The notes under the pieces were generated by a model. The model saw nothing but the letters and a program-made list of their open reading frames with translations, had not been told where the DNA came from and made no database searches. A stretch of 64,000 nt of DNA from Corynebacterium sp. P3-F1. Lineage in GTDB: Bacteria; Actinomycetota; Actinomycetes; Mycobacteriales; Mycobacteriaceae. The stretch lies in NCBI RefSeq assembly GCF_030503635.1, contig NZ_CP129965.1:806001-870000 (forward strand). The letters run 5' to 3'. Positions 1-64,000 of this stretch are shown here, in pieces; position 1 is the first letter of the stretch; each line of letters opens with the position of its first letter. Both the position numbers and the translations under genes were made by a program.

Positions 1-532
1 GCAGGGTGGTGAACAGACGTGTCCCCTCCTGCTTCCTGTTGTGGGTGGCCGCCGCTTCTGTGCCGTTGGAAGAGGCGAGGTATGCGTACGTGGTTCCCGG
101 CCGCAGCCCGGTGACGGTGAGCTGGTGGAAGAAGCGCTCCGACGGGCTGACGGCGACAGTCGTGTCGGAGGGGTTGTCCACAGGCCACACGCGCAATTCC
201 CCCGTCGTGGGCACACCCTGCGGGGCGCGGTCGCGGGAGGTATCAGCATCCCACGTCAGCCAGCTGATCGTGGCTGAATCTTCCGTCACCGTCACTACCT
301 GCACGTCGCCGGCAAGGAACCGTTTGTGGCCATTGAAACCGACGTTTCCTGCCACAAGGCCCGGTTCGGAGGATCCCACTCCCCTGCCGCCGGCAGGCCC
401 GAATAGCTGCACCGCCGACGAGCCGCCGGAGGAACTCAGGCTGGACTGGGCGAGCGCGCGAGATGGAGCGATCAGTGTGGAACCGGCACCGATCGCCAAA
501 GCTTTGAGCAGCGTGCGGCGGGAAGGAGACAT
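1..532 (-). CDS. Tat-exported phosphoesterase-like protein with FN3/purple-acid-phosphatase N-terminal domain (partial)
   Basis: The minus strand reads open from an ATG at 532 to the window edge (about 177 codons, C-terminus missing). The N-terminus is a twin-arginine signal: SRRTLLKAL followed by a hydrophobic stretch and an ALA cleavage site near residue 26. After a Ser/Gly-rich linker comes a beta-sandwich resembling the fibronectin III-like N-terminal domain of purple acid phosphatases and secreted metallophosphoesterases (VTVTEDSATISW, LRPGTTYAYLAS). The catalytic domain would lie beyond the window edge, so the enzymatic role is inferred. An overlapping plus-strand frame is the shadow of this gene. 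Confidence 0.7.
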   Translation of the reverse strand, partial: MSPSRRTLLKALAIGAGSTLIAPSRALAQSSLSSSGGSSAVQLFGPAGGRGVGSSEPGLVAGNVGFNGHKRFLAGDVQVVTVTEDSATISWLTWDADTSRDRAPQGVPTTGELRVWPVDNPSDTTVAVSPSERFFHQLTVTGLRPGTTYAYLASSNGTEAAATHNRKQEGTRLFTTL

Positions 533-719
533 GCCATGAAAACTATGGGAATAGCCTGAAAAACAAATGAATCCAGAATGACTTTCGAGTGAATCCTCCA
601 GCGCGGCGCCTCTTTCACCGGCCCCAACACCAGTCGCGGGCCTTCCACATTCGAAGCAGAAACGATTCCGCGTTACCTACACCGCAAAAGCACCCGGTGT
701 GTAATGTATGTCTCATTAG

Positions 720-1742
<1,023 letters not shown>

Positions 1743-1757
1743 AGAAGGACCGCAAGC

Positions 1758-2540
1758 ATGACGCGCGAGCTCAATGGCAACATCACGTCGCTTATCGACG
1801 GCCCCCTTGCCCTCATTCGCATCTCCAACCCCGCCAAGCGCAATGCATTGGAGCCGGATTCTTACTGGGCGATCGGCGACGCCGTCCAAGCAGCGAACGC
1901 CAACCCCGATGTGCGGTGCATCATCGTCACCGGTGATGAGAAGTCCTTTTGCTCCGGCATGGATATCGACGCATTCGTTGGCGAGAGCACGGCGGAAGTG
2001 GCGGCGCATTCTTTGGGCGGCATCGAGCACATGATCGGGTCGATCACCCGCGCCGACGTCCCGGTCATCGCTGCGGCCGAAGGCGCTGTGGCTGGTGTGG
2101 GCGCGTCGCTCGCGTGCGCGTGCGACCTCATCGTCGCTGCGGAATCGTCCTTCATCACCCTCCCCTTCGGGCGGATCGGACTGATGCCGGACGGCGGGGC
2201 CGTAGCCACCTTGGCCGCCTCGATCGGCCGCCACCGCACAATGCAACTGGTCCTTTTGCAGGAACGTATTCCTGCTGCGGACGCAGTGAACTTCGGTCTC
2301 TTCGCCGATGTCACGGCTGATGGCGAAGCATTGGATCACGCCAAGCAATGGGCCGAGAGCTTCTCCTCGTCCCCCCGTGGTGCTGTCGCCCAAACCAAGC
2401 GCGCCGTGAACCGAGTGGCCCTCACAGAGTTGCCGGGCAGCCTCATCAACGAGGCTCGGTTCCAGACTGAGCTGCTCCAGAGTCCTGGCCACAAGGAAGG
2501 TGTCGCCGCTTTCTTGGAGCACCGCGCACCGAAGTTCTAG
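1758..2540 (+). CDS. Enoyl-CoA hydratase/isomerase family protein
   Basis: The 260-aa protein is a full-length crotonase. ALIRISNPAKRNAL opens the fold, FCSGMDIDAF provides the first oxyanion-hole strand, and AAAEGAVAGVGASLACACDLIVAAE with GRIGLMPDGGA matches the second oxyanion region. A Glu at the usual first catalytic position is replaced by small residues, as in many crotonases of unknown reaction, so hydratase activity is not certain. It follows the nitronate monooxygenase with a 15-bp gap and its own AAGGAC ribosome site. A strong hairpin terminator ends the pair. One copy of the word GCTTATCGACG lies at 1790. Confidence 0.88.
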   Translation: MTRELNGNITSLIDGPLALIRISNPAKRNALEPDSYWAIGDAVQAANANPDVRCIIVTGDEKSFCSGMDIDAFVGESTAEVAAHSLGGIEHMIGSITRADVPVIAAAEGAVAGVGASLACACDLIVAAESSFITLPFGRIGLMPDGGAVATLAASIGRHRTMQLVLLQERIPAADAVNFGLFADVTADGEALDHAKQWAESFSSSPRGAVAQTKRAVNRVALTELPGSLINEARFQTELLQSPGHKEGVAAFLEHRAPKF

Positions 2541-2561
2541 CGGCTCCACCCATACTCGACG

Positions 2562-2599
2562 CCCCTTCCTCTGAGCCGAAATCGGTTCAGAGGAAGGGG
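2562..2599 (+). terminator. Rho-independent terminator after the NMO/ECH pair
   Basis: A near-perfect hairpin with 13-bp arms (CCCCTTCCTCTGA ... TCAGAGGAAGGGG) and a short loop, followed by TGTTTTCTCGTTT. It separates the hydratase gene from the iron-regulated efe promoter. Confidence 0.9.
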
Positions 2600-2622
2600 T
2601 GTTTTCTCGTTTCCGAAAGGCG

Positions 2623-2666
2623 TTAGGTAAGGTTATCCTTGGCTAGTCAAGGTGACCTTAACTTAT
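2623..2666 (+). promoter_or_regulatory. DtxR-type iron-regulator boxes upstream of efeUOB
   Basis: Positions 2623-2641 (TTAGGTAAGGTTATCCTTG) match 15 of 19 bases of the DtxR consensus TWAGGTTAGSCTAACCTWA. A weaker match of 13 of 19 (CAAGGTGACCTTAACTTAT) lies at 2648-2666. Both are upstream of the predicted efeU start at 2719. Iron-dependent repression of the operon is the natural reading; I infer it from the site and the gene content. Confidence 0.75.
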
Positions 2667-2718
2667 GCAGGTCACCGCCATCAGGACCAGCCAAGGTTCA
2701 CACGAGAAAGTTCCGGTC

Positions 2719-3714
2719 ATGTTCATCGCCGCATTCCTGGTCGGCCTCCGCGAAGGCTTGGAAGCATCCCTCATCGTCGGCATGCTCTTCGCTGCTATCG
2801 CACGCCGCAAAAACGACGGCAGCAGGAACACCGGAACCGCAGAAGCATCCCGCACCGTATGGGTCGGTGTGATCTCCGCCGCTGTGATCTGCACCGCGCT
2901 CGGCGCCCTGTTCACATTCGGACGCTACGGCTTGTCGTTCCGGGCACAGGAAGCCATCGGCGGCATCATGTCGCTCATCGCAGTGGCCATGATCACCGGC
3001 ATGATCGTCTCCTTGAGCAACGAGAACGGCAAGCTGCGCACCATGCTCGACGACAAGACCGGGACCGCGCTGGCCAAAGGAAAGCAAGCGATGTTCTGGC
3101 TCGCGTTCGTCGCCGTCGCCCGCGAAGGCATCGAGCTCACGCTGCTGCTCTGGGGCTGGACCACCACCCCGAGCGCAGTCACCGGCGCGTTCCTGGGCAT
3201 TGGCATCGCCGTTGTGATGGGGTGGCTGATCTACCGCGGCGCGTTGAAGCTCGACCTGGGCACGTTCTTCACGTGGTCCAGCGCGCTTCTCATCATCGTC
3301 GCGGCGGGCATTCTCGCCTACGCCATCCACGATCTCCAGGAGGCGCAGTTCCTCCCCGGCCCCTTCTCCGGCGCGCCCATCGCCCCGACGCACCCGCGCA
3401 CCGGCGAGGTTCTCACCGGCTTCGATTCCTACCCGTTCTGGCTGGCGTCCTTCCCGTTCGGGTGGGCGTTCAACCTCGAAGGCGTCATTGATCCTGCCGG
3501 CATCACCGCCACGCTGTTGCAGGCGTTCACCGGCTTCATGCCCCAGATGTCCTGGCTCCAGGTCATCGGGTGGGGCGTGTACATCGCCATCATCGTGCCC
3601 ATCTTCATCGGTCACGTGAAGGCGGGGCGGCAAGGAGACGTCGATAAGCGCGAAAGCGAAATGGCCGCCACCCACCCGACTCACGAAGAAAACGCACGAA
3701 AGGTACCACTATGA
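2719..3714 (+). CDS. efeU: FTR1-family iron permease EfeU
   Basis: The 331-aa polytopic membrane protein carries the two RExxE iron motifs of the FTR1/OFeT family: REGLE at residues 11-15 and REGIE in the middle (AREGIELTLLLWG). About seven hydrophobic segments are visible. I start at the ATG at 2719 because family members begin with a few residues before LREGLEA; an in-frame ATG at 2665 would add 18 residues that overlap the DtxR-like sites. Its stop overlaps the efeO start (ATGA). It imports iron together with EfeO and EfeB. The word copy at 3640 encodes VDK in the hydrophilic C-terminal tail. Confidence 0.92.
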   Translation: MFIAAFLVGLREGLEASLIVGMLFAAIARRKNDGSRNTGTAEASRTVWVGVISAAVICTALGALFTFGRYGLSFRAQEAIGGIMSLIAVAMITGMIVSLSNENGKLRTMLDDKTGTALAKGKQAMFWLAFVAVAREGIELTLLLWGWTTTPSAVTGAFLGIGIAVVMGWLIYRGALKLDLGTFFTWSSALLIIVAAGILAYAIHDLQEAQFLPGPFSGAPIAPTHPRTGEVLTGFDSYPFWLASFPFGWAFNLEGVIDPAGITATLLQAFTGFMPQMSWLQVIGWGVYIAIIVPIFIGHVKAGRQGDVDKRESEMAATHPTHEENARKVPL

Positions 3715-4973
3715 AGCGCTCCCCTGCCCTGATCGCCGCTGTGGCTCTCACCCTCCCGCTGGCCGGGTGCGTGGAGAACAGCTCGGGCGACGCCATCGAG
3801 GTCCAGGCGAAAGAAGACGCCTGCCAGGTGGCCACGGATTCCGTGGAATCCGGCACCAGCACCTTCTCCATCACCAACGAAGGTGAGCGCGTCACCGAGT
3901 TCTACGTGCTCGCCGACGACGGGTTGCGCGTGATTGCCGAGCGCGAGAACATCGCGCCCGGGTCCACCGCGGAGCTGACAGTGCAACTCGAGCCGGGCAA
4001 CTACTTCACAGCCTGCAAGCCCGGCCTGCGCGGGGCCAACGTCGGCCAGAGCGAATTCACCGTGACCGGTGAGCCGATTCAGTACGACGAATCCGACGAG
4101 AAGCGCTTCAACGAGGCGCGCGACAACTACGTCGCCTTCGTCCAGAACGAGGTCGCGGAATTGCTGCCCAAGGTCGAGGAATTCGCCGAGGCATACGCCG
4201 CCGGCGACGACGAGAAGGCTAAGGCGCTCTACCCCACGACCCGCGTGCACTACGAGCGCATTGAGCCGGTCGCCGAGGCGCTCGGCGTTCTCGACGCCCG
4301 CATCGACTACCGCGAAGTGGACTACATCGCCGAGGCCGACGAGTTAAAGGAAGACGACCCGTCGTTCACGGAGTGGCTCGGCTTCCACCGCATGGAAAAG
4401 GACCTCTGGCCGCCTGCTGAGGACGCGAAGAACGCCGACGGCGCACCCGCCCGCGAGGGCTGGGAGCCGTCCACGCCGGAGCACCGCCGCGAGATCGCCG
4501 ACACTCTCATCGCCGATGTGGAGCAGCTGAACACCACCGTCAACGCGGACAACTTCATCGAGGACCAGGACATCACCGCCGACACCGTCTCCAACGGCGC
4601 GATGGGTCTGCTCGAAGAGGTGGCCACCACCAAGGTCACCGGCGAGGAGAACTGGTGGTCGCACAAGGACCTCTACGATTTCCAGGCAAATATCCAGGGT
4701 TCCCGCATCGCCTTCGACATGGTCAAGGGCATCGCCGCGGAGCGCGGTGAGGAGGGCAAACAGCTTATCGACGACATCGAGTCCCGCTTCAACGACATCC
4801 AAGAGCTCCTCGACCAGTACGGCAGCCTGGAAACCGGATTCGTCGACTACGATCAGGTGGACGCTGGCGAGCAGGCGAAGCTGACGCGTTCCCTGGACGC
4901 CCTGCGCGAGCCGCTGTCCAACCTGACCGGCACCGTCCTTGGGCTCAATGTCGATGCGGGAGATGAGTCCTAA
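3711..4973 (+). CDS. efeO: Iron uptake lipoprotein EfeO (cupredoxin + imelysin/M75)
   Basis: The 420-aa protein begins with a lipoprotein signal (ALTLPLAGC, Cys about residue 19), so it should be anchored outside the membrane. A cupredoxin-like domain follows (to about residue 125, with FSITNEGERVTEFYVLADD), then an imelysin/M75 domain (about 135-415). The M75 HxxE metal motif is visible as GFHRMEKDLW. In known EfeUOB systems EfeO captures iron extracellularly and hands it to EfeU. It overlaps efeU by 4 nt and abuts efeB with no gap, so translational coupling is likely. Confidence 0.92.
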   Translation: MKRSPALIAAVALTLPLAGCVENSSGDAIEVQAKEDACQVATDSVESGTSTFSITNEGERVTEFYVLADDGLRVIAERENIAPGSTAELTVQLEPGNYFTACKPGLRGANVGQSEFTVTGEPIQYDESDEKRFNEARDNYVAFVQNEVAELLPKVEEFAEAYAAGDDEKAKALYPTTRVHYERIEPVAEALGVLDARIDYREVDYIAEADELKEDDPSFTEWLGFHRMEKDLWPPAEDAKNADGAPAREGWEPSTPEHRREIADTLIADVEQLNTTVNADNFIEDQDITADTVSNGAMGLLEEVATTKVTGEENWWSHKDLYDFQANIQGSRIAFDMVKGIAAERGEEGKQLIDDIESRFNDIQELLDQYGSLETGFVDYDQVDAGEQAKLTRSLDALREPLSNLTGTVLGLNVDAGDES

Positions 4974-6227
4974 ATGGGCAAGTTCAACCGGCGTTCGTTC
5001 CTGGCGCTCGGCGGCGTGAGCGCCGCTGGGGCCGCTGCCGCCGCATGCTCGCGGGAGGACGGCTCTTCTTCGCGTGGCGGCGACATCGACGGCGCCGCGC
5101 ACGAGGAGATGATCATCGACTTCGCCGGTGAGCACCAAGCGGGCATCATCAGCCCGATGCAGAACAACCTGCACTTCGCGGCCTTCGACATGAACGAAAA
5201 GGCGGACAGGGACGACCTGATCGACCTTCTCACCCGCTGGACCGATGCCGCGCGCCGTCTTACACTCGGCGGCGAAGTCAGCTCGAAGGGCGCGTTCGGC
5301 GGCGGCGAGAATTTCCCTTCGGATGACTCCGGTGAGGCATACGACCTCGGCCCCGCGGCCCTGACCATAACTATCGGTTTCGGGCGCAGCCTGTTCCGCG
5401 ATCAATTCGGTTTGACGGACAAGCTGCCCAGCGAGTTCACCGACATGCCGCCGATGACCAACGACTTCCTCAACCGCGAGCGGTCCGACGGCGACCTGTG
5501 CATTCAGGCCTGCGCCAACGACCCTCAAGTGGCCACGCACGCCATCCGCAACCTGACGCGCCTGGCCGTGCCGGACGCAGTGCTGCGCTGGTCCCAGATC
5601 GGTTTCGGTAAAGCCGCCGTGACCACGCGCAATGAAACCACCCCGCGCAACCTCTTCGGGCAGAAGGACGGCACGGCGAATATCCGCGCCGAGGACACCG
5701 ATGCACTCGATGAGCACGTGTGGATCCCGGCGGACTCCTCCCAAGCCTGGGCGGCTGGTGGCTCGTACCTGACGGCCCGGCGCATCGCCATGAATATCGA
5801 GGTCTGGGACACCCTGCAGCTTTCAGAGCAGGAGCGCGTCACCGGCCGCGACAAGGTCGTCGGCGCACCGCTGACCGGCACTGACGAATACGACGAGCCG
5901 GATTTCAGCGCCACCAACGAGCGCGGCCGCCCCGTCATCGACCACGGATCGCACCTGTTCAACGTCCACCCCGACCAGAACGGCGGGATCCGCATGCTGC
6001 GCCGCCCGTTCAACTACGTCGACGGGTCCAACGACCAAGGGCGGCTTGACGCGGGGCTATTCTTCATCGCGTTCACGCGCACCGTCGACCGGTTCGCCAC
6101 CGTGCACCAGTCGATGTCGCGGGACGAGATGTTCCTCGAATACCTCAAGACCACCAACACCGGCACATACCTCGTCCCGCCTGGAGTGGGCGAGACAGGC
6201 TTCGTGGGCGAGGGGATGTTCGCCTAA
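4974..6227 (+). CDS. efeB: Dyp-type haem peroxidase/deferrochelatase EfeB
   Basis: The 417-aa protein starts one base after the efeO stop. It has a Tat signal (NRRSFLALGG, with AAAAAC near residue 25 that may also allow lipidation). The Dyp fold shows the GxxDG motif in FGQKDGTANIRAE, the strand WAAGGSYLTARRIAMN, and the proximal-haem region DHGSHLFNVHP. EfeB enzymes oxidise ferrous iron or act on haem at the cell surface. The stop codon interlocks with the stop of the convergent glycosyltransferase gene: the bases CTAA at 6224-6227 serve both. Confidence 0.93.
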   Translation: MGKFNRRSFLALGGVSAAGAAAAACSREDGSSSRGGDIDGAAHEEMIIDFAGEHQAGIISPMQNNLHFAAFDMNEKADRDDLIDLLTRWTDAARRLTLGGEVSSKGAFGGGENFPSDDSGEAYDLGPAALTITIGFGRSLFRDQFGLTDKLPSEFTDMPPMTNDFLNRERSDGDLCIQACANDPQVATHAIRNLTRLAVPDAVLRWSQIGFGKAAVTTRNETTPRNLFGQKDGTANIRAEDTDALDEHVWIPADSSQAWAAGGSYLTARRIAMNIEVWDTLQLSEQERVTGRDKVVGAPLTGTDEYDEPDFSATNERGRPVIDHGSHLFNVHPDQNGGIRMLRRPFNYVDGSNDQGRLDAGLFFIAFTRTVDRFATVHQSMSRDEMFLEYLKTTNTGTYLVPPGVGETGFVGEGMFA

Positions 6228-8023
6228 GGGGTGGGGTGGGTGCGCTGCCAGGTGCCGTCGATAAGCGCGATTGCCCCTGCGTCCTCGAAGGCGCGCAGCC
6301 ACCCCTCCATCGGCCACGTGCCCCATTTGCTGTGGAAGACCTCGGCGTTGCGCAGGATATCGTCGAGGTGCTCCCACGGCGGAGAAGAGACCGGATGCCA
6401 CTGGTGGTAAGCGTGGGCGCCGCCGACCCACAGAAGGTCGATACCGTGCTCGCGCAGGTTCCACGCGAAGTCCGTGTCCTCCCCGCCGTAGCCCGAGTAC
6501 GCTTCGTCGAAGCCTCCGAAACTATCGACGATCTTCTCCCACGTTCCCGCGGTGCACGCAAAGGACAGAGACCAGAACAGGTTGTAATCCTCCGCCCGCT
6601 GCACCTCGCCCGCCGGCGGGTTCGGCCGCGCCGGGTGGGGGTCCGGATCCACGGTGCGCAGCTCACCCTCCTTCATGTAGGTGACGGGACCTGCGACGAC
6701 AGCATCCGGGTGCTCCGCGAGCGCCTTCATATACAGCGGGACCAAGTCCCCGCCCGCGACGCAATCGGCGTCGAGGAACACAATGATGTCGTTACCGCGC
6801 GCGACCGCCTCGGCCGCTCCCCTGTTGCGCGCGCGGGCGAGGTTCGGATGGCTGGTGGTGTCCTGCTTATCGCTATCCATGGGAATCACGTGGCTCTTGG
6901 GCACCGCTTTCTCCAGCGTCTTGTGGTCTGCGAGAGCGACAGTGATGTGGTCCGTGCCCTCAGGCGCGAGGTTGACCTGGTGGGTGAGGTGGTTGACGCG
7001 ACCCGCGTTGGCCAGCGTCACAATCGCCGCCTTCGCGTCCGCAGGGTCTGCGGCGACATGAGCGATGACCTCGGCTGCCCGGCGCGCGGACCCGTCAGTC
7101 TCCCAGCGGGACCAGTCGGCGTTCAGCTCGCGTGTAGCGGCGAGCACACCCGGCCACTCCTCCGGCGCCGGGAAGCGCGCGGGCACGACGGCGAGACCTT
7201 CGCGGGCGAGCAGCTGGGCGGACGTCTTCTGCTCGATGAACGGCCGCGGCTGCGGGAGGATCACCGCTGGGGCGCCCAGGTGAGCGATGTCCGCAATCGA
7301 GTTCTGGCCGCCCGCGGCCACCACGACGCCCGCAGAGGCGATCAGCTCCGTCGGGTCGTCCACACGGTTCTCCCCGGTCAGGAACGTGAAGTGGTAGTCG
7401 GGGCAGGCCGCCGCCACGGCGTCCCAGTCCCCCGGCTCCCACGTCGACCCGCCCTGGCCGGCCATGACCACGACGTGGTGCGGGTCACGCTCGGGTTCCT
7501 GCGCCGGATCGGGCCGCTGGAGCCTGGTGATCCCGCCGACCGGGTGGAGCCGGTCCGAGTGCATGCGCATGTGCTCCGGCACCGGCACCCAGGACGGCCA
7601 CGCGGCGATAATGGCGTCGGACTGGCGGTAGGCGAGCTGGTGCGGCGGGTCATCCCGCAGCCCGGGCATAGCCAGCGTGATCACGGGCACGCCCATGAGA
7701 CGCAGGAACATGCACATCTCGGCGGAGACGTCCACGTAGAACGCCGCCGGATCATTCTCAGCCACCCAGGAAGCGACGGCCGCGAAGCGTTCCCGCAGCC
7801 CGCGGTTGCCGTACGGCGCGTAGTGGAGGGTGCCGCCGGCGGTCATCGCGCGGCCGGAGTGGCCGTGGCCCGCGTCATCCGCGATCACCACATCCGCTCC
7901 CGGTGCGGTGGACAAGATGGCGGCGTCCCAACCCAATTCGTGCAGTTCACGCTGGATCATCCGGCAGCGCTGAATGTGCCCGCTGCCGTGGTGGTGCGAA
8001 TAAATGCCGATGAGTTTGTTCAC
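6224..8023 (-). CDS. Bifunctional glycosyltransferase: MurG-like GT28 fused to GT2
   Basis: The 599-aa protein (GTG start, overlapping the upstream stop) contains two enzymes. Residues 1 to about 330 form a GT-B unit: HGSGHIQRCRMIQRELHELG resembles the MurG/GT28 acceptor loop, and AAGGQNSIADIAHLGAPAVI with FIEQKTSAQLL is the nucleotide-sugar half. Residues from about 335 form a GT-A unit with the DxD motif FLDADC at 418-420 and the acceptor motif GGFDEAYSGYGGEDTDF near 503-518. No transmembrane segment is visible, so it should act on the cytoplasmic face. It is the last gene of a three-gene minus arm. Two consecutive sugar transfers by one chain is an inference. Confidence 0.8.
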   Translation of the reverse strand: MNKLIGIYSHHHGSGHIQRCRMIQRELHELGWDAAILSTAPGADVVIADDAGHGHSGRAMTAGGTLHYAPYGNRGLRERFAAVASWVAENDPAAFYVDVSAEMCMFLRLMGVPVITLAMPGLRDDPPHQLAYRQSDAIIAAWPSWVPVPEHMRMHSDRLHPVGGITRLQRPDPAQEPERDPHHVVVMAGQGGSTWEPGDWDAVAAACPDYHFTFLTGENRVDDPTELIASAGVVVAAGGQNSIADIAHLGAPAVILPQPRPFIEQKTSAQLLAREGLAVVPARFPAPEEWPGVLAATRELNADWSRWETDGSARRAAEVIAHVAADPADAKAAIVTLANAGRVNHLTHQVNLAPEGTDHITVALADHKTLEKAVPKSHVIPMDSDKQDTTSHPNLARARNRGAAEAVARGNDIIVFLDADCVAGGDLVPLYMKALAEHPDAVVAGPVTYMKEGELRTVDPDPHPARPNPPAGEVQRAEDYNLFWSLSFACTAGTWEKIVDSFGGFDEAYSGYGGEDTDFAWNLREHGIDLLWVGGAHAYHQWHPVSSPPWEHLDDILRNAEVFHSKWGTWPMEGWLRAFEDAGAIALIDGTWQRTHPTP

Positions 8024-9123
8024 CGCACAATCACCTCCCGGTAGAGATCGATGTAGCGTCGCGCCGTCTGTGTCAGACTGTGGTTCTCCACCACCCAGGC
8101 GCGAACTTTGGCTCGGTCAGTGTGGAGCGCCCGGTGGATCGCACCGGCAAGGCCCACCACATCGTCCGGTTTGACCAGCACAGCAGGAGCGTCTGCGAGC
8201 AGTTCGCCCATCCCGCCTCGGTCGAAGGCCGCCACTGGCGTGCCGCACGACATGGCCTCAAATGCCACCAGCCCGAACGGTTCCTCCCAACGCGGTGTGA
8301 CCACGCAGACGGCATGGCGGCCAACAAGGCGGCGCAGCTCCGCGTGGGAGAGCTCCCCCACCCAGCGGATCAGCTGGCCGTCGAGCCGCGGGGCGATCTG
8401 CTCCTGGAAATAGGCGTGGTCGCCCTTCCGGCCGGCGATCGTGAGCGGCAGGCCGAGCAGACGGCACGCGTCCATGGCCAGGTGCAAGCCCTTCTCCGGG
8501 ACGATGCGGCCGAACCACACCGCGCCGTCACCACCAGGGCCGGCAGCCCAGAGGCGCACGTTCACACCGTTGGGGATCACCTCAACCGGGGAGGGCATGT
8601 CCCAGCTGCGCGCCGTGGTGGTGCTCACCGCCGCGAACCGTCCGGCCAGCTCACCTGCGGCGTCCACCACCTCCTGGATTTCCGGCAGCTGCGGCGTGTG
8701 CAGCGTAGTGAGCATCGGCAACGGCTCCGGAGAGGCCACCGAGGGGAACATTGCGGGGCTGAGGCTGTTGTTGTGCACCACATCGTACTGCTGCGCCACG
8801 AGGTGTTCACGCAGGTCCAGGAACGCCTGCTCCTCGCGCTCCTTTTCGCCGGCCGGGTAGCCGGTGTCCGTGGCGTGTTCGAGGTTGGAGCCCCAGTCCA
8901 CGCCGGGCAGCTCGAAGCCTTTCACGTTGCCGTCCGAGCCCTTTGCCGCGTAGAAGTCCACCTCGTGGCCCTCCTCGCGCAGCGCTTTGACCATGGTGTG
9001 GCAGAACGCTTCCAGCCCGCCGGCGTACGGCTCGCGGATAGGGTACCGGGCGGGCGCGACGAACGCGATGCGCAATTTCGGGGTGCTCAACACGTCGCCC
9101 GCGGCGGGAAGAGTGATCGTCAT
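8020..9123 (-). CDS. Glycosyltransferase family 4
   Basis: The 367-aa protein is a canonical GT4 enzyme. YAGGLEAFCHTMVKALREEGHEV is the N-terminal glycine loop, VIPNGVNVRLW and GRIVPEKGLHLAMDACRLL open the C-terminal domain, and EEPFGLVAFEAMSCGTPVAAF carries the paired-Glu donor motif. I choose the ATG at 9123 (MTITLP), which overlaps the previous stop by ATGA; the frame stays open 69 codons further upstream but that stretch is Arg-rich antisense of the neighbour. Donor and acceptor sugars are unknown. Confidence 0.87.
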   Translation of the reverse strand: MTITLPAAGDVLSTPKLRIAFVAPARYPIREPYAGGLEAFCHTMVKALREEGHEVDFYAAKGSDGNVKGFELPGVDWGSNLEHATDTGYPAGEKEREEQAFLDLREHLVAQQYDVVHNNSLSPAMFPSVASPEPLPMLTTLHTPQLPEIQEVVDAAGELAGRFAAVSTTTARSWDMPSPVEVIPNGVNVRLWAAGPGGDGAVWFGRIVPEKGLHLAMDACRLLGLPLTIAGRKGDHAYFQEQIAPRLDGQLIRWVGELSHAELRRLVGRHAVCVVTPRWEEPFGLVAFEAMSCGTPVAAFDRGGMGELLADAPAVLVKPDDVVGLAGAIHRALHTDRAKVRAWVVENHSLTQTARRYIDLYREVIVR

Positions 9124-10091
9124 CGCCCCTCTCCCGCATCGAGTGCGGCCGCGTAGATGCCCGCGTGAATTTGCTTGATCGCGCGCAGCTGCGCGCCGCG
9201 GTCGCCGCGGTACGGCACCGGGCCGGCTGCGAGGAGCTCGGCAGCGGCGCGCCCCGCATCGGTGCCGTCGCCTGTGCGGTACACCGACACAGCCTCGGAC
9301 GCGTCTGCTTGGTCGGCGTAGCAGCCGCAATCAGGGACTGCGACGCTCACTCCCAGGTCGCGGCACATCTCCAGCCAGCCAGAGTGCGTCCCCCGCACGT
9401 ACGGCAGAATGCACACTCGGTGGGAGGCGACAGCGGGGTGCAGTTCATGGTCGTTCATGGGGGTGTGACGGACGGGGGTGATGCCGTCGATAAGCGAAAG
9501 CTCTTTGTGGAGCTGAAGGGTCGCATCGACGTCGTGCATGTACACGGTGAGCGGAACACGCGCGGCGATTGCGCGGTAGAAGTCCGCGTCCGCGACGGCG
9601 TTGGCTCGCAGCGATTTAAGGAATATCGCGGCATCCGCGTCCGCTTCCACATCGGGCGGTTGCTTGACCACGGCCGGGTGCCCCACCACCGCCACATCCT
9701 CCCGCCCGTAGCGTTGCGCGATGGTGGCCGCCGCTGACTCGGTGAGCGTGACCACCTGCTTGGCAGCGCGGACGAGCACCCCCACATTCGCGCGGTGGCG
9801 TTCCTGGTCAACCGGATCCGACAGGTGCGGATTGTCCAGATCGTGCACTGTGACGACAAGCGGCACCGGCAGCGCATCCACCAGCTCTTGGAGCTGCTCC
9901 GGGGTGCGGTGCTCGTACCCGAAGTGGATGTGCACTAGATCCACATCACGCGGCGTGTCCCACCACTCGGCTTCCAGCGCAGGGTGCGGCCACCAGTTGC
10001 CGTCGATGTCGGGGTCGGGGTGAAAGCTCACTCCTTCAGGCTTAATCGCCTGCGGGTAGACATGTTCCGCAGGGATCGAGAGAACTTTCAT
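9120..10091 (-). CDS. Glycosyltransferase-like GT-B protein
   Basis: The 323-aa protein looks like a GT-B fold of the GT4 type but with a less standard C-terminus. Visible features are DLVHIHFGYEHRTPEQLQELVDAL, VVTVHDLDNPH, QVVTLTESAAATIAQRYG (the usual linker helix of GT4 enzymes) and THSGWLEMCRDLGVSVAVPD near the donor site. The ATG at 10091 is preceded by AAGGGCGGTGGA; a GTG five codons upstream lies inside that ribosome site. It is the first gene of the minus arm, so transcription probably starts in the 10.1-10.2 kb divergent region. Confidence 0.72.
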   Translation of the reverse strand: MKVLSIPAEHVYPQAIKPEGVSFHPDPDIDGNWWPHPALEAEWWDTPRDVDLVHIHFGYEHRTPEQLQELVDALPVPLVVTVHDLDNPHLSDPVDQERHRANVGVLVRAAKQVVTLTESAAATIAQRYGREDVAVVGHPAVVKQPPDVEADADAAIFLKSLRANAVADADFYRAIAARVPLTVYMHDVDATLQLHKELSLIDGITPVRHTPMNDHELHPAVASHRVCILPYVRGTHSGWLEMCRDLGVSVAVPDCGCYADQADASEAVSVYRTGDGTDAGRAAAELLAAGPVPYRGDRGAQLRAIKQIHAGIYAAALDAGEGR

Positions 10092-10236
10092 TCCACCGCC
10101 CTTCACGTGCTGCTCGCAATAGTTGGGACCGGCCCAGGTGGGTCGGCCCGTTTTACGTACCTAATATAAACGCTCGCGCACCTATAGGCACAGTGCCCGA
10201 GATTCGCTGCTGTTTGCGCAGCTATATTGGGGGACC
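10092..10236. promoter_or_regulatory. Divergent promoter region of the glycan cluster
   Basis: These 145 bp separate the two arms of the cluster. AATATAAA near 10163-10170 is an A+T-rich -10 candidate. TATATT at 10223-10228 stands 8 nt before the ATG of the plus arm and fits a leaderless or near-leaderless start. I see no clear operator palindrome. Confidence 0.45.
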
Positions 10237-11085
10237 ATGCCGTTTCTCACTGTCGTCGGTAATTGCCAGGCCGAGTCCCTGCGCCGTCTCATCTCATCCG
10301 CCGGGGACCTCGAGTCCACCCGCATCGCCCCTGTTCACGAGCTCGAACCGGAGGACATGGAGTGGTTCGCCGACATGCTCGCACGCACCGACATCCTGGT
10401 CACCCAGCCCATCCGCGACGACTACCGCGGTCTGCCCGTGGGCACCTCGCAGACGCTGGCGCAGCTGCCCCGCGGCGCGCGCCACGTGATCGTGCCTGTC
10501 CTGCGTTACGACGGCCTCATGCCCTACCAGGCCATCATCCGCGACCCGGCGGACTCCTCTCAGGACCCGCCGGTGATCCCGTACCACGACCTACGCATCC
10601 TGGCCGCCGCCGCGCGCGGCCTGGATGAGCCTGTCTCCCACCGCCCCGCCGCCGAGGCGTACCGCCGGACCGCCGACATGTCTGTGGAGCAGCTCCGCTC
10701 CCGCGAGCAGCGCCATGGCTCGGTGCTGGTGTCCGACTACCTGGAAACCGCGCCTGTTTGGCACACCGTGAACCACCCCGACAACGCGACTCTCGCTGTC
10801 GTTGCCTCCCGCGCCCGTGAGACTCTCGGTTTGGGCGGGGACATCGAATTGCCCGACTACGAGATGCTCGGCGAGCTCGACGCTCCCATCGACGCCCACG
10901 CCGCCTCCGCCCTGGGCGCCGACGTGCCCGAACGCACCACCTGGACCCGTCGCGGCGCCGGGGAGATCCCCTGGGACGAGATCGTCGCCGCCCAGCTGGC
11001 GCATTTCCGTGCACGCCCGGCGCTGGTCCAGCACGGGCTGGAACGCCACGCCGAGCGCATCGAGGCGCTGGAGCTGCTGCGATGA
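10237..11085 (+). CDS. WcbI-family polysaccharide biosynthesis protein (putative acetyltransferase)
   Basis: The 282-aa protein begins VVGNCQAESLRRLI, the GNCQxxxL hallmark of the WcbI family of capsule-associated proteins. It continues with ILVTQPIRDDYRGLPVGTSQTLAQLP and YDGLMPYQ, also typical of that family. WcbI of Burkholderia is proposed to act as an acetyl- or acyltransferase in capsule assembly; activity here is inferred from family membership. The next gene overlaps its stop by ATGA. It is the only non-glycosyltransferase in the cluster and suggests that the glycan is modified after or during assembly. Confidence 0.78.
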   Translation: MPFLTVVGNCQAESLRRLISSAGDLESTRIAPVHELEPEDMEWFADMLARTDILVTQPIRDDYRGLPVGTSQTLAQLPRGARHVIVPVLRYDGLMPYQAIIRDPADSSQDPPVIPYHDLRILAAAARGLDEPVSHRPAAEAYRRTADMSVEQLRSREQRHGSVLVSDYLETAPVWHTVNHPDNATLAVVASRARETLGLGGDIELPDYEMLGELDAPIDAHAASALGADVPERTTWTRRGAGEIPWDEIVAAQLAHFRARPALVQHGLERHAERIEALELLR

Positions 11086-12032
11086 GCCAGCCCGCTCACC
11101 TCGTTGTCGGGCCCGACGGGCACGGCGTGACGGAGTACGCGCTGGCCCTCGCTGCGGTGGCTGATGCCCCCGTCATCCGGGAAGAAGAGTTCAGCGGTGC
11201 GCCGCTTCCGGCCGGCTTCATCCACACCACGTTCACCGACCACCTCTTCGGCCCCAGCCCGGACGCCGCCGTGGACAATCTGCTCGCCCGCGCCGGACAG
11301 CGCCCCTTCAGCGTCAGCTTCCACGACATTCCCCAGCCGGAAGAAGGCCAGGAACGGTTCGCGCGCCGCGCCCCTGCCTACCTGCGCCTCGCCTCCGCCT
11401 GCGCTGAATCAGGCGGCGTTGCTGTGGCCAATTCGGACCACGAGGCCCGCTTTTTCCGTTCCCGCGGCGCCGACGTCTCCGTCGTGCGCCTGCCCATCCC
11501 CCATGTGGAATCCACGTTCGCCCCGGAGCCGGGCACCGTGGGTGTGCTCGGCTTCCTCTACCCCGGTAAGGGCTACGAGGACCTCATCGACGCGTTGGCT
11601 GGCACCGATTACCGCCTGCGTTTCTTGGGATCCGTATCCTCCGGCCACGAGGACTGGGCGGACGGTCTGCTCCAGCGCGCCATAGCCGCTGGACTGGACG
11701 CGGAGATCACCGGCTGGCTCACCGACGACGAACTCGCCGCTGAAATGGGCCGCATCAGCGTCCCTGTCTGCGCCCATAGGCACTTCTCCGCCTCCGGTTC
11801 TCTGATGACGTGGCTGGGGGCCGGCCGGCACGTGCTGGCCACCGATTCGGATTACACCCGCGAGATCGACACCTGGTTGCCCGGGCGCATCACGCTCGTC
11901 GACCCGCCCGCGCCCGGCGGGTGGCGGGCAGCCGTCGACGCCTTCACTGCGACCAGCCCGGCCACCCCACCATCGTGGACGTGGGAGAACGTCGCCGCAC
12001 AGTGGCAGACGCTCTGGGAGACCCGCGCATGA
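11082..12032 (+). CDS. Glycosyltransferase-like GT-B protein
   Basis: The 316-aa protein has a GT-B layout. The N-terminal half contains SFHDIPQPEEGQERFARRAPAYLRLA and the linker AVANSDHEARFFRSRGADVSVVRLPIPH. The donor half has VGVLGFLYPGKGYEDLIDALAG and LTDDELAAEMGRISVPVCAHRHFSASGSLMTWLGAGRHVLATDS, equivalent to the nucleotide-sugar site of GT4 enzymes. It overlaps both neighbours by 4 nt, so it is made together with WcbI and the GT2 enzyme. Specificity is unknown. Confidence 0.72.
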   Translation: MSQPAHLVVGPDGHGVTEYALALAAVADAPVIREEEFSGAPLPAGFIHTTFTDHLFGPSPDAAVDNLLARAGQRPFSVSFHDIPQPEEGQERFARRAPAYLRLASACAESGGVAVANSDHEARFFRSRGADVSVVRLPIPHVESTFAPEPGTVGVLGFLYPGKGYEDLIDALAGTDYRLRFLGSVSSGHEDWADGLLQRAIAAGLDAEITGWLTDDELAAEMGRISVPVCAHRHFSASGSLMTWLGAGRHVLATDSDYTREIDTWLPGRITLVDPPAPGGWRAAVDAFTATSPATPPSWTWENVAAQWQTLWETRA

Positions 12033-13213
12033 TCAGCGTCGTCATCCCGCACTACAACGCCCCCGAGCACCTCGCCCGGGTCGTGGAGGCCGTCCGCACG
12101 CAGGACGTTGCCGACGAGGTGGAAATCATCGTCGCCGACGACGGGTCCGACCACGTCCCCCACGTGCCCGACGCGACGGTGGTCTCCCAAGACGACCTCG
12201 GCTTCCGCGCCGCGGCCGCACGCAACCTCGGCGCGTCCCACGCCCGCGGCGAGATTCTCGCTTTCCTCGACGGCGACACCATCCCCGAACCCGGCTACCT
12301 CGCCGCGGCCGCACGCCACGTTGCGGCCGACTCGCGCGCCGTGGTCGTGGGCACCCGGCTGACAGGACCGTCACGCACCGAGCCCCAATGGCTTATCGAC
12401 GCCTGGTCTACCACCCACCACCTCTCCACCCCCGACGACACCTCCTGGCGTTTCATCATCTCCTCCGTGCTCACCTGCTCGAGGGACTTCTTCGAGCGCA
12501 TCGGCGGTTTCGACGGCTCCTTTATCGGCTACGGCGGCGAGGACTGGGAATTCGGGTTCCGCGCCTGGAATGCCGGCGCGACCTTCGTTCACGAACCCGC
12601 CGCTGTCGCCGTCCACGACGAGGACGATTTCGGCGGCCGCTTCCCCGACCCCGCAGAGGAAGCGCGTGTGAAGAATGTGGAGACCACGGCCCTCGCCCAC
12701 CGCATCACGCATCCCATCGCACGCCCGTCCGGTGTCCGCTTTGGCACCACGGATCTCAGCGTGTACCTCGCCCACCACCCCGAATTCGACAGCCCCGGTG
12801 TCCTCGAGCTGGTGGTCAGCTCCTGGCTCGCCCTCGACGCCACCATTTATCTCAACTCCGCCCTGGACATCCCCGATCTCTTCCGGACAGATCCCCGCGT
12901 GCGCCTCTATCCCGCCACCGGCTACAGCTCCATCTCAGACCACCGCATCTCAGTCGATGTCGACGGCGCCTTCGTCCTCGACAGCGCCGAGCGGTTCCAC
13001 CGCTTGCTCCGCGAGACGAAAGACGGTTTATTCGTCCAGCTCTCCCCCTCACATTCCTCGACTTCCCCGACGCTGACCATCCGCTCGCACCGCTCACGCA
13101 TTCTGCGTACCCTCCCCCGCACGCTCGACGGGTCCGACAGCTCCCTCGCCGAATTCGGCCTTTCGCTCTTTGACGGACCGGTCCGCCTCGAGCGCCGCTT
13201 CGCTGGCTGGTAG
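12029..13213 (+). CDS. Glycosyltransferase family 2 (GT-A) with GT7C-type acceptor motif
   Basis: The 394-aa protein starts at an ATG overlapping the previous stop (ATGA). It opens with ISVVIPHYNAPEHLARVVEAV and VEIIVADDGS, carries a DxD motif in LAFLDGDTIPE, and has GGFDGSFIGYGGEDWEFGFRAW, the same GGED acceptor motif as the C-terminal half of the fusion protein at 6.2-8.0 kb. About 150 extra C-terminal residues follow (YLNSALDIPDLFRTDPRV), of unknown fold. The two GGED enzymes may act on related acceptors. Confidence 0.85.
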   Translation: MISVVIPHYNAPEHLARVVEAVRTQDVADEVEIIVADDGSDHVPHVPDATVVSQDDLGFRAAAARNLGASHARGEILAFLDGDTIPEPGYLAAAARHVAADSRAVVVGTRLTGPSRTEPQWLIDAWSTTHHLSTPDDTSWRFIISSVLTCSRDFFERIGGFDGSFIGYGGEDWEFGFRAWNAGATFVHEPAAVAVHDEDDFGGRFPDPAEEARVKNVETTALAHRITHPIARPSGVRFGTTDLSVYLAHHPEFDSPGVLELVVSSWLALDATIYLNSALDIPDLFRTDPRVRLYPATGYSSISDHRISVDVDGAFVLDSAERFHRLLRETKDGLFVQLSPSHSSTSPTLTIRSHRSRILRTLPRTLDGSDSSLAEFGLSLFDGPVRLERRFAGW

Positions 13214-13257
13214 AACTAGGGTTTGCCCTGCCTTATTGAAGATGAGATAGTCAGACC

Positions 13258-14283
13258 GTGAAAACCCTCAAGGCCTTCGGAAAAGTCCTGCTCTGGGTGC
13301 TGGCTGCCCTGCTAGTGCTGGTGCTCGTGGTGCTTGGCCTGCGCGCATTCAACGGACATGAGTACCCGATCACCAGCTTGAACGACGAGAGCTTCAGCGA
13401 CGACAAATCCTCCTACGCAACCTCGGACCGGATAGCCGCGATCGAGGGCAAGTATCTCAACGGCTTCCACTTCCGCCCAGAGGAGAAGAAGCACAAAGGC
13501 GTCATCGTGGTCTACGGCGGATCGGAGGGGTCCCCGGACTACGACCGGGCATCGGCGCTTGCCGACGACGGCTACGAAGTCCTCAGCCTGTTCTTCTTCG
13601 GCCAGCCCAACCAGGCACCATCTCTCGCCAATGTTCCGCTGGACCAATTCGACGAAGTCAGGGACTACATCAAAGAGAATGCCGAGGATGAAGGGCCGGT
13701 AACGGTGATTGGCACGTCGAAAGGCGCTGAATTCGCGGAGCTGCTCGCTGCTAAGGGATTCGCCGTCGATAATGTGGTGGCTTTCGCACCGGGCCACTAT
13801 TCGTACAGTGGCCTGGATTTCTCCAGCGGCGAGGACCTGCCCTCCTTCACCAGCCGCGGCAAGCCGGTTGAATGGGCGTCCTTCAGGAAGGCCTCCATTA
13901 CTGCAGGCGCGAAAGTCATGTGGGACATGGCCACGAAATACCCGGTCTCCTACCGCTCAACATATGAAAGCGCGGCAAAGAATTCGGACGATAGTGCGCG
14001 CATCAATCTGAGCAATTTCGACGGGAATGTTCTGCTCTTCGGCGGCGAAGACGACCAGATGTGGCAGTCCGATGTCGCGGCCCGTGCGCTAGCGGAGCAG
14101 GGCGGGAACATCGAGGCACACGTCTACCCCCGTGCCGGGCATATTTTCGCGTACTTCCCCAATTCCGAGGAGATGCCGAACGGCTGGCAGATCATGTTCG
14201 GTGGCACAGCCGAGGGAAACCGAGCCGCCCACGACGACACGGAGAGGATACTGCGCGAGCGGCTCGCGCAGTGGCACGGCTAG
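13258..14283 (+). CDS. Membrane-anchored alpha/beta hydrolase, acyl-CoA thioesterase/BAAT-like
   Basis: The 341-aa protein starts with GTG and has one N-terminal membrane segment (about residues 8-29, rich in Leu/Val) with the rest probably outside the cell. The soluble part resembles the BAAT C-terminal family: KGVIVVYGGSEGSPDYDRASALADDGYEVLSLFFFG, the nucleophile elbow GTSKGAE, and a late His in YPRAGHIFAYFPN with the Asp of FGGEDDQMW. It may cleave thioesters or esters. The gap to the glycan cluster is 44 bp, so a link is possible but not shown. Confidence 0.72.
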   Translation: MKTLKAFGKVLLWVLAALLVLVLVVLGLRAFNGHEYPITSLNDESFSDDKSSYATSDRIAAIEGKYLNGFHFRPEEKKHKGVIVVYGGSEGSPDYDRASALADDGYEVLSLFFFGQPNQAPSLANVPLDQFDEVRDYIKENAEDEGPVTVIGTSKGAEFAELLAAKGFAVDNVVAFAPGHYSYSGLDFSSGEDLPSFTSRGKPVEWASFRKASITAGAKVMWDMATKYPVSYRSTYESAAKNSDDSARINLSNFDGNVLLFGGEDDQMWQSDVAARALAEQGGNIEAHVYPRAGHIFAYFPNSEEMPNGWQIMFGGTAEGNRAAHDDTERILRERLAQWHG

Positions 14284-14284
14284 C

Positions 14285-15064
14285 TCACGCAGTTCGGCGG
14301 TAGGCGCGCAGAAGGCGGCGGATATCCCCGATGAGTTTCCCGCGCATCACGTCGCGCCACCCCGCACGGATCACGGTGAGTCCCAGACTCTGCAGCTGCT
14401 TCTGGCGCTCCAACTCCGCAAGCATCACGTCCGTGGGGGCTCCGTACGTGCCCTCGTATTTGAGCCGACCGTCAAGCTCAACGACGAGCCACCCGTTGAT
14501 CAGCATGTCAACGACCGCCCGGCAATACTCACCGAACGGCCCGGCATATTCAAACGCCACCTGAAACTCGATCTTCTCTAACTCTGGGATATTCGCCCGT
14601 AACACCGCGTCGCGGCCGATCGTCTCCAACGGGCTTTGCGATGTCCCCGCGCTCCATCGCACCAGTCCCTCAAACCCCCGGATCCCGTTAGCCCTGGGTA
14701 ACTTGCTTTTGATCGCATCCAGCAACGTTTCCTGCGAAATGCGCTGGTGAAAACGCAGATGCTCCAACGGCACCAGCGCCTCGCGACGTCCGTAGTAGCG
14801 GTAGATGTCGAACAGCACCTGGATTGGATGCACAGTCGCAATGCCATTGCGTTCTTGGACGAGGTCAGGATTCAACCGTCCGCTGCGATAGATCACTCGT
14901 GGGTCTTTCGGCTGCTTTCCCGGTTTCGCCCCCGACAGATACCGCAGGTCCACCGCCTCCACCCACCCCAAGGTGGGAAGCCCCAGTGCGAGCGCGGCAG
15001 CTGGTCCCGTAGCTGCCGCACGGGGAAAGACGGCTGCGATCTGCCGAATCTCTTCCAGGCTCAT
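14285..15064 (-). CDS. AbiEi antitoxin-like / DUF559-type protein, orphan
   Basis: The 259-aa protein shows a winged-helix-like N-terminal part (VFPRAAATGPAAALALGLPTL, DPRVIYRSGRLNPDLVQERNGIATVHPIQVLFDIYRYYG), as in AbiEi-family type IV antitoxins. Its C-terminal part resembles the very-short-patch-repair-like DUF559 nuclease fold: YCRAVVDMLINGWLVVELDGRLKYEG and LQSLGLTVIRAGWRDVM. Such single genes are common and variable in corynebacteria. No AbiEii-like toxin gene is next to it. The ATG at 15064 has poor spacing from AGGGG; a GTG at 15094 is an alternative, and the frame is open to 15214. Confidence 0.6.
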   Translation of the reverse strand: MSLEEIRQIAAVFPRAAATGPAAALALGLPTLGWVEAVDLRYLSGAKPGKQPKDPRVIYRSGRLNPDLVQERNGIATVHPIQVLFDIYRYYGRREALVPLEHLRFHQRISQETLLDAIKSKLPRANGIRGFEGLVRWSAGTSQSPLETIGRDAVLRANIPELEKIEFQVAFEYAGPFGEYCRAVVDMLINGWLVVELDGRLKYEGTYGAPTDVMLAELERQKQLQSLGLTVIRAGWRDVMRGKLIGDIRRLLRAYRRTA

Positions 15065-15137
15065 CCCCTGTTGTTTGCTGTGTTTCCCCCTCACACTTTC
15101 CAATGATTCCTCTTCTAGGGCGGTCGCGTGAGGAAAG

Positions 15138-15159
15138 AGTGTCCATTTGAGTGGACACT
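15138..15159. repeat. Perfect 8-bp inverted repeat upstream of the AbiEi-like gene
   Basis: AGTGTCCA and TGGACACT are separated by TTTGAG. The repeat lies 74 bp before the chosen start of the orphan AbiEi/DUF559-like gene and could be an operator. No regulator is identified. Confidence 0.5.
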
Positions 15160-15178
15160 TTCGCCCCCCATAGGTGAA

Positions 15179-15282
15179 GTTAGTCCCGTTGCAGTGTGGC
15201 GCCACACCAGCCACAGCCGACCTGGCCTTTTGGGGAGCCCATCTCGGACGGGACTAACCGCGCTGAGCACGACGGGACTAAC
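15179..15282. repeat. Three copies of an 11-12 bp word, two direct and one inverted
   Basis: GACGGGACTAAC occurs at 15248-15259 and 15271-15282 (23-bp period), and its reverse complement GTTAGTCCCGT at 15179-15189. All three are in the non-coding stretch between rpiB and the AbiEi-like gene. They are too few and too short for a CRISPR array; operator sites are possible. Confidence 0.55.
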
Positions 15283-15334
15283 TCAACCTCAGCGCCCATC
15301 GAAAACCACCGAAAAACGACCGGAAACCCGAAAA

Positions 15335-15354
15335 ACCCGCTCCGGAGAGCGGGT
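15335..15354 (-). terminator. Rho-independent terminator of rpiB
   Basis: ACCCGCTC-CGGA-GAGCGGGT forms a perfect 8-bp stem. Read on the minus strand it is followed by TTTTT. It lies 30 bp after the rpiB stop. Confidence 0.88.
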
Positions 15355-15384
15355 CAGGCGAAGCAGCGCGGAACTAGCGCGGAA

Positions 15385-15873
15385 CTACAGCGTCTTCGGT
15401 GCCGGGATCGCCTCGGTCTCGCCGGTCTCCTCGTAGCGGGCGAGGATGTCGATGCGGCGCTGGTGGCGCTCCTCCACCTGGTGGTCCGGGCCGATGCCGA
15501 CGAAAGCGTCGACGATAGCCAGGGCCTCCTCGAGCGAGTGCATCCGGCCGCCGATGCCGATGAGCTGGGCGTTATTGTGCTCGCGCGCGAGCTGCGCAGT
15601 CTCAACAGACCACGCGAGAGCGCAGCGGGCACCCTTCACCTTGTTCGCGGCGATCTGCTCGCCGTTGCCCGAACCGCCTAGGACGATGCCCAGCGAGGAC
15701 GGGTCGGCGACGGTCCTCTCGGCGGCGGCAATGCAGAACGCCGGGTAGTCGTCCGCGGCATCGTACTCGTGTGCGCCGCAGTCGATCACCTCGAAGCCCT
15801 TAGCCTTGAGGTGCTCGGCAATCTGGTTCTTCCGCTCGAATCCGGCGTGGTCCGCTCCTAGGTAAATACGCAT
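15385..15873 (-). CDS. rpiB: Ribose-5-phosphate isomerase B
   Basis: The 162-aa protein is full length for RpiB/LacAB enzymes, which interconvert ribose-5-phosphate and ribulose-5-phosphate in the pentose phosphate pathway. Seen motifs: IYLGADHAGFERK at the N-terminus, GIVLGGSGNGEQIAANKVKGARCALAWS and AREHNNAQLIGIGGR. Ser appears where many RpiB enzymes have the catalytic Cys (GGSGNGE), as in mycobacterial-type RpiB. The start is probably leaderless: TAGGCT at 15881-15886 is 7 nt before the ATG. The neighbouring DsbA and pepN genes follow mycobacterial order. Confidence 0.93.
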   Translation of the reverse strand: MRIYLGADHAGFERKNQIAEHLKAKGFEVIDCGAHEYDAADDYPAFCIAAAERTVADPSSLGIVLGGSGNGEQIAANKVKGARCALAWSVETAQLAREHNNAQLIGIGGRMHSLEEALAIVDAFVGIGPDHQVEERHQRRIDILARYEETGETEAIPAPKTL

Positions 15874-15938
15874 GGCGCCCAGCCTACGGGAACTTCACGT
15901 CGCACATCCCGCGCCGGCGCGGGCCGCACCGGAACGAT

Positions 15939-16553
15939 TTAGACCTGCGGCGCCTCGGTGCGGGAACGCTTGAGCTCGAAGAAGTACGGGAACTCGGCCA
16001 GGCCCACGGCGTGGTCGAAGAGCTTGCCGGCTTCCTCGCCTTCCGGCACGCGGGTGATCACGGGGCCGAAAAAGGCGGTGTCGCCCAGCTTGATCACCGG
16101 GGTGCCCACCTCGTCGCCGACAGCGTCCATCGCGCCCTGGTGGAAGCCACGCAGCTGCTCGTCGTACTCCTCGGTGTTCGCCACGTCGGCGTAGGAGGCA
16201 TCGAGCCCGACCTTGTCGAGAGCCTTAGAGATGATCTCGTCGTAGGCGCCGTAACCTTTCTTGCCGCCCTCGCCGCCGGGGTGCACGAGGGTGCCCATGG
16301 CGGTGTACAGCTCGTCGATCTTCTCCGGTGCCTCTGCCTTCACCTTTGCGAAGACGCGCGCCGGCCCCCAGTTCGCTTCCATCGCCTTGGCGTAGTCGGC
16401 GGGGATGTCGGCGCCGTCGTTGAGCACGGACAGGGACATGGGGATCCATTCGACGTTCACGTCGCGGACCTTCTCCACTTCCTTCATCCAGCGCGAGGTC
16501 TGCCAGCAGAACGGGCACGCCACGTCGAACCAGAAAGTCACTTGCTCGGTCAT
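15939..16553 (-). CDS. DsbA-family mycothiol-dependent nitroreductase-like protein (Rv2466c type)
   Basis: The 204-aa protein has a thioredoxin-like CPFC motif in FWFDVACPFCWQTSRWM and the DsbA helical insert, ending with GTPVIKLGDTAFFGPVITRVPEGEEA. It matches the Rv2466c group, which uses mycothiol to reduce disulfides and nitro compounds, and its place between rpiB and pepN is the same as in mycobacteria as I recall it. Cytoplasmic, since no signal peptide is visible. The ATG has a strong site (AGAGGAG). It is divergent from pepN with 50 bp between the starts. Confidence 0.87.
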   Translation of the reverse strand: MTEQVTFWFDVACPFCWQTSRWMKEVEKVRDVNVEWIPMSLSVLNDGADIPADYAKAMEANWGPARVFAKVKAEAPEKIDELYTAMGTLVHPGGEGGKKGYGAYDEIISKALDKVGLDASYADVANTEEYDEQLRGFHQGAMDAVGDEVGTPVIKLGDTAFFGPVITRVPEGEEAGKLFDHAVGLAEFPYFFELKRSRTEAPQV

Positions 16554-16603
16554 AATCCACTCCTCTAGAAATTGGTAACGCCTCCAACGGTACGTTGGTT
16601 TGC

Positions 16604-19039
16604 ATGAAGACGAATTTGCTGCGATCCGATGCTCAACACCGCGCCGAGTTGATCAGCGGGGTGCATTACAGCATCGCGCTGGACATCACCGGCACGGACA
16701 CCTTCACCGCCCGCACGAGGGTCACGTTTGAATCAAAAGAGGGAGAGACATTCTTCGACCTCGTCGCGGACAGCTTCGAGGCAACGCTCGACGGCACGCT
16801 TATCGACGGCCGCTCCCTCCCTCTTTCCCCCGGCCCCCACGAGCTGGTGGTCACCTCCACCCACTCCTATTCCCGCACCGGTGAGGGCCTGCACAAATTC
16901 ACCGACCCGGCTGACGGCAAAGATTATTTGTACACCCAGTTCGAGCCGGCGATGGCGATGCGCACGTTCGCGTGCTTCGACCAGCCCGACCTCAAGGCGA
17001 CGTATGAGATCTCAGTGACCGCACCGGAGCGACATGTCGTCGTTCTCAACGAGGCTGTGCAGCGCACCGACAACGGCGATGGCACTGCCACCACCAGCAC
17101 GACGATCGATTATCCGCTGTCGACGTACCTCATTTGCGTGTGCGCCGGCGAATTCGAGCGCGTCACCGACACATACACCTGCACCGACAACGGTGAAGAG
17201 CGGACAATCGAGCTGGGCCTGTACGCCCGCGCGAGCCTCATTCCGCACATGGACTCGGAGCGGCTGTTCGCGCAGACGAAGAACGGCTTCGACTTCTACC
17301 ACGAGAAATTCGGTCGCGCTTACCCATTCGGCGACAAATACGACCAGATCTTCTGCCCGGAGTACAACATGGGCGCGATGGAGCACGTCGGCGCGGTGAC
17401 GTACCGCGACGAGTACGTCTTCACCTCCGAGCCGACTCCCTACCGCCTCGAGCGCCGCAACGACACCATTCTCCACGAGATGGCCCACATGTGGTTCGGC
17501 GACTTGGTCACCATGAAGTGGTGGGACGATCTGTGGCTCAACGAGTCATTCGCCACCTGGTCCGCGGCGGCAGCCCAGGTGGGCATCGGCGAGTACCCGG
17601 AGGCGTGGACCACGTTCGCCTCGGTGGAGAAGGCGTGGGCGTATAACCAGGACCAGCTCCCGTCGACGCACCCGATCGCGGCGGACGCACCCGACATCGA
17701 GACCGCCGAGCAGAATTTCGACGGCATCACTTACGCCAAGGGCGCCAGCGTGCTCAAGCAGCTCCAGGCGTACGTCGGCTACGAGGAATTCTTCGCCGGG
17801 GTGCGCACGCACTTCGACAACCACGCCTATTCCAACGCCGAGTTCGCGGACTTGCTCGGCGCGCTCGAGGAGGCCTCCGGCCGCGACTTGTCCGACTGGG
17901 CGCAACAGTGGTTGCGCACCACGGGCGTGTCCCGCCTCCGTCCGGAGATCACCCCGGACAGCTTCGCCGTCGTGCAGGAGTCCGAGGTCATGCGTACGCA
18001 CCGCGTTCGTGTCGGGCTGTATTCGCTTATCGACGGCTCCGTCACCCGCATCAAGCAAGTCGAGCTCGATGTCGCCGGTGAGCGCACCGAGGTTCCCGAG
18101 CTGGCGGGAGTGGACCACGACCTCGCGCTGGTCAACGACGACGACCTCACCTACTGCCTGATGGGTTTGACGGAGGAGCACCAGCGGTTCGCGCTGGAGC
18201 ACCTCGGCGAGATCGAGGATTCCTTGGCGCGCACACTCGTGTGGTCGTCGCTGTGGGAATCGGTGCGCGACGGCTTCGTGCCCGCCCGCCAGTTCGTGCA
18301 ACTGGTCGCGCGCTTCGCCGGGCAGGAGACCCACCCGAGTGTGCAGGAACGCTTGCTCGCCCAGGCCACGCAGGCAGTCAAGCAATACGTCGCGGATGAC
18401 TGGCGCGCCGAGGGCATGGCCTTGCTCAACACCGCGTTCCGCGGCGCCGAGCCAGCTGTCGTCTTCGACCGTGCCCTTGCCCGCCTCACCCCGGAAAAGG
18501 AGACGGTGGACCACTTCAGGGACCTGCTTGAGCGCACTGCCGATCCGGCTGATCCCGCACGCAACCAGGAGACTCGCTGGTTGGCGCTGACCAACCTCAT
18601 TGCGGCGGGAGAGTTGCCGCTTTCGGCTGCCGAGGAGGAGAAGGACTCCTCCTCGGAGGGGGCGGTGTCGCGGTTGAGGGCGCGGGCGAGCGTCGATAAG
18701 CGATGGGCGTGGGAGAAGCTGGTCAGCGAGGATCTGACCAACCTTGAATCCCGCTACCTGATGGACGGGCTGACCTTCACGCGCGAGGGCCTCGAGGGCT
18801 TGACCGACGAGTATTTCCGTGTCGCGCCGCAGCTGTGGGACCGTTTGACCAACGAGATGGCGCAGCGCACGCTCGAGGGCATGTACCCGCTGTGGGATGT
18901 GTCGGAGGAAGCGATCGCCAAGGCCGACGAGTTCCTCGGCAAGGACATGCCGGCGGGGCTGCGCCGCATCATTACTGAGGGCCAGGACCGCGTCGCGCGG
19001 GCGCTGCGGAACCGGGTGGTGGACGCAGCCGCGATTTAG
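16604..19039 (+). CDS. pepN: Aminopeptidase N (M1 family)
   Basis: The 811-aa zinc aminopeptidase removes N-terminal residues from peptides in the cytoplasm. The zinc site is HEMAHMWFGDLVTMKWWDDLWLNE (HExxH plus the downstream Glu), preceded by MGAMEHVGAVTYRDEYVF. The exopeptidase motif reads GAMEH where M1 enzymes normally have GxMEN, so the Asn that contacts the substrate backbone is His here. ERAP1-like C-terminal helices follow. TACGTT at 16591-16596 lies 7 nt before the ATG at 16604, so the mRNA is probably leaderless; a TTG three codons upstream is less likely. Three copies of GCTTATCGACG lie in this gene. Confidence 0.94.
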   Translation: MKTNLLRSDAQHRAELISGVHYSIALDITGTDTFTARTRVTFESKEGETFFDLVADSFEATLDGTLIDGRSLPLSPGPHELVVTSTHSYSRTGEGLHKFTDPADGKDYLYTQFEPAMAMRTFACFDQPDLKATYEISVTAPERHVVVLNEAVQRTDNGDGTATTSTTIDYPLSTYLICVCAGEFERVTDTYTCTDNGEERTIELGLYARASLIPHMDSERLFAQTKNGFDFYHEKFGRAYPFGDKYDQIFCPEYNMGAMEHVGAVTYRDEYVFTSEPTPYRLERRNDTILHEMAHMWFGDLVTMKWWDDLWLNESFATWSAAAAQVGIGEYPEAWTTFASVEKAWAYNQDQLPSTHPIAADAPDIETAEQNFDGITYAKGASVLKQLQAYVGYEEFFAGVRTHFDNHAYSNAEFADLLGALEEASGRDLSDWAQQWLRTTGVSRLRPEITPDSFAVVQESEVMRTHRVRVGLYSLIDGSVTRIKQVELDVAGERTEVPELAGVDHDLALVNDDDLTYCLMGLTEEHQRFALEHLGEIEDSLARTLVWSSLWESVRDGFVPARQFVQLVARFAGQETHPSVQERLLAQATQAVKQYVADDWRAEGMALLNTAFRGAEPAVVFDRALARLTPEKETVDHFRDLLERTADPADPARNQETRWLALTNLIAAGELPLSAAEEEKDSSSEGAVSRLRARASVDKRWAWEKLVSEDLTNLESRYLMDGLTFTREGLEGLTDEYFRVAPQLWDRLTNEMAQRTLEGMYPLWDVSEEAIAKADEFLGKDMPAGLRRIITEGQDRVARALRNRVVDAAAI

Positions 19040-19080
19040 GGCGGGGAACCGCGGACCTCACCGTGGAACCGTGGACCTGA

Positions 19081-19162
19081 CCGTGGATCTAGATGACACC
19101 GCGAAAACCTGAGCTGGGGTTTCGCACCCGGAAATGGGGCTAAATGTCATCCAGATCCACGG
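19081..19162. repeat. Long inverted repeat between convergent pepN and metB
   Basis: CCGTGGATCTAGATGACA (19081-19098) and TGTCATCCAGATCCACGG (19145-19162) are inverted 18-bp arms with one mismatch. An inner near-repeat (GCGAAAACC ... GGGTTTCGC, about 19101-19125) can form a second stem. Just before it, related GTGGACC/GTGGAAC words repeat. It may act as a bidirectional terminator, but there is no T-run after the outer stem. Confidence 0.6.
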
Positions 19163-19169
19163 CGGCAAA

Positions 19170-20363
19170 TTAGAGCTTCGCCAGCGCCTGCTCGAGGTCC
19201 GCAATGAGGTCCTCGGTGTCCTCGATGCCGACGGAGATGCGGACGAGCTCCGGCGGGACCTCGAGCGCGGAGCCGGCGACGGACACGTGGGTCATGGTGG
19301 CCGGGTGCTCGAGGAGGCTCTCCACGCCGCCGAGGGATTCCGCCAGGCAGAACAGCTTGGTGGAACGGCAGAACGTCATGGCCTGCTCGGCGGTATTGAA
19401 GGCCACGGAGACCATGCCGCCGAAGCGGCGCATCTGGCGCACAGCCAGGTCGTGGCCCGGGTGGTCCGCAAGACCCGGGTAGTAAACGCGGGAGACCTTG
19501 TCGGACTCGTTCAGGTGGTTGGCCACGGCCTCGGCGTTGTCGCAGTGCTTCTCCATGCGCACACCGAGAGTCTTCAGGCCGCGGGCGGTGAGGTAGGTGT
19601 CAAACGGCGAGGGGATCGCGCCGACCCAGCCGAAGAAGAAGCGGAGCTGCTCCTCGAGGTTGTTCAGGGCATCGAAGCTGCCCGCGGTGATCGCGGAGAC
19701 ACCCTCGTGTCCTTCTTCTGTGTTCCGGCCGACCACGACACCGCCGACGACATCGGAGTGGCCGCCGATGTACTTGGTGGTGGAGTGCAGCACCACATCC
19801 GCGCCGAGCTCCAGCGGCTGCTGCAGATACGGGGAGGCGAAGGTGTTGTCCACGACGAGGGTGGCGTCGCCCTTGATGCCGGCGAGCGCCTGGATGTCCG
19901 CGATGGACAGCAGCGGGTTCGTCGGGGATTCGACCCACACGACCTTGGTGTTGTCCTGGATCGCGGCGGCCACCTCGTCGACGTTGGTGATGTCCACCGG
20001 GGTGTTCTCGATCCCCCACAGGGTGAAGATCTGCTGGATCAGGCGGTAGGTTCCGCCATAGGCGTCGTTGCCGATGACGATGTGGTCGCCGGGCTTGAGC
20101 AGGATGCGCAGCACCGAGTCCACGGCTGCCATGCCGGAGGAGAACGCGACGCCGAAGTCGGCCTTCTCCAGCGCAGCGACGGTCTTCTCCAGCGCCGTGA
20201 TGGTCGGGTTGCCCACGCGGGTGTACTCGTACCCGTTGCGGGTCACCGCCAAGTCATCCTGCGCGAAGGTGGTCGACGCGTAGATCGGCGTGTTGATCGA
20301 CCCGTAAAGGGAATCCGGCTCGTATCCGGCGTGAATAGAATCTGTGTTGAATCCGGCAGACAT
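19170..20363 (-). CDS. metB: Cystathionine gamma-synthase
   Basis: The 397-aa PLP enzyme joins O-acylhomoserine and cysteine in methionine synthesis. Motifs of the Cys/Met metabolism family: [35 protein letters not shown], the PLP loop [22 protein letters not shown], and the lysine region [17 protein letters not shown]. The tail [18 protein letters not shown] is standard. I use the ATG at 20363 (AAAGGA five bases upstream); GTG at 20366 is adjacent. A McbR-like operator sits 30 bp upstream. CGS and cystathionine gamma-lyase are hard to separate by sequence; the operator favours MetB. Confidence 0.88.
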
Positions 20364-20392
20364 CACAATCCTTTCTTCTCAACTACGCAGAA

Positions 20393-20408
20393 TAGACCAA
20401 GCGGTCCA
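20393..20408 (-). promoter_or_regulatory. McbR-type operator of metB
   Basis: TAGAC-CAAGCG-GTCCA matches the McbR motif TAGAC-N6-GTCTA in 9 of 10 defined bases. Its position, 30 bp before metB, fits repression by the corynebacterial methionine/cysteine regulator McbR. Inferred from sequence only. Confidence 0.7.
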
Positions 20409-20487
20409 TTACGCAGACGGCGGGCGCTAGTTTACATTCACAGCGGCCGGGAAGAGCCCGGGGAGCACCAGAGTAGAATGAGGGCCG

Positions 20488-20952
20488 ATGACTATGAACG
20501 CGGGCGACGACGCACAGAACTCTGAAAACACAGCCCAGACCATGTACGAGGCGCTTGGGGAGGACTTCTTCCGCCGGCTCGTCGCGGGCTTTTACGAGCA
20601 GGTACGCGAGGATGACCTGATTGGCCCCATGTACCCCGAAGACGACTTCGAGGGCGCGGAGGACCGCCTCCGGTGGTTCCTGGTGCAGTACTGGGGCGGC
20701 CCGCAGACCTTCAGCGAGAAGCGCGGGGCACCGATGCTGCGCCGGCGGCACTTCCCCTTCCCCATCGGCATGAAAGAAGCGGAACGCTGGCTCGACCTGA
20801 TGAGCAACTCGCTCGACCAATTCACCGGCGAAGAGCTACTGCCCGCCCAGCGCGACGCATTGTGGAACCACATGCAGCGGGTCGCCTACATGATGATCAA
20901 CCAGCCGGAAGACCACCCGGGGATGCGGCCCCAAGGCGGGAGCTTGATGTAG
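20488..20952 (+). CDS. glbO: Group II truncated haemoglobin
   Basis: The 154-aa protein is a trHbO globin. It has TMYEALGEDFFRRLVAGFYEQVREDDLIGPMYPEDDFEGAEDRLRWFLVQYWGGP with the Tyr-rich distal pocket, and the proximal His in RRRHFPFPIGMKEAERWLDLM. These globins bind oxygen and may help respiration or deal with nitric oxide and peroxide. TAGAAT at 20474-20479 is 8 nt before the ATG, so a leaderless mRNA is likely; a second in-frame ATG is two codons downstream. Confidence 0.93.
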   Translation: MTMNAGDDAQNSENTAQTMYEALGEDFFRRLVAGFYEQVREDDLIGPMYPEDDFEGAEDRLRWFLVQYWGGPQTFSEKRGAPMLRRRHFPFPIGMKEAERWLDLMSNSLDQFTGEELLPAQRDALWNHMQRVAYMMINQPEDHPGMRPQGGSLM

Positions 20953-21096
20953 CAGCCGCGCAGGGGACACAGCCAGGCGGGGCTGGAACCCACCATCAAA
21001 AAACCGAGCAGATAGTTAGCTTTATAGCCTTTCACCTATCGATGCCTCGGAGCACCTGCGACGGCTCTTCGGTTAGCAGCTGGCGCTCACGCCCGA

Positions 21097-21774
21097 TCAG
21101 CCGAAGAGGTTGATGCCCCCGGAGGTGTAGTAAACACTGCCGAAAGGCGCGTCGAGTCGGATCCAGCGGCCGGCGGTGGACACTCGCAGGTGACGCGGGA
21201 TCTCCACCGGCGCGCCGGGCCCAGGGATGAGCCCTAGCGACGTGCAGGTGAAGATCATGCGCATCGGCACATTCACAGCGGGCCCCGAGGTCTCCTCGGC
21301 GTCGGCGGTGAGCACGATCTGCTCGAGCAGGGAACGCGGCGGCCCCATCGGCCCCGAGAATTGCCGGGCTAACCGCCGGCCCTGATCCGCCAGATCCCGC
21401 ACCACGTTGACGGGCACGATGTCGCGCTCAGTGAAGCCGGTCTTCGGCGACAAAGCGCCGAGCCAATTCGCGTCGCGGGCGGGCCCGATCTCGAGTGGGC
21501 GCGCGATTTCTGCATTAGCGTCCCCGGCCGCGAGAGCGTCGCGGAGGTCCTGCAGCGACACCACGGCCCCGTCACGGGATGCCTGCCCCGCCACCCGGCG
21601 CGATGCGACGCAGTTGAACGGAGTGGTGACAAAGACATCGACGGCGGGGGTATCGGGGTTGGCATCGAACGTCGAAAAGCGTGCTGAACCCGTGCTGTCC
21701 AGGGCGAGCGCGCGTTCAACGAGCGCTTTCAACCCGGCTGCCCCGGCGTCGATACGGAGGGATTCGGTAGCCAC
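21097..21774 (-). CDS. Conserved actinobacterial hypothetical protein (Rv2474c-like position)
   Basis: The 225-aa protein starts with GTG, overlapping the thioesterase stop by one base. I recognise no catalytic motif. Visible parts are an N-terminal helix with LKALVERALALDSTGSARF, a strand-rich middle (DVFVTTPFNCVASRRV) and a C-terminus with beta-hairpins (WIRLDAPFGSVYYTSGGINLFG). No signal peptide or membrane segment. Its place directly after a thioesterase and ettA is conserved with Rv2474c, so it is a real gene; function unknown. Confidence 0.75.
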   Translation of the reverse strand: MATESLRIDAGAAGLKALVERALALDSTGSARFSTFDANPDTPAVDVFVTTPFNCVASRRVAGQASRDGAVVSLQDLRDALAAGDANAEIARPLEIGPARDANWLGALSPKTGFTERDIVPVNVVRDLADQGRRLARQFSGPMGPPRSLLEQIVLTADAEETSGPAVNVPMRMIFTCTSLGLIPGPGAPVEIPRHLRVSTAGRWIRLDAPFGSVYYTSGGINLFG

Positions 21775-22196
21775 TACTCCGCGGACTCGCCGGCGCCAGC
21801 GTTGAGAATGCCGCGTTCCGCCTGCGTGATCTCACGCGGGGCGGCGGTGGACAGATCCACTGCGACCAGCACGGTGTTGACCACGCCGCACACCCGGCCC
21901 TGGCGGTCCTTCAGGTCCTGGCGGGTCTTGAAGGAGGTGTTGCCGATCTCGGTCACCGTGGTCTCCACCTCTACCGCGGTGGTGTCCGCCATGACGGGGC
22001 GCATGTAGTCGATCTCCACGTGGCGCACGAAGACCCCGAATTCCTGCTCCTGGTCGCTGAAGTTCTCGCGCAGGAAGGCGATGCGCGCCTCCTGCGAGAT
22101 GTCGAGGAACTTGCAGTTGTTCAGGTGATCGTAACGGTCGAAATCGTTCCAACGCAGAGTGATGTGCTGGATGTTGTTCGGTGCGTTGTCAGCCAT
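21774..22196 (-). CDS. Acyl-CoA thioesterase, hot-dog fold (4HBT type)
   Basis: The 140-aa protein carries the hot-dog signature HITLRWNDFDRYDHLNNCKFLDISQEARIAFL, in which the Asp of the FDRYDHLNN loop is the usual catalytic residue, and continues with RHVEIDYMRPVMADTTAVEVETTVTEIGNTSFKTRQDL. Such enzymes cleave acyl-CoA thioesters. It is 33 bp after ettA and translationally linked to the next gene. The substrate chain length cannot be told. Confidence 0.87.
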   Translation of the reverse strand: MADNAPNNIQHITLRWNDFDRYDHLNNCKFLDISQEARIAFLRENFSDQEQEFGVFVRHVEIDYMRPVMADTTAVEVETTVTEIGNTSFKTRQDLKDRQGRVCGVVNTVLVAVDLSTAAPREITQAERGILNAGAGESAE

Positions 22197-22229
22197 GAGT
22201 CCAAGGTCCTTTCTGTGCGGATGAGTGGA

Positions 22230-23900
22230 CTAGCGCGTCAGCTTGCGGTGTGTGACGCGGGACGGCTTCGCGGCTTCCTCGCCGAGTCGCTCCACCTTGT
22301 TGGCTTCGTAGTCCCCGAAGTTGCCTTCGAACCAGAACCACTTGCCCTCCTCAATATTGCCCTCCCAGGCGAGGATGTGGGTGCAAGTTCGGTCGAGGAA
22401 CCAGCGGTCGTGCGAAATGACCACCGCGCAGCCCGGGAATTTCTGCAGCGCATTCTCCAGGGAGCCGAGGGTCTCCACATCAAGGTCGTTGGTCGGCTCG
22501 TCGAGCAGAATCAGGTTTCCGCCCTGCTTGAGCGTCAGCGCTAGGTTCAGGCGGTTGCGCTCACCACCGGAGAGAACCTTCGACGGCTTCTGCTGGTCCG
22601 GCCCCTTGAAACCGAAGGCCGACAGGTACGCACGCGACGGCATCTCGTTCTGGCCGACGTGAATGTAATCCAGGCCGTCGGAAACGACCTCCCACACAGT
22701 CTGCTCCGGGTCGATGTTCTCGCGGTTCTGGTCCACGTACGAAATCTGGACGGTATCACCGACCTCGACCGAGCCGGAATCCGGCTCCTCGAAACCGACG
22801 ATGGTCTTGAACAGGGTGGACTTACCCACACCGTTCGGGCCAATGACACCGACGATGCCGTTGCGCGGCAGCGTGAACGACAGGTCCTTGATCAAGGTGC
22901 GGCCGTCGAAGCCCTTGTTCAGGTCCTTGACCTCCACGACCTTGTTGCCCAGACGCGGCGGGGTCGGGATCTGGATTTCCTCGAAGTCGAGCTTGCGGTA
23001 CTGCTCCGCCTCGGCAGCCATCTCCTCGTAGCGTTCCAGACGCGCCTTGTTCTTCGCCTGACGCGCCTTCGGCGAGGAGCGGACCCACTCCAGCTCGCCC
23101 TTCAGGCGCTTCTGCAGCTTCTGGTCCTTCTTTCCGGCGATCTCGAGTCGCTCGGCCTTCTTCTCCAGGTAGGTGGAGTAGTTGCCCTCGTACGGGTAGA
23201 GCTTTCCGCGGTCGACCTCGCAGATCCACTCCGCAACGTGGTCGAGGAAGTAGCGGTCGTGGGTCACGGCCAGGACAGCACCCGGGTAGTCCTGGAGGTG
23301 CTTCTCCAGCCAGAGGACACTCTCGGCATCGAGGTGGTTGGTCGGCTCGTCGAGAAGCAGCAGGTCCGGCTGAGAAAGCAGCAGCTTGGCCAGCGCGACG
23401 CGGCGGCGCTCACCTCCCGAAAGGTTGGTCACCGGGGAATTCGACGGCGGGCAGCGCAGAGCTTCCATCGCCTGCTCAATCTTGGAGTCCACTTCCCACG
23501 CATCAGCCGCGTCGAGCTCCTCCTGCAGCTTGCCCATTTCCTCCATGAGCTCGTCGGAGTAGTTCATGGCCATCTCGGTGGCGATCTCCTCGAAGCGCTG
23601 CTTCTTTTCGAAGATGTCTCCCAGGCCCTCTTCGACGTTCTCGCGGACCGTCTTCTCCTCGTTCAGCGGCGGCTCCTGGAGCAGGATGCCCACGGTTGCA
23701 CCCGGATCGAGGAAGGCCTCGCCGTTATTCGGCTGGTCGATGCCCGCCATGATCTTCAGCAGCGAGGACTTACCCGCGCCGTTCGGACCCACGACACCGA
23801 TCTTGGCGCCGGGATAAAAAGCCATCGTGACATTGTCCAAAATGACTTTGTCACCGACGGCCCTGCGAACATTCTTCATCGTGTAGATGAACTCGGCCAC
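22230..23900 (-). CDS. ettA: Energy-dependent translational throttle protein EttA (ABC-F)
   Basis: The 556-aa protein has two ABC cassettes and no membrane segments. Cassette 1 has GPNGAGKSSLLKIMAG and the signature NLSGGERRRVALAKLLL with LLLDEPTNHLDAESVLWLE; a charged linker with an arm-like helix follows; cassette 2 has GPNGVGKSTLFKTIVG and VLSGGERNRLNLALTLKQGG. EttA binds the ribosomal E-site and gates translation by ATP/ADP ratio. GTG start with AAAGGGGA upstream. Length and motif order match the family. Confidence 0.95.
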   Translation of the reverse strand: MAEFIYTMKNVRRAVGDKVILDNVTMAFYPGAKIGVVGPNGAGKSSLLKIMAGIDQPNNGEAFLDPGATVGILLQEPPLNEEKTVRENVEEGLGDIFEKKQRFEEIATEMAMNYSDELMEEMGKLQEELDAADAWEVDSKIEQAMEALRCPPSNSPVTNLSGGERRRVALAKLLLSQPDLLLLDEPTNHLDAESVLWLEKHLQDYPGAVLAVTHDRYFLDHVAEWICEVDRGKLYPYEGNYSTYLEKKAERLEIAGKKDQKLQKRLKGELEWVRSSPKARQAKNKARLERYEEMAAEAEQYRKLDFEEIQIPTPPRLGNKVVEVKDLNKGFDGRTLIKDLSFTLPRNGIVGVIGPNGVGKSTLFKTIVGFEEPDSGSVEVGDTVQISYVDQNRENIDPEQTVWEVVSDGLDYIHVGQNEMPSRAYLSAFGFKGPDQQKPSKVLSGGERNRLNLALTLKQGGNLILLDEPTNDLDVETLGSLENALQKFPGCAVVISHDRWFLDRTCTHILAWEGNIEEGKWFWFEGNFGDYEANKVERLGEEAAKPSRVTHRKLTR

Positions 23901-24002
23901 TTCAGTCCCCTTTACATACGTGTAGGCAGAACGTAAATCACCACAAAGGGTACATCACGCTCCCCGCCCGGGAACCGGCAGTGACCGTCAGCGGTCGCTG
24001 TC

Positions 24003-24026
24003 GCGCACCCGCCGAAGCGGGCGCGC
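24003..24026 (-). terminator. Possible hairpin terminator of the ssb paralogue
   Basis: GCGC-A-CCCGC ... GCGGG-C-GCGC forms a G+C-rich stem with a CGAA loop just after the ssb stop. There is no T-run, so termination is uncertain. Confidence 0.35.
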
Positions 24027-24040
24027 GGGCGTGCCGCAGA

Positions 24041-24640
24041 CTAGCTGACGGAAACTGGGGCCCGGTTCTCTTCCACAACCTCGTGCTCGCGGTCGGCGAA
24101 GCTCATCTCTTCCGCCGTTCCGGTGCGCTCGATCACCCCGTCAGATGCCGCGCCATCCGCACCGTTGGTGTTCCCGTTCGTGGGTACGGTGTCGTTCTCC
24201 TCGGCGATGTCTTCGCGAGTGGTTTCGGCGACCTCGTCCATTCCCTTCAGCGTCCGCTTCTGCACACTGGTGGAACGCGAAGACACCTGGAAGCGCGTGA
24301 GCTCCAGCGCGATCTGGTTCGCCTTGATGATGTGCTTATACCTAGTGTTGCCCTCCGCGTCGGTCCATTTGTCGGACACGAGCCGGCCGACCACCACCAC
24401 GGGCATCCCCTTCTCCAGAGAAACGCGTGTATTCACCGCGAGCTGGCCCCAGCATTCGACATCAATGTAGAGCAGGTCGGTGTCGGCCCACTGAGCGTTG
24501 CCGTTTTCGTCCTCGGAATCAGTGCGGACACGACGGCTAGTGGCCACGCGCATCCGGGTCAACGTGGTGCCGGTGTCGAAGGTCTTGCACACTGGGTCGT
24601 CGGTGAGGTTGCCAGACAGGGTAATGGGAAGTTGAGACAT
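24041..24640 (-). CDS. Single-stranded DNA-binding protein paralogue
   Basis: The 199-aa protein has an N-terminal OB fold of SSB type: LPITLSGNLTDDPVCKTFDTGTTLTRMRVATSRR, DLLYIDVECWGQLAVNTRVSLEKGMPVVVVGRLVSDKW. The tail is acidic and disordered but lacks the DDDIPF-like tip that recruits partners in the main SSB, ending RAPVSVS. This fits the actinobacterial second SSB (Rv2478c, SsbB type) and its place next to ettA is conserved. The main ssb should be elsewhere, with rpsF/rplI. It is the first of a minus-strand series, 141 bp before ettA. Confidence 0.85.
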   Translation of the reverse strand: MSQLPITLSGNLTDDPVCKTFDTGTTLTRMRVATSRRVRTDSEDENGNAQWADTDLLYIDVECWGQLAVNTRVSLEKGMPVVVVGRLVSDKWTDAEGNTRYKHIIKANQIALELTRFQVSSRSTSVQKRTLKGMDEVAETTREDIAEENDTVPTNGNTNGADGAASDGVIERTGTAEEMSFADREHEVVEENRAPVSVS

Positions 24641-24750
24641 GATCGTTCGTACCTTTCGTTGTCAGTGAGTGACTTGCGCGTCACCTGGACCGATATGGCG
24701 GTGACGCTTCAAGCCTTTCCCACTTTTTGCAAGAACGCGATCATGCCCCC

Positions 24751-24784
24751 GAAAACCTGTGGATAGTTTTCAGTTATCCACAGG
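24751..24784 (-). terminator. Terminator of the CopD-CtaG gene
   Basis: CCTGTGGATA (24756-24765) and TATCCACAGG (24775-24784) form a perfect 10-bp stem, followed on the minus strand by TTTTC. The arms happen to contain DnaA-box-like words (TTATCCACA at 24774). Confidence 0.8.
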
Positions 24785-24807
24785 CGGCCTGTTTCGGCCT
24801 GTGTGCT

Positions 24808-26799
24808 CTAACTGCCGTCTGAGCCGCGATTCACTCGTTCCGAGTATTGCGACAGCATCTCGTTGTAGGCCCGCCACTGGGCGTCGTCGGATTCCTCCTC
24901 GCTCCGGTCAATATCCCTCGCATCAGCGCGATCGTCCCGCAACCACCCGAGAAGAAGGATGACAAAGACGAGCGCCATCGGGAATCCTCCGGCCGCCCAG
25001 CCGATGCCGCCGCCGACCTTCTGGTCGCGCAACAGATCGGGGTTCCATGGAAGTTCGAGCTTCGTGTAAAAGGTTTCCGCCAAAACGAAATTGAGCTGCA
25101 TCAGGTACACGCCCATGAACAAGTGGATGGGCATGGAGAAGACGAACCACGCGAAACGGACCACCGTCGAACGCCGGTTGGGCACATAATCCGGACCAAT
25201 GAGATCCCAGAAGTAGAAGTAGCCCGACAGGAGGAAGACCGCATTCATGATCAAGTGCCCGGCGTGCTCCGACACAGCGAACTCGTAGAAGGGCGGGAAG
25301 ACGTAGAGCACGTAAAAAACCACGAGGAACTGCAGCGTGGACACCGGAGGGTAAGTGATCACACGCAGGAAGGTGGATTCCTCAAATGCCTCGACCCAGG
25401 CCCGGGGGTTGAACTCCCCTTCCGGGTAGGCCTCTTTGATCAATGTGAAAGGCGCACCCAGCACCAAGAAGACGGGCACGACCATGGAGAGAATCATGTG
25501 CACGACCATGTGGACCGAGAAGCTCGCTGGCATGTACATGCCGATGCCCGAGGACATAGTCACCGCAGTGGTCGCGCACCCCGCGAGCCACCAAGCTGTA
25601 CGGGATGTCTTCCACCCGTCGACGCGCTGTGCCAGATGCAGATAAAAAACAGCGAGCAAGATCGCGATGATGCTGAAAAAGACCTCGAAGCGCCACATGC
25701 CGAAGACATTGGTCACCGATGGAGCCACCTCGAGGTTGTACCCCATCTGGATCTGCATCGCGCTTAGATCCGGTTGCAGAGGAGTCGGCGGCGGCGTGCG
25801 GCCCATCGACACGGCCACGCCCGTCACAGCCGCCATCACGAGCGTTTCGACGACCGCGATCCGCCCGAACAACTCCGGCCTCTTCCCCAGCTGAGGAATA
25901 GTCAACTGACGGTGCGCGAAACCCAGCAGCCCCAGCACAGCCAAGCCGATCACCTTCAGCAGAACCGTCCACCCGTAGGCGGTGGAGGTCAGATCGGAGA
26001 ACTGCACCCGGATCAGCGCGTTGACCACGCCGGAGATCATCATGGCGAAAAACGCGAACAACGCCACTGCTGAATAGCGGCGCACCGCTGCAGGCATATT
26101 CGGTCCGAGCCGTCGGCCGTGCGCGACCAGAGCGAGCAGGCCACCCACCCAGACCATCATGAACACGAGGTGCCACAGATAGGAATTGGTGCCGTAGTCG
26201 TGGTTACCACCCGACGCGGAGTGGCCCGACAACCCCAAGGGCATGACAGTCAAAATCGCCCCGATGAACAGCGGGACCTGCGAACCCCACGAGCTGCACG
26301 CGAAACCGAAGACCGCGACCACCAACGCGATGAGTGCGACGATCAACCAGATCTTTGCGTCCGCCACCCGATCCACGGCCGTCGCCCACATCTGCGGCGA
26401 GAACATCACATCCCCCAGTGGTGTGCCCGACACATCCGATAAAACCAACGGGATCATCACCAGCGCTATCAAAGCCACTCCCGCGCTCGCCCACGCCGCG
26501 GTGCGGGCGGCAATGTGGCCGTCGACGGTGAGTGAAGCGTCGGCAAGCTTCTCGCTGTCCGGCGGAATCATGAACGCCGAGAACATGAACGACCCCGTAG
26601 CCAGCGCGGCGAGCAACCAGGCGATCCCCCGCAACGCCGGCAACCCTGCTGTGGTGAGCGGACCCGGATCCGGGATGCCCAACGACGCAAGCGAACCGCC
26701 CACGAATGAGAACGATAACGCCCCAGCCACCACGGCCCCGACCGCCAGCACCGCAAGATACACAGGCCAGGCCGATTGCACTGCTTGCTTTCTCGACAT
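24808..26799 (-). CDS. Fused copper-resistance D (CopD) / cytochrome c oxidase assembly factor CtaG
   Basis: The 663-aa protein has about 15 membrane segments. The N-terminal half is CopD-like (SFVGGSLASLGIPDPGPLTTAGLPALRGIAWLLAALATGSFMFSAFM and the NSYLWHLVFMMVWVGGLLALVAHGRRLG helices), the C-terminal half is caa3_CtaG (FSVHMVVHMILSMVVPVFLVLGAPFTL, AGHLIMNAVFLLSGYFYFWDLIGPDYVPN). Conserved His pairs such as HMVVHM should bind copper. It probably supplies copper for cytochrome oxidase. I start at ATG 26799 rather than 26898, which would overlap tRNA-Arg. Confidence 0.88.
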   Translation of the reverse strand: MSRKQAVQSAWPVYLAVLAVGAVVAGALSFSFVGGSLASLGIPDPGPLTTAGLPALRGIAWLLAALATGSFMFSAFMIPPDSEKLADASLTVDGHIAARTAAWASAGVALIALVMIPLVLSDVSGTPLGDVMFSPQMWATAVDRVADAKIWLIVALIALVVAVFGFACSSWGSQVPLFIGAILTVMPLGLSGHSASGGNHDYGTNSYLWHLVFMMVWVGGLLALVAHGRRLGPNMPAAVRRYSAVALFAFFAMMISGVVNALIRVQFSDLTSTAYGWTVLLKVIGLAVLGLLGFAHRQLTIPQLGKRPELFGRIAVVETLVMAAVTGVAVSMGRTPPPTPLQPDLSAMQIQMGYNLEVAPSVTNVFGMWRFEVFFSIIAILLAVFYLHLAQRVDGWKTSRTAWWLAGCATTAVTMSSGIGMYMPASFSVHMVVHMILSMVVPVFLVLGAPFTLIKEAYPEGEFNPRAWVEAFEESTFLRVITYPPVSTLQFLVVFYVLYVFPPFYEFAVSEHAGHLIMNAVFLLSGYFYFWDLIGPDYVPNRRSTVVRFAWFVFSMPIHLFMGVYLMQLNFVLAETFYTKLELPWNPDLLRDQKVGGGIGWAAGGFPMALVFVILLLGWLRDDRADARDIDRSEEESDDAQWRAYNEMLSQYSERVNRGSDGS

Positions 26800-26890
26800 G
26801 GCACTCACCCTACTTTCGATGGACTGCAATATGGAAAGCCACCGCTCGTGCGTTACGATGATTCCCGCCCGGTACGTGCGCAACGGGCAA

Positions 26891-26967
26891 GCCTCCATAG
26901 CTCAGTGGATTAGAGCATCCGGTTTCTACCCGGCTGGTCGCGGGTTCGAGTCCTGCTGGGGGCGCCA
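26891..26967 (+). tRNA. tRNA-Arg (anticodon TCT)
   Basis: Complete cloverleaf: acceptor GCCTCCA pairs with TGGGGGC, D-arm GCTC/GAGC, anticodon loop TTTCTAC (TCT, reads AGA), T-arm GCGGGTTCGAGTCCTGC, discriminator G and an encoded CCA. Confidence 0.95.
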
Positions 26968-27066
26968 CAGTTTTTCGACTGCCTGCATTCACGCTGCGCA
27001 CTAAAGTGCGCACTCTACGTGCGGAAACAGGGCGACATTGTCAGCGAGCGAACTTAACATGTGGGC

Positions 27067-27690
27067 ATGGGCATCACCGCGACTCTCAATGACCTCGAAT
27101 TCCTCATGGCCACCGTCCACCCACCGGCTTTCCTTGCGCTCGGCGACGGGTTGCCTCTGAAAGTCATTCAAAGAATTGTGAACGCGTACACACCCGTTTT
27201 AGAGAAGGCCGGCGTGGACTTCCCCACCGAGCTGGTTGAGCTCTATCACTGGCACAACGGCTCAAACCAGGAAGAAATCATCGGTGTTGTTGAATTGCTC
27301 AGCCTCGAGGAAGCCTTGGAGACATGGCACGCGCTCACAAACGCCATCGGCGCTGAGTTCACCGTCGAGGACTGGTACTACCCCAGCTGGATTCCCTTCG
27401 CTAAATCCTGGTCCAATTGCTTCCTCTGCTTCGACTCGGAGGGCGTCGCCGGCGGCGATCGAGGTCAGATCGTGGTCTTCGAACGGGAGCACTCCGACCG
27501 GACCGTCCAAGCTTTCTCGCTGCAGGATTGGCTCGAGGCGGTCGTCGACGACTACAAGATTGCCGAGAATATTCGCATGGACGGTGTCGCTGCCGGCGAC
27601 GAGGGCGACGACGGACTCTACGATTACGACCCGGACGAAGCCCCCGAGGGGCCCAACTGCCACGTCCGCGACTTTACGGCGGGTGAGTGA
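27067..27690 (+). CDS. SMI1/KNR4 (SUKH) family protein, orphan
   Basis: The 207-aa protein fits the SMI1/KNR4 fold: FPTELVELYHWHNGSNQ is the family core (a Trp-His near WHNG), followed by SLEEALETWHALTN, PSWIPFAKSWSNCFLCFDSEG and VQAFSLQDWLEAVVDDYKIAENI. SUKH proteins are often immunity proteins of contact-dependent toxins, but some have household roles. No toxin gene is adjacent. An acidic tail ends the protein. TAACAT at 27055-27060 lies 6 nt before the ATG at 27067, which suggests a leaderless start; GTG at 27061 is possible. Confidence 0.75.
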   Translation: MGITATLNDLEFLMATVHPPAFLALGDGLPLKVIQRIVNAYTPVLEKAGVDFPTELVELYHWHNGSNQEEIIGVVELLSLEEALETWHALTNAIGAEFTVEDWYYPSWIPFAKSWSNCFLCFDSEGVAGGDRGQIVVFEREHSDRTVQAFSLQDWLEAVVDDYKIAENIRMDGVAAGDEGDDGLYDYDPDEAPEGPNCHVRDFTAGE

Positions 27691-27797
27691 CCCCGCCGGC
27701 AACTCACCTCATCCAGGCTATTTCCAGTTCACCACCACCGAAGAATAGCTACGCTGGACCATGTACAGCGTGAACAACGTCATTCAAGGAGGACACC

Positions 27798-27932
27798 ATG
27801 TCCAACGAAGGCCCCATCCGCGAGGACAGCATCGAGGACCTGACCGATCCGGAAGCAGATGCCGATCTGCAGGAACGTGCAGACAAGACCGGCGAGAAAG
27901 ACACGGAAACGGACGCAGAGGAGCAGAACTAA
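27798..27932 (+). CDS. Tiny acidic protein A (44 aa), unknown
   Basis: An ATG with an ideal ribosome site (AAGGAGG, seven bases upstream) opens a 44-codon frame ending TAA. The product is highly charged and acidic (REDSIEDLTDPEADAD, then EKDTETDAEEQN), without Cys, aromatic residues or hydrophobic stretches, and likely disordered. The stop overlaps the next ATG (TAATG), so the two tiny genes are coupled. I do not recognise the family. Confidence 0.7.
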   Translation: MSNEGPIREDSIEDLTDPEADADLQERADKTGEKDTETDAEEQN

Positions 27933-28144
27933 TGTCTGAGCCACACAGCAACGCAGGCGGCGAGAAGGACAAGCTTCTCGAGGCAGCGACACGCCGCATC
28001 GGCAACGAACCCGATACTGACCCGATCTCCGATCTGGACCGGCTGGAGTCGCGCGATCTGGACAACTTGGACAACGAGGAGAACGTCGAGGACGACAGCA
28101 GCTACGCCAACGACAACCCGGACGGCCCGAGCGAACTGGTTTAA
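27932..28144 (+). CDS. Tiny acidic protein B (70 aa), unknown
   Basis: The frame starts within the stop of protein A (TAATG). The 70-aa product has a short basic helix (KDKLLEAATRRIGNEP) followed by an Asp/Glu/Asn-rich tail (SDLDRLESRDLDNLDNEENVED). It looks mostly disordered, like protein A. A strong terminator follows 30 bp later, so the pair is its own transcript. Function unknown; stress-induced or protein-binding roles are only guesses. Confidence 0.72.
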   Translation: MSEPHSNAGGEKDKLLEAATRRIGNEPDTDPISDLDRLESRDLDNLDNEENVEDDSSYANDNPDGPSELV

Positions 28145-28174
28145 ACGCAAAGTTCAGCTCTACCTGGTCCGACC

Positions 28175-28204
28175 ACGCCATCCTGGAAACAGGGTGGCGT
28201 TTTT
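28175..28204 (+). terminator. Rho-independent terminator of the tiny-protein operon
   Basis: ACGCCATCCTG-GAAA-CAGGGTGGCGT with a TTTTT tail. Strong GNRA-like loop hairpin. Confidence 0.93.
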
Positions 28205-28246
28205 CGTGCGCAAACACTTTACTCCCTATCGAATAGCGCGCAAGGC

Positions 28247-28391
28247 ATGTTCGCCATAGCACTCGCCATCACATTCATCGCTCTACTCGCCACCTTTTTC
28301 TTGGTCAGCACCGTTTTCAGCGATATGCCGAAAGACAAGGTCTTCACCGAGCGCAATGCACGACGTCTCACCGGCGGGAGCATAGCCTCGA
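28247..28391 (+). pseudogene. Relic of a DUF2975-family gene
   Basis: About 48 codons (ATG at 28247) encode FAIALAITFIALLATFFLVSTVFSDMP..VFTERNARRLTGG, clearly similar to the middle of the intact DUF2975 protein 0.8 kb downstream (FIAALALKFIALLTTVFLVVHSFGDMAKGEVFTEKNSRRLVGG). The intact gene has about 75 residues before this segment and about 70 after; here both ends are gone, and the frame runs into the panD promoter. The upstream stretch CTATCGAATAGCG resembles the TTATCGAATAACG operator of the intact gene. A short functional peptide cannot be excluded. Confidence 0.65.
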
Positions 28392-28418
28392 GCCGCGGGT
28401 GGAGTAGCCTTTCTAACC

Positions 28419-28838
28419 GTGTTCCGCACCATGTTGAAGTCCAAGATCCACCGCGCCACGGTCGCCCAGGCAGATCTCCACTACGTGGGGTCCTGCACGA
28501 TAGACGCCGAACTCATGAAGGCAGCCGATCTGCTCGAGGGCGAGCAGATCGACATCGTCGACATTGACAACGGCCACCGTTTGACCACCTACGCCATCGC
28601 GGGCGAGGCAGGCACCGGCGTGATCGGGATCAACGGCGCCGCCGCTCACCTGATCAGCCCGGGCGACTTGGTGATCATCATCGGCTACGCCCAGTACACC
28701 GAGGAGGAGCTGGGCGGCTACAGCCCGCGCATCGTCCTCGTCAACGAGCAGAACGCAATCCTAGAAAACGGCGAGGACCCGGCCCACGCTCCAACAGGTT
28801 CAGGGCTGAAAGATCCCCGGCATCCCGACGAAGTCTAA
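28419..28838 (+). CDS. panD: Aspartate 1-decarboxylase (pyruvoyl)
   Basis: The 139-aa proenzyme makes beta-alanine for pantothenate and CoA. The self-cleavage site Gly24-Ser25 is present in [23 protein letters not shown]; Ser25 becomes the pyruvoyl group. [35 protein letters not shown] is the conserved core. Start GTG at 28419; TAGCCT at 28405-28410 is 8 nt before it, so the message may be leaderless. Standing alone without panBC. The C-terminal 15 residues are variable. Confidence 0.95.
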
Positions 28839-28889
28839 GGTCGCCGAAATTCTTTCGATGGCGGCTTTTCCGTTCCACACCTTGACACC

Positions 28890-28938
28890 TTATCGAATAA
28901 CGATATTATCGAATTACGACAACATCGGGATTCGATAA
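28890..28938 (+). promoter_or_regulatory. Repeated TTATCGAAT operator of the DUF2975/XRE pair
   Basis: TTATCGAAT occurs at 28890-28898 and 28906-28914 and inverted (ATTCGATAA) at 28930-28938, just upstream of the GTG at 28953. A related half-site lies before the relic gene (28226-28234). The downstream XRE protein is the obvious candidate to bind, giving autoregulation; this is inferred. Confidence 0.6.
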
Positions 28939-28952
28939 GAAAGGTTTGAGCC

Positions 28953-29540
28953 GTGAACGCACAAGACGTTGACCGCACATCCCCCGCACCTGATCCCACT
29001 CCAAAGAATCGCAATAAGCGTGCCCAGATCACGTGGTGGGACGGCCTGGCCGTCGCCATGGCCTTCGCATGGATTCTCCCGGAGATCGGTGCACTCGCCT
29101 CGAAAGGCACCATCTCAACACGCCTCTCCCCCGCCATCGAGGGCGGCCTGCATTTCGCCGACCTCAGCTCCGGCCCCCAGTACCTGTTCATAGCCGCTCT
29201 CGCCCTAAAATTCATCGCGTTGCTCACCACAGTCTTCCTGGTGGTCCACTCCTTTGGAGACATGGCTAAAGGCGAGGTCTTCACAGAAAAGAATTCGCGC
29301 CGCCTCGTCGGCGGCATGGCCGGCATTTTCGTTTTCCTCTTCGCCCGCCTGGGGCTCGAAGGCATGGCCAATAACTGGGCATCAGCGGAGCTGGGCATCG
29401 ACTGGTGGCACGACGCGGGGACCAGCACCCCACTCTCCGACATGGCACCAGCACTTGTTCTCGCCTGCGTCTTGGGCGCGCTGGCCACGATCCTGCGCCG
29501 CGGTGCACAGCTCGAAGAGGACGTGGAAGGCCTTGTCTAG
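28953..29540 (+). CDS. DUF2975 membrane protein
   Basis: The 195-aa protein has four membrane segments: WWDGLAVAMAFAWILPEIG, FIAALALKFIALLTTVFLVV, GGMAGIFVFLFARLGLE and MAPALVLACVLGALATIL. The loop FGDMAKGEVFTEKNSRRL between segments 2 and 3 is the DUF2975 signature. A GTG start follows AAGGTTTGAG. Such proteins are almost always paired with a small XRE regulator, as here, where the next gene starts inside its last codons. The biochemical role is unknown. Confidence 0.85.
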   Translation: MNAQDVDRTSPAPDPTPKNRNKRAQITWWDGLAVAMAFAWILPEIGALASKGTISTRLSPAIEGGLHFADLSSGPQYLFIAALALKFIALLTTVFLVVHSFGDMAKGEVFTEKNSRRLVGGMAGIFVFLFARLGLEGMANNWASAELGIDWWHDAGTSTPLSDMAPALVLACVLGALATILRRGAQLEEDVEGLV

Positions 29541-29772
29541 CCCGAGTAACGAGCCACAGGTGATCTGCCACCTCGACGAGCTCATGGCCGCACGCGGCAT
29601 CACCGGCGCGGCGCTCGCGGAGAAAGTGGGCATCACCCCCGTCAACCTCTCCGTCTTGAAAAATAACCGCGCGAAAGCCGTCCGGTTCACCACCCTCGCC
29701 GCGATCTGCGAAGCGCTGGATTGCCAACCGGGCGATGTCTTCTCGGTCCGGCGCCCCAGAGCCGACGCATAG
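29533..29772 (+). CDS. Small XRE/HTH regulator paired with DUF2975
   Basis: The 79-aa reading contains a Cro/C1-type helix-turn-helix: LDELMAARGITGAALAEKVGITPVNLSVLKNNRAKAVRFTTLAAICEALDCQPGDVF, the exact pattern of the regulators that accompany DUF2975 genes. The start is not firm: TTG at 29533 overlaps the DUF2975 stop, and GTG at 29560 would give 70 aa that fit the family better. It likely binds the TTATCGAAT repeats upstream of its operon. Confidence 0.85.
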   Translation: MSSPSNEPQVICHLDELMAARGITGAALAEKVGITPVNLSVLKNNRAKAVRFTTLAAICEALDCQPGDVFSVRRPRADA

Positions 29773-29792
29773 GCCCCTGTAGGCTCGCAGGC

Positions 29793-30593
29793 ATGAGTTT
29801 CCCCTCCCCGACACGGAATTCTTACGCCCTGATCACCGGCGCGAGCCAAGGCATCGGCGAAGCCATGGCGCGTGATTTCGCTGCCGAAGGCCACAACCTC
29901 ATCATTGTCGCCCGGCGCGAGGACGTCCTGTCCAAACTCGCGGCTGAGCTCGAGCAGAAGCACGGCATCGACGTCATCGTGGCGGCGCATGATCTGTCGG
30001 TCACGGAAGACGTCGATAAGCTGCTTTCGCTTATCGACGAAAAGTGCGTCTCCATCTGCGTGAACTCTGCTGGAATCGCCTCCTTCGGGCCCTTCTTGGA
30101 CCAGGACTGGACGTATGAGACGAACCAGTTCAACCTGAACGCAACGGCCGTCTTCCGCATCACCAAGGCGGTGCTCGACCACATGGTCCCGCGCGGCGAG
30201 GGTGCACTGTGCAATGTCGGGTCCGCCGCCGGTAACGTCCCGATCCCGAACAACGCCACCTACGTGCTCACCAAAGCCGGCGTCAACGCGTTCACCGAAG
30301 CCCTCCACTACGAACTGAAAAAGACCGGCGTGCACTGCACCTTGCTCGCACCCGGCCCGGTGCGCGATGCCGTCATCCCGGAAGAAGAGCAGTCCATCGT
30401 GGACAAGGTCGTCCCCGACTTCCTCTGGACCACCTACGAGTCCTGCTCGCGCGAGACCATCGACGCCATGAAGAAGAACCGCCGCCGCATCACGCCCGGC
30501 CCCCTGTCCAAGGCCATGGACTTCGTCTCTTCCTACGCGCCCCGTGGTGCGCTGGCTCCTGTGATGGGCTGGTTCTACGCCAAGATGGGCTAG
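29793..30593 (+). CDS. cmrA: Short-chain dehydrogenase, corynebacterial mycolate reductase
   Basis: The 266-aa SDR has the NADPH loop [17 protein letters not shown], the NSAG strand ([11 protein letters not shown]), a Ser in [10 protein letters not shown] and the catalytic YVLTK. It matches CmrA (Rv2509), which reduces the 3-oxo mycolate after condensation, and its position just before orn is shared with mycobacteria. TAGGCT at 29780-29785 stands 7 nt before the ATG at 29793 (leaderless). Two copies of GCTTATCGACG, one inverted, sit at 30011-30039 and encode VDKLLSLID. Confidence 0.82.
30011..30039. repeat. Inverted pair of the over-represented word GCTTATCGACG
   Basis: CGTCGATAAGC (30011-30021), loop TGCTTTC, GCTTATCGACG (30029-30039): a perfect 11-bp inverted repeat inside cmrA. 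The forward word GCTTATCGACG starts at 1790, 4763, 12392, 16798, 18025, 30029 and 52956. Its reverse complement CGTCGATAAGC starts at 3639, 6256, 9485, 18691, 30011, 41272, 45771 and 54839. Ten of the 15 are preceded by C (CGCTTATCGACG). None lies in the metal region 31.4-38.6 kb. Confidence 0.85.
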
Positions 30594-30603
30594 CGTGGGG
30601 CCC

Positions 30604-31236
30604 ATGAGTGAAGCACTGGCCGCGAAAGACGACCGCATCGTGTGGGTCGATTTGGAGATGACTGGCCTCGATCCCGACCGCCACGTGATCGTGGAGGTCG
30701 CCGCCCTGGTCACCGACGCTGACCTGAACATTCTCGATGACGGCATTGACCTGGTCGTCCACGCGAGCGACGAAGAACTGGCGGAGATGGATGACTTCGT
30801 CACAGAGATGCACGGCTCCTCCGGCCTGACCGAGCAGGTCAAATCCTCCACCGTCAGCATCGAGGAAGCGGAGGAAGCCGTTTTAGGCCTCCTGGAAAAG
30901 CACTGCGGGGAGCACCGTCCGCCGTTGGCCGGTAATTCCATCGCCACCGACCGGACATTCATTCGGGCGCAGATGCCGCGACTAGACGCGGCTCTCCACT
31001 ACCGCATGATCGACGTCTCCACCGTCAAGGAACTCACACGCCGCTGGTTCCCTAAGGCCTATTACAACCAGCCTGAGAAGGGCATGGCGCACCGCGCGTT
31101 GGCGGACATCGTCGAATCCATTCGCGAGCTCGACTACTACCGACGCGCCGTGTTCGTCCCCGCTCCGGGTCCGTCTTCCTCCGAAGCACATGAAAGCACG
31201 ACAGCCGCAACCGACGCGTACCAGCAGTTTTTGTAA
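30604..31236 (+). CDS. orn: Oligoribonuclease
   Basis: The 210-aa 3'-5' exoribonuclease clears 2-5 nt RNAs and the linear products of cyclic dinucleotides. DEDDh motifs: [20 protein letters not shown] (D, E), [18 protein letters not shown] (D), and [11 protein letters not shown] (H, D). TAGCGT at 30591-30596, which contains the cmrA stop codon, is 7 nt before the ATG, so it may have its own leaderless transcript besides read-through from cmrA. A Ser/Thr-rich C-terminal tail is extra compared with the enteric enzyme. Confidence 0.95.
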
Positions 31237-31283
31237 ATGCGCGAGTGTGAACTAATGTAGAAGACCGCTGCTTCAGCAGCGAT

Positions 31284-31360
31284 GGTGGCTGTAGTTCAGC
31301 TGGTAGAGCACCAGGTTGTGATCCTGGGTGTCGCGGGTTCGAGCCCCGTCAGCCACCCCA
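31284..31360 (+). tRNA. tRNA-His (anticodon GTG)
   Basis: G-1 at 31284, acceptor GTGGCTG/CAGCCAC, anticodon stem CCAGG/CCTGG with loop TTGTGAT (GTG), T-arm GCGGGTTCGAGCCCCGT, discriminator C and encoded CCA. It borders the accessory metal-resistance region. Confidence 0.96.
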
Positions 31361-31409
31361 AATTCATCAGTCGCGACATTGTTGACAGATGAGTCGCGAC
31401 AAAGTGGAC

Positions 31410-31452
31410 AAACCGGCGCCTTGGTATTTTCATTTTCCCAGGGCGCCGGTTT
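31410..31452. terminator. Bidirectional hairpin terminator after the Cd/Zn ATPase gene
   Basis: AAACCGGCGCC (31410-31420) and GGCGCCGGTTT (31442-31452) are perfect 11-bp arms; the loop is A+T-rich. It separates tRNA-His from the minus-strand ATPase gene. Confidence 0.75.
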
Positions 31453-31525
31453 CGAAGATTGAACGAAAGAGTGTATCTGGCTCGGCGTGTTGTTCAACGC
31501 GTTATAACACGTGCCGATCACAGCC

Positions 31526-33418
31526 TCAGCGCTTCGCTTGCGCAGCCCGCAGGCCGTTCAAGATCACGATGACTTCGGCGACCTCGTGAACCAACACGAC
31601 GGCGGCCAAGCCCAGCACGCCGCTGATCGCCAGCGGCATCAACACGATGATGATGGCCAGAGACAGCACGATGTTCTGGTTGATGATCCTGCTGCCTCGG
31701 CGGGCGTGCTGCAGCGCCTGCGGGATCAGCCGGAGGTCGTGGCCGGTGAAGGCGACGTCAGCGGACTCGATCGCGGCGTCAGAGCCGGTCGCTCCCATCG
31801 CGATGCCCACCGTTGCGCCCGCCAGTGCCGGAGCGTCGTTGATGCCGTCGCCGATCATCGCCGTCGGCGTCTTGGAGGAGAGTTCGGCGACGATGCTTGC
31901 CTTGTCCTCTGGGCGCAGCTCGGCGCGCACGTCGTCGATCCCGGCGATTTCAGCCAGCGCCCGGGCGGTGCGAGTGTTGTCGCCGGTGAGCATGCTCACT
32001 TTCACGTCGTTGGCGTGCAGGGTCTGCACGGCTTCGGGCACCTCGGGCCGCAACTCGTCGCGGACCCCGATCGCCCCGGCGAGAGCGTCATCGACGGTGA
32101 CCAGGACGCAGGTCTGGCCCTCGGACTCCATACGCCCAACGTCTGCCTGCAGTCGCCCGGCGTCGATCCACCGGGGGCTGCCCACCAGCACCCGTCGGCC
32201 TTCGACGGTGCCGCTGATGCCGTGCCCGGCTTCCTCGCTGATGTCCAAGGCGGCGGGCGCTTCGGGCCCCGCTGCCGCGATCGCCGCGGCGAGGGGGTGC
32301 GTCGATTGCTGCTCAACTGCCGCCGCGAAGGCAAGCACCTGCGCCCGATCGAATCCGTCTGCCGGGACCACGCCGGTAACCTCGGGCTGGTTGAGGGTGA
32401 GGGTTCCGGTTTTGTCCACCGCCAGGTGACGGATGCCGCCGAGCCGCTCGAACGCCGCGCCGGACTTGATGACCACGCCAAACTGGCTGGCCGCGCCGAT
32501 CGCGGCCACGACCGTCAGCGGCACGGAGATCGCCAGCGCGCACGGCGACGCTGCGACCAGGACCACCAGCGCACGGGTGATCCACATCTCGGGGTCGCCC
32601 AGCAGCGAGCCGATCACGCCGACCAGCACCGCAAGGATCATCACTCCGGGCACTAGGGGCTGGGCAATCCGGTCGGCAATCCGGGCGCGGTCGCCCTTTT
32701 CCGCCTGCGCCTGCTCGACCAGGTCCACAAGTGTGGTCAGTGAGTTGTCCGTTCCAGCTGCGGTCGTCTCGACCTCCAGCACACCGGCGGAGTTGATCGC
32801 TCCCGCGGGCACCTCGTTGCCGGGCGCGACCTCCTCCGGAATGGATTCTCCGGTGACCGCTGAGGTGTCAATGCTGGAACGTCCGGAACGAATGATGCCG
32901 TCCGTGGCGATCCGCTCCCCGGGGCACACGAGCATCATCTCGCCAGCCACGAGGTCCTTCGCTGCGACCTCGACCGCCGTGCCGTCGCGCAGCACCGTCG
33001 CGGTCTGCGGCACCAACTTCAACAGTGCCCGCAGCCCGCCTTGGGCCCGGTCCATTGCCTTGTCCTCCAGTGCCTCAGCGATCGAGTACAGGAACGCTAG
33101 CGCCGCGGCCTCTCCGACGAAGCCGAGGATCACCGCGCCGACCGCGCTGATCGTCATCAGCAAACCAATGCCGAGCTTTCGCTTCGCGACAAGGTTCCGG
33201 ATCGCTCCAGGCGCGAACGTGTATGCGCCCAACAGCAGGCCTACCCAAAACAGTACCGTCGCGGGCGTCTCCAAGTCGGACCAGTCCAGCACCAGGCCTA
33301 TGCAAAGGGCTACACCGGAGAAGATCGGCAGTAGCAACTCGGGGTCCTTCCACCAAGGCCGATCGCGCTCTTCGATCTCCGTGGTGGGTTCGTGTTCGCA
33401 TCCACACGCCGAGCTCAT
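31526..33418 (-). CDS. P1B-type metal-transporting ATPase (Cd/Pb/Zn type, CtpG-like)
   Basis: The 630-aa ATPase exports soft divalent metals. SPCALAISVP is the membrane metal motif (CPx with upstream Ser), DKTGTLTLNQPEVTG the phosphorylation site, TGESIPEEV the actuator loop and MIGDGINDAPALAGATVGIAMG the hinge. The N-terminus has only a short Cys/His cluster (CGCEHE) and no full HMA domain. ATG 33418 overlaps the cmtR stop by 4 nt. In mycobacteria CmtR controls the CtpG/CmtA pump, which fits this pair. Metal specificity is inferred from the regulator. Confidence 0.9.
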   Translation of the reverse strand: MSSACGCEHEPTTEIEERDRPWWKDPELLLPIFSGVALCIGLVLDWSDLETPATVLFWVGLLLGAYTFAPGAIRNLVAKRKLGIGLLMTISAVGAVILGFVGEAAALAFLYSIAEALEDKAMDRAQGGLRALLKLVPQTATVLRDGTAVEVAAKDLVAGEMMLVCPGERIATDGIIRSGRSSIDTSAVTGESIPEEVAPGNEVPAGAINSAGVLEVETTAAGTDNSLTTLVDLVEQAQAEKGDRARIADRIAQPLVPGVMILAVLVGVIGSLLGDPEMWITRALVVLVAASPCALAISVPLTVVAAIGAASQFGVVIKSGAAFERLGGIRHLAVDKTGTLTLNQPEVTGVVPADGFDRAQVLAFAAAVEQQSTHPLAAAIAAAGPEAPAALDISEEAGHGISGTVEGRRVLVGSPRWIDAGRLQADVGRMESEGQTCVLVTVDDALAGAIGVRDELRPEVPEAVQTLHANDVKVSMLTGDNTRTARALAEIAGIDDVRAELRPEDKASIVAELSSKTPTAMIGDGINDAPALAGATVGIAMGATGSDAAIESADVAFTGHDLRLIPQALQHARRGSRIINQNIVLSLAIIIVLMPLAISGVLGLAAVVLVHEVAEVIVILNGLRAAQAKR

Positions 33419-33774
33419 GCCTCCGCTCCTTTCCCGCCGCAGCCGGGCACCGAGCACTCAGGGTCGATGCACGGGGCGTTTTCGTCGACAGCCAACGTCG
33501 CGTTCACCAGCGCGTCGAGCGCTGCCGCGAGGTGCGGATCGGCGATTTCGTAGCGAGTCTTCCGGCCCTCCGGCTCGGCGACGACGATGCCACAGTCACG
33601 CAAGCAGGTCAGGTGGTTCGAGACGTTCGAGCGGGTCAGGTCCAGGTCGCGCGAAAGCACGGCCGGGTAGCTCGGGCCGTCAAGTAGGGTCATCAGGATT
33701 CTGGAGCGCGTCGGATCCGCCATGGCCCGGCCGAGCCGGTTCATGACGTCGAGGCGTGAAGCAATAGTCAGCAT
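33415..33774 (-). CDS. cmtR: ArsR/SmtB-family Cd/Pb sensor CmtR
   Basis: The 119-aa winged-helix repressor is strikingly like M. tuberculosis CmtR: LGRAMADPTRSRILMTLLDG and LTRSNVSNHLTCLRDCGIVVAEPEGRKTRYEIAD. The three known metal ligands are in register: Cys57 and Cys61 in the recognition helix, and Cys102 in the C-terminal tail (PCIDPEC). So it should sense Cd(II)/Pb(II) and release DNA when bound. It is transcribed first, ahead of its ATPase, with 4-nt overlap. Confidence 0.9.
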   Translation of the reverse strand: MLTIASRLDVMNRLGRAMADPTRSRILMTLLDGPSYPAVLSRDLDLTRSNVSNHLTCLRDCGIVVAEPEGRKTRYEIADPHLAAALDALVNATLAVDENAPCIDPECSVPGCGGKGAEA

Positions 33775-33787
33775 GCGCTAAACTATA

Positions 33788-33799
33788 CAGCAGACGCTG
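33788..33799 (-). promoter_or_regulatory. Candidate CmtR operator
   Basis: CAGC-AGAC-GCTG is a small palindrome 14 bp upstream of cmtR, inside the A+T-rich stretch AACTATACAG...TTATTCAAG. A second partial dyad (TTCA..TGAA) is nearby. The position fits autoregulation. Confidence 0.45.
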
Positions 33800-33856
33800 A
33801 ATTATTCAAGATAGACTGAACTTACATGAACGCGCAGTGCCTGCGACCGGCAGGAA

Positions 33857-34924
33857 TTAGTCGATGGGATAGCCGGTGACTGGGCCTTCGCGGTTCGACT
33901 GCCAACCCAAAGCGGGGGCGACATGCGTGGCGAAGTTGTCCAAGATCTTCACGTTGACGTCCACGCCCATCCCGGTAGGGATGGTGATAAGCAGGGTATC
34001 GGCGGACATGATGGCGGGGTCGGCTTTGAGCTGCTCGATGAGCTTGTCCGGCTCGGCGGCGTAGGTGCGGCCGAAGGTGGTGGATCCGACATCAGGCAGC
34101 GCGCCCACCTGGTCGGAACCGGAGGCCTGCATGCCGAACATCTGCATGTCCGCGTCGTCGACGATGGGGAAGATGGAGCGGGACACCGACACGCGCGGCG
34201 TCCAAGCGCGGCCAGCCTCCTTCCACGCGGCGCGGTAGCGGCTGATCTGGTCCGCCTGGATTTCGCCCAGGGTCTCGGCGGTGGTCTCGGAGACCAGGGT
34301 GGACGACATCAGGTTCAGCCCGTCCTTGGCGGTCTGTTCCGCCGAGGTGTGGGTGCCGGAGCCGTAAAAGATGTGTTTACGCAGCTCGGGCGCCATGGGG
34401 AAGACCGGCAGAGCGGAGCCAGGCTGGAACATGTTGGGGTACTGCCGGTCCAGCGGAGCGGCTGCAGCAAATCCGTTGCCGTCCACTGCAGCCATGAACG
34501 CCTCGAGGTGGCCGCGCGCAACGTCCGCTCCGCTGGGCGCTTCGCCCTTGTAGCCGAAGGCCTCCCAGCCGCGGTCAGCCACCTCTGGGGCGCCGCGCGA
34601 GACGCCCAAGGCCACGCGGCCACCGGAAATCTGGTACAGCGACGCAGCCTCTTCGGCGAGGTAGAGCGGGTTTTCATAGCGCATGTCGATGACACCGGTG
34701 CCCACCTCGATGTATTTGGTGGTGGCCGCGACAGCACCGAGCAGCGGCATCGGGGCGGAGGCCTGCGGCACGAAGTGGTGGACGCGAAAGGACGCATTGT
34801 TCACACCGATCTCGTCCGCAGCCTGGGCGATCTCCAGGTGAATCTTGGCGATCTTTTCCGCAGACGGCCCACGCTGGCCGCCGAAGGCGTAATGCCCGAA
34901 ACTTAAGAATCCGAACGCTTTCAT
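33857..34924 (-). CDS. LLM-class flavin-dependent oxidoreductase
   Basis: The 355-aa protein is a bacterial luciferase-like monooxygenase: FGFLSFGHYAFGGQRGPSAEKI, HLEIAQAADEIGVNNASFRVHHFVPQASAPMPLLGAVAATTKYIEVGTGVIDMRYENPLYLAEEAASL and ISGGRVALGVSRGAPEVADRGWEAFGY. It needs F420 or FMNH2. I use ATG 34924 (GGGAG upstream) and not 34957. It is flanked by two metal-resistance units but has no visible metal link; the substrate is unknown. Confidence 0.87.
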   Translation of the reverse strand: MKAFGFLSFGHYAFGGQRGPSAEKIAKIHLEIAQAADEIGVNNASFRVHHFVPQASAPMPLLGAVAATTKYIEVGTGVIDMRYENPLYLAEEAASLYQISGGRVALGVSRGAPEVADRGWEAFGYKGEAPSGADVARGHLEAFMAAVDGNGFAAAAPLDRQYPNMFQPGSALPVFPMAPELRKHIFYGSGTHTSAEQTAKDGLNLMSSTLVSETTAETLGEIQADQISRYRAAWKEAGRAWTPRVSVSRSIFPIVDDADMQMFGMQASGSDQVGALPDVGSTTFGRTYAAEPDKLIEQLKADPAIMSADTLLITIPTGMGVDVNVKILDNFATHVAPALGWQSNREGPVTGYPID

Positions 34925-35018
34925 TGAACAACACTCCCTTTGATGACATATCAACAAGTAAGGTAATACTTCGCTTCAGGATTGTCACGGGTGGCGGCGG
35001 GTTGAAGAGTCCCGGGCT

Positions 35019-35330
35019 TTAGGAGCGGACGAGGCGGGCGATGGCATCGGCAGCTTCAACAAGTTTTTCTTCGGCGGCTGGCCCGTCGGTTTGGGCTGCA
35101 CGAACGACGCAGTGGCGCATATGGTCATCGAGCAGGCTCAGCGCGACGTTATTTAGGGCTGAGGTGATGGAGCTGATCTGGGTGAGGATATCGATGCAAT
35201 ATTTCTCTTCATCGATCATGCGATGAATCCCGCGGGCCTGGCCTTCAATGCGTTTCAATCGGGCCAGGTAGCGGTCTTTGTCACTGATATAGCCGTGATC
35301 AGCGGAATCATCATGCGGGGTTTTAGTCAT
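35019..35330 (-). CDS. csoR: Copper-sensing repressor CsoR
   Basis: The 103-aa protein (from ATG 35330) has the all-helical CsoR/RcnR fold: RYLARLKRIEGQARGIHRMIDEEKYCIDILTQISSITSALNNVALSLLDDHMRHCVVRA. The copper ligands are present as Cys45, His70 and Cys74 (x-C-H-C fingerprint). Cu(I) binding should release it from the operator at 37926-37944. It is 47 bp downstream of the CopB gene, so the two probably share a transcript. A GTG at 35363 would add 11 residues. Confidence 0.92.
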   Translation of the reverse strand: MTKTPHDDSADHGYISDKDRYLARLKRIEGQARGIHRMIDEEKYCIDILTQISSITSALNNVALSLLDDHMRHCVVRAAQTDGPAAEEKLVEAADAIARLVRS

Positions 35331-35377
35331 GGGCCTGCTTTCTTCGTGCACCAGAGTTGTCACAGCAGTGTCTCATG

Positions 35378-37618
35378 TTAGGCATCCACGGTTTCGGGTG
35401 TACGGCCAAGGGACCTGGCAGCACTGGCAGCTGGGGTTAGATCCAAGCGGCGCAGCAGCTGGGCGTTGAGGGCTACTACCACAGTGGAAGCCGACATCAG
35501 GATTGCACCCACGCTCATCGGTAATACGAACCCGATCGGAGCCAGCACTCCAGCGGCCAAGGGGACAGCCGCGATATTGTAGCCGGCAGCCCACCACAGG
35601 TTCTGCTTCATTTTCCGGTAGGTGGCCTCGGAGAGCTCAAACACGGACAAGACCGAGCGGGGATCCGAGGAGGCCAGGATGACCCCGGCCGAGCTGATGG
35701 CCACATCGGTGCCGGCACCAATAGCGATGCCCACATCGGCCTGAGCCAAAGCTGGGGCATCGTTGACCCCATCACCGACCATGGCCACTTTACGGCCCTC
35801 GGCCTGGAGTTCGGCGACCTTGGCGGCCTTATCTTCGGGTCGGACCCCAGCAAAGACCCGGTCAATACCCAGCTCTTTGGCCACGGTCTCGGCCACGGCT
35901 TGGGCGTCGCCGGTGATCATCACGACCTGGACCCCGTGGGCATGCAGGGCATCCACGGTGTCACGGGATTCTGGTCGGATCTCATCAGCTAAACGCAACG
36001 CGCCGATAACCTGGCCATCGGCCAGCACGTGAAGAATGATCGCGCCTTCTTCGCGCCACTGCTCAGCGATGCCTAACTCATCTTGGGAGTGATGGTCTAA
36101 CAGGTAGGGGCCCCCGACTTCAATGACCGTGTCATTGACCGTGGCTTTGACGCCTACAGCTGGGGAAGAGGAAAAATCAGTGGCGCCTGGCACATCGAGT
36201 TTCCGAGCGCGGGCAGCGCCGACAATGGCCTGCGCTAAGGGGTGTTCGCTATCGGCTTCAGCAGCAGCGGCCAACGCTAACACCTCATCTTTGGTCCGAT
36301 CACCGACGGGGTGGATCCCGGTGACGGTGGGTTCACCTTTGGTCAGCGTGCCGGTTTTATCGAACAGCACTGAATCCACGGTGCGCATCGATTCCAGCGC
36401 CAGGCGATCTTTGATCAGCACCCCGCCACGAGCTGCACGCTCGGTGGCAATCGATACCACCAATGGAATGGCGAGACCCAAGGCATGAGGACAGGCAATG
36501 ACCAGCACCGTAATTGTGCGTACTACGGCGGTGCCGGGCATGCCCAGTATGGACCACGCCAGCGCGGTAATTACCGCAGCCACGAAGGCGAACCAGAACA
36601 ACCAGCCGGCGGCGGTATCGGCGATGCGTTGGGCTTTGGAGGATGAGGCTTGGGCATCGGCGACCAGTTTCTGGATACCCGCCAGTGCGGTGTCATCTCC
36701 AGTGGCGGTGACTTTGACCCGCAGCCCGGAATCTGTGGCGACAGTGCCGGCCACGACGTGCTCGTTCAGCCCGCGTCGAACGGTTTTGGATTCCCCGGTG
36801 ACCATGGATTCATCCATGGACGCACTACCATCGATGATCTGGCCATCGGCTGGGACCGCAGCCCCTGGCCGGACAATGACGATATCCCCAACGACCAGCT
36901 CCGCCGGCGTGACGGTGACGACATCATCGCCGTCGACCTTCTCGGCTTCATCCGGAAGCAAGGCGGCCAGCGAGTCTAAGGCGGAGGAGGTTTGGGCCAG
37001 GGAGCGCATTTCAATCCAGTGGCCTAACAACATAATGACCACCAGTAGGGCCAGTTCCCACCAGAAGTTCAGCTCGTGATCCAGGATGCCCAGGGTCGCC
37101 CCCCAGGAGGCGACGAAGGCCACCGTGATGGCTAACCCGATAAGCAGCATCATGCCCGGTTGCCGGGACCGGATCTCCGAGACTGCCCCAGCCAGGAATG
37201 GCCGGCCGCCCCAGCAATAAATGACCGTACCCAGGATCGGCGATACCCACCACACCCACGCCGCGTCAGGTAACTGATAGCTCAAAAGGTCCGCAAACAT
37301 CGGATCGAACGCGACCACTGGAATACCCAGCACCAACATGATCCAAAATAACCGCCGGAATTGTCCGACATGATCCCCGTGGCCCCCGTGGCCATGTCCG
37401 GCATGGCCTCCGTGCATCTCGTGGCCGGAATGGTGCTGGCCTTTCTGGCCGTGCCCGCCTGGGGCGTGTTCGTGATGCTCATTCCCGTCGTGGCCCATGC
37501 CGCGATCTTGACTTGATTGATGTTCCTCTTGGTGGAAGGCGGTTTCAGTAGCACGCTCCTGTTGATGCGCAGTGTGGTGCGTCGGGTGATGGTGGTCGTG
37601 GTGATCGCGTTCAACCAT
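35378..37618 (-). CDS. copB: Copper-exporting P-type ATPase, CopB type
   Basis: The 746-aa pump has a His-rich N-terminus in place of HMA domains (residues 6-84, more than 25 His, many HH and HG pairs), the membrane metal motif ACPHALGLAIP at about 376-378 (CPH is the CopB signature), phosphorylation site DKTGT at about 420-424, TGES and GDGVNDAPALAQADVGIAIG. I choose ATG 37618 because AAAGGAATCC precedes it; the frame is open to 37867. CopB pumps export copper or silver. Codon choice appears less G+C-biased than in the core genes, which hints at transfer. Confidence 0.9.
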   Translation of the reverse strand: MVERDHHDHHHPTHHTAHQQERATETAFHQEEHQSSQDRGMGHDGNEHHEHAPGGHGQKGQHHSGHEMHGGHAGHGHGGHGDHVGQFRRLFWIMLVLGIPVVAFDPMFADLLSYQLPDAAWVWWVSPILGTVIYCWGGRPFLAGAVSEIRSRQPGMMLLIGLAITVAFVASWGATLGILDHELNFWWELALLVVIMLLGHWIEMRSLAQTSSALDSLAALLPDEAEKVDGDDVVTVTPAELVVGDIVIVRPGAAVPADGQIIDGSASMDESMVTGESKTVRRGLNEHVVAGTVATDSGLRVKVTATGDDTALAGIQKLVADAQASSSKAQRIADTAAGWLFWFAFVAAVITALAWSILGMPGTAVVRTITVLVIACPHALGLAIPLVVSIATERAARGGVLIKDRLALESMRTVDSVLFDKTGTLTKGEPTVTGIHPVGDRTKDEVLALAAAAEADSEHPLAQAIVGAARARKLDVPGATDFSSSPAVGVKATVNDTVIEVGGPYLLDHHSQDELGIAEQWREEGAIILHVLADGQVIGALRLADEIRPESRDTVDALHAHGVQVVMITGDAQAVAETVAKELGIDRVFAGVRPEDKAAKVAELQAEGRKVAMVGDGVNDAPALAQADVGIAIGAGTDVAISSAGVILASSDPRSVLSVFELSEATYRKMKQNLWWAAGYNIAAVPLAAGVLAPIGFVLPMSVGAILMSASTVVVALNAQLLRRLDLTPAASAARSLGRTPETVDA

Positions 37619-37993
37619 GGCGGATTCCTTTCCGTGGAGGTGATCATGAATTGTTTCCATACCCGGAGAACCGGGAGATACCCATCGAGCGTGTAGCGCC
37701 TCGCGAGCGCCTTCGGGCTCATCAGTCGTTGGGCTGGGTGATGGTTTCAAACTAGTCACTCGATGCTCGATAACCCGCCACATCGACCGCGGCGAGCACG
37801 CCAGCATCATTAACCCGCTTTTCACCGGTGACGGCCAATCAGTCTGATCGGGCACCGACCTGGACATCGCCGCCCCAGGAAGCGGTGAGACGGGCCCTCC
37901 TTTCAGCTCGCTTGCTCTTCTACCCTATACCCCTATAGGGTATATGTCAATGGATTGAACCGTCCAGCGATGCGTTGCACGACAGGAGTACTG
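37619..37993. other. Copper-region divergent intergenic stretch
   Basis: This 375-bp gap separates copB (minus) from the DUF1541 lipoprotein (plus). It holds the CsoR operator at 37926-37944 near the lipoprotein side, and some 240 bp of leader before copB in which I see no conserved gene; frames open there are extensions of copB. Confidence 0.5.
37926..37944. promoter_or_regulatory. CsoR operator
   Basis: TATACCC-CTATA-GGGTATA is a perfect 7-bp-arm palindrome of the CsoR type (G/C tract flanked by TATA). It lies 50 bp before the lipoprotein ATG and about 310 bp before copB, so one site may control both directions. Confidence 0.88.
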
Positions 37994-38590
37994 ATGAACA
38001 AACTGACCCAGATAACTCGACTTACCCTCGTCGCAGCAGTGGGTACTTTGGCCCTGACCAGCTGTGCCGAACCCGGTGACGACGAGACTGCCCCAGAATC
38101 CGCGCCCACCAAAGACCAGGTGCGCACCGATACCTCCAGTCCCGATACACAGGCCCACGATCATGACTCGGATGGCGGCCCAGCACCGTCGGGGATTCAT
38201 GGAGCCACCGATCCCACATATGCCGTCGGCGACTTTGTGATCCTCAAAGCCGACCATATGCCCGGCATGGATGGCACCGAAGGCAAAATTTCTGGTGCAT
38301 TTGATACGACAACGTATTCAGTGAGCTATACGCCCACCGATGGCGGTGAGGCGGTGACGAACCATAAATGGGTCGTCCACGAAGAACTCGCAGATCACGG
38401 CGAAGCACCGCTTGAAACAGGCAGTCAAGTCATTTTGAACGCCGATCACATGCCCGGAATGAAAGGGGCAGAAGCCACCATTGATAGCTCCACCGACGAA
38501 ACCGTCTATATGGTCGATTTCGAGATGGACGGCATGAAAATGACCAATCACAAATGGGTAGTGGAAAGCGAAATCCAATCCCGCAACTAA
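37994..38590 (+). CDS. DUF1541 (YdhK-type) lipoprotein, copper-associated
   Basis: The 198-aa protein has a lipobox LTSC (Cys24) and an Asp/His-rich spacer (DTQAHDHDSDGG), then two DUF1541 repeats, each with VGDFVILKADHMPGMDG- or VILNADHMPGMKG-like start and a TNHKWVVxxE end. His/Met clusters (DHMPGM) suggest metal binding at the cell surface. CAGGAG lies five bases before the ATG at 37994. Position opposite copB with a shared CsoR operator points to copper handling; direct function is not established. Confidence 0.85.
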   Translation: MNKLTQITRLTLVAAVGTLALTSCAEPGDDETAPESAPTKDQVRTDTSSPDTQAHDHDSDGGPAPSGIHGATDPTYAVGDFVILKADHMPGMDGTEGKISGAFDTTTYSVSYTPTDGGEAVTNHKWVVHEELADHGEAPLETGSQVILNADHMPGMKGAEATIDSSTDETVYMVDFEMDGMKMTNHKWVVESEIQSRN

Positions 38591-38609
38591 GGCGCCGAAA
38601 TAAAAGCAC

Positions 38610-38650
38610 CACCCTGTGCAGTTCCTCTACGTGAGGATCAGCACAGGGTG
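38610..38650 (-). terminator. Terminator after the L,D-transpeptidase gene
   Basis: CACCCTGTGC (38610-38619) and GCACAGGGTG (38641-38650) with inner CCTC/GAGG pairing. On the minus strand the tail is TGCTTTTATTT. It can also stop the convergent lipoprotein transcript. Confidence 0.85.
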
Positions 38651-38671
38651 TTCGCGTTGGTCTCGGTCCGT

Positions 38672-39856
38672 CTAGCCTTCGTCGACGTTGCCGGCCTTGA
38701 GGGTCTCCCAATCAAGGTTCCAGTACCCCAAACCGTCCAAACCTTGCAACGTGCCGCCGCTGGTGTTCACGACTTCTACCGGGTCGCCCGGCTTGACGTA
38801 GTTCATGAACCACTGAGCGTCGTCTGGGGTGGCGTTGACGCAGCCGTGCGACTGGTTGTAGCTGCCCAAAGCACCAATTGCCCACGGTGCCGAGTGGACG
38901 TAAATGCCGGACCAGGACATCTGCGTGGCGTAGTTGACGGAGGTGCGGTATCCGCCATTTTCCAGCGCTAACCCGTAGGTCGTGGAGTCCATGGTCATGG
39001 ATTCATTCCTGTCGCCGACCACGTAAAGACCGTTCGGGGTGGCGAACTCACCGTCACGCCCCAACGACACAGGGAAGGATCTCATCTCTTCGTCGTTGTG
39101 GTACACGGTAAGCGTCTTGGTGTTGTCGTCCACAACCGCCTTCACCAGATCACCGATGGTGAACGTGGATTTAGCGTCCTCCGCACCGTATATGCCATCG
39201 CCGAAACTCTTGCCGTAGATATCGGCTGTGACCGTCACCTCGGTTCCGGGCACCCAATACTCTTTCGGACGCCAGATCAGGTGCTGGGAATCCAACCAGT
39301 AAAACGCGCCCTCGGTGTCGTTCGAGGTCTCTATCGTGATCGCGTCCTGAATGGCTTGACGGTCTGCCGGTGCACTGTCGAAGTAGACATTCACCGCGTG
39401 AGCGACTCCGACTTCCGAACCGTCCAACGGCCCGATGTAGGCGGAGATCTGTCCGTCGGGCACAACGGTTGTGAAAACAGACTGCGAGGTCTCGCCATTG
39501 ACCGTCACCGCTTCGACGGTGTATTCACGCCCGTAACCTAGTGGTTCCGTTGTGGTCCATTCGGTCTTGTCGGGATTGAACTCGGCCTCGACCTCCCGGC
39601 CTTCCTCGTTCTTCATGGACACTGACTCGAGGCCGTCAGGCGCACTCACGGTCACTGGATCGCTCGGTTCCACGTCCTCCGCACCATCCGCGACAGAGAT
39701 GACCGCGGGGTCGTGCTTTTCCTGCTCAGCGCTCTCCGAGTCCGCCACGTTTTCGGGACGGTCGATAGTGCACGCTGCCACAGTGCCCCCGACCAACATC
39801 AGGGCCGCTCCGGCAGCAATGAGCCGACGCCAACGCGACACAGAATTTTCAGTCAT
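38672..39856 (-). CDS. L,D-transpeptidase lipoprotein (Ig-like + YkuD)
   Basis: The 394-aa protein has a lipoprotein signal (GGTVAAC, Cys near residue 29), two bacterial Ig-like domains (EDVEPSDPVTVSAPDGLESV; VNVYFDSAPADRQAIQDAITIETS) and a C-terminal YkuD domain with the catalytic motif SHGCVNATPDDAQWF. It makes 3-3 peptidoglycan cross-links outside the cell, as mycobacterial LdtMt2-type enzymes do. ATG 39856 is preferred over a TTG two codons upstream. 280 bp of non-coding DNA with a GTGTGAGTTCACA-like dyad precede it on the way to tRNA-Lys. Confidence 0.92.
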   Translation of the reverse strand: MTENSVSRWRRLIAAGAALMLVGGTVAACTIDRPENVADSESAEQEKHDPAVISVADGAEDVEPSDPVTVSAPDGLESVSMKNEEGREVEAEFNPDKTEWTTTEPLGYGREYTVEAVTVNGETSQSVFTTVVPDGQISAYIGPLDGSEVGVAHAVNVYFDSAPADRQAIQDAITIETSNDTEGAFYWLDSQHLIWRPKEYWVPGTEVTVTADIYGKSFGDGIYGAEDAKSTFTIGDLVKAVVDDNTKTLTVYHNDEEMRSFPVSLGRDGEFATPNGLYVVGDRNESMTMDSTTYGLALENGGYRTSVNYATQMSWSGIYVHSAPWAIGALGSYNQSHGCVNATPDDAQWFMNYVKPGDPVEVVNTSGGTLQGLDGLGYWNLDWETLKAGNVDEG

Positions 39857-40136
39857 TAGCAACCACGCAACCCTCGAATCCGCCGATGAAGAAACTTCTC
39901 ATCCCCAACGCAATGTGAACTCACACTATAGGTCGGACCGGACCTGAATCCAGTTACACGCGCGGGACATGGGGCGCACTCTCCATACACCCCAACCACC
40001 TCCACAACGCACGCGCCGCGGAAGCTATTCCAGATGTTATACCCGCACCCGAACCATCGCCGTGACCAGGCGATTTCACACGTTGAGGACGAGCTGCTAT
40101 ATTTTCTTCTCGTTGCCTTCACGGTAGCCGCAACAA

Positions 40137-40209
<73 letters not shown>

Positions 40210-40297
40210 CAGTAACCAGGCCGAGCAGTCCATACTCTCCGGCCTGGTTTTTTCATGGCACCTTCCCTCACGGGTCCCGGCCGCTAAATTGGAAGTC

Positions 40298-40903
40298 GTG
40301 AGTACCGAGCCTTTCTCCCCCAGTGCCCCGATTGCTGCTGTCACGGTATTTGCCGGCGCGCGCGAAGGGGTGGACGAGACGATGACTACGGCCGCGTACA
40401 ACTTCGGAACAGCTCTCGCCCGCAACGGCATCACTCTCGTCTACGGAGGCGGCCGCCTGGGCATGATGGGAGCCGTCGCGCAAGGCGCGATCGACGGTGG
40501 CGGAGAAACGGTCGGAATCATGCCTAAGCACCTCGCCCAGCACGAGATCGCTCATACGGGTCTGACCGAACTCGTCTTGGTGGACAGCCTCGCAGAACGC
40601 AAACGCGTCATGAACGAAAGATGCGGCGCATTCGTCGCGCTCCCCGGAGGCGCGGGCACACTCGACGAGCTTTTCGACGAATGGACCAACCAGCAACTCG
40701 GCCTCCACACCAAACCCATCGGGTTGCTCGATGCGGCTTTCTGGCACCCCTTGACCGCCATGATCGATCACCTGGTCGCCGCGGGCTTCGTCCGCCAGGC
40801 AGACCGCGACAGCCTCATCGTCGCCGACTGCCCCGACGCGTTGTTGCAGGCCTTGGCTGACTGGGAGCCGCAACCGCCTCGGTGGGGACAGCCCACGTTG
40901 TAG
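40298..40903 (+). CDS. LOG-family nucleotide phosphoribohydrolase (TIGR00730)
   Basis: The 201-aa protein contains LVYGGGRLGMMGAVAQGAIDGGGETVGIMP and the catalytic LPGGAGTLDELFDEWTNQQLG (PGGxGTxxE) of LOG proteins, which release the base from nucleoside 5'-monophosphates (cytokinin-activating or purine metabolism). GTG 40298 is preceded by TAAATT and 7 nt, a leaderless arrangement; GGAAG lies in that spacer too. It is followed after 10 bp by pncA, so both may belong to nucleotide/NAD salvage. Confidence 0.9.
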   Translation: MSTEPFSPSAPIAAVTVFAGAREGVDETMTTAAYNFGTALARNGITLVYGGGRLGMMGAVAQGAIDGGGETVGIMPKHLAQHEIAHTGLTELVLVDSLAERKRVMNERCGAFVALPGGAGTLDELFDEWTNQQLGLHTKPIGLLDAAFWHPLTAMIDHLVAAGFVRQADRDSLIVADCPDALLQALADWEPQPPRWGQPTL

Positions 40904-40913
40904 GCTCGTTTTC

Positions 40914-41501
40914 GTGGACACAGCGAACACTGGAAAACGAGCACTCGTCGTTGTCGACGTGCAGAACGACTTCTGCCCGGGCGGTGCGCTGGGAACCGAG
41001 CGGGGCGACATCGTCGCCGAGAAGATCGCGGACTTGATCGGCGCCGACGGTGAGGGAGCCGGCACCTACTCCCGCATCGTCGCCACCCAGGACTGGCACA
41101 TCAACCCAGGCACGCACTTCTCCGAGACTCCCGATTTCATTGACTCGTGGCCTGTTCATTGCGTGGCCGAATCCGAGGGGGCGGCGCTGCGCGAACCGAT
41201 CGCCGACGTCGCCTTCGACGAGTTCTTCCGCAAAGGCGAGTACGAGGCGGCGTACAGCGGGTTCGAGGGGGCGTCGATAAGCGAAAATGCCCTGCTCGCG
41301 GAATGGCTGCGTGCGCGCGGCGTCGACGAAATCGATGTCGTGGGCATCGCGACCGACCACTGCGTGCGCGCAACCGTGCTCGACGGGCTGAAAGAAGGGT
41401 TCAGCGTACGCGTTCTCAGCGATTTGTGCTCGCCGGTGGACGACGTGCGTGGCGCCCACGCCCTCGACGAGATGCGCGAAGCCGGGGCGGTCATCGCATG
41501 A
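40914..41501 (+). CDS. pncA: Nicotinamidase/isochorismatase-family hydrolase
   Basis: The 195-aa protein fits PncA: VVVDVQNDFCPGGALGTERG has the catalytic Asp, ATQDWHINPGTHFSE the metal-binding DxH...H, FFRKGEYEAAYSGFEG the catalytic Lys, and GIATDHCVRATVLDGL the nucleophilic Cys. It converts nicotinamide to nicotinate, which pncB (50.7 kb) uses. GTG start 7 nt after TAGGCT (leaderless). A word copy at 41273 reads A-S-I-S using the rare codon ATA, unlike its neighbours. Confidence 0.93.
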   Translation: MDTANTGKRALVVVDVQNDFCPGGALGTERGDIVAEKIADLIGADGEGAGTYSRIVATQDWHINPGTHFSETPDFIDSWPVHCVAESEGAALREPIADVAFDEFFRKGEYEAAYSGFEGASISENALLAEWLRARGVDEIDVVGIATDHCVRATVLDGLKEGFSVRVLSDLCSPVDDVRGAHALDEMREAGAVIA

Positions 41502-41536
41502 AAAACGCGCCGCCCCCAATCGTATGGAACGGCGCG
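41501..41536 (-). terminator. Terminator of the DUF3618 gene
   Basis: CGCGCCG (41506-41512) pairs with CGGCGCG (41530-41536); on the minus strand the stem ends in TTTTT. It begins at the last base of the convergent pncA stop. Confidence 0.8.
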
Positions 41537-41549
41537 CAGCCCCTAGGGC

Positions 41550-41825
41550 TTAACGCTGCGACAGCAGACGCTGCAGCTCCTTGAGGTCCTTCTTCTTCTT
41601 GCGCTTGTTGGCGAAGCTGACCGCCACGAGCGCGGCAACCGCCACACCGATGCCGGCGAGCACCTTTTGCACGGACTCGTCCTGCAGTTTTGCAGTGACC
41701 TGCTTCTTCGCATCGTTCGCCAGGTTCTCCGGGCTCGTACGGTCCGCCAACTCGTCGATGGTGGCGGCGAGGTTGCCGCGGGTGCGCTCAATATCGCGCT
41801 GAATGTCGTTGATGTCTCGTGCCAC
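41550..41825 (-). CDS. DUF3618 small membrane protein
   Basis: The 91-aa protein has the DUF3618 core: DINDIQRDIERTRGNLAATIDELADRTSPENLANDAKKQV, then one membrane segment (VLAGIGVAVAALVAVSFA) and a basic tail (NKRKKKKDLKELQ). The family is found mainly in actinobacteria, sometimes near phage-shock-like membrane proteins; its role is not known. It is divergent from bcp by 75 bp. Confidence 0.88.
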   Translation of the reverse strand: MARDINDIQRDIERTRGNLAATIDELADRTSPENLANDAKKQVTAKLQDESVQKVLAGIGVAVAALVAVSFANKRKKKKDLKELQRLLSQR

Positions 41826-41900
41826 TTTCTGCTCCCAGGTCGAACTTGGATATAGCTTTGTCTCGCTCCCACAGTACTTGATGTCGCTACAGTGGCGGGC

Positions 41901-42374
41901 ATGACTGAAGCAACGCGTTTGACTGAAGGCGACAAAGCGCCGGATTTCTCCCTCCCCAACGACAAAGGCGACACCGTCTCACTCGCGGACTACGCCGGTA
42001 AGCGCGTCATCGTGTACTTCTACCCCAGGGCCAACACCCCGGGGTGCACCACCGAGGCGTGCGACTTCAGCGAGAACCTCTCCGAATTCGAGGAAGCATC
42101 TGTCGCCGTCATCGGCATCAGCCCCGACTCCCCGGAGAAGCTGGCGAAATTCCGCGCGGACCACGACCTGACCATCGAGCTGCTCAGCGATGAATCCAAA
42201 GAGGTCATGACCGCCTACGGCGCCTTCGGCGAGAAGAAGAACTACGGCAAGATCGTTCAGGGTGTCATCCGCTCTACTTTCCTCGTCGGTGCCGACGGCA
42301 CCATCGAATCCGCCCAGTACAACGTCAAGGCAACCGGCCACGTTGGGCGCCTGCTGCGCGACCTGGATCTATAG
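41901..42374 (+). CDS. bcp: Thioredoxin-dependent thiol peroxidase (Bcp/PrxQ)
   Basis: The 157-aa peroxiredoxin reduces hydroperoxides in the cytoplasm. APDFSLPNDKGDTVSL is the N-terminal strand; YPRANTPGCTTEACDFSE holds the peroxidatic Cys and, five residues on, the resolving Cys of the PrxQ type. VIGISPDSPEKLAKF and GVIRSTFLVGADG complete the fold. TACAGT at 41888-41893 is 7 nt before the ATG (leaderless). The next gene downstream is tRNA-Leu after a hairpin. Confidence 0.95.
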   Translation: MTEATRLTEGDKAPDFSLPNDKGDTVSLADYAGKRVIVYFYPRANTPGCTTEACDFSENLSEFEEASVAVIGISPDSPEKLAKFRADHDLTIELLSDESKEVMTAYGAFGEKKNYGKIVQGVIRSTFLVGADGTIESAQYNVKATGHVGRLLRDLDL

Positions 42375-42402
42375 CACCAGCTCTTCCACCCCTCCCCCCA
42401 CG

Positions 42403-42431
42403 CAGTCCCCCGGTGTATCGGCGGGGGGCTG
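42403..42431 (+). terminator. Terminator after bcp
   Basis: CAGTCCCCC and GGGGGGCTG pair (one G-T wobble) around GGTGTATCGGC; a short TTT tail follows. Confidence 0.7.
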
Positions 42432-42475
42432 TTTCCCCACCAGGTGCGCAGGCGGTACACTGTGAACCGCTTCAA

Positions 42476-42557
<82 letters not shown>

Positions 42558-42640
42558 CCGTTTTGCACGAGGCGGCTTTCGTCGATGACGGTCCGCCTCA
42601 AACTTTCGGTGGGTGCAGGCACCTTGATAGAATGCCCAGC

Positions 42641-43177
42641 GTGAGTAACGCAGCGTCAGACCCCACGACCGGTGACACCCCCGGCGACGCTGCCGGTGCT
42701 AACAGCACCGAAGCCGGCGCTGTGAACGAGGCACCCAAGCGGGAGCACATACGTGTCCGGGCGTGGCACGTTGTCCTGCTCGTCGCCGCGGTGATCGCTA
42801 CCCTGCTTCTCGCGCGGTGGCAGTGGATGCGGTTCCAATCGGGCACGGGGTCCCTCCAGAACTTGGGATACGCGATGCAGTGGCCGTTCTTCGGGGCTTT
42901 CGTGGTGTTCATCTACCGCGCCGGCATGCGCATGGAGAACGAGAAGATCGATGCCGAGAACTCCGGCGACACCATGCAGGCTTTATACGAAGCCGATAAG
43001 GCAGTCTACGGCGACCCCGGGGCCATGACCGAGATCGACGAAGACTTCCTGCCCAGCCGGCCCACAATGGACATCGACGAGTACAACGAACGGTTCGCTC
43101 CGCGCCGCTTCGGCGCTGTGGAAGACACGGGCACCCACGGCTCACCGGAGCGCACCGCAGAACAGAAAGATAGGTGA
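42641..43177 (+). CDS. Two-helix membrane protein, unknown
   Basis: The 178-aa protein has a Thr/Ala/Gly-rich N-terminal tail, two membrane segments (AWHVVLLVAAVIATLLLARWQW and LGYAMQWPFFGAFVVFIYRAGM) and a charged C-terminal part with Asp/Glu and aromatic residues. It resembles a conserved corynebacterial/mycobacterial protein upstream of DUF3817 genes; I do not recognise a function. TAGAAT at 42628-42633 is 7 nt before the GTG (leaderless). It shares a transcript with the next gene (6-bp gap). Confidence 0.8.
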   Translation: MSNAASDPTTGDTPGDAAGANSTEAGAVNEAPKREHIRVRAWHVVLLVAAVIATLLLARWQWMRFQSGTGSLQNLGYAMQWPFFGAFVVFIYRAGMRMENEKIDAENSGDTMQALYEADKAVYGDPGAMTEIDEDFLPSRPTMDIDEYNERFAPRRFGAVEDTGTHGSPERTAEQKDR

Positions 43178-43183
43178 TTCACC

Positions 43184-43567
43184 ATGACTGACACGACAGG
43201 ACAGCCCGCGAACACGGTTGGTACCGCAGCTCCCCGCATTCACCCGGAACGCCAGCGCCGGGTGCGCACCGCTTTGCGTTTGTTCTCCGTCGCAGCCTGG
43301 GTCACGGGCGTCATGCTGTTGCTACTGTGCGCCCGCATGATCATGGAATATGGCTTCCACATGGATGTCAGCGCGTTGAGCTGGGTGGCTATTTTCCATG
43401 GCTGGATGTACGCCCTGTTCCTGCTCGCCACCCTGAACTTGGGCATGAAGGCGCGCTGGTCCACAAAGCAGTGGATTGTCACCGCGATCGCAGGCGTGGT
43501 GCCCTTCCTGTCTTTCTTCGTCGAGGCGTGGCGGCGCAAGGAAGTCACCGAGGAATTCGCGCTTTAG
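43184..43567 (+). CDS. DUF3817 membrane protein
   Basis: The 127-aa protein has three membrane segments of the DUF3817 type: LRLFSVAAWVTGVMLLLLCARMI, VSALSWVAIFHGWMYALFLLATLNLG and IVTAIAGVVPFLSFFVEAW. IFHGWMY and ARWSTKQW are typical for the family. No function is known. It overlaps no gene and is ended by a strong bidirectional terminator. Confidence 0.88.
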   Translation: MTDTTGQPANTVGTAAPRIHPERQRRVRTALRLFSVAAWVTGVMLLLLCARMIMEYGFHMDVSALSWVAIFHGWMYALFLLATLNLGMKARWSTKQWIVTAIAGVVPFLSFFVEAWRRKEVTEEFAL

Positions 43568-43598
43568 TTTCTCACCGTATATATTTCCGCGCGCAAAG

Positions 43599-43646
43599 AA
43601 GCGGCTGCACAGTGTCATCGGTGTGATGCCACCTGTGCGGCCGCTT
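43599..43646. terminator. Bidirectional terminator between DUF3817 and the lipoprotein gene
   Basis: AAGCGGCTGCACAG (43599-43612) and CTGTGCGGCCGCTT (43633-43646) form 14-bp arms with one mismatch, between convergent genes. Confidence 0.85.
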
Positions 43647-43679
43647 TAGGTTCTGCGCTATTTCCGCGCTACCTCTGCT

Positions 43680-44042
43680 CTACTTCGAGGCGCGGGTGAG
43701 GACGAGGATGTCCTTCGCGTCGCCGCCCTTCGGGGTCAGGGTGAGGGATTCCTCGGTCTGCTCCATGTCGTACTTCAGATCACGGCCGGTATCGACATCA
43801 GCCAACTTGATGCTGTCACCGCTCTCCTCGCAGCGGGCAGTCTTCGTCTCGCCCGATGCCGGGTCGGTGACGGACCACGTGCAGTCTCCACCGTCAATCT
43901 CGAGCTTGACGTTACCAGCGGCGGCACCCGTGTTGGCATCCTGGCCGGAGCCCTCCCACGTGCCGTCTAAAGAATTGCCGCACGCTGCCAGCAGACCCAC
44001 GGACATCACAGCGGCACCAGCGAGAACAAACTGCTTCTTCAT
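43680..44042 (-). CDS. Small secreted lipoprotein, unknown
   Basis: The 120-aa protein has a signal with lipobox LLAAC (Cys21) and a beta-rich domain: LDGTWEGSGQDANTG, NVKLEIDGGDCTWSV, KTARCEESGDSIKL, LTLTPKGGDAKDILVLTR, with two Cys that may bond. It looks like a lipocalin-like or DUF-type beta barrel with a WEG start. A good ribosome site (AAGGGAG) and an AAAAGCTTTT palindrome precede the ATG. Function not recognised. Confidence 0.8.
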   Translation of the reverse strand: MKKQFVLAGAAVMSVGLLAACGNSLDGTWEGSGQDANTGAAAGNVKLEIDGGDCTWSVTDPASGETKTARCEESGDSIKLADVDTGRDLKYDMEQTEESLTLTPKGGDAKDILVLTRASK

Positions 44043-44093
44043 AATTGCGCTCCCTTAAAAAAGCTTTTCGACGTTGCGTTTTCCCCTTCGACC

Positions 44094-44714
44094 CTACCCG
44101 TTCACCAGCTCTGCGATGCGGGGGGCCAACTCGCGCAGAGCCGTGCCGCGGTGGGAGCGGGCATTCTTCTCTTCCGGTGTGAGCTGGGCGGCGGACATGC
44201 CCGGCGCGTCGGCAGGAGCGAAAATCGGGTCGTATCCGAACCCGCCTGCCCCCTGGGGCTCACGCAGCAGGGTGCCTTCCCAGCGGCCCTCGGCGGTGAA
44301 CTCCTCTCCCGCTGGGGTGACCAACGCGCAGCAGGACACGAATGCGGCGCCACGGTGCGCATCGTCGACATCGCTCGTTTGCGCGAGCAGAAGATCGTTA
44401 TTGGCGCGGTCATCCCCGTGCCGTCCGCACCAGCGGGCGGAGAGGATGCCCGGCATGCCGTTGAGCGCGTCGACGGATAGCCCCGAATCATCGGCGACGC
44501 AGGCCAATCCGGATTGCCGTGCGCCCTCACGCGCCTTGATCAACGCGTTCTCCGCGAACGTCAGCCCATTTTCGACTGGCTCGGGATAAGCCGGGATCTC
44601 TTTGAGGGAGACGAGCTCGACAGCCTCGACTCCGAGCTCTTTCAACACAGTCTCCAGCTCCACGAGCTTCTTCGCGTTGCCGGAGGCTACAAGCACCTTC
44701 ACAGGGGTCACCAT
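44094..44714 (-). CDS. rdgB: Non-canonical purine NTP pyrophosphatase (RdgB/HAM1)
   Basis: The 206-aa enzyme removes ITP/XTP from the nucleotide pool. Motifs: [75 protein letters not shown] and [10 protein letters not shown]. The ATG at 44714 overlaps the rph stop by 7 nt, so translation is coupled. It is the last gene of the rph-rdgB unit, in the order also seen in mycobacteria. Confidence 0.94.
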
Positions 44715-45472
44715 CCCAGTGCCGCCTTCTGCGCCGCAATGAGCTCTGCACAACCTTTCTCTGCCGAGTTGAGCATCGCGTCCAACTGTTCACGGCCGAA
44801 CACTCCGTGTTCACCAGTGCCCTGCACCTCGACGAAATTGCCGGATTCGTTCATCACCACGTTCAGGTCCACCTCAGCGCGAGAGTCTTCCTCATACGGC
44901 AGGTCGAGGCACACGCGGCCGTCGACAATGCCGACAGACACCGCAGCCACCGGGGGAAGCAATGGCTCGCCCGGCACAAGGCCGCGCTCTTTGAGGTGCG
45001 CGATCGCATCGGCCAGAGCTACGTACGCACCCGTGATGGAGGCGGTGCGGGTTCCGCCATCCGCCTGCAAGACGTCGCAGTCGAGCTGGATCGTGTTCTC
45101 CCCCAGCTGCGTCAGATCCACCGCAGCGCGCAGTGAACGCCCGACGAGGCGGGAGATCTCGTGGGTGCGACCTTTGACCTTCCCTTTCATGGACTCGCGC
45201 GGCATGCGCTCGTGCGTCGCCGAGGGAAGCATGGCGTATTCGGCGGTGAGCCAGCCCTCGCCGGAATCCTTCTTGAACCGCGGCACCCCCTCTTCGGCAC
45301 TGGCGGTGCACATCACGCGCGTGTTGCCGAATTCGACGAGGACGCTTCCCGCCGGGTTCGTTGTGAATCCGCGGGTGATGCGGACCGGCCGCATCTCATC
45401 GAGCGCCCGGCCGTCGGCACGGACGAATTCATCGGAGTCAAGAGCGCTAAAGGTGTCTTGTGCTTCAGTCAT
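44708..45472 (-). CDS. rph: Ribonuclease PH
   Basis: The 254-aa phosphorolytic exonuclease trims tRNA 3' ends. Motifs: [107 protein letters not shown] and [21 protein letters not shown]. All family regions are present. TAGGCT at 45480-45485 is 7 nt before the ATG, so the mRNA is probably leaderless. Confidence 0.96.
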
Positions 45473-45512
45473 GGACCCGAGCCTACAGACCGGCCACGGC
45501 TACACCTCGCAG

Positions 45513-46286
45513 CTATACCTCGTAGACGTCCTTCGCGTTGCCGACGACAATCTCGCCGTCGAATTCCTCGGCCGCGGCCCGCAGGGTGGCATCCTTGTCC
45601 GTCCAGGGTTGGATGTGAACGAGGACCAGCTTTCTCACTCCCGCTTCCCGGGCAATCCGGCCAGCTTCCCGGCCCGACATGTGCATCCCAGCAGGCGTGT
45701 TCTCATCTGTCTCCGGACCCCACGCGGCTTCGCAGAGGAAGAGGTCGGCGCCGCGTGCTGCGTCGATAAGCGTGGGCGCGAACGCGGAATCGCCGGAGAA
45801 GGTGATTACCTTGCCCGAATCCCGGTGCTCGATCCGCAGCGCATGCGATTCAACGGCGGGGTGCACGACAGGGAACGGAGTGACCGTCACTTCATCAATG
45901 GTCAGCGGTTGCCCGTTCCATGACCGGACATCGAACGTGTCCGAAATATCGTCGATATCATCCGGGCCATTCGCCCCCAGCCGGCCGAGGTGCTCCGGCG
46001 CGTAGCTCGGCCCGGCGAGAATGTGGCGACGGGTAGCAGGCGCCGTCGGATGGAAGCGACGCCACACGATCAACGACGCCGTGTCAGAACAGTGATCGGC
46101 ATGCAAATGGCTGAACACCAGATGCGCATCGGACGGATCCGCGACATCCTGCAATGCAGCTAGTGCCCCAGGCCCGAAGTCCATGAGAATGCCAGGCTGT
46201 CCCTCATCTGGATTGACCAGATACGACGAGCCGGGATTGCCCGGTGCCGACAACGACCCCGTGCAGCCGAGAACTGTCAATTTCAT
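45513..46286 (-). CDS. MBL-fold hydrolase, cAMP phosphodiesterase-like (Rv1339 type)
   Basis: The 257-aa protein is a metallo-beta-lactamase-fold enzyme: KLTVLGCTGSLSAPGNPGSSYLV at the N-terminus, VFSHLHADHCSD (HxHxDH), VVHPAVESHALRIEH, ITFSGDSAFAP and VLVHIQPW. The N-terminal pattern and the place beside murI and rph match Rv1339, a protein shown to act as an atypical cAMP phosphodiesterase; RNase Z-like activity is an alternative. A word copy (LIDAARG) is at 45771. It is 40 bp from rph, likely separate transcript. Confidence 0.86.
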   Translation of the reverse strand: MKLTVLGCTGSLSAPGNPGSSYLVNPDEGQPGILMDFGPGALAALQDVADPSDAHLVFSHLHADHCSDTASLIVWRRFHPTAPATRRHILAGPSYAPEHLGRLGANGPDDIDDISDTFDVRSWNGQPLTIDEVTVTPFPVVHPAVESHALRIEHRDSGKVITFSGDSAFAPTLIDAARGADLFLCEAAWGPETDENTPAGMHMSGREAGRIAREAGVRKLVLVHIQPWTDKDATLRAAAEEFDGEIVVGNAKDVYEV

Positions 46287-46333
46287 GGCATTACTGTGCC
46301 ACGAACCAGGGAGAAAATCTAAACGAAAATCAA

Positions 46334-46361
46334 CTTTTCTATTCCGCGTTTTCTATTCCGC
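46334..46361. repeat. Tandem 14-bp direct repeat
   Basis: TTTTCTATTCCGCG is repeated twice in a row at 46334-46347 and 46348-46361, between the MBL gene start and the murI stop. It sits next to a G+C-rich hairpin (CCGCAC-CGC-GTGCGG, 46362-46376) that may end murI. Confidence 0.6.
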
Positions 46362-46388
46362 GCCGCACCGCGTGCGGTGAACCGTTCA

Positions 46389-47222
46389 CTACGCGTCGTG
46401 CGCGACAGCGGACACCTGCGGCCCCAAGAAACGCGCGGCGAGTCGGTTGAACGATTCCGGATCACCCGTGGACTCGAATGTGCGCGCCGGGGCCTGATCG
46501 GGAGCGGCGAACATGTCCTGCTCAGTGAGCACGCGCAGCACGTCCTTCGCCGTTTCCTCCGCCGAGGAAACCAGCGTGACGTCGTCCCCGATCGCCAACT
46601 GGATCACACCGGAAAGCAACGGATAGTGGGTGCACCCGAGCACGAGCGTGTCCACCCCTGCCGCTTGCAACGGCTCCAGATATCCCTGCGCCACACCGAG
46701 AATCTGACGGCCGGACGTGACACCCCGCTCAACAAACTCGACGAATGCCGGACACGCCGCCGCCGTGACCTCGATCCCTGAGGCGATAGAGAACAGATCT
46801 TGGTACGCGTGCGAACGGATCGTCGCCTGAGTACCGATCACCCCTACCTTCCCGTTGCGTGTCGTTGCAATAGCGCGGCGGACCGCCGGTTGAATCACCT
46901 CGATGACCGGGACGCTGTACCGCTCTCGCGCGTCGTGGAGGAAGGCGGCCGATGCGGTATTGCACGCGATCACGATCATTTTGCAGCCGCGCTCCACCAG
47001 CTCGTCCGCGATCGCCGTCGCGTGCTCACGGACCTGCGCGATGGGCTTCGGCCCGTACGGGCCGTTGGCGCCGTCGCCGATATAAAGAATGGACTCGTTG
47101 CCCAGCTGATCCATCAATGCACGGGCTACCGTCAATCCCCCGAAACCCGAGTCGAAAATGCCGATGGGCGCGTTGTTGTACTCGCCGTCGTAACTGCTGC
47201 TGAAATCATCCACCTCAACCAC
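46389..47222 (-). CDS. murI: Glutamate racemase
   Basis: The 277-aa enzyme makes D-glutamate for peptidoglycan. [55 protein letters not shown] (first catalytic Cys) and [17 protein letters not shown] (second catalytic Cys) are all present. I start at GTG 47222: TAGAAT lies 8 nt upstream inside the end of the marR gene, which suggests a leaderless start; the frame stays open to 47369. GTG three codons later is also possible. Confidence 0.93.
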
Positions 47223-47259
47223 GGAGTTGGATTCTACCGCGGCCAAATGACACCCCAGG

Positions 47260-47766
47260 TCAGGCAGCGCCAGTGGCTCGCAACCCAGTGCTGGAATATT
47301 CGGGAGCAACCTCACCAGACATCGTCGAATTAATGCGGGCGAGTGCGGAGGCGAACACTTCGAGCTCACTCTCCGTCAAGTTGTCGAAAAAGATGCGGCG
47401 GAGTTCTGCGACATAACCCGGCATCCCTGCGGCGACGGCGCGCTGCCCGGCAGGGGTCAACGCGGCAAACGTGGCACGACCGTCATTCGGATCAGGAATG
47501 CGCGCCACGAACCCTTTCTTCTCCAACCGGGTGATCACCCGGGAAAGATGCGACAAGGACATCGTGGTCGCCTCCGACAAGTCCGTCATCCGGCGCGACG
47601 AGTTCGGACTTTCGCTGATTTTCAGCATGGCTTGGAACTCGTAGTACGTCACATCGGAGTCCCGCTTTAGCTGAGCATCCAGCGCACACGGCAGCTGCAT
47701 ATGGCATGACCACATGCGCGCCCACGTGTCCGCCTCGAACGCCGTGAGAGTGTCCTTGTTTTCCAT
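47260..47766 (-). CDS. MarR-family transcriptional regulator
   Basis: The 168-aa protein has the MarR winged helix: [79 protein letters not shown]. Such repressors sense small phenolic or oxidant molecules. The 3' end of the gene contains the murI promoter. A palindrome right before the start (47769-47788) is probably its own operator. Its targets beyond itself are unknown. Confidence 0.9.
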
Positions 47767-47768
47767 GG

Positions 47769-47788
47769 AACTTATTTTAATCTAAGTT
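47769..47788. promoter_or_regulatory. Probable MarR operator
   Basis: AACTTA-TTTTAATC-TAAGTT is a 20-bp palindrome that ends 2 bp from the ATG of the MarR gene, overlapping where a -10 element would lie. Confidence 0.65.
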
Positions 47789-47965
47789 TTAAGGCCCTAC
47801 TAACCGGAACTGCGTGAAAAAGCGGATCTCACATGCCTTTTCACCGCATGTCAGCTTCCTGGCCCGCCCCTTCTGTTTAAGAAACGGCTTACCTTGGCGG
47901 GAAACCGACAAAAGACCGCTATAAGCCGGTGCGAGATTCCGCACCGTCGCCTCTCAACGGCTCAC

Positions 47966-48715
47966 TCACCCCGCGAGCTTCTTCTGCCGCTTCACCGCTT
48001 TTCGCGCCTGCAACGCCGGCGGATCATCCGAGGTGATCACAACACCGGCCGCCACACCCCCGATGGCCCCGAACAAGTGAGCCTGCCAGCTGACTCCCGC
48101 ATCGATCGGGAGCACACCCCAGATCAAGCCGGAATACATCAGACCCAGCAGCAGGCCCAACGCAATCTGGGAAGCAGACCTGTTGAAAATGCCGCGGACA
48201 AGCAAGTATGCCAGCCAGCCGTAGACGAGCATGGAGGCGCCGACGTGGTTCGTTCCCGGACCACCAAGAACCCATGTACCCAAACCTCCGACAACAACGA
48301 CGAAGGCAGTCACCTCCCAAAACACCCGATGCCCCGAGTACCCGACCAAGAACGCAAAAATCGCGCCCGGCACCGTGTTCGAAATCAGGTGTTCAAAATT
48401 AACGTGCAGGATGGGCGACGTGAAAATGAACGGCAGGGATGCCGGCTCCAGTGGGTGAATGCCGAAATACACCAAATCGCCGCCGAATACGAACACGCTG
48501 ACCAAGTGCACCGCCCAAATGACGATGATGTAACCGATGGCGTAGGCCAGACCGACCTTGGCCTGCGCCCGACGGCGACCTTGCCGCGGCGGCGCCGGCT
48601 GCCCCATCGGCTGCACCTGGCCTCCAGCATAACCAGGTTTCCCAAAAGGGTTCGGCTGCTGATTCCAGGCGTTCTGCGCCGAAGAAGAGGCTGAAGAATA
48701 CGGGTTATAGCTCAT
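47966..48715 (-). CDS. Rhomboid-family intramembrane serine protease
   Basis: The 249-aa protein has a Pro/Gln/Ser-rich cytoplasmic N-terminus (about 50 residues) and six membrane segments. Catalytic Ser is in NHVGASMLVYGWLAYLL (GASx motif) and catalytic His in WQAHLFGAIGGVAAGVV; the HxxxN-like loop HVNFEHLISNTVPGAI is in place. It cuts membrane proteins; substrates unknown. The position between MarR/murI and the P1 peptidase matches Rv1337. Confidence 0.92.
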   Translation of the reverse strand: MSYNPYSSASSSAQNAWNQQPNPFGKPGYAGGQVQPMGQPAPPRQGRRRAQAKVGLAYAIGYIIVIWAVHLVSVFVFGGDLVYFGIHPLEPASLPFIFTSPILHVNFEHLISNTVPGAIFAFLVGYSGHRVFWEVTAFVVVVGGLGTWVLGGPGTNHVGASMLVYGWLAYLLVRGIFNRSASQIALGLLLGLMYSGLIWGVLPIDAGVSWQAHLFGAIGGVAAGVVITSDDPPALQARKAVKRQKKLAG

Positions 48716-48728
48716 GGTGCCGTTCAGC

Positions 48729-49748
48729 TTAATGCGCGTTTACTGCGATGTCGCTCCATGCCACGACGTTGTAATCCGGCTTAGCGGACATCACCGCGTC
48801 CACGATGGCGGCCTCCACGCAACGGGTGGAGGCATCGCACAGGGCATAGTAGAACTCCGGATCAGCATCGGCGGGGCTGTGCGCGCCGTACGTGTCTGCG
48901 CCGGCGGTGGAGACGGCAAACAGCGTGTCCCCGTCTAATGGAGAATGGGAGGGGCGTACCGCGCGGGCGATTCCGTCGTGGCCGGTCATAGCCAGCCGCT
49001 TCAACTGGGACTGCGGCAACGGACAGTCGGTGGCGATCACGCCGATCGTGGTGTTTAGCTTCGGAGCTGGGCGCTCCAGCTCGCCGAACCGAGTCACGTC
49101 CACCGGAGGCCGCGTGGCATCACCGTAGAATCGCCCGGTCTCCGGATCGATCACGCTGCCCAACGGGTTCGCCACCACGAGAGCGGCGACGGAGAACTCG
49201 TTTTCTTCCCCAGCGTTGACCGCCGTTTGAGCGACTCCGACTCCGCCGCGCAGGACCCCAGCTGTTGCGCCGCATCCGGCACCGACGCTGCCGCTCAAGC
49301 ACATGCTGTGCATCTCACCTGAAGTGCCACCGTCGAGCGCCGCTGTGACTGCCGCTGCCCCATCGGCTGACCCAGGCCGGTGAGACGGGTCACCGATGAT
49401 CAGGTCGAAGATGACAGCTGCAGGAACGATCGGGACACGGGGCCCGGGAACGTCTTCCCCGAACACTGCGAAGCCGTGCCCGCGGGACTCTAACTCACGC
49501 ATGGCGCCATCGGCCGCCGCCAAACCGAACGCGGAGCCACCCGACAGCACGACCGCGCTGACGCGTTGAACCGTGTTATGCGGGTCAAGCAAGTCCGTTT
49601 CCCGTGTCCCGGGGCCGCCGCCGCGCACATCGACGGCACCGACCATCCCGCCTGGGTCGGCGGAGACTAGCGCTGTCACGCCAGTGTCGCCGAGGGAGAC
49701 ATGGCCGACACGAATACCGGGGATGTCGAATGTCGCAGTCGGCTTCAC
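48729..49748 (-). CDS. P1-family peptidase (DmpA/NylC type)
   Basis: The 339-aa N-terminal nucleophile hydrolase contains GVTALVSADPGGMVGAVDVRGGGPGTRETDLLDPHNTVQRVSAVVLSGGSAFGLAAADGAM and later NTTIGVIATDCPLPQSQLKRLAMTGHDGIARAVRPSHSPLDGDTLFAVST; the TTIGV stretch is the usual self-cleavage point before the nucleophile Thr. GTG 49748 is chosen because GGAGGT lies six bases upstream. Related to Rv1333. The substrate may be a D- or beta-peptide or an amide. Confidence 0.9.
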   Translation of the reverse strand: MKPTATFDIPGIRVGHVSLGDTGVTALVSADPGGMVGAVDVRGGGPGTRETDLLDPHNTVQRVSAVVLSGGSAFGLAAADGAMRELESRGHGFAVFGEDVPGPRVPIVPAAVIFDLIIGDPSHRPGSADGAAAVTAALDGGTSGEMHSMCLSGSVGAGCGATAGVLRGGVGVAQTAVNAGEENEFSVAALVVANPLGSVIDPETGRFYGDATRPPVDVTRFGELERPAPKLNTTIGVIATDCPLPQSQLKRLAMTGHDGIARAVRPSHSPLDGDTLFAVSTAGADTYGAHSPADADPEFYYALCDASTRCVEAAIVDAVMSAKPDYNVVAWSDIAVNAH

Positions 49749-49765
49749 CGCGTCACCTCCGGCCA

Positions 49766-50305
49766 CTACTCCCCCAGCAACGCCTGCAGCAGCGAGTCCT
49801 GACAGAACGCCAACCACTCAACGAGGTTGTCGCGGTCCTGCTCAGCAGCTTCGTTCTGGGTCTCTGCGGACGCGACGTACAGACGCATATCGTTCAAAGC
49901 TGCGATGACCCGGTGCGCGTCCTCTTCCTCGATGGTGACAGCGACACCACCGGTGGGACCCAGCGCTTCGTTGATCACCTGCAGGTTGCTCAATTTCGCC
50001 TTAATGATGTCAGTTTCATGCAGGCTGCGCAGGAGCGAATTATCCCCGTCGAATTCCTCATCCCCCTCGCGCTCAAAATCCGGGAGGAGTCGAGCCAGCG
50101 ACGGATCCTGCGGAGCCTCGGTATGGCCGGACGGCATGTCCATCATCGCTGCCAGCTCGTCTTTGGGAGCGGACTGAGCCCGTTGGATCAGCGTCTCAGA
50201 CACCGTGGCTGTCAGATCACCAATGACTTCGCGCTCCATCGGGTCGAACACGGTGCTGTAACGCGGGGCGCGCATAAGCCCCTTCTTCCGCCGCCACGGC
50301 TGCAT
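49766..50305 (-). CDS. DUF2017 family protein
   Basis: The 179-aa protein matches the DUF2017 pattern: a basic N-terminus (PWRRKKGLMRAPRYSTVFDPMEREVIGDL), SLARLLPDFERE, LRSLHETDIIKAKLSNLQVINEAL and a C-terminal WLAFCQDSLLQALLG. No signal or membrane segment. It is always next to clpS in actinobacteria (Rv1332 next to Rv1331), which hints at a role near the Clp machinery, not proven. Confidence 0.88.
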   Translation of the reverse strand: MQPWRRKKGLMRAPRYSTVFDPMEREVIGDLTATVSETLIQRAQSAPKDELAAMMDMPSGHTEAPQDPSLARLLPDFEREGDEEFDGDNSLLRSLHETDIIKAKLSNLQVINEALGPTGGVAVTIEEEDAHRVIAALNDMRLYVASAETQNEAAEQDRDNLVEWLAFCQDSLLQALLGE

Positions 50306-50346
50306 TGACTCGCCTCTTCCTCGAACTGACAGTTACTTGTACGGCC

Positions 50347-50673
50347 TTAACCGGCCTGCTGCATTGTGGCCCACAGGCCGGCGGTGTGAAGTTTCTTCAC
50401 ATCGCCTTCGACCTTGTCCTTCTCCCCCGAGGAGACGACTGCTTTGCCCTCGGTGTGCACCTGCATCATCAATTCCTGCGCTCGCTTACGGCTATAGCCC
50501 AGCACCGTCTGGAAGACGTACGTGACGTAGCTCTGCAGGTTCACCGGGTCGTCCCACACAATGCACATCCAGGGCAGGTTCTCGGCGACATCGACATCGA
50601 CGTCGATCTCCTCGTCGAGCTCAGGCGTAGCCATGGGGGAGCCCATGCGAATCTCGCGTGTGACACCAGTCAT
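50347..50673 (-). CDS. clpS: ATP-dependent Clp protease adaptor ClpS
   Basis: The 108-aa protein has the ClpS core: [71 protein letters not shown]. It brings N-degron substrates to ClpC/ClpAP. TAGTGT 7 nt before the ATG at 50673 suggests a leaderless start; ATG at 50646 or 50634 would remove part of the acidic N-terminus. It is divergent from pncB with 76 bp between the starts. Confidence 0.9.
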
Positions 50674-50749
50674 AGGTTCAACACTACTAGACTTCCCCGC
50701 GCCGGCGGGCGACCGTCCCCGGGAACCCCCACCGACTAGGATTGCGCAC
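50674..50749. promoter_or_regulatory. Back-to-back leaderless promoters of clpS and pncB
   Basis: Within 76 bp lie TAGGAT (50737-50742), 7 nt before the pncB ATG, and TAGTGT in the other direction, 7 nt before the clpS ATG. Each has no room for a Shine-Dalgarno site. Confidence 0.65.
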
Positions 50750-52096
50750 ATGACTACGCAAGAGGCGGACATTCAGTTCAGCGATCACCAGACCTCCACC
50801 GCGTTTCTGACGGACATGTACGAGCTGACCATGCTCGATGCCTCGATGAAGGACGGCACCTTTTCCCGGGAGTGCGTTTTCGAGGTCTTCGCCCGCAAGC
50901 TGCAGCACGAACGCCGCTACGGCGTGGTCGCGGGAACAGGCCGCCTCATTGAAGCCGTACGCAAATTCCGCTTCACGGAGGAGCAGATCTCCACCGCAGA
51001 TTTCCTGAGCGAGAAAACAAAGGATTTTCTCCGCAACTACCGCTTCAGCGGGCAGATCGATGGCTACCAGGAAGGCGAGCTGTACTTCCCCTACTCCCCG
51101 ATCCTGACGGTGCGGGGCACGTTCGCCGAGTGCTGCATTCTTGAAACAGTCATCCTGTCCATCCTCAACTCCGATTCCGCTGTAGCCACTGCCGCATCCC
51201 GCATGGTCACCGCTGCGGACGGCCGGCCCATCATGGAGATGGGTTCGCGCCGCACCAACGAACAGGCCGCGGTGACTTCCGCCCGCGCCGCCTACATCGC
51301 GGGTTTCCAGTCCACCTCGAACATGGAAGCGAGCTTGCGCTACGGCATTCCAGCTGCCGGCACGGCAGCGCACGCGTGGACATTGCTGCACACGAATCCG
51401 GATGGCACCCCGAACGAGAAAGCCGCGTTCCAGGCACAGATCGATTCGCTCGGTGTGTCCACGACCTTGCTGGTGGACACCTACGACATCACGCAGGGCG
51501 TGGCCAACGCGATCGAGGTGGCCGGGCCTGAGCTCGGCGGAATCCGCCTCGACTCGGGTGATCTTGGCATCATGTCGCGCCGCGTACGCGCGCAGCTCGA
51601 CAGCTTGGGTGCGTACAACACCAAGATCATCGTCTCCAGCGACCTCGACGAATTCGCCATCGCCGGTCTGCGCGGCGACCCGGTGGACGGGTTCGGCGTG
51701 GGCACTTCCGTGGTCACGGGCTCCGGCGCACCGACTGCGGGCATGGTGTACAAACTCGTCGAAGTCGACGGGGTACCTGTGGCAAAGCGCTCGTCGGGCA
51801 AGCAGATGAAGGGTGGTGCGAAGGGGGCAGTGCGCACCTACCGCGGTTCCGGAGTGGCCGTGGACGAGATTGTTTACCCACTGTCCAACCCGCCGGAGAA
51901 TCCGACTGCGCTGGATTACCGCCAGCTCGTTGTCCCGCTCATGCGCGACGGAGAGATCGTCGACGGACAGGAGGACCTCGAGGCATCCCGCGAGCACTTG
52001 GCTAAACAGCGCGAAACCTTGCCGTGGGAAGGCCTGTCCCTGTCCCGCGATGAACCGGCTGTGCGCACGCGCCTGGTCGGTTTCCCTGGAGAGTGA
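50750..52096 (+). CDS. pncB: Nicotinate phosphoribosyltransferase
   Basis: The 448-aa enzyme turns nicotinate and PRPP into nicotinate mononucleotide. [96 protein letters not shown] and [21 protein letters not shown] are the usual motifs; [13 protein letters not shown] binds phosphate. It starts leaderless at ATG 50750. The next gene starts inside its stop (GTGA). With pncA (40.9 kb) and nadE (63.3 kb) it forms the salvage route to NAD. Confidence 0.95.
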
Positions 52097-54099
52097 CGGG
52101 CACCGAGCCGGAACAGGACCGTCCGCTGTCGCTGTCCACAGAGGAGCTTCTCGACGCCGCAATCGATTCCCTCGGAGGCTCCCGGCGCTCGGGCCAGATG
52201 GCCATGGCGGAAGCTGTGTCCCACGCGTTGGAGACAGAACGGCACCTCGCTGTGCAAGCTGGCACCGGCACCGGTAAATCTCTCGCCTACCTGGTTCCGG
52301 CAATCCGTTACGCGCAATCGACGGACACGACGGTGATCGTGTCCACGGCGACACTGGCGCTGCAGCGTCAGTTGGTGGACCGCGACCTCCCCCGCCTCGT
52401 CGAGGCACTCGAGCCTTTGCTGCCGCGCACCCCGACCTTCGCGATTCAAAAGGGGCGCTCGAATTACCTGTGCCTGAATAAGCTCACCGTGGAGCAGGAG
52501 GCGCCCGAAGCACTCATGGACACCGAGGATGTCTCGTGGTTGGGGCGTCACATTAAGCGTGTCCACGAGTGGGCGGACGAGACGGGAACGGGAGACCGCG
52601 ATGAGCTTGAACCCGGTGTTCCGGACGCCGCCTGGCGCCAAGTCTCCGTCACCGCGACAGAGTGCGTGGGCGCGACGCGTTGCCCACACGGCGAGGAGTG
52701 CTTCGCAGAAGCCGCGCGGCGACGCACACAGGACGTCGACGTCGTGGTCACCAACCACGCACTGCTTGCCATCGACGCCATGTCGGATGCGAATATCCTC
52801 CCCGACCACGACGTGGTGATCATCGACGAGGCGCACGAACTCGACGGCCGAGTCACCTCCGTGGCCACGAACGAGCTTTCTGCCCGTGCGCTCACACTCG
52901 CCGCGCGCCGCGCCGGGAAGCTCAAAGCAAAGACCGAGCAAAGCAAGCTCGAAGAGCTTATCGACGACTTCTCCGCCGTGCTTGACCTCGAATCCCCCGG
53001 CAGATGGGAGACGATCTCAGACCCTGCCCGCGCCTCCTTCGTCGCGGTGCGCGACGCGCTGTGGCGGACCCGCGAGACAATCGCCCGCGGCCCGGAGGGG
53101 GAATCCACCAATGCCCCGGAAACATTCGCCGAGCGGGAAAACCTGAAGAACCACCTGACCGAATTGCACGATTCGCTCGTCCGCATTCTGGAGGTCTTCG
53201 ACGAGGAGGACCCGGCGAAGCATTTCGATGTTGTCTGGCTCACCCGTTCAGAACGCTACGGCGATTCTGTAGCGGTCGCCCCGCTGTCGGTATCTGCGCT
53301 GCTACGCGAGAGGCTGTTCAGTGAGCAGACCGTGGTGCTTGCCTCAGCCACGCTGGCAGTCGGCGGCAACTTCCGAGCCATGGCCGCCAACTGGGGGCTG
53401 CCCGACGGCTCGTGGGACAGCTTGGACGCCGGCACTCCCTTCGACCCCCGCACCAGCGGCATCCTCTACATTGCCAAACATCTCCCGCCACCGGGCCGGG
53501 ACGGACTGCACCCCGCCACACTCGAAGAAATGGCCGAGCTGATTACTGCGGCGGGAGGTAGGACTCTGGGGCTCTTCTCATCCAAACGCGCGGCAGTGGA
53601 AGCTGCAGAAGCGCTACGCACGCGCCTGCCCTTCGACATTCTCGTCCAGGGCGACGATTCCATTGGTGCCCTGGTCAAGGAGTTCACCAACAACGAGAAT
53701 TCCTGTCTTTTCGGCACCCTCACCCTGTGGCAGGGTGTGGACGTTCCAGGCAGCTCACTGTCCCAGGTAATCATCGACCGCATTCCCTTTCCCCGCCCCG
53801 ACGACCCGCTGCTGCAGGCACGCAGCAACGCTGCTGACGCCGCAGGCCGCTCCGGCTTCATGGAAGTCTCCGCCACCCACGCCGCCCTTTTGCTCGCTCA
53901 AGGTACCGGGCGTCTGCTGCGCAGCACCACCGACAGAGGCGTCGTCTCTGTTCTGGATAGCCGCCTCGCCACAAAGCGCTACGGGCAGTTCCTCCGAGCC
54001 TCGCTTCCCAGTTTCTGGGAGACAACCGACCCCGACGTCGTGCGCGGCGCCCTGCGCCGCCTCACCGCCCCGGGGCAAAGCGAATCGAAGCGCAGCTAA
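52093..54099 (+). CDS. DinG/XPD-family ATP-dependent helicase
   Basis: The 668-aa helicase has Walker A AGTGTGKS (56-63), a cluster of four Cys between the A and B motifs (LCLNKLT...ATECVGATRCPHGEECF) that should hold an iron-sulfur cluster, DEAH in VVIIDEAHELDGR, and C-terminal motifs VLASATLAVGG, LFGTLTLWQGVDVPG and LLLAQGTGRLLRS. It unwinds DNA 5' to 3' in repair. GTG start overlaps the pncB stop by 4 nt, so it is coupled to a metabolic gene. The word GCTTATCGACG is at 52956. Confidence 0.92.
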   Translation: MTGTEPEQDRPLSLSTEELLDAAIDSLGGSRRSGQMAMAEAVSHALETERHLAVQAGTGTGKSLAYLVPAIRYAQSTDTTVIVSTATLALQRQLVDRDLPRLVEALEPLLPRTPTFAIQKGRSNYLCLNKLTVEQEAPEALMDTEDVSWLGRHIKRVHEWADETGTGDRDELEPGVPDAAWRQVSVTATECVGATRCPHGEECFAEAARRRTQDVDVVVTNHALLAIDAMSDANILPDHDVVIIDEAHELDGRVTSVATNELSARALTLAARRAGKLKAKTEQSKLEELIDDFSAVLDLESPGRWETISDPARASFVAVRDALWRTRETIARGPEGESTNAPETFAERENLKNHLTELHDSLVRILEVFDEEDPAKHFDVVWLTRSERYGDSVAVAPLSVSALLRERLFSEQTVVLASATLAVGGNFRAMAANWGLPDGSWDSLDAGTPFDPRTSGILYIAKHLPPPGRDGLHPATLEEMAELITAAGGRTLGLFSSKRAAVEAAEALRTRLPFDILVQGDDSIGALVKEFTNNENSCLFGTLTLWQGVDVPGSSLSQVIIDRIPFPRPDDPLLQARSNAADAAGRSGFMEVSATHAALLLAQGTGRLLRSTTDRGVVSVLDSRLATKRYGQFLRASLPSFWETTDPDVVRGALRRLTAPGQSESKRS

Positions 54100-54122
54100 A
54101 AGCACAGAAGTAACAGTGCGAA

Positions 54123-54860
54123 CTAGGAGTACCTACCGGGCAGCGCCACCACCGTCGTGGAGCCAGGAGCAACCTCGGTGAAACCGCTGTCCTGCACAGC
54201 TACCGCCGCGGGGTGCTCAGCCAGATCGGCGAACACGCTCCGCGGCACCTCGCGCACCTGCAGCGGGAAACCATCGGCAGCCCACTCGACTACCGCTTCA
54301 CCGGACAGTGCCGCCGCGAGCAGCATCGAGCCGTGTCCCGCCTGCGCCGCGGCCTTGCCCGCAGTCATCTCCAACGACGCGTCCACCGCGATAGTGGGAA
54401 TGCCTGTTTCGCCCGGGCTGTCCTCCTCGAGCGGGAGATCGGTCCCCCGAATCTGCAATTTGGAAATCGCATGCGGCACCTCCGCCACCGCCGACGGGAT
54501 GAAGGCGCGGGCGGTCGCGCCTCTGACCACAGCAGTGCAGCCCGGCAACGCCTGCACCCCGTCCCAGGCTGCGCCACGGGCACGGCGGGCGATCTTCCGG
54601 ATCCGATGGCCGTACCACTGTTCAAGGGCGTCGCGCCACGAGCCCGGATGCGCAGCCCTCGAGTCGAGGCACACCTCCACGACAGCCTGCGCAGCCGCCG
54701 CGAGTACTTCCGTGCGTTTGGGTAGATCCGCCTTGGGCAGGTGCAGCGCGATCTGCATCGCCTGCACGGTTTGCGGGTCGTCTGGGTCCTCGGCGCCCCG
54801 CCCCGGGGAGGACAAGCTGTCGCAGAGGAACCCGTGGGCGTCGATAAGCTCGCTGCCCAT
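54123..54860 (-). CDS. Peptidyl-tRNA hydrolase 2 (PTH2)-like protein
   Basis: The 245-aa protein has a C-terminal domain with the PTH2 core: IAVDASLEMTAGKAAAQAGHGSMLLAAAL, in which GKAAAQAGHG copies the archaeal/eukaryotic Pth2 motif (GKxxAQxxHA), and GFTEVAPGSTTVVALPGRY at the end. The N-terminal ~110 residues are extra and helical (QIALHLPKADLPKRTEVLAAAAQAVVEVCLDS). Bacterial cells normally use Pth1, so this may be a second hydrolase acting on other aminoacyl-tRNAs. It overlaps serB by one base. A word copy sits at 54839. Confidence 0.75.
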   Translation of the reverse strand: MGSELIDAHGFLCDSLSSPGRGAEDPDDPQTVQAMQIALHLPKADLPKRTEVLAAAAQAVVEVCLDSRAAHPGSWRDALEQWYGHRIRKIARRARGAAWDGVQALPGCTAVVRGATARAFIPSAVAEVPHAISKLQIRGTDLPLEEDSPGETGIPTIAVDASLEMTAGKAAAQAGHGSMLLAAALSGEAVVEWAADGFPLQVREVPRSVFADLAEHPAAVAVQDSGFTEVAPGSTTVVALPGRYS

Positions 54861-56110
54861 TAGTTGAGCGCGACCTTGCCGTCGATCCCATGCTCCTCAT
54901 TGAGCACGTCGATCTCATGGCGCGGCACACCCATGATGTACAAGACTGCATCCAGGAACGGGTGATTCAGCGCCGTATCCGCCACCTCGCGCAACGCCGG
55001 CTTCGCATTGAACGCGATACCAAGCCCTGCCTGAGTAATCATGTCAATGTCGTTCGCGCCGTCGCCCACTGCGACGGTCTGCGACATGCGTAAACCAGAG
55101 TCCTGGGCGAACTCGGCAAGGAAATCAGCTTTCGCCCGCCGGTCCACAACCTGACCGATGACCTCGCCCGTCAACTTCCCGTCAATGATCTCCAATGTGT
55201 TCGCGCGCACGTAGTCGAGCTGGAGCTCTTCCGCCATCGGCTCGAGCACCTGAATGAACCCACCGGACACCACAGCGGTGCGGTACCCCATCTGCTTCAG
55301 CGTCCGGATCGTTGTGCGCGCTCCCGGGGTCAACTCAATATCGCGTGCGACCTCGTCGATCACCGACGCGTCCAGCCCGGCGAGGGCCTTCACCCGCTCC
55401 CGCAAAGATTCCTCGAAGTCCAGCTCACCCCGCATTGCGCGCTCCGTGACAGCTGCGACCTCTTCTTCACGGCCCGCGTGCGCGGCGAGCATCTCAATCA
55501 CCTCACCGGTGATCAGCGTTGAATCGCAGTCGAAGCAGACAAGCCGCTTCGACCTACGTGCCAAACCCGCCCGCTCGATCGCAATGTCCACCCCCAGACC
55601 GGAAGACAGCTCCGCAAGGGCCTTGCGCACTGTATGGCTAACCTCGTCGCCCTGCCCCGGAATCGTGATGGACAGCTCAAGCCCAGTCACCGGGTAATCG
55701 GAGATGCCGCGGATACGGTCGATATTCGCGCCAAAATCCGCCAGTGTACGGCCGATTTCCGAGACTGCCTGCGCCGTTACCGGATCACCTAGCACCACCA
55801 CTGCATGGGTGGAACGCTTGCGTTGCGGCGCCAGAGACTCCGCCTCCGTCTCAATGAGGACCGTGTGGTCTGCCAACTGCGGTGCCGCTTCCAGATCCCG
55901 TCGCAGCGTCTCCACTGCCACAGGGTTCACGCCAGCGAAGGCCGCCAGGGCCAGTCGACCACGGAAATTAGCCTGCTCGACATCGAGGATCTGCACACCG
56001 TGCTGCGAGAGGATGGCGAAGAATGCCGCGGTCACACCCGGACGGTCCGCACCCGTCACGGTGATCACAGCGTAGTTGAGTTCAGGTTGCAATCGCACGG
56101 CATAAGTCAT
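54860..56110 (-). CDS. serB: Phosphoserine phosphatase (ACT-HAD)
   Basis: The 416-aa enzyme makes serine from phosphoserine. The N-terminal third has two ACT-like units (YAVITVTGADRPGVTAAFFAILSQHGVQILDVEQANF; VVLGDPVTAQAVSEIGRTLADFGANIDRIRGIS), and the HAD domain has CFDCDSTLITGEVIEMLA (DxDxT with Ser at the second D+2), VVSGGFIQVLEPM and AVGDGANDIDMITQAGLGIAFNAKPALRE. The ATG at 56110 is 7 nt after TACTTT, a leaderless arrangement. Confidence 0.94.
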   Translation of the reverse strand: MTYAVRLQPELNYAVITVTGADRPGVTAAFFAILSQHGVQILDVEQANFRGRLALAAFAGVNPVAVETLRRDLEAAPQLADHTVLIETEAESLAPQRKRSTHAVVVLGDPVTAQAVSEIGRTLADFGANIDRIRGISDYPVTGLELSITIPGQGDEVSHTVRKALAELSSGLGVDIAIERAGLARRSKRLVCFDCDSTLITGEVIEMLAAHAGREEEVAAVTERAMRGELDFEESLRERVKALAGLDASVIDEVARDIELTPGARTTIRTLKQMGYRTAVVSGGFIQVLEPMAEELQLDYVRANTLEIIDGKLTGEVIGQVVDRRAKADFLAEFAQDSGLRMSQTVAVGDGANDIDMITQAGLGIAFNAKPALREVADTALNHPFLDAVLYIMGVPRHEIDVLNEEHGIDGKVALN

Positions 56111-56130
56111 GGCTACGAAAGTACAGCAAG

Positions 56131-56165
56131 AAGCCCCACACCACGATTTATGTGGAATGGGGCTT
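56131..56165 (-). terminator. Terminator of ctaD
   Basis: AAGCCCC-ACA-CCAC... pairs with ...GTGG-AAT-GGGGCTT in a 35-nt interrupted hairpin; on the minus strand it is followed by CTT. It lies 40 bp after the ctaD stop. Confidence 0.75.
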
Positions 56166-56204
56166 TCAATCAGGAGCGGCTTGTGCAGCCGCTGAGCCGA
56201 AGGA

Positions 56205-58064
56205 TTAGTCGGTCACCTTGGTGGAGCCGGAGGCGGGGCCGCGGCCTTCAGCCGGACGCACGGTGGTCACCGTCTCGGTGCGCACCGTCTCAGCGGTGCG
56301 GGTGGAGCGAGCTCCGCCATTGGTCTCGTTCGGCGTGGTTGCCTCGGAGCGTGGATCGTGGTGGCCGGTGTGAGCCTCACGGCGCATGGTCTCAACCATG
56401 TGCGGGTAGTGCAGCTCGAAGGCCGGGCGCTCCGAACGGATGCGCGGCAGGGAGTCGAAGTTGTGGCTCGGCGGCGGGCAGGTCGTGGCCCACTCGAGGG
56501 AGTTGCCGTAACCCCACGGATCATCAACCGTGACGATCTCGCCGTAGCGCCAGGACTTGTACACGTTCCAGATGAACGGCAGGAACGCGATGCCTAGGAT
56601 CAACGAGCCGACAGTGGAGATCTGGTTGAGCAGCGTGAAGCCGTCAGAGTCCAGGTAGTCGGCGTAACGGCGCGGCATGCCCATGTTGCCCAGCCAGTGC
56701 TGGATCAGGAAGGTCATGTTGAAGCCGATGAAGGTCAGCCAGAAGTGCCACTTACCCAGAGTCTCGTCGAGCATGCGGCCCGTCATCTTCGGGAACCAGA
56801 AGTAGATGCCGGCGCACGATGCGAACACCACGGTACCGAAGAGGGTGTAGTGGAAGTGCGCAACCAAGAAGTAGGTGTCAGCCAGCTGGAAGTCCAGCGG
56901 CGGGGAGGCCAGCATGATGCCGGTCAGACCACCGAAGAGGAAGGTGAACAGGAAGCCCATCGCCCAGATCATCGGGGTCTCGAACGTCAGGTGGCCGTTC
57001 CACATCGTGCCGACCCAGTTGAAGAACTTCACACCGGTCGGAACAGCAATGAGGAAGGTCATGAACGAGAAGAACGGCAGCAGAATCGCACCGGTGACGT
57101 ACATGTGGTGCGCCCACACAGCCATGGACAGGCCGCCGATGGCCAAGGTCGCGAAAACGAGGCCAATGTAGCCGAAGATCGGCTTACGGGAGAAGACCGG
57201 AACGACCTCGGAGGTGATGCCGAAGAACGGCAGCGCGAGGACGTAGACCTCCGGGTGGCCGAAGAACCAGAACAGGTGCTGCCACAGGACGGCGCCGCCG
57301 TTAGCCGGATCGAAGATGTGTCCGCCGAGCTTACGGTCGTACAGCACGCCCAGTGCTGCTGCGGTCAGCAGCGGGAAGATCATCAGAGCTATGATGGATG
57401 CCACGAAGATGGTCCAGGTGAACGCCGGCATGCGGAACATGGTCATGCCCGGCGCACGCAGGGTCAGGACAGTGCTGACCATGTTGATGGCGGACGCCAG
57501 GGTACCGATACCGGTAGCACCCACACCTAGGATCCACAGATCAGCGCCCACACCCGGGGTGTGGATGGCGTCTGCCAGCGGCAGGTACATGGTCCAGCCG
57601 AAGTCAGCGGCGCCGCCCGGGGTGAGGAAGCCGGAGAGCATAGCCACGATACCGGCCTGAGTGATCCAGAAACCGAACGAGTTCAGACGCGGGAAAGCCA
57701 CGTCCGGTGCGCCGATCTGGAGCGGAAGCACGAAGTTGGCGAAGCCCCAGACGATCGGGGTACCGAACGCCAGCAGCATCACCGTGCCGTGAAGAGTGAA
57801 CAGCTGGTTGAACTGTTCGTTGGACAGGAACTGGAGACCCGGGGAGAAGAGCTCCGCGCGGATCAACAGGGCCATAAGACCACCGACGAAGAACCACACA
57901 AAGGACATGATGATGTAGAAGATGCCCAGCTGTTTGTGGTCTGTGGTGGTCAGCAGGTCGTAAAAACGGGTGCCTTTACGTGCCTTTCCGGTCGGCTCTG
58001 GCCGGACCGGGGGGACAACGTCGGTACCGACCTCGTTGTCGAGCCGTGGTGCCACAGCAGTCAT
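56205..58064 (-). CDS. ctaD: Cytochrome c oxidase subunit I (aa3)
   Basis: The 619-aa membrane protein is the catalytic subunit of the terminal oxidase. [58 protein letters not shown] (haem His), [27 protein letters not shown] (Cu-B His and cross-linked Tyr), [16 protein letters not shown] and [15 protein letters not shown] are all standard. The C-terminal 60 residues (Thr/Arg/Glu-rich) are extra and cytoplasmic. AGGAGGAATCGA gives an ideal ribosome site. The CopD-CtaG protein at 24.8 kb may load its copper. Confidence 0.97.
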
Positions 58065-58319
58065 TCGATTCCTCCTGATTGAGACTCAGTCACACCACGT
58101 CCCGGGCTGTTTTCCCTGGGCACCCCCGCGCGGATACGCGGGTAGGCGCAACTAGTACCGCTTCATCTTAACGGCCGCCCCAGCCAAAATCCAGACATCA
58201 CAGGCCACACCCATATTCAGTGCGGCACCTGCCGGTTTATGCGTGTGTGATTGACCCCGGATGAGGGAGAGGGACCGCGATGAAGCCACGGTCATTGAAT
58301 TGTGTCTAAACGCCCGGTC

Positions 58320-59375
<1,056 letters not shown>

Positions 59376-61538
59376 TTACAGCATGCAGGACACGCAGCCT
59401 TCGATCTCGGTTCCTTCCAGCGCCATCTGGCGCAGGCGGATGTAGTAGAGGGTCTTGATACCCTTGCGCCACGCGTAGATCTGCGCGCGGTTGAGGTCAC
59501 GCGTGGTCACAGTGTCCTTGAAGAAAAGCGTGAGTGACAGTCCCTGGTCGACGTACTTCGTGGCCACCGCATAGGTGTCGATGATCTTCTCGTAGCCGAT
59601 CTCGTAGGCGTCCTTGAAGAAATCGATATTCTCGTTGTCCATGTGCGGCGCCGGGTAGTAGACGCGGCCGATCTTGCCTTCCTTGCGGATCTCGATCTTG
59701 GAGGCGATCGGGTGGATCGACGAGGTGGAGTTGTTGATGTAGGAGATCGAACCGGTCGGCGGGACAGCCTGAAGGTAACGGTTGTAAATGCCGTCGCGCG
59801 CGACCTCTTCCTTGAGCTGCGCCCACTGCTCCGCGGTCGGCGGCTGCGCGGAGGAGTTGGCGAACAGCTCCTTGACCCGCTCCGTCTTCGGCTGGAAGTC
59901 TGACGGGTTGTAGCGGTCGAAGAATTCTCCGGTGGCGTACTCGGAGCGCTCGAAGCCCTCGAACGCTTCACCCTTCTCCACCGCGATCGCATGTGACGCC
60001 TTGATGCACTCGTAGAGCACGGCGGCGAAGTAGGCGTTGGTAAAGTCCAGGCCTTCCTCCGAGCCGTAGTCGATATGCTCGCGGCCGAGGTAGCCGTGCA
60101 GGTTCATCTGGCCCAGACCGATCGCGTGGGAGGCGTCATTGCCCTCGCGTACGGACGGCACCGAATCAATCGACGTCTTGTCCGCAACGGCGGTGAGGCC
60201 GCGGATAGCCGTCTCGACCGTCCGAGAGAAGTCGTCCGAATCCATCGACATGGCGATATTGAGCGAGCCCAGGTTGCAGGAGATGTCGTTGCCCAGCTCC
60301 GCGTACGTCAGGTCCTCATTGAGCACGGACGGCGTATTCACCTGCAGGATCTCGGAGCACAGGTTGGACATGTTCACGCGGCCGATCTTCACCGGGTTCG
60401 CCCTGTTCGCCGTGTCCTCGAACATGATGTACGGGTAGCCCGACTCGAACTGGATCTCCGCGATGGTCTGGAAGAACTGGCGGGCGTTGATCTTGGACTT
60501 GCGGATTCGCGGGTCCTCGACCATTTCCTCGTATTTCTCCGTGACAGAAATGTCGGCGAACGGGACGCCGTAGACCCGCTCCACGTCGTACGGGGAGAAC
60601 AGGTACATGTCGTCGTTGCGCTTGGCCAGCTCGAAGGTGATGTCCGGGATGACCACGCCGAGGGAGAGCGTCTTGATGCGGATCTTCTCGTCGGCGTTCT
60701 CGCGCTTCGTGTCCAGGAAGGACAGAATGTCCGGGTGGTGCGCGTTGAGGTACACCGCGCCGGCACCCTGGCGCGCACCGAGCTGGTTGGCGTAGGAGAA
60801 AGAGTCCTCCAGCAGCTTCATCACGGGGATGACACCGGACGACTGGTTCTCAATGTGCTTGATCGGGGCGCCCGACTCGCGGATATTGGACAGCAGCAAC
60901 GCCACTCCCCCGCCGCGCTTGGACAGCTGCAGCGACGAGTTGATGGCGCGACCGATGGACTCCATGTTGTCCTCGATGCGCAGCAGGAAACAGGAGACAA
61001 GCTCGCCGCGCTGCGCCTTGCCGGCGTTGAGGAACGTCGGGGTGGCGGGCTGGAAACGGCCCGTCATGATTTCATCCACCAGCGAGGTCGCCAGTGCCTC
61101 ATCACCGTCGGCGAGGAACAACGCGGTCATGGACACCCGATCCTCGAACCGCTCGAGGTAACGGCGGCCGTCGAACGTCTTCAACGTGTACGACGTGTAG
61201 TACTTGTACGCGCCCAAGAAAGACTTGAAACGGAATTTGTACGAATAGGCCCGCTTGAACGTGTCCTTAATAAAGGACCACTCGTACTTTTCAATCGTCT
61301 CCGGCTCGTAGTACTTGTTCTCCACCAGGTAATCGATCTTCTCTTCCAAGTCGTGGAAGTAGACCGTGTTCTGGTTGACGTGCTGGAGGAAGTATTGGTT
61401 CGCCGCCTCACGGTCTTTGTCGAACTGGATCTGGCCGTTCTCGTCGTAGAGATTCAAAAGCGCGTTCAGCGCGTGGTAATCGAGCTGTTCGGACTGGTCG
61501 ACCGGCTCGGCAACAGTCTTACCCAGGGTGTCGGACAC
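59376..61538 (-). CDS. nrdE: Ribonucleotide reductase class Ib alpha subunit
   Basis: The 720-aa catalytic subunit reduces NDPs. [49 protein letters not shown] contains the first active-site Cys; [13 protein letters not shown] holds the NCE-type radical Cys region; [17 protein letters not shown] and the tail EGCVSCML provide the C-terminal Cys pair that accepts electrons from NrdH. The N-terminus is the short NrdE type without an ATP cone. 46 bp separate it from nrdI. Confidence 0.97.
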
Positions 61539-61584
61539 GGTTCATCGGACCTTTCTCAAGCAGTGGTTTTATTTGAAAATAGAG

Positions 61585-62109
61585 CTAAACAGTTTGGTAA
61601 CGGGCGCGCAGCCGGGCAAGCCGCTGGGCGCTTTCCGACGTCTCCGCCCGACGCACCTCAAGCACCTCACGCTCATGCGCGGTGAGCGGTTCAAGGCCGA
61701 GCTTATGCGCGTTGCCCACCAAGTTCTCGCGCACCATCTCCACGTCCTCCTCCGAGCCCATCAACTCGAAGCGGTACAGGTACGGTGCCCCTGTCTTGGC
61801 GGCAATGACATCTCCGGCCTTGCAGAAGTCAGGACCGAAATTCGAGTTGCCTCCGGCGATGACGCCGCGCAGCAGGTTCCGGTTCGTTTCATCGTTCAGG
61901 AAACGGATCACCTGCACCGGAACCGGACGAGAATTCTCGTGGTTCAACGAGACCCCGCCGCCATATGTCGGGCAAAGCAGCACATAGGGCTGATCCACCT
62001 TGAGCGGAGCATCTGTGCGGCGCAGTGGAATCCGGGCGCTGGGAAGACCGAGCTTCTCTACAAAGCGATGCGTATTGCCCGTCGCGGAAGAAAAGTAGAC
62101 GACCAACAT
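61585..62109 (-). CDS. nrdI: Flavodoxin-like NrdI
   Basis: The 174-aa flavoprotein helps build the dimanganese-tyrosyl cofactor in Nrd[20 protein letters not shown] is the FMN phosphate loop, [11 protein letters not shown] and [16 protein letters not shown] the flavin-contact loops. The C-terminal 40 residues ([25 protein letters not shown]) are longer than in most NrdI. A gap of 194 bp separates it from nrdH and contains no clear gene. Confidence 0.95.
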
Positions 62110-62303
62110 GGCAGATAGCTGACCTCAAAAATGAACGTGAGCAAAAAAGTGAACGTGAACGCGGCTGGCGGACTGACCTGCTATGTGGGGATGGTGCCGA
62201 ACCGGTGCCCCAGAAAGGAACACCCTCCCCGGACCGCTCGCGAGTCACTCCGGCAAAACGTTAAGCTGCCAACAACGTGACGGCTTAAGCTTCTTTCGAG
62301 CGG

Positions 62304-62537
62304 TTACGCAGCACCCTCGGCGAGCGTGCGGATCCGGTCCGGGCGGAAACCAGACCAGTGATCCCCATCAACCTCCACAACCGGGGCCTGCAGGTAACCG
62401 AGCGCCATGACGTAGTCGCGGGCGGAATCGTCCATGGAAATGTCCACGGTGGTGTACTGCAGACCTGCACGGTCGAGCGCCTTCTTCGTCGCATTGCACT
62501 GGACGCAGGCCGGCTTGGTGTAAAGGGTGATCGACAT
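62304..62537 (-). CDS. nrdH: Glutaredoxin-like NrdH redoxin
   Basis: The 77-aa electron donor for NrdEF has the redox motif KPACVQCNATKKALDRAGLQY (CVQC), the conserved APVVEVDGDHWSGFRPDRI, and no glutathione-binding residues. ATG 62537 is used; two further residues upstream (in-frame ATG at 62546) are possible. It is the first gene of nrdHIEF; two NrdR-like boxes are 160-205 bp upstream. Confidence 0.95.
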   Translation of the reverse strand: MSITLYTKPACVQCNATKKALDRAGLQYTTVDISMDDSARDYVMALGYLQAPVVEVDGDHWSGFRPDRIRTLAEGAA

Positions 62538-62694
62538 TGTTCTCAAGGCTCTTTTCTTCTCAGAGGATGTTCGGGGGCTAGTGAGACTTACCTGGCGGCC
62601 CCAGGGGTGCCGCTAGCGCTCGAATCAACGTAAGAGTGGTGCGGCATCGAGCGATGCGCCGCGCCCGCACCCCGTCGGGGGCGAACACCTTGAA

Positions 62695-62742
62695 ACACTA
62701 TACGTTGTGCCAGATTATGGCAAGCGATACTATATATAGTAG
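62695..62742 (-). promoter_or_regulatory. Pair of NrdR-type boxes upstream of nrdH
   Basis: ACACTATACGTTGTGC (62695-62710) and ATACTATATATAGTAG (62727-62742) resemble NrdR boxes (ACACTATATATAGTGT-like). Their spacing is 32 bp centre to centre, about three helical turns, as expected for the tetrameric repressor NrdR. Confidence 0.75.
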
Positions 62743-62915
62743 TTACACGCATGGTATTCGCAGGATAGCCAGGGGAAATAACCTACATGTAGTTCTGCCA
62801 CACGCGTTCACACACGAAGACTGGCTTACACGGGTGGAATTTCACGCGGAATAGTGTCACCCCTCCGCACCAGAACCCCGACACGGCCCCCGGTCAGTGC
62901 GAGCAATGAACGCAC

Positions 62916-62974
62916 AACGCCCCCGCCGCGAGCACACCGCATTCAATGCGTGCACCCTTTGCGACGGGGGCGTT
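62916..62974 (-). terminator. Structured terminator of rpmJ
   Basis: AACGCCCCCG (62916-62925) and CGGGGGCGTT (62965-62974) are perfect 10-bp arms; the 39-nt loop has an inner CGCAT/ATGCG stem. It lies just after the rpmJ stop. No long T-run follows. Confidence 0.6.
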
Positions 62975-62986
62975 AGGAAACTGCGA

Positions 62987-63109
62987 CTAGCCCTGACGAG
63001 CCTTGAAGCGCGGATCCTTCTTGTTGATCACGTACACCTTGCCGTGGCGGCGGACAACCTGAGCGCCCGGCTTGTTCTTCAGCGACCGAAGGGACTTACG
63101 GACCTTCAT
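62987..63109 (-). CDS. rpmJ: Ribosomal protein L36, zinc-free (type B)
   Basis: The frame is 40 codons long and lies on the minus strand (start ATG 63109, with AAAGGAGC nine bases upstream; stop 62987). It begins [20 protein letters not shown] and ends with the L36 tail DPRFKARQG. The four zinc ligands of standard L36 (Cys/His) are missing, so this is the C-minus type used when zinc is scarce or in lineages with only this copy. Confidence 0.93.
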
Positions 63110-63313
63110 CGGGCGCTCCTTTCTACTCGTTCGTTTTTCCGGATGCCCGCCGCGGTTTCACGGATATCCATGCAGGTGGCGGCGGTCAACCGGTTCTTTA
63201 GTCGGCGCGCCACAAGATGGCGCTGCCGTGCAACGGGTGTCAATGCTACCTGACCGGCTCCGCAGCACCAAAACGGCGGAGCTGGGGAATGCTTCCGCGC
63301 TACGATGGCGGGC

Positions 63314-64000
63314 ATGTCACTCGAGTCCGACACTACTTCTGACGCTACTTCCGGCACACCCACCGCCGCACCTACCGCACACCAGTTCGAACACCCGTCC
63401 CACGACGCGATCGGGGCCACCCAACAGGAAATCATTGCTGCTCTGGGGATCCAACCCGTCATCGCTCCCGCCGGGGAGGTCGCCCGGCGCGTGGATTTCC
63501 TCGTCGACTACTTGGAAAAGACTGGTGCGAAGGGCTACGTTCTAGGCATTTCAGGCGGCCAGGACTCGACGCTCGCGGGCAAGCTCGCGCAATTGGCAGT
63601 GGAGAAGACACGGGAACAGGGACGCGAGGCCACATTCGTCGCCGTGCGTCTCCCCCACGGCGTGCAGGCGGACGAGGACGACGCCCAGCTCGCTCTCGAC
63701 TTCATCCAGCCCGACCGTCGCGTCACCGTCGACATCGAACCAGCAACGACCGTGCTCGCTAGCCAGGTCGCCAAAGGTCTTGAACTGAACAAGCTCAGCG
63801 ACTTCAACAAGGGCAACGTCAAAGCCCGCCTGCGCATGACCGCCCAGTACGCCATCGCCGGCGAACTGGGCCTCCTGGTAGTCGGCACCGACCACGCGGC
63901 GGAGAACCTCACCGGCTTCTTCACCAAATTCGGCGACGGCGCGGCCGATCTCATCCCCCTTGCCGGACTGAACAAGCGCCAGGGCGCACAACTTCTAGCG
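63314..64000 (+). CDS. nadE: NAD synthetase, ammonia-dependent type (partial at window end)
   Basis: The first 229 codons are in the window. After a Thr/Ala/Pro-rich tail of about 30 residues comes [22 protein letters not shown], the ATP-pyrophosphatase loop [22 protein letters not shown] (SGGxDS), and [74 protein letters not shown]. It finishes NAD synthesis. TACGAT at 63301-63306 stands 7 nt before the ATG (leaderless). No glutaminase domain precedes it, so it uses free ammonia. Confidence 0.95.

What the first reader, a model, noticed from the sequence alone, without database searches (positions are those of the whole stretch)
1790..54849. An 11-base word, GCTTATCGACG, occurs 15 times across the core genes
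By eye I find GCTTATCGACG starting at 1790, 4763, 12392, 16798, 18025, 30029, 52956, and its reverse complement starting at 3639, 6256, 9485, 18691, 30011, 41272, 45771, 54839. Random expectation for a given 10-mer on both strands in 64 kb is about 0.12. All 15 extend to the 11th base and 10 of 15 also have C in front (CGCTTATCGACG). The word is used in different reading frames (LID, VDK, ASIS), including the rare codon ATA in pncA, so it is not simply a peptide motif. No strand bias is seen (7 against 8). None is in the metal region (31.4-38.6 kb). This resembles a DNA-uptake word, a modification/recognition word or a nucleoid-protein site; I know of no such word described for corynebacteria.
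Basis: partly seen in the sequence, partly recalled or inferred. Interest (0 to 1): 0.72.

Follow-up and report, generated by a model that had tools for sequence, protein, structure and literature searches.

The report
Genus-wide DNA word in Corynebacterium
A short DNA word, GCTT-two free bases-CGACG, is written a thousand or so times into the genomes of many Corynebacterium species, probably as a signature by which these bacteria recognise and take up their own kind's DNA, although that function has not been tested.

Summary
In detail: 15 exact copies of GCTTATCGACG in 64 kb, against 0.03 expected from a Markov model and 0.35 from synonymous-codon shuffles. The real unit is gapped, 5'-GCTT-NN-CGACG-3'; the window holds 24. 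It is the top-scoring 4-N2-5 pattern of the window's genes against codon shuffles. Of 242 Corynebacterium genomes, 166 carry at least 300 copies (median 1095, maximum 1964), 14 at least 300 of a dialect, GCTT-NN-CGATG, one genome being in both sets; 52 have neither. Of 343 genomes of the order outside that genus set, none reaches twice its reversed-pattern control. The word shows no strand or replichore bias, lies mostly inside genes, is exact (one-base variants at chance) and is kept at orthologous sites in the nearest relative. ComEA, ComEC and a Tad-type pilus locus, gene kinds tied to transformation in Micrococcus luteus, are encoded, but motif-less species have them too, and no receptor was found. 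Best explanation: a DNA uptake sequence (about 0.5). Main rival: a HIP1-like chromosome-maintenance word.

The parts
1790..1800 (+). exact word GCTTATCGACG
3639..3649 (-). exact word GCTTATCGACG
4763..4773 (+). exact word GCTTATCGACG
6256..6266 (-). exact word GCTTATCGACG
9485..9495 (-). exact word GCTTATCGACG
12391..12401 (+). exact word GCTTATCGACG (reader gave 12392)
13557..13567 (+). spacer variant GCTTGCCGACG
16798..16808 (+). exact word GCTTATCGACG, in the pepN gene
18025..18035 (+). exact word GCTTATCGACG, in the pepN gene
18691..18701 (-). exact word GCTTATCGACG, in the pepN gene
21670..21680 (-). spacer variant GCTTTTCGACG
23348..23358 (-). spacer variant GCTTCTCGACG
26538..26548 (-). 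spacer variant GCTTGCCGACG
30011..30021 (-). exact word; with 30029 forms a perfect 11-bp inverted repeat with a 7-base loop, inside a called gene
30029..30039 (+). exact word; partner of 30011
40669..40679 (+). spacer variant GCTTTTCGACG
41272..41282 (-). exact word GCTTATCGACG
44063..44073 (+). spacer variant GCTTTTCGACG
45761..45771 (-). exact word GCTTATCGACG (reader gave its end, 45771)
52146..52156 (+). spacer variant GCTTCTCGACG
52956..52966 (+). exact word GCTTATCGACG
54839..54849 (-). exact word GCTTATCGACG
59360..59370 (-). spacer variant GCTTGACGACG
61630..61640 (+). spacer variant GCTTTCCGACG

Best explanation
GCTT-NN-CGACG is a self-recognition DNA word of Corynebacterium that works like the DNA uptake sequences of Neisseriaceae and Pasteurellaceae. 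Proposed mechanism: a surface or envelope protein, probably part of the Tad/Flp pilus or ComEA, binds duplex DNA bearing the word; the pilus and ComEA/ComEC bring it in; and recombination of preferentially imported, word-bearing kin DNA keeps and spreads the word, so that it accumulates wherever the coding sequence allows it (Leu-Ile-Asp and Val-Asp-Lys above all). A change of receptor specificity would explain the CGACG to CGATG dialect switch. Shown here: abundance, exactness, DNA-level conservation in the nearest relative, lack of polarity, dialects, restriction to the genus in the sample searched, and presence of pilus and com genes. Inferred: receptor, uptake and biased recombination.
For: Abundance like known uptake words: median 1095 copies in 166 of 242 genomes, maximum 1964. 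No orientation bias: forward and reverse totals are close in the carriers, and in G023, sampled round its 2.28-Mb contig, 57 lie forward and 58 reverse, both orientations in every one of 11 stretches. Exactness in six samples: 297 exact against 28.6 expected from codon shuffles, one-off variants 331 against 362, two-off 3123 against 3074. DNA-level maintenance: 10 of 17 aligned window sites keep all nine fixed bases in the nearest relative against 1.8 expected, 3 of the 10 with a changed spacer; the excess fades with distance. Genes with matches in at least two of the other three samples carry 83 in 162,111 bp, genes with no match 19 in 68,673 bp, p=0.013 (caveat in the report). Near-exclusive dialects: 13 of 14 genomes with at least 300 CGATG words have fewer than 100 CGACG words, G038 having 352, and the four CGATG genomes in the TadA tree lie together. 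A pilus and com apparatus is encoded: T2SSE ATPase (TadA), two T2SSF proteins, a DUF4244 small protein and small pilin-like proteins, ComEA and ComEC; Flp-pilus-dependent transformation in the actinobacterium Micrococcus luteus is in PMC4322843 (passages).
Against: No competence of any Corynebacterium appeared in my searches. ComEC is in 241 of 242 genomes, so it does not track the word; motif-less G022, G057, G124, G142, G150 and G236 have TadA hits and ComEC hits with no stop inside, while the carriers C. lactis (G012, 1618 words), G028 and G233 show ComEC in two pieces and the carriers G174, G175, G194 and G202 gave no TadA hit. Weak or absent TadA goes with lack of the word (34 of 52 against 8 of 179), but 24 of those genomes form one clade, so this may be one event. 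No receptor: small pilins showed no charge pattern. Unlike Haemophilus USS the word is rarely paired as in terminators. In the conservation test one control word, the reversed one, was also kept (6 of 8 against 1.0). One-off variants are at chance, sharper than I would expect if mutated copies persist.
Confidence: 0.5

Rival explanations
1. A chromosome-maintenance or nucleoid word, HIP1-like in habit: an intracellular protein (nucleoid, segregation or repair factor) binds the word throughout the chromosome and selection keeps exact copies.
For: Exact, mostly intragenic, found in every stretch sampled of one contig, and vertically inherited; the uptake apparatus is also present in species without the word.
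Against: Dialect change within one genus, individual sites that turn over at near-chance rate beyond the closest relative, and absence in scattered species of the carrier part of the TadA tree suit a receptor-driven word better than an essential architectural site. I have no candidate protein.
Confidence: 0.25
2. A Chi-like recombination word read by a helicase-nuclease (AddAB, AdnAB or RecBCD type).
For: Asymmetric and dispersed, as Chi is (recalled); gapped Chi words exist (recalled, Haemophilus).
Against: Both orientations in every one of 11 stretches round the G023 contig, 57 and 58 in all; nine fixed bases is long for Chi (recalled); dialects within a genus would be unusual. Presence of helicase-nucleases was not tested.
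Confidence: 0.1
3. A modification or restriction word: recognition site of a methyltransferase shared by the carriers, kept because modification is useful.
For: A bipartite word with a fixed spacer is a plausible enzyme site.
Against: Restriction sites tend to be avoided, not over-represented (recalled); 179 carrier species would need one near-universal enzyme. No methylation data here, and methyltransferase genes were not searched.
Confidence: 0.05
4. A by-product of codon usage or of a common peptide.
For: Most copies read Leu-x-Asp or Val-Asp-x.
Against: Synonymous-codon shuffles give 0.35 against 15 and 28.6 against 297; 106 of 597 copies are wholly outside called genes; synonymous neighbours are not raised alike (GCTG..CGACG 24 against 48.8, GCTC..CGACG 67 against 52.9).
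Confidence: 0.01

Closest known systems
DNA uptake sequence (DUS) of Neisseriaceae, receptor ComP
   Same: Thousands of copies and dialects that follow the phylogeny, some differing by a single base (PMC3630211, passages); here CGACG or CGATG.
   Different: Different phylum and different word; gapped by two free bases; no ComP-like receptor found; few inverted pairs (10 of 597 copies start within 45 bp of an opposite neighbour).
Uptake signal sequence (USS) of Pasteurellaceae
   Same: About 1300 copies of a 9-base consensus in H. influenzae according to PMC5217627 (passage), similar to the 1095 median here; no strand bias (recalled).
   Different: USS pairs form many terminators in H. influenzae (same passage); here 106 of 597 copies are wholly noncoding (17.8%) against 20.5% noncoding sequence. 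No flanking conservation beyond a codon rhythm here.
HIP1 (GCGATCGC) of cyanobacteria
   Same: A highly iterated word in most members of a lineage, with exceptional low-frequency members (PMC4390886, start of abstract).
   Different: HIP1 is a palindrome with orphan methyltransferases (same abstract); this word is asymmetric and gapped, with a one-base dialect.
Flp/Tad-pilus-dependent transformation of Micrococcus luteus
   Same: comEA/comEC orthologues plus tad loci required for transformation (PMC4322843, passages); the same kinds of genes lie in C. meitnerae (G001, tad), G002 and G003 (com).
   Different: The term 'uptake sequence' does not occur in the main text of that paper; I examined one tad cluster per genome, M. 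luteus has two.
Chi and KOPS words
   Same: Short, asymmetric, over-represented, dispersed (recalled).
   Different: Those are orientation-biased relative to replication (recalled); this word is not in the genome tested (G023).

Membership tests
DNA uptake sequence (DUS/USS) | Hundreds to thousands of copies far above background | tested here: met
   166 of 242 genomes with at least 300 copies of the CGACG word, 14 of the CGATG word, one in both; the median CGACG count of the 52 without is 52
DNA uptake sequence (DUS/USS) | Both orientations used equally, no replichore polarity | tested here: met
   57 forward and 58 reverse in 11 stretches of G023; close totals per carrier genome. One small exception: the exact ATspacer word in C. 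lactis, 20 and 39, while its gapped word is 822 and 796
DNA uptake sequence (DUS/USS) | Dialects exclusive to lineages | tested here: met
   13 of 14 CGATG genomes have fewer than 100 CGACG copies; the four CGATG rows of the TadA tree lie together, with motif-less G057 among them
DNA uptake sequence (DUS/USS) | Bias to core genome | tested here: inconclusive
   83 in 162,111 bp against 19 in 68,673 bp, p=0.013, in four syntenic samples; genes without a match may merely lie outside the shared region, and genes matched in one sample only were left out
DNA uptake sequence (DUS/USS) | Competence pilus, ComEA and ComEC encoded in carriers | tested here: met
   as genes present; exceptions: no TadA hit in carriers G174, G175, G194, G202, ComEC in two pieces in carriers G012, G028, G233
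DNA uptake sequence (DUS/USS) | Word and uptake apparatus lost together | tested here: inconclusive
   Weak or absent TadA in 34 of 52 motif-less against 8 of 179 carriers, but largely one clade; ComEC present in 241 of 242
DNA uptake sequence (DUS/USS) | Frequent use as inverted pairs in terminators (typical of USS, not essential) | tested here: not met
   10 inverted neighbouring pairs within 45 bp among 597 copies, 8 of them in called genes
DNA uptake sequence (DUS/USS) | A receptor that binds the word | tested here: inconclusive
   Charge of small Tad-locus pilins in 20 loci shows no pattern; no binding data
DNA uptake sequence (DUS/USS) | The word raises DNA binding or uptake | not testable with these tools
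   needs a bench test
HIP1-like iterated palindrome | Palindromic word | tested here: not met
   GCTTNNCGACG is not its own reverse complement (sequence)
Chi or KOPS | Orientation bias along replichores | tested here: not met
   one genome (G023)
Dispersed mobile repeat (REP, MITE) | Copies share sequence beyond the word | tested here: not met
   Flanks of the copies in 10 samples carry only a codon-position rhythm, at most 0.5 bit per position; sites change base by base between orthologues
Restriction or modification site | A base in the word is modified | not testable with these tools
   no raw-signal sequencing data

The most novel reading that the evidence does not exclude
Corynebacterium has a genus-wide DNA self-recognition code, perhaps the first uptake-sequence system outside Proteobacteria: a bipartite exact word with two dialects and, in one genome (G026), an unrelated replacement word, read by a Tad/Flp-pilus or ComEA-linked receptor on cells with a mycolic-acid envelope, so that natural transformation has been a regular, kin-selective process through much of the genus's history.
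Probability: 0.42. Interest if true: 0.93.

Novelty: new variant of a known kind. Interest (0 to 1): 0.86.

Why it matters
To my knowledge (recalled) uptake words are established only in Neisseriaceae and Pasteurellaceae. A third, independent case in Actinomycetota would show that self-selective DNA uptake evolved repeatedly and would predict natural competence in a genus where my searches listed none. If the uptake reading is wrong, a word kept about a thousand times per genome in about 180 species still points to an unidentified sequence-specific protein of the genus. Either way the word gives a bait for finding that protein, a possible sign of foreign DNA in these genomes, and a tool for choosing strains and DNA for genetics.

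Tried and rejected
Peptide or codon artefact: rejected by codon shuffles. A GACTTCTTGGC word in G008/G009 looked like a dialect, but codon usage explains much of it (10 against 4.6, shuffle maximum 12). De novo search for other words in motif-less G057, G124, G142, G210, G236 and G022, 100 kb each: no word with a fold-excess like that of the control samples (GCTT..CGACG 38 against 4.4, GCTT..CGATG 25 against 1.8), although by my score G236 (CGTCGACG 124 against 47.5) and G210 (CGCCGAGG 119 against 46.5) come close and G057 has a palindrome (TCATCGATGA 14 against 0.5); these were not pursued. Terminator use: rejected. Pilin-charge receptor hunt: no signal. ComEC and ComEA as discriminators: present almost everywhere. 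Association with Tad genes: T2SSF matches 0 or 1 in 26 of 52 motif-less against 20 of 179 carriers; TadA weaker than about 1e-95 or absent in 34 of 52 against 8 of 179; strong by count, but largely one clade, so not used as proof. In the conservation test the reversed control word kept 6 of 8 sites against 1.0 expected, while four other control words together kept 0 of 39 against about 4.4 expected; numbers are small, both directions of a pair are counted, and I cannot explain the reversed-word result.

Limits: the uptake idea rests on analogy. Counts per genome were copied by hand into; the cut-offs (300 for a carrier, 120 for intermediate) are mine. Samples were parts of genomes, and genes were called by a simple codon model of my own, not a standard annotator. 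For the CGATG pattern the reversed control is a poor baseline (35 against 4 even in 69 non-Corynebacterium loci), so I judged it against the motif-less genomes.
Full report
What was claimed and whether it is there. All 15 exist, 7 forward and 8 reverse; two coordinates were slightly off, and ten have C in front. Expected copies are 0.03 under a third-order Markov model, 0.14 under a fourth-order one and 0.35 when codons are shuffled among synonymous positions (200 shuffles, maximum 3). Of 12 Leu-Ile-Asp tripeptides in the genes called here, 11 are written CTT ATC GAC, although CTT is 7.7% of leucine codons.

Host. No whole genome of the window is held. The aminopeptidase N of the window is 92% identical to that of Corynebacterium meitnerae (L001, genome G001) and 72-78% to six further Corynebacterium loci, so the host is a Corynebacterium close to C. 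meitnerae.

The word is gapped. Summed over five carrier samples (window, G001, G002, G023, G024) the exact word is 96 against 3.5 expected, and among one-base changes mainly those of bases 5 and 6 and, less, of base 3 are tolerated. Among 4-N2-5 patterns seen at least 8 times, GCTT..CGACG scored highest against codon shuffles in the window, G002, C. lactis (G012) and C. senegalense (G006); GCTT..CGATG did so in G015 and G018; neither was listed for G008 or G021. The window has 24 GCTT-NN-CGACG words, one per 2.7 kb, with no copy between 30,039 and 40,669. In six samples exact words are 297 against 28.6, one-off words 331 against 362 and two-off words 3123 against 3074: the word is close to all or nothing, apart from GCGT..CGACG at 39 against 14.6.

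Distribution in the genus and beyond. GCTTNNCGACG was counted in 242 Corynebacterium genomes and GCTTNNCGATG in the same 242. With 300 copies as a cut-off of mine, 166 genomes carry the first (median 1095, maximum 1964), 14 the second, one (G038) both, 11 are intermediate and 52 have neither. Controls, the pattern read backwards, stayed at about 20 to 120 per genome for the first pattern. In an even sample of 348 genomes of the order five belong to the genus set: four carriers stood out (G001, G011, G121, G241) and the fifth, G025, is motif-less. The other 343 bear handles that were not in the genus search; by my reading of the table none reached twice its control, the highest ratio being about 1.8. 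The 69 non-Corynebacterium pepN loci, 1.40 Mb, held 18 copies against 58 of the reversed control; for the CGATG pattern they held 35 against 4, so that its reversed control is a poor baseline and I judged that dialect against the motif-less genomes (mostly 35 to 85 copies).

Anatomy. In 10 samples there are 597 words, 106 of them wholly outside called genes (17.8%, against 20.5% noncoding sequence); neighbouring inverted pairs that start within 45 bp number 10, of which 8 lie in called genes, so the word is not typically a terminator part. Flanks show only a codon rhythm. In genes the word lies mostly in the Leu-x-Asp frame (210 of 328) or, reversed, in the Val-Asp frame (63 of 328), with 55 copies in other frames. 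In G023, 11 stretches around the 2.28-Mb contig hold 57 forward and 58 reverse copies, both orientations in every stretch. Genes with blastp matches in at least two of the other three syntenic samples carry 0.51 per kb, genes with none 0.28 per kb (83 and 19 copies, p=0.013). Genes matched in only one sample were left out of this count, and a gene without a match may simply lie outside the shared region, so I treat the core bias as suggestive.

Evolution. Of 17 window words that align with C. meitnerae genes, 10 keep all nine fixed bases against 1.8 expected from all aligned 11-mers of the same phase; in 3 of those 10 the spacer changed. Against more distant relatives the excess shrinks towards chance (for example window to G002, 4 of 14 against 1.3; G002 to G003, 5 of 40 against 3.8). 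Five control words were tried; four kept 0 of 39 sites and the reversed word kept 6 of 8, which I cannot explain. Single sites therefore seem to come and go while the population of words persists.

Machinery. C. meitnerae (G001) encodes a T2SSE ATPase (TadA), two T2SSF proteins, a DUF4244 small protein and two further small proteins in one cluster; relatives G002 and G003 encode ComEA and ComEC side by side. ComEC matched in 241 of 242 genomes, in two pieces in G012, G028 and G233. ComEA's domain matched in 78 of the 78 genomes given to that search at a loose threshold, 72 over the curated cut-off; for G191 and G183 the only match is a much larger protein. In Micrococcus luteus two tad clusters are required for transformation, and mutants of the comEA/EC locus were examined there as well (PMC4322843, passages). 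TadA is weaker than about 1e-95 or absent in 34 of 52 motif-less genomes against 8 of 179 carriers. A TadA tree was made from a chosen subset: 53 rows, 34 from motif-less genomes and 19 labelled carrier, of which one is intermediate (G206), one genome (G011) appears twice and three rows are fragments; one locus (L146) gave no row. In it 24 motif-less genomes form one clade with 100/99 support, and all rows labelled carrier lie in the other part together with 10 motif-less ones; the label needs five changes. This fits one origin and several losses, but it also means that the TadA association is mostly one event. The four CGATG genomes in the tree cluster, with motif-less G057 among them.

Interpretation. 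Abundance, exactness, lack of polarity, dialects, vertical inheritance with losses, and turnover of single sites fit a DNA uptake sequence best. What is missing is direct: no competence is known to me in the genus, no receptor was found (pilin charges uninformative), and species without the word keep the apparatus. A chromosome-maintenance word of the HIP1 habit is the main rival; Chi or KOPS are disfavoured by orientation; restriction or modification is untested.

Novelty and literature. Searches for Corynebacterium with uptake-sequence or competence terms, for the word itself (20 of 61 papers listed), for Tad pili and M. luteus with uptake sequences (15 of 196 listed) and for recurrent or Chi words listed no paper whose title or abstract start describes it. 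I saw listings and abstract starts only, except passages of PMC5217627 (spaced motifs in 569 genomes; its Corynebacterium hits in the passages read are CRISPR repeats; its supplementary table of all motif pairs was not seen), PMC4322843 and PMC3630211. The two papers that hold TTATCGACG together with Corynebacterium (PMC12272175, PMC8019695) were not opened. Most subscription papers and bioRxiv preprints are not in that library.

Noticed in passing
genome G026 (unnamed Corynebacterium, 2.03 Mb); samples L118-L121: A different iterated word, TGACG-Y-CGCG with A/T-rich 5' flank, 563 forward and 581 reverse copies against 50 of the control; the next of the 67 other genomes tested is G035 with 143. 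It may be a third, unrelated dialect.
   Followed up: partly
window 30011-30039: Two words form a perfect 11-bp inverted repeat with a 7-base loop inside a called gene.
   Followed up: partly
window 30040-40668: The longest stretch without any copy of the gapped word; it holds two P-type ATPase genes (31526-33457, 35381-37867) and lies near a tRNA-His (31285) and a tRNA-Lys (40137): possibly an acquired island.
   Followed up: no
genome G191: No ComEC match and no ComEA-sized match, with only 211 CGATG words; G163, with 213, gave no T2SSF match. Possibly decaying systems, or draft gaps.
   Followed up: no
L106-L109 (G001, syntenic to the window): Six matches, both strands counted, of the A+T-rich repeat TGTAAAATTTTA in 80 kb.
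   Followed up: no
L094-L103 (G023): Eight matches, both strands counted, of TGTTTCACGTGA, half of a parS-like palindrome (name recalled), in the sampled 200 kb; fewer places if the site is palindromic.
   Followed up: no
L122-L125 and L006 (C. senegalense, G006): GAAGACCTCAG occurs 9 times in 102 kb against 0.08 expected; a second word or a repeat, not examined.
   Followed up: no
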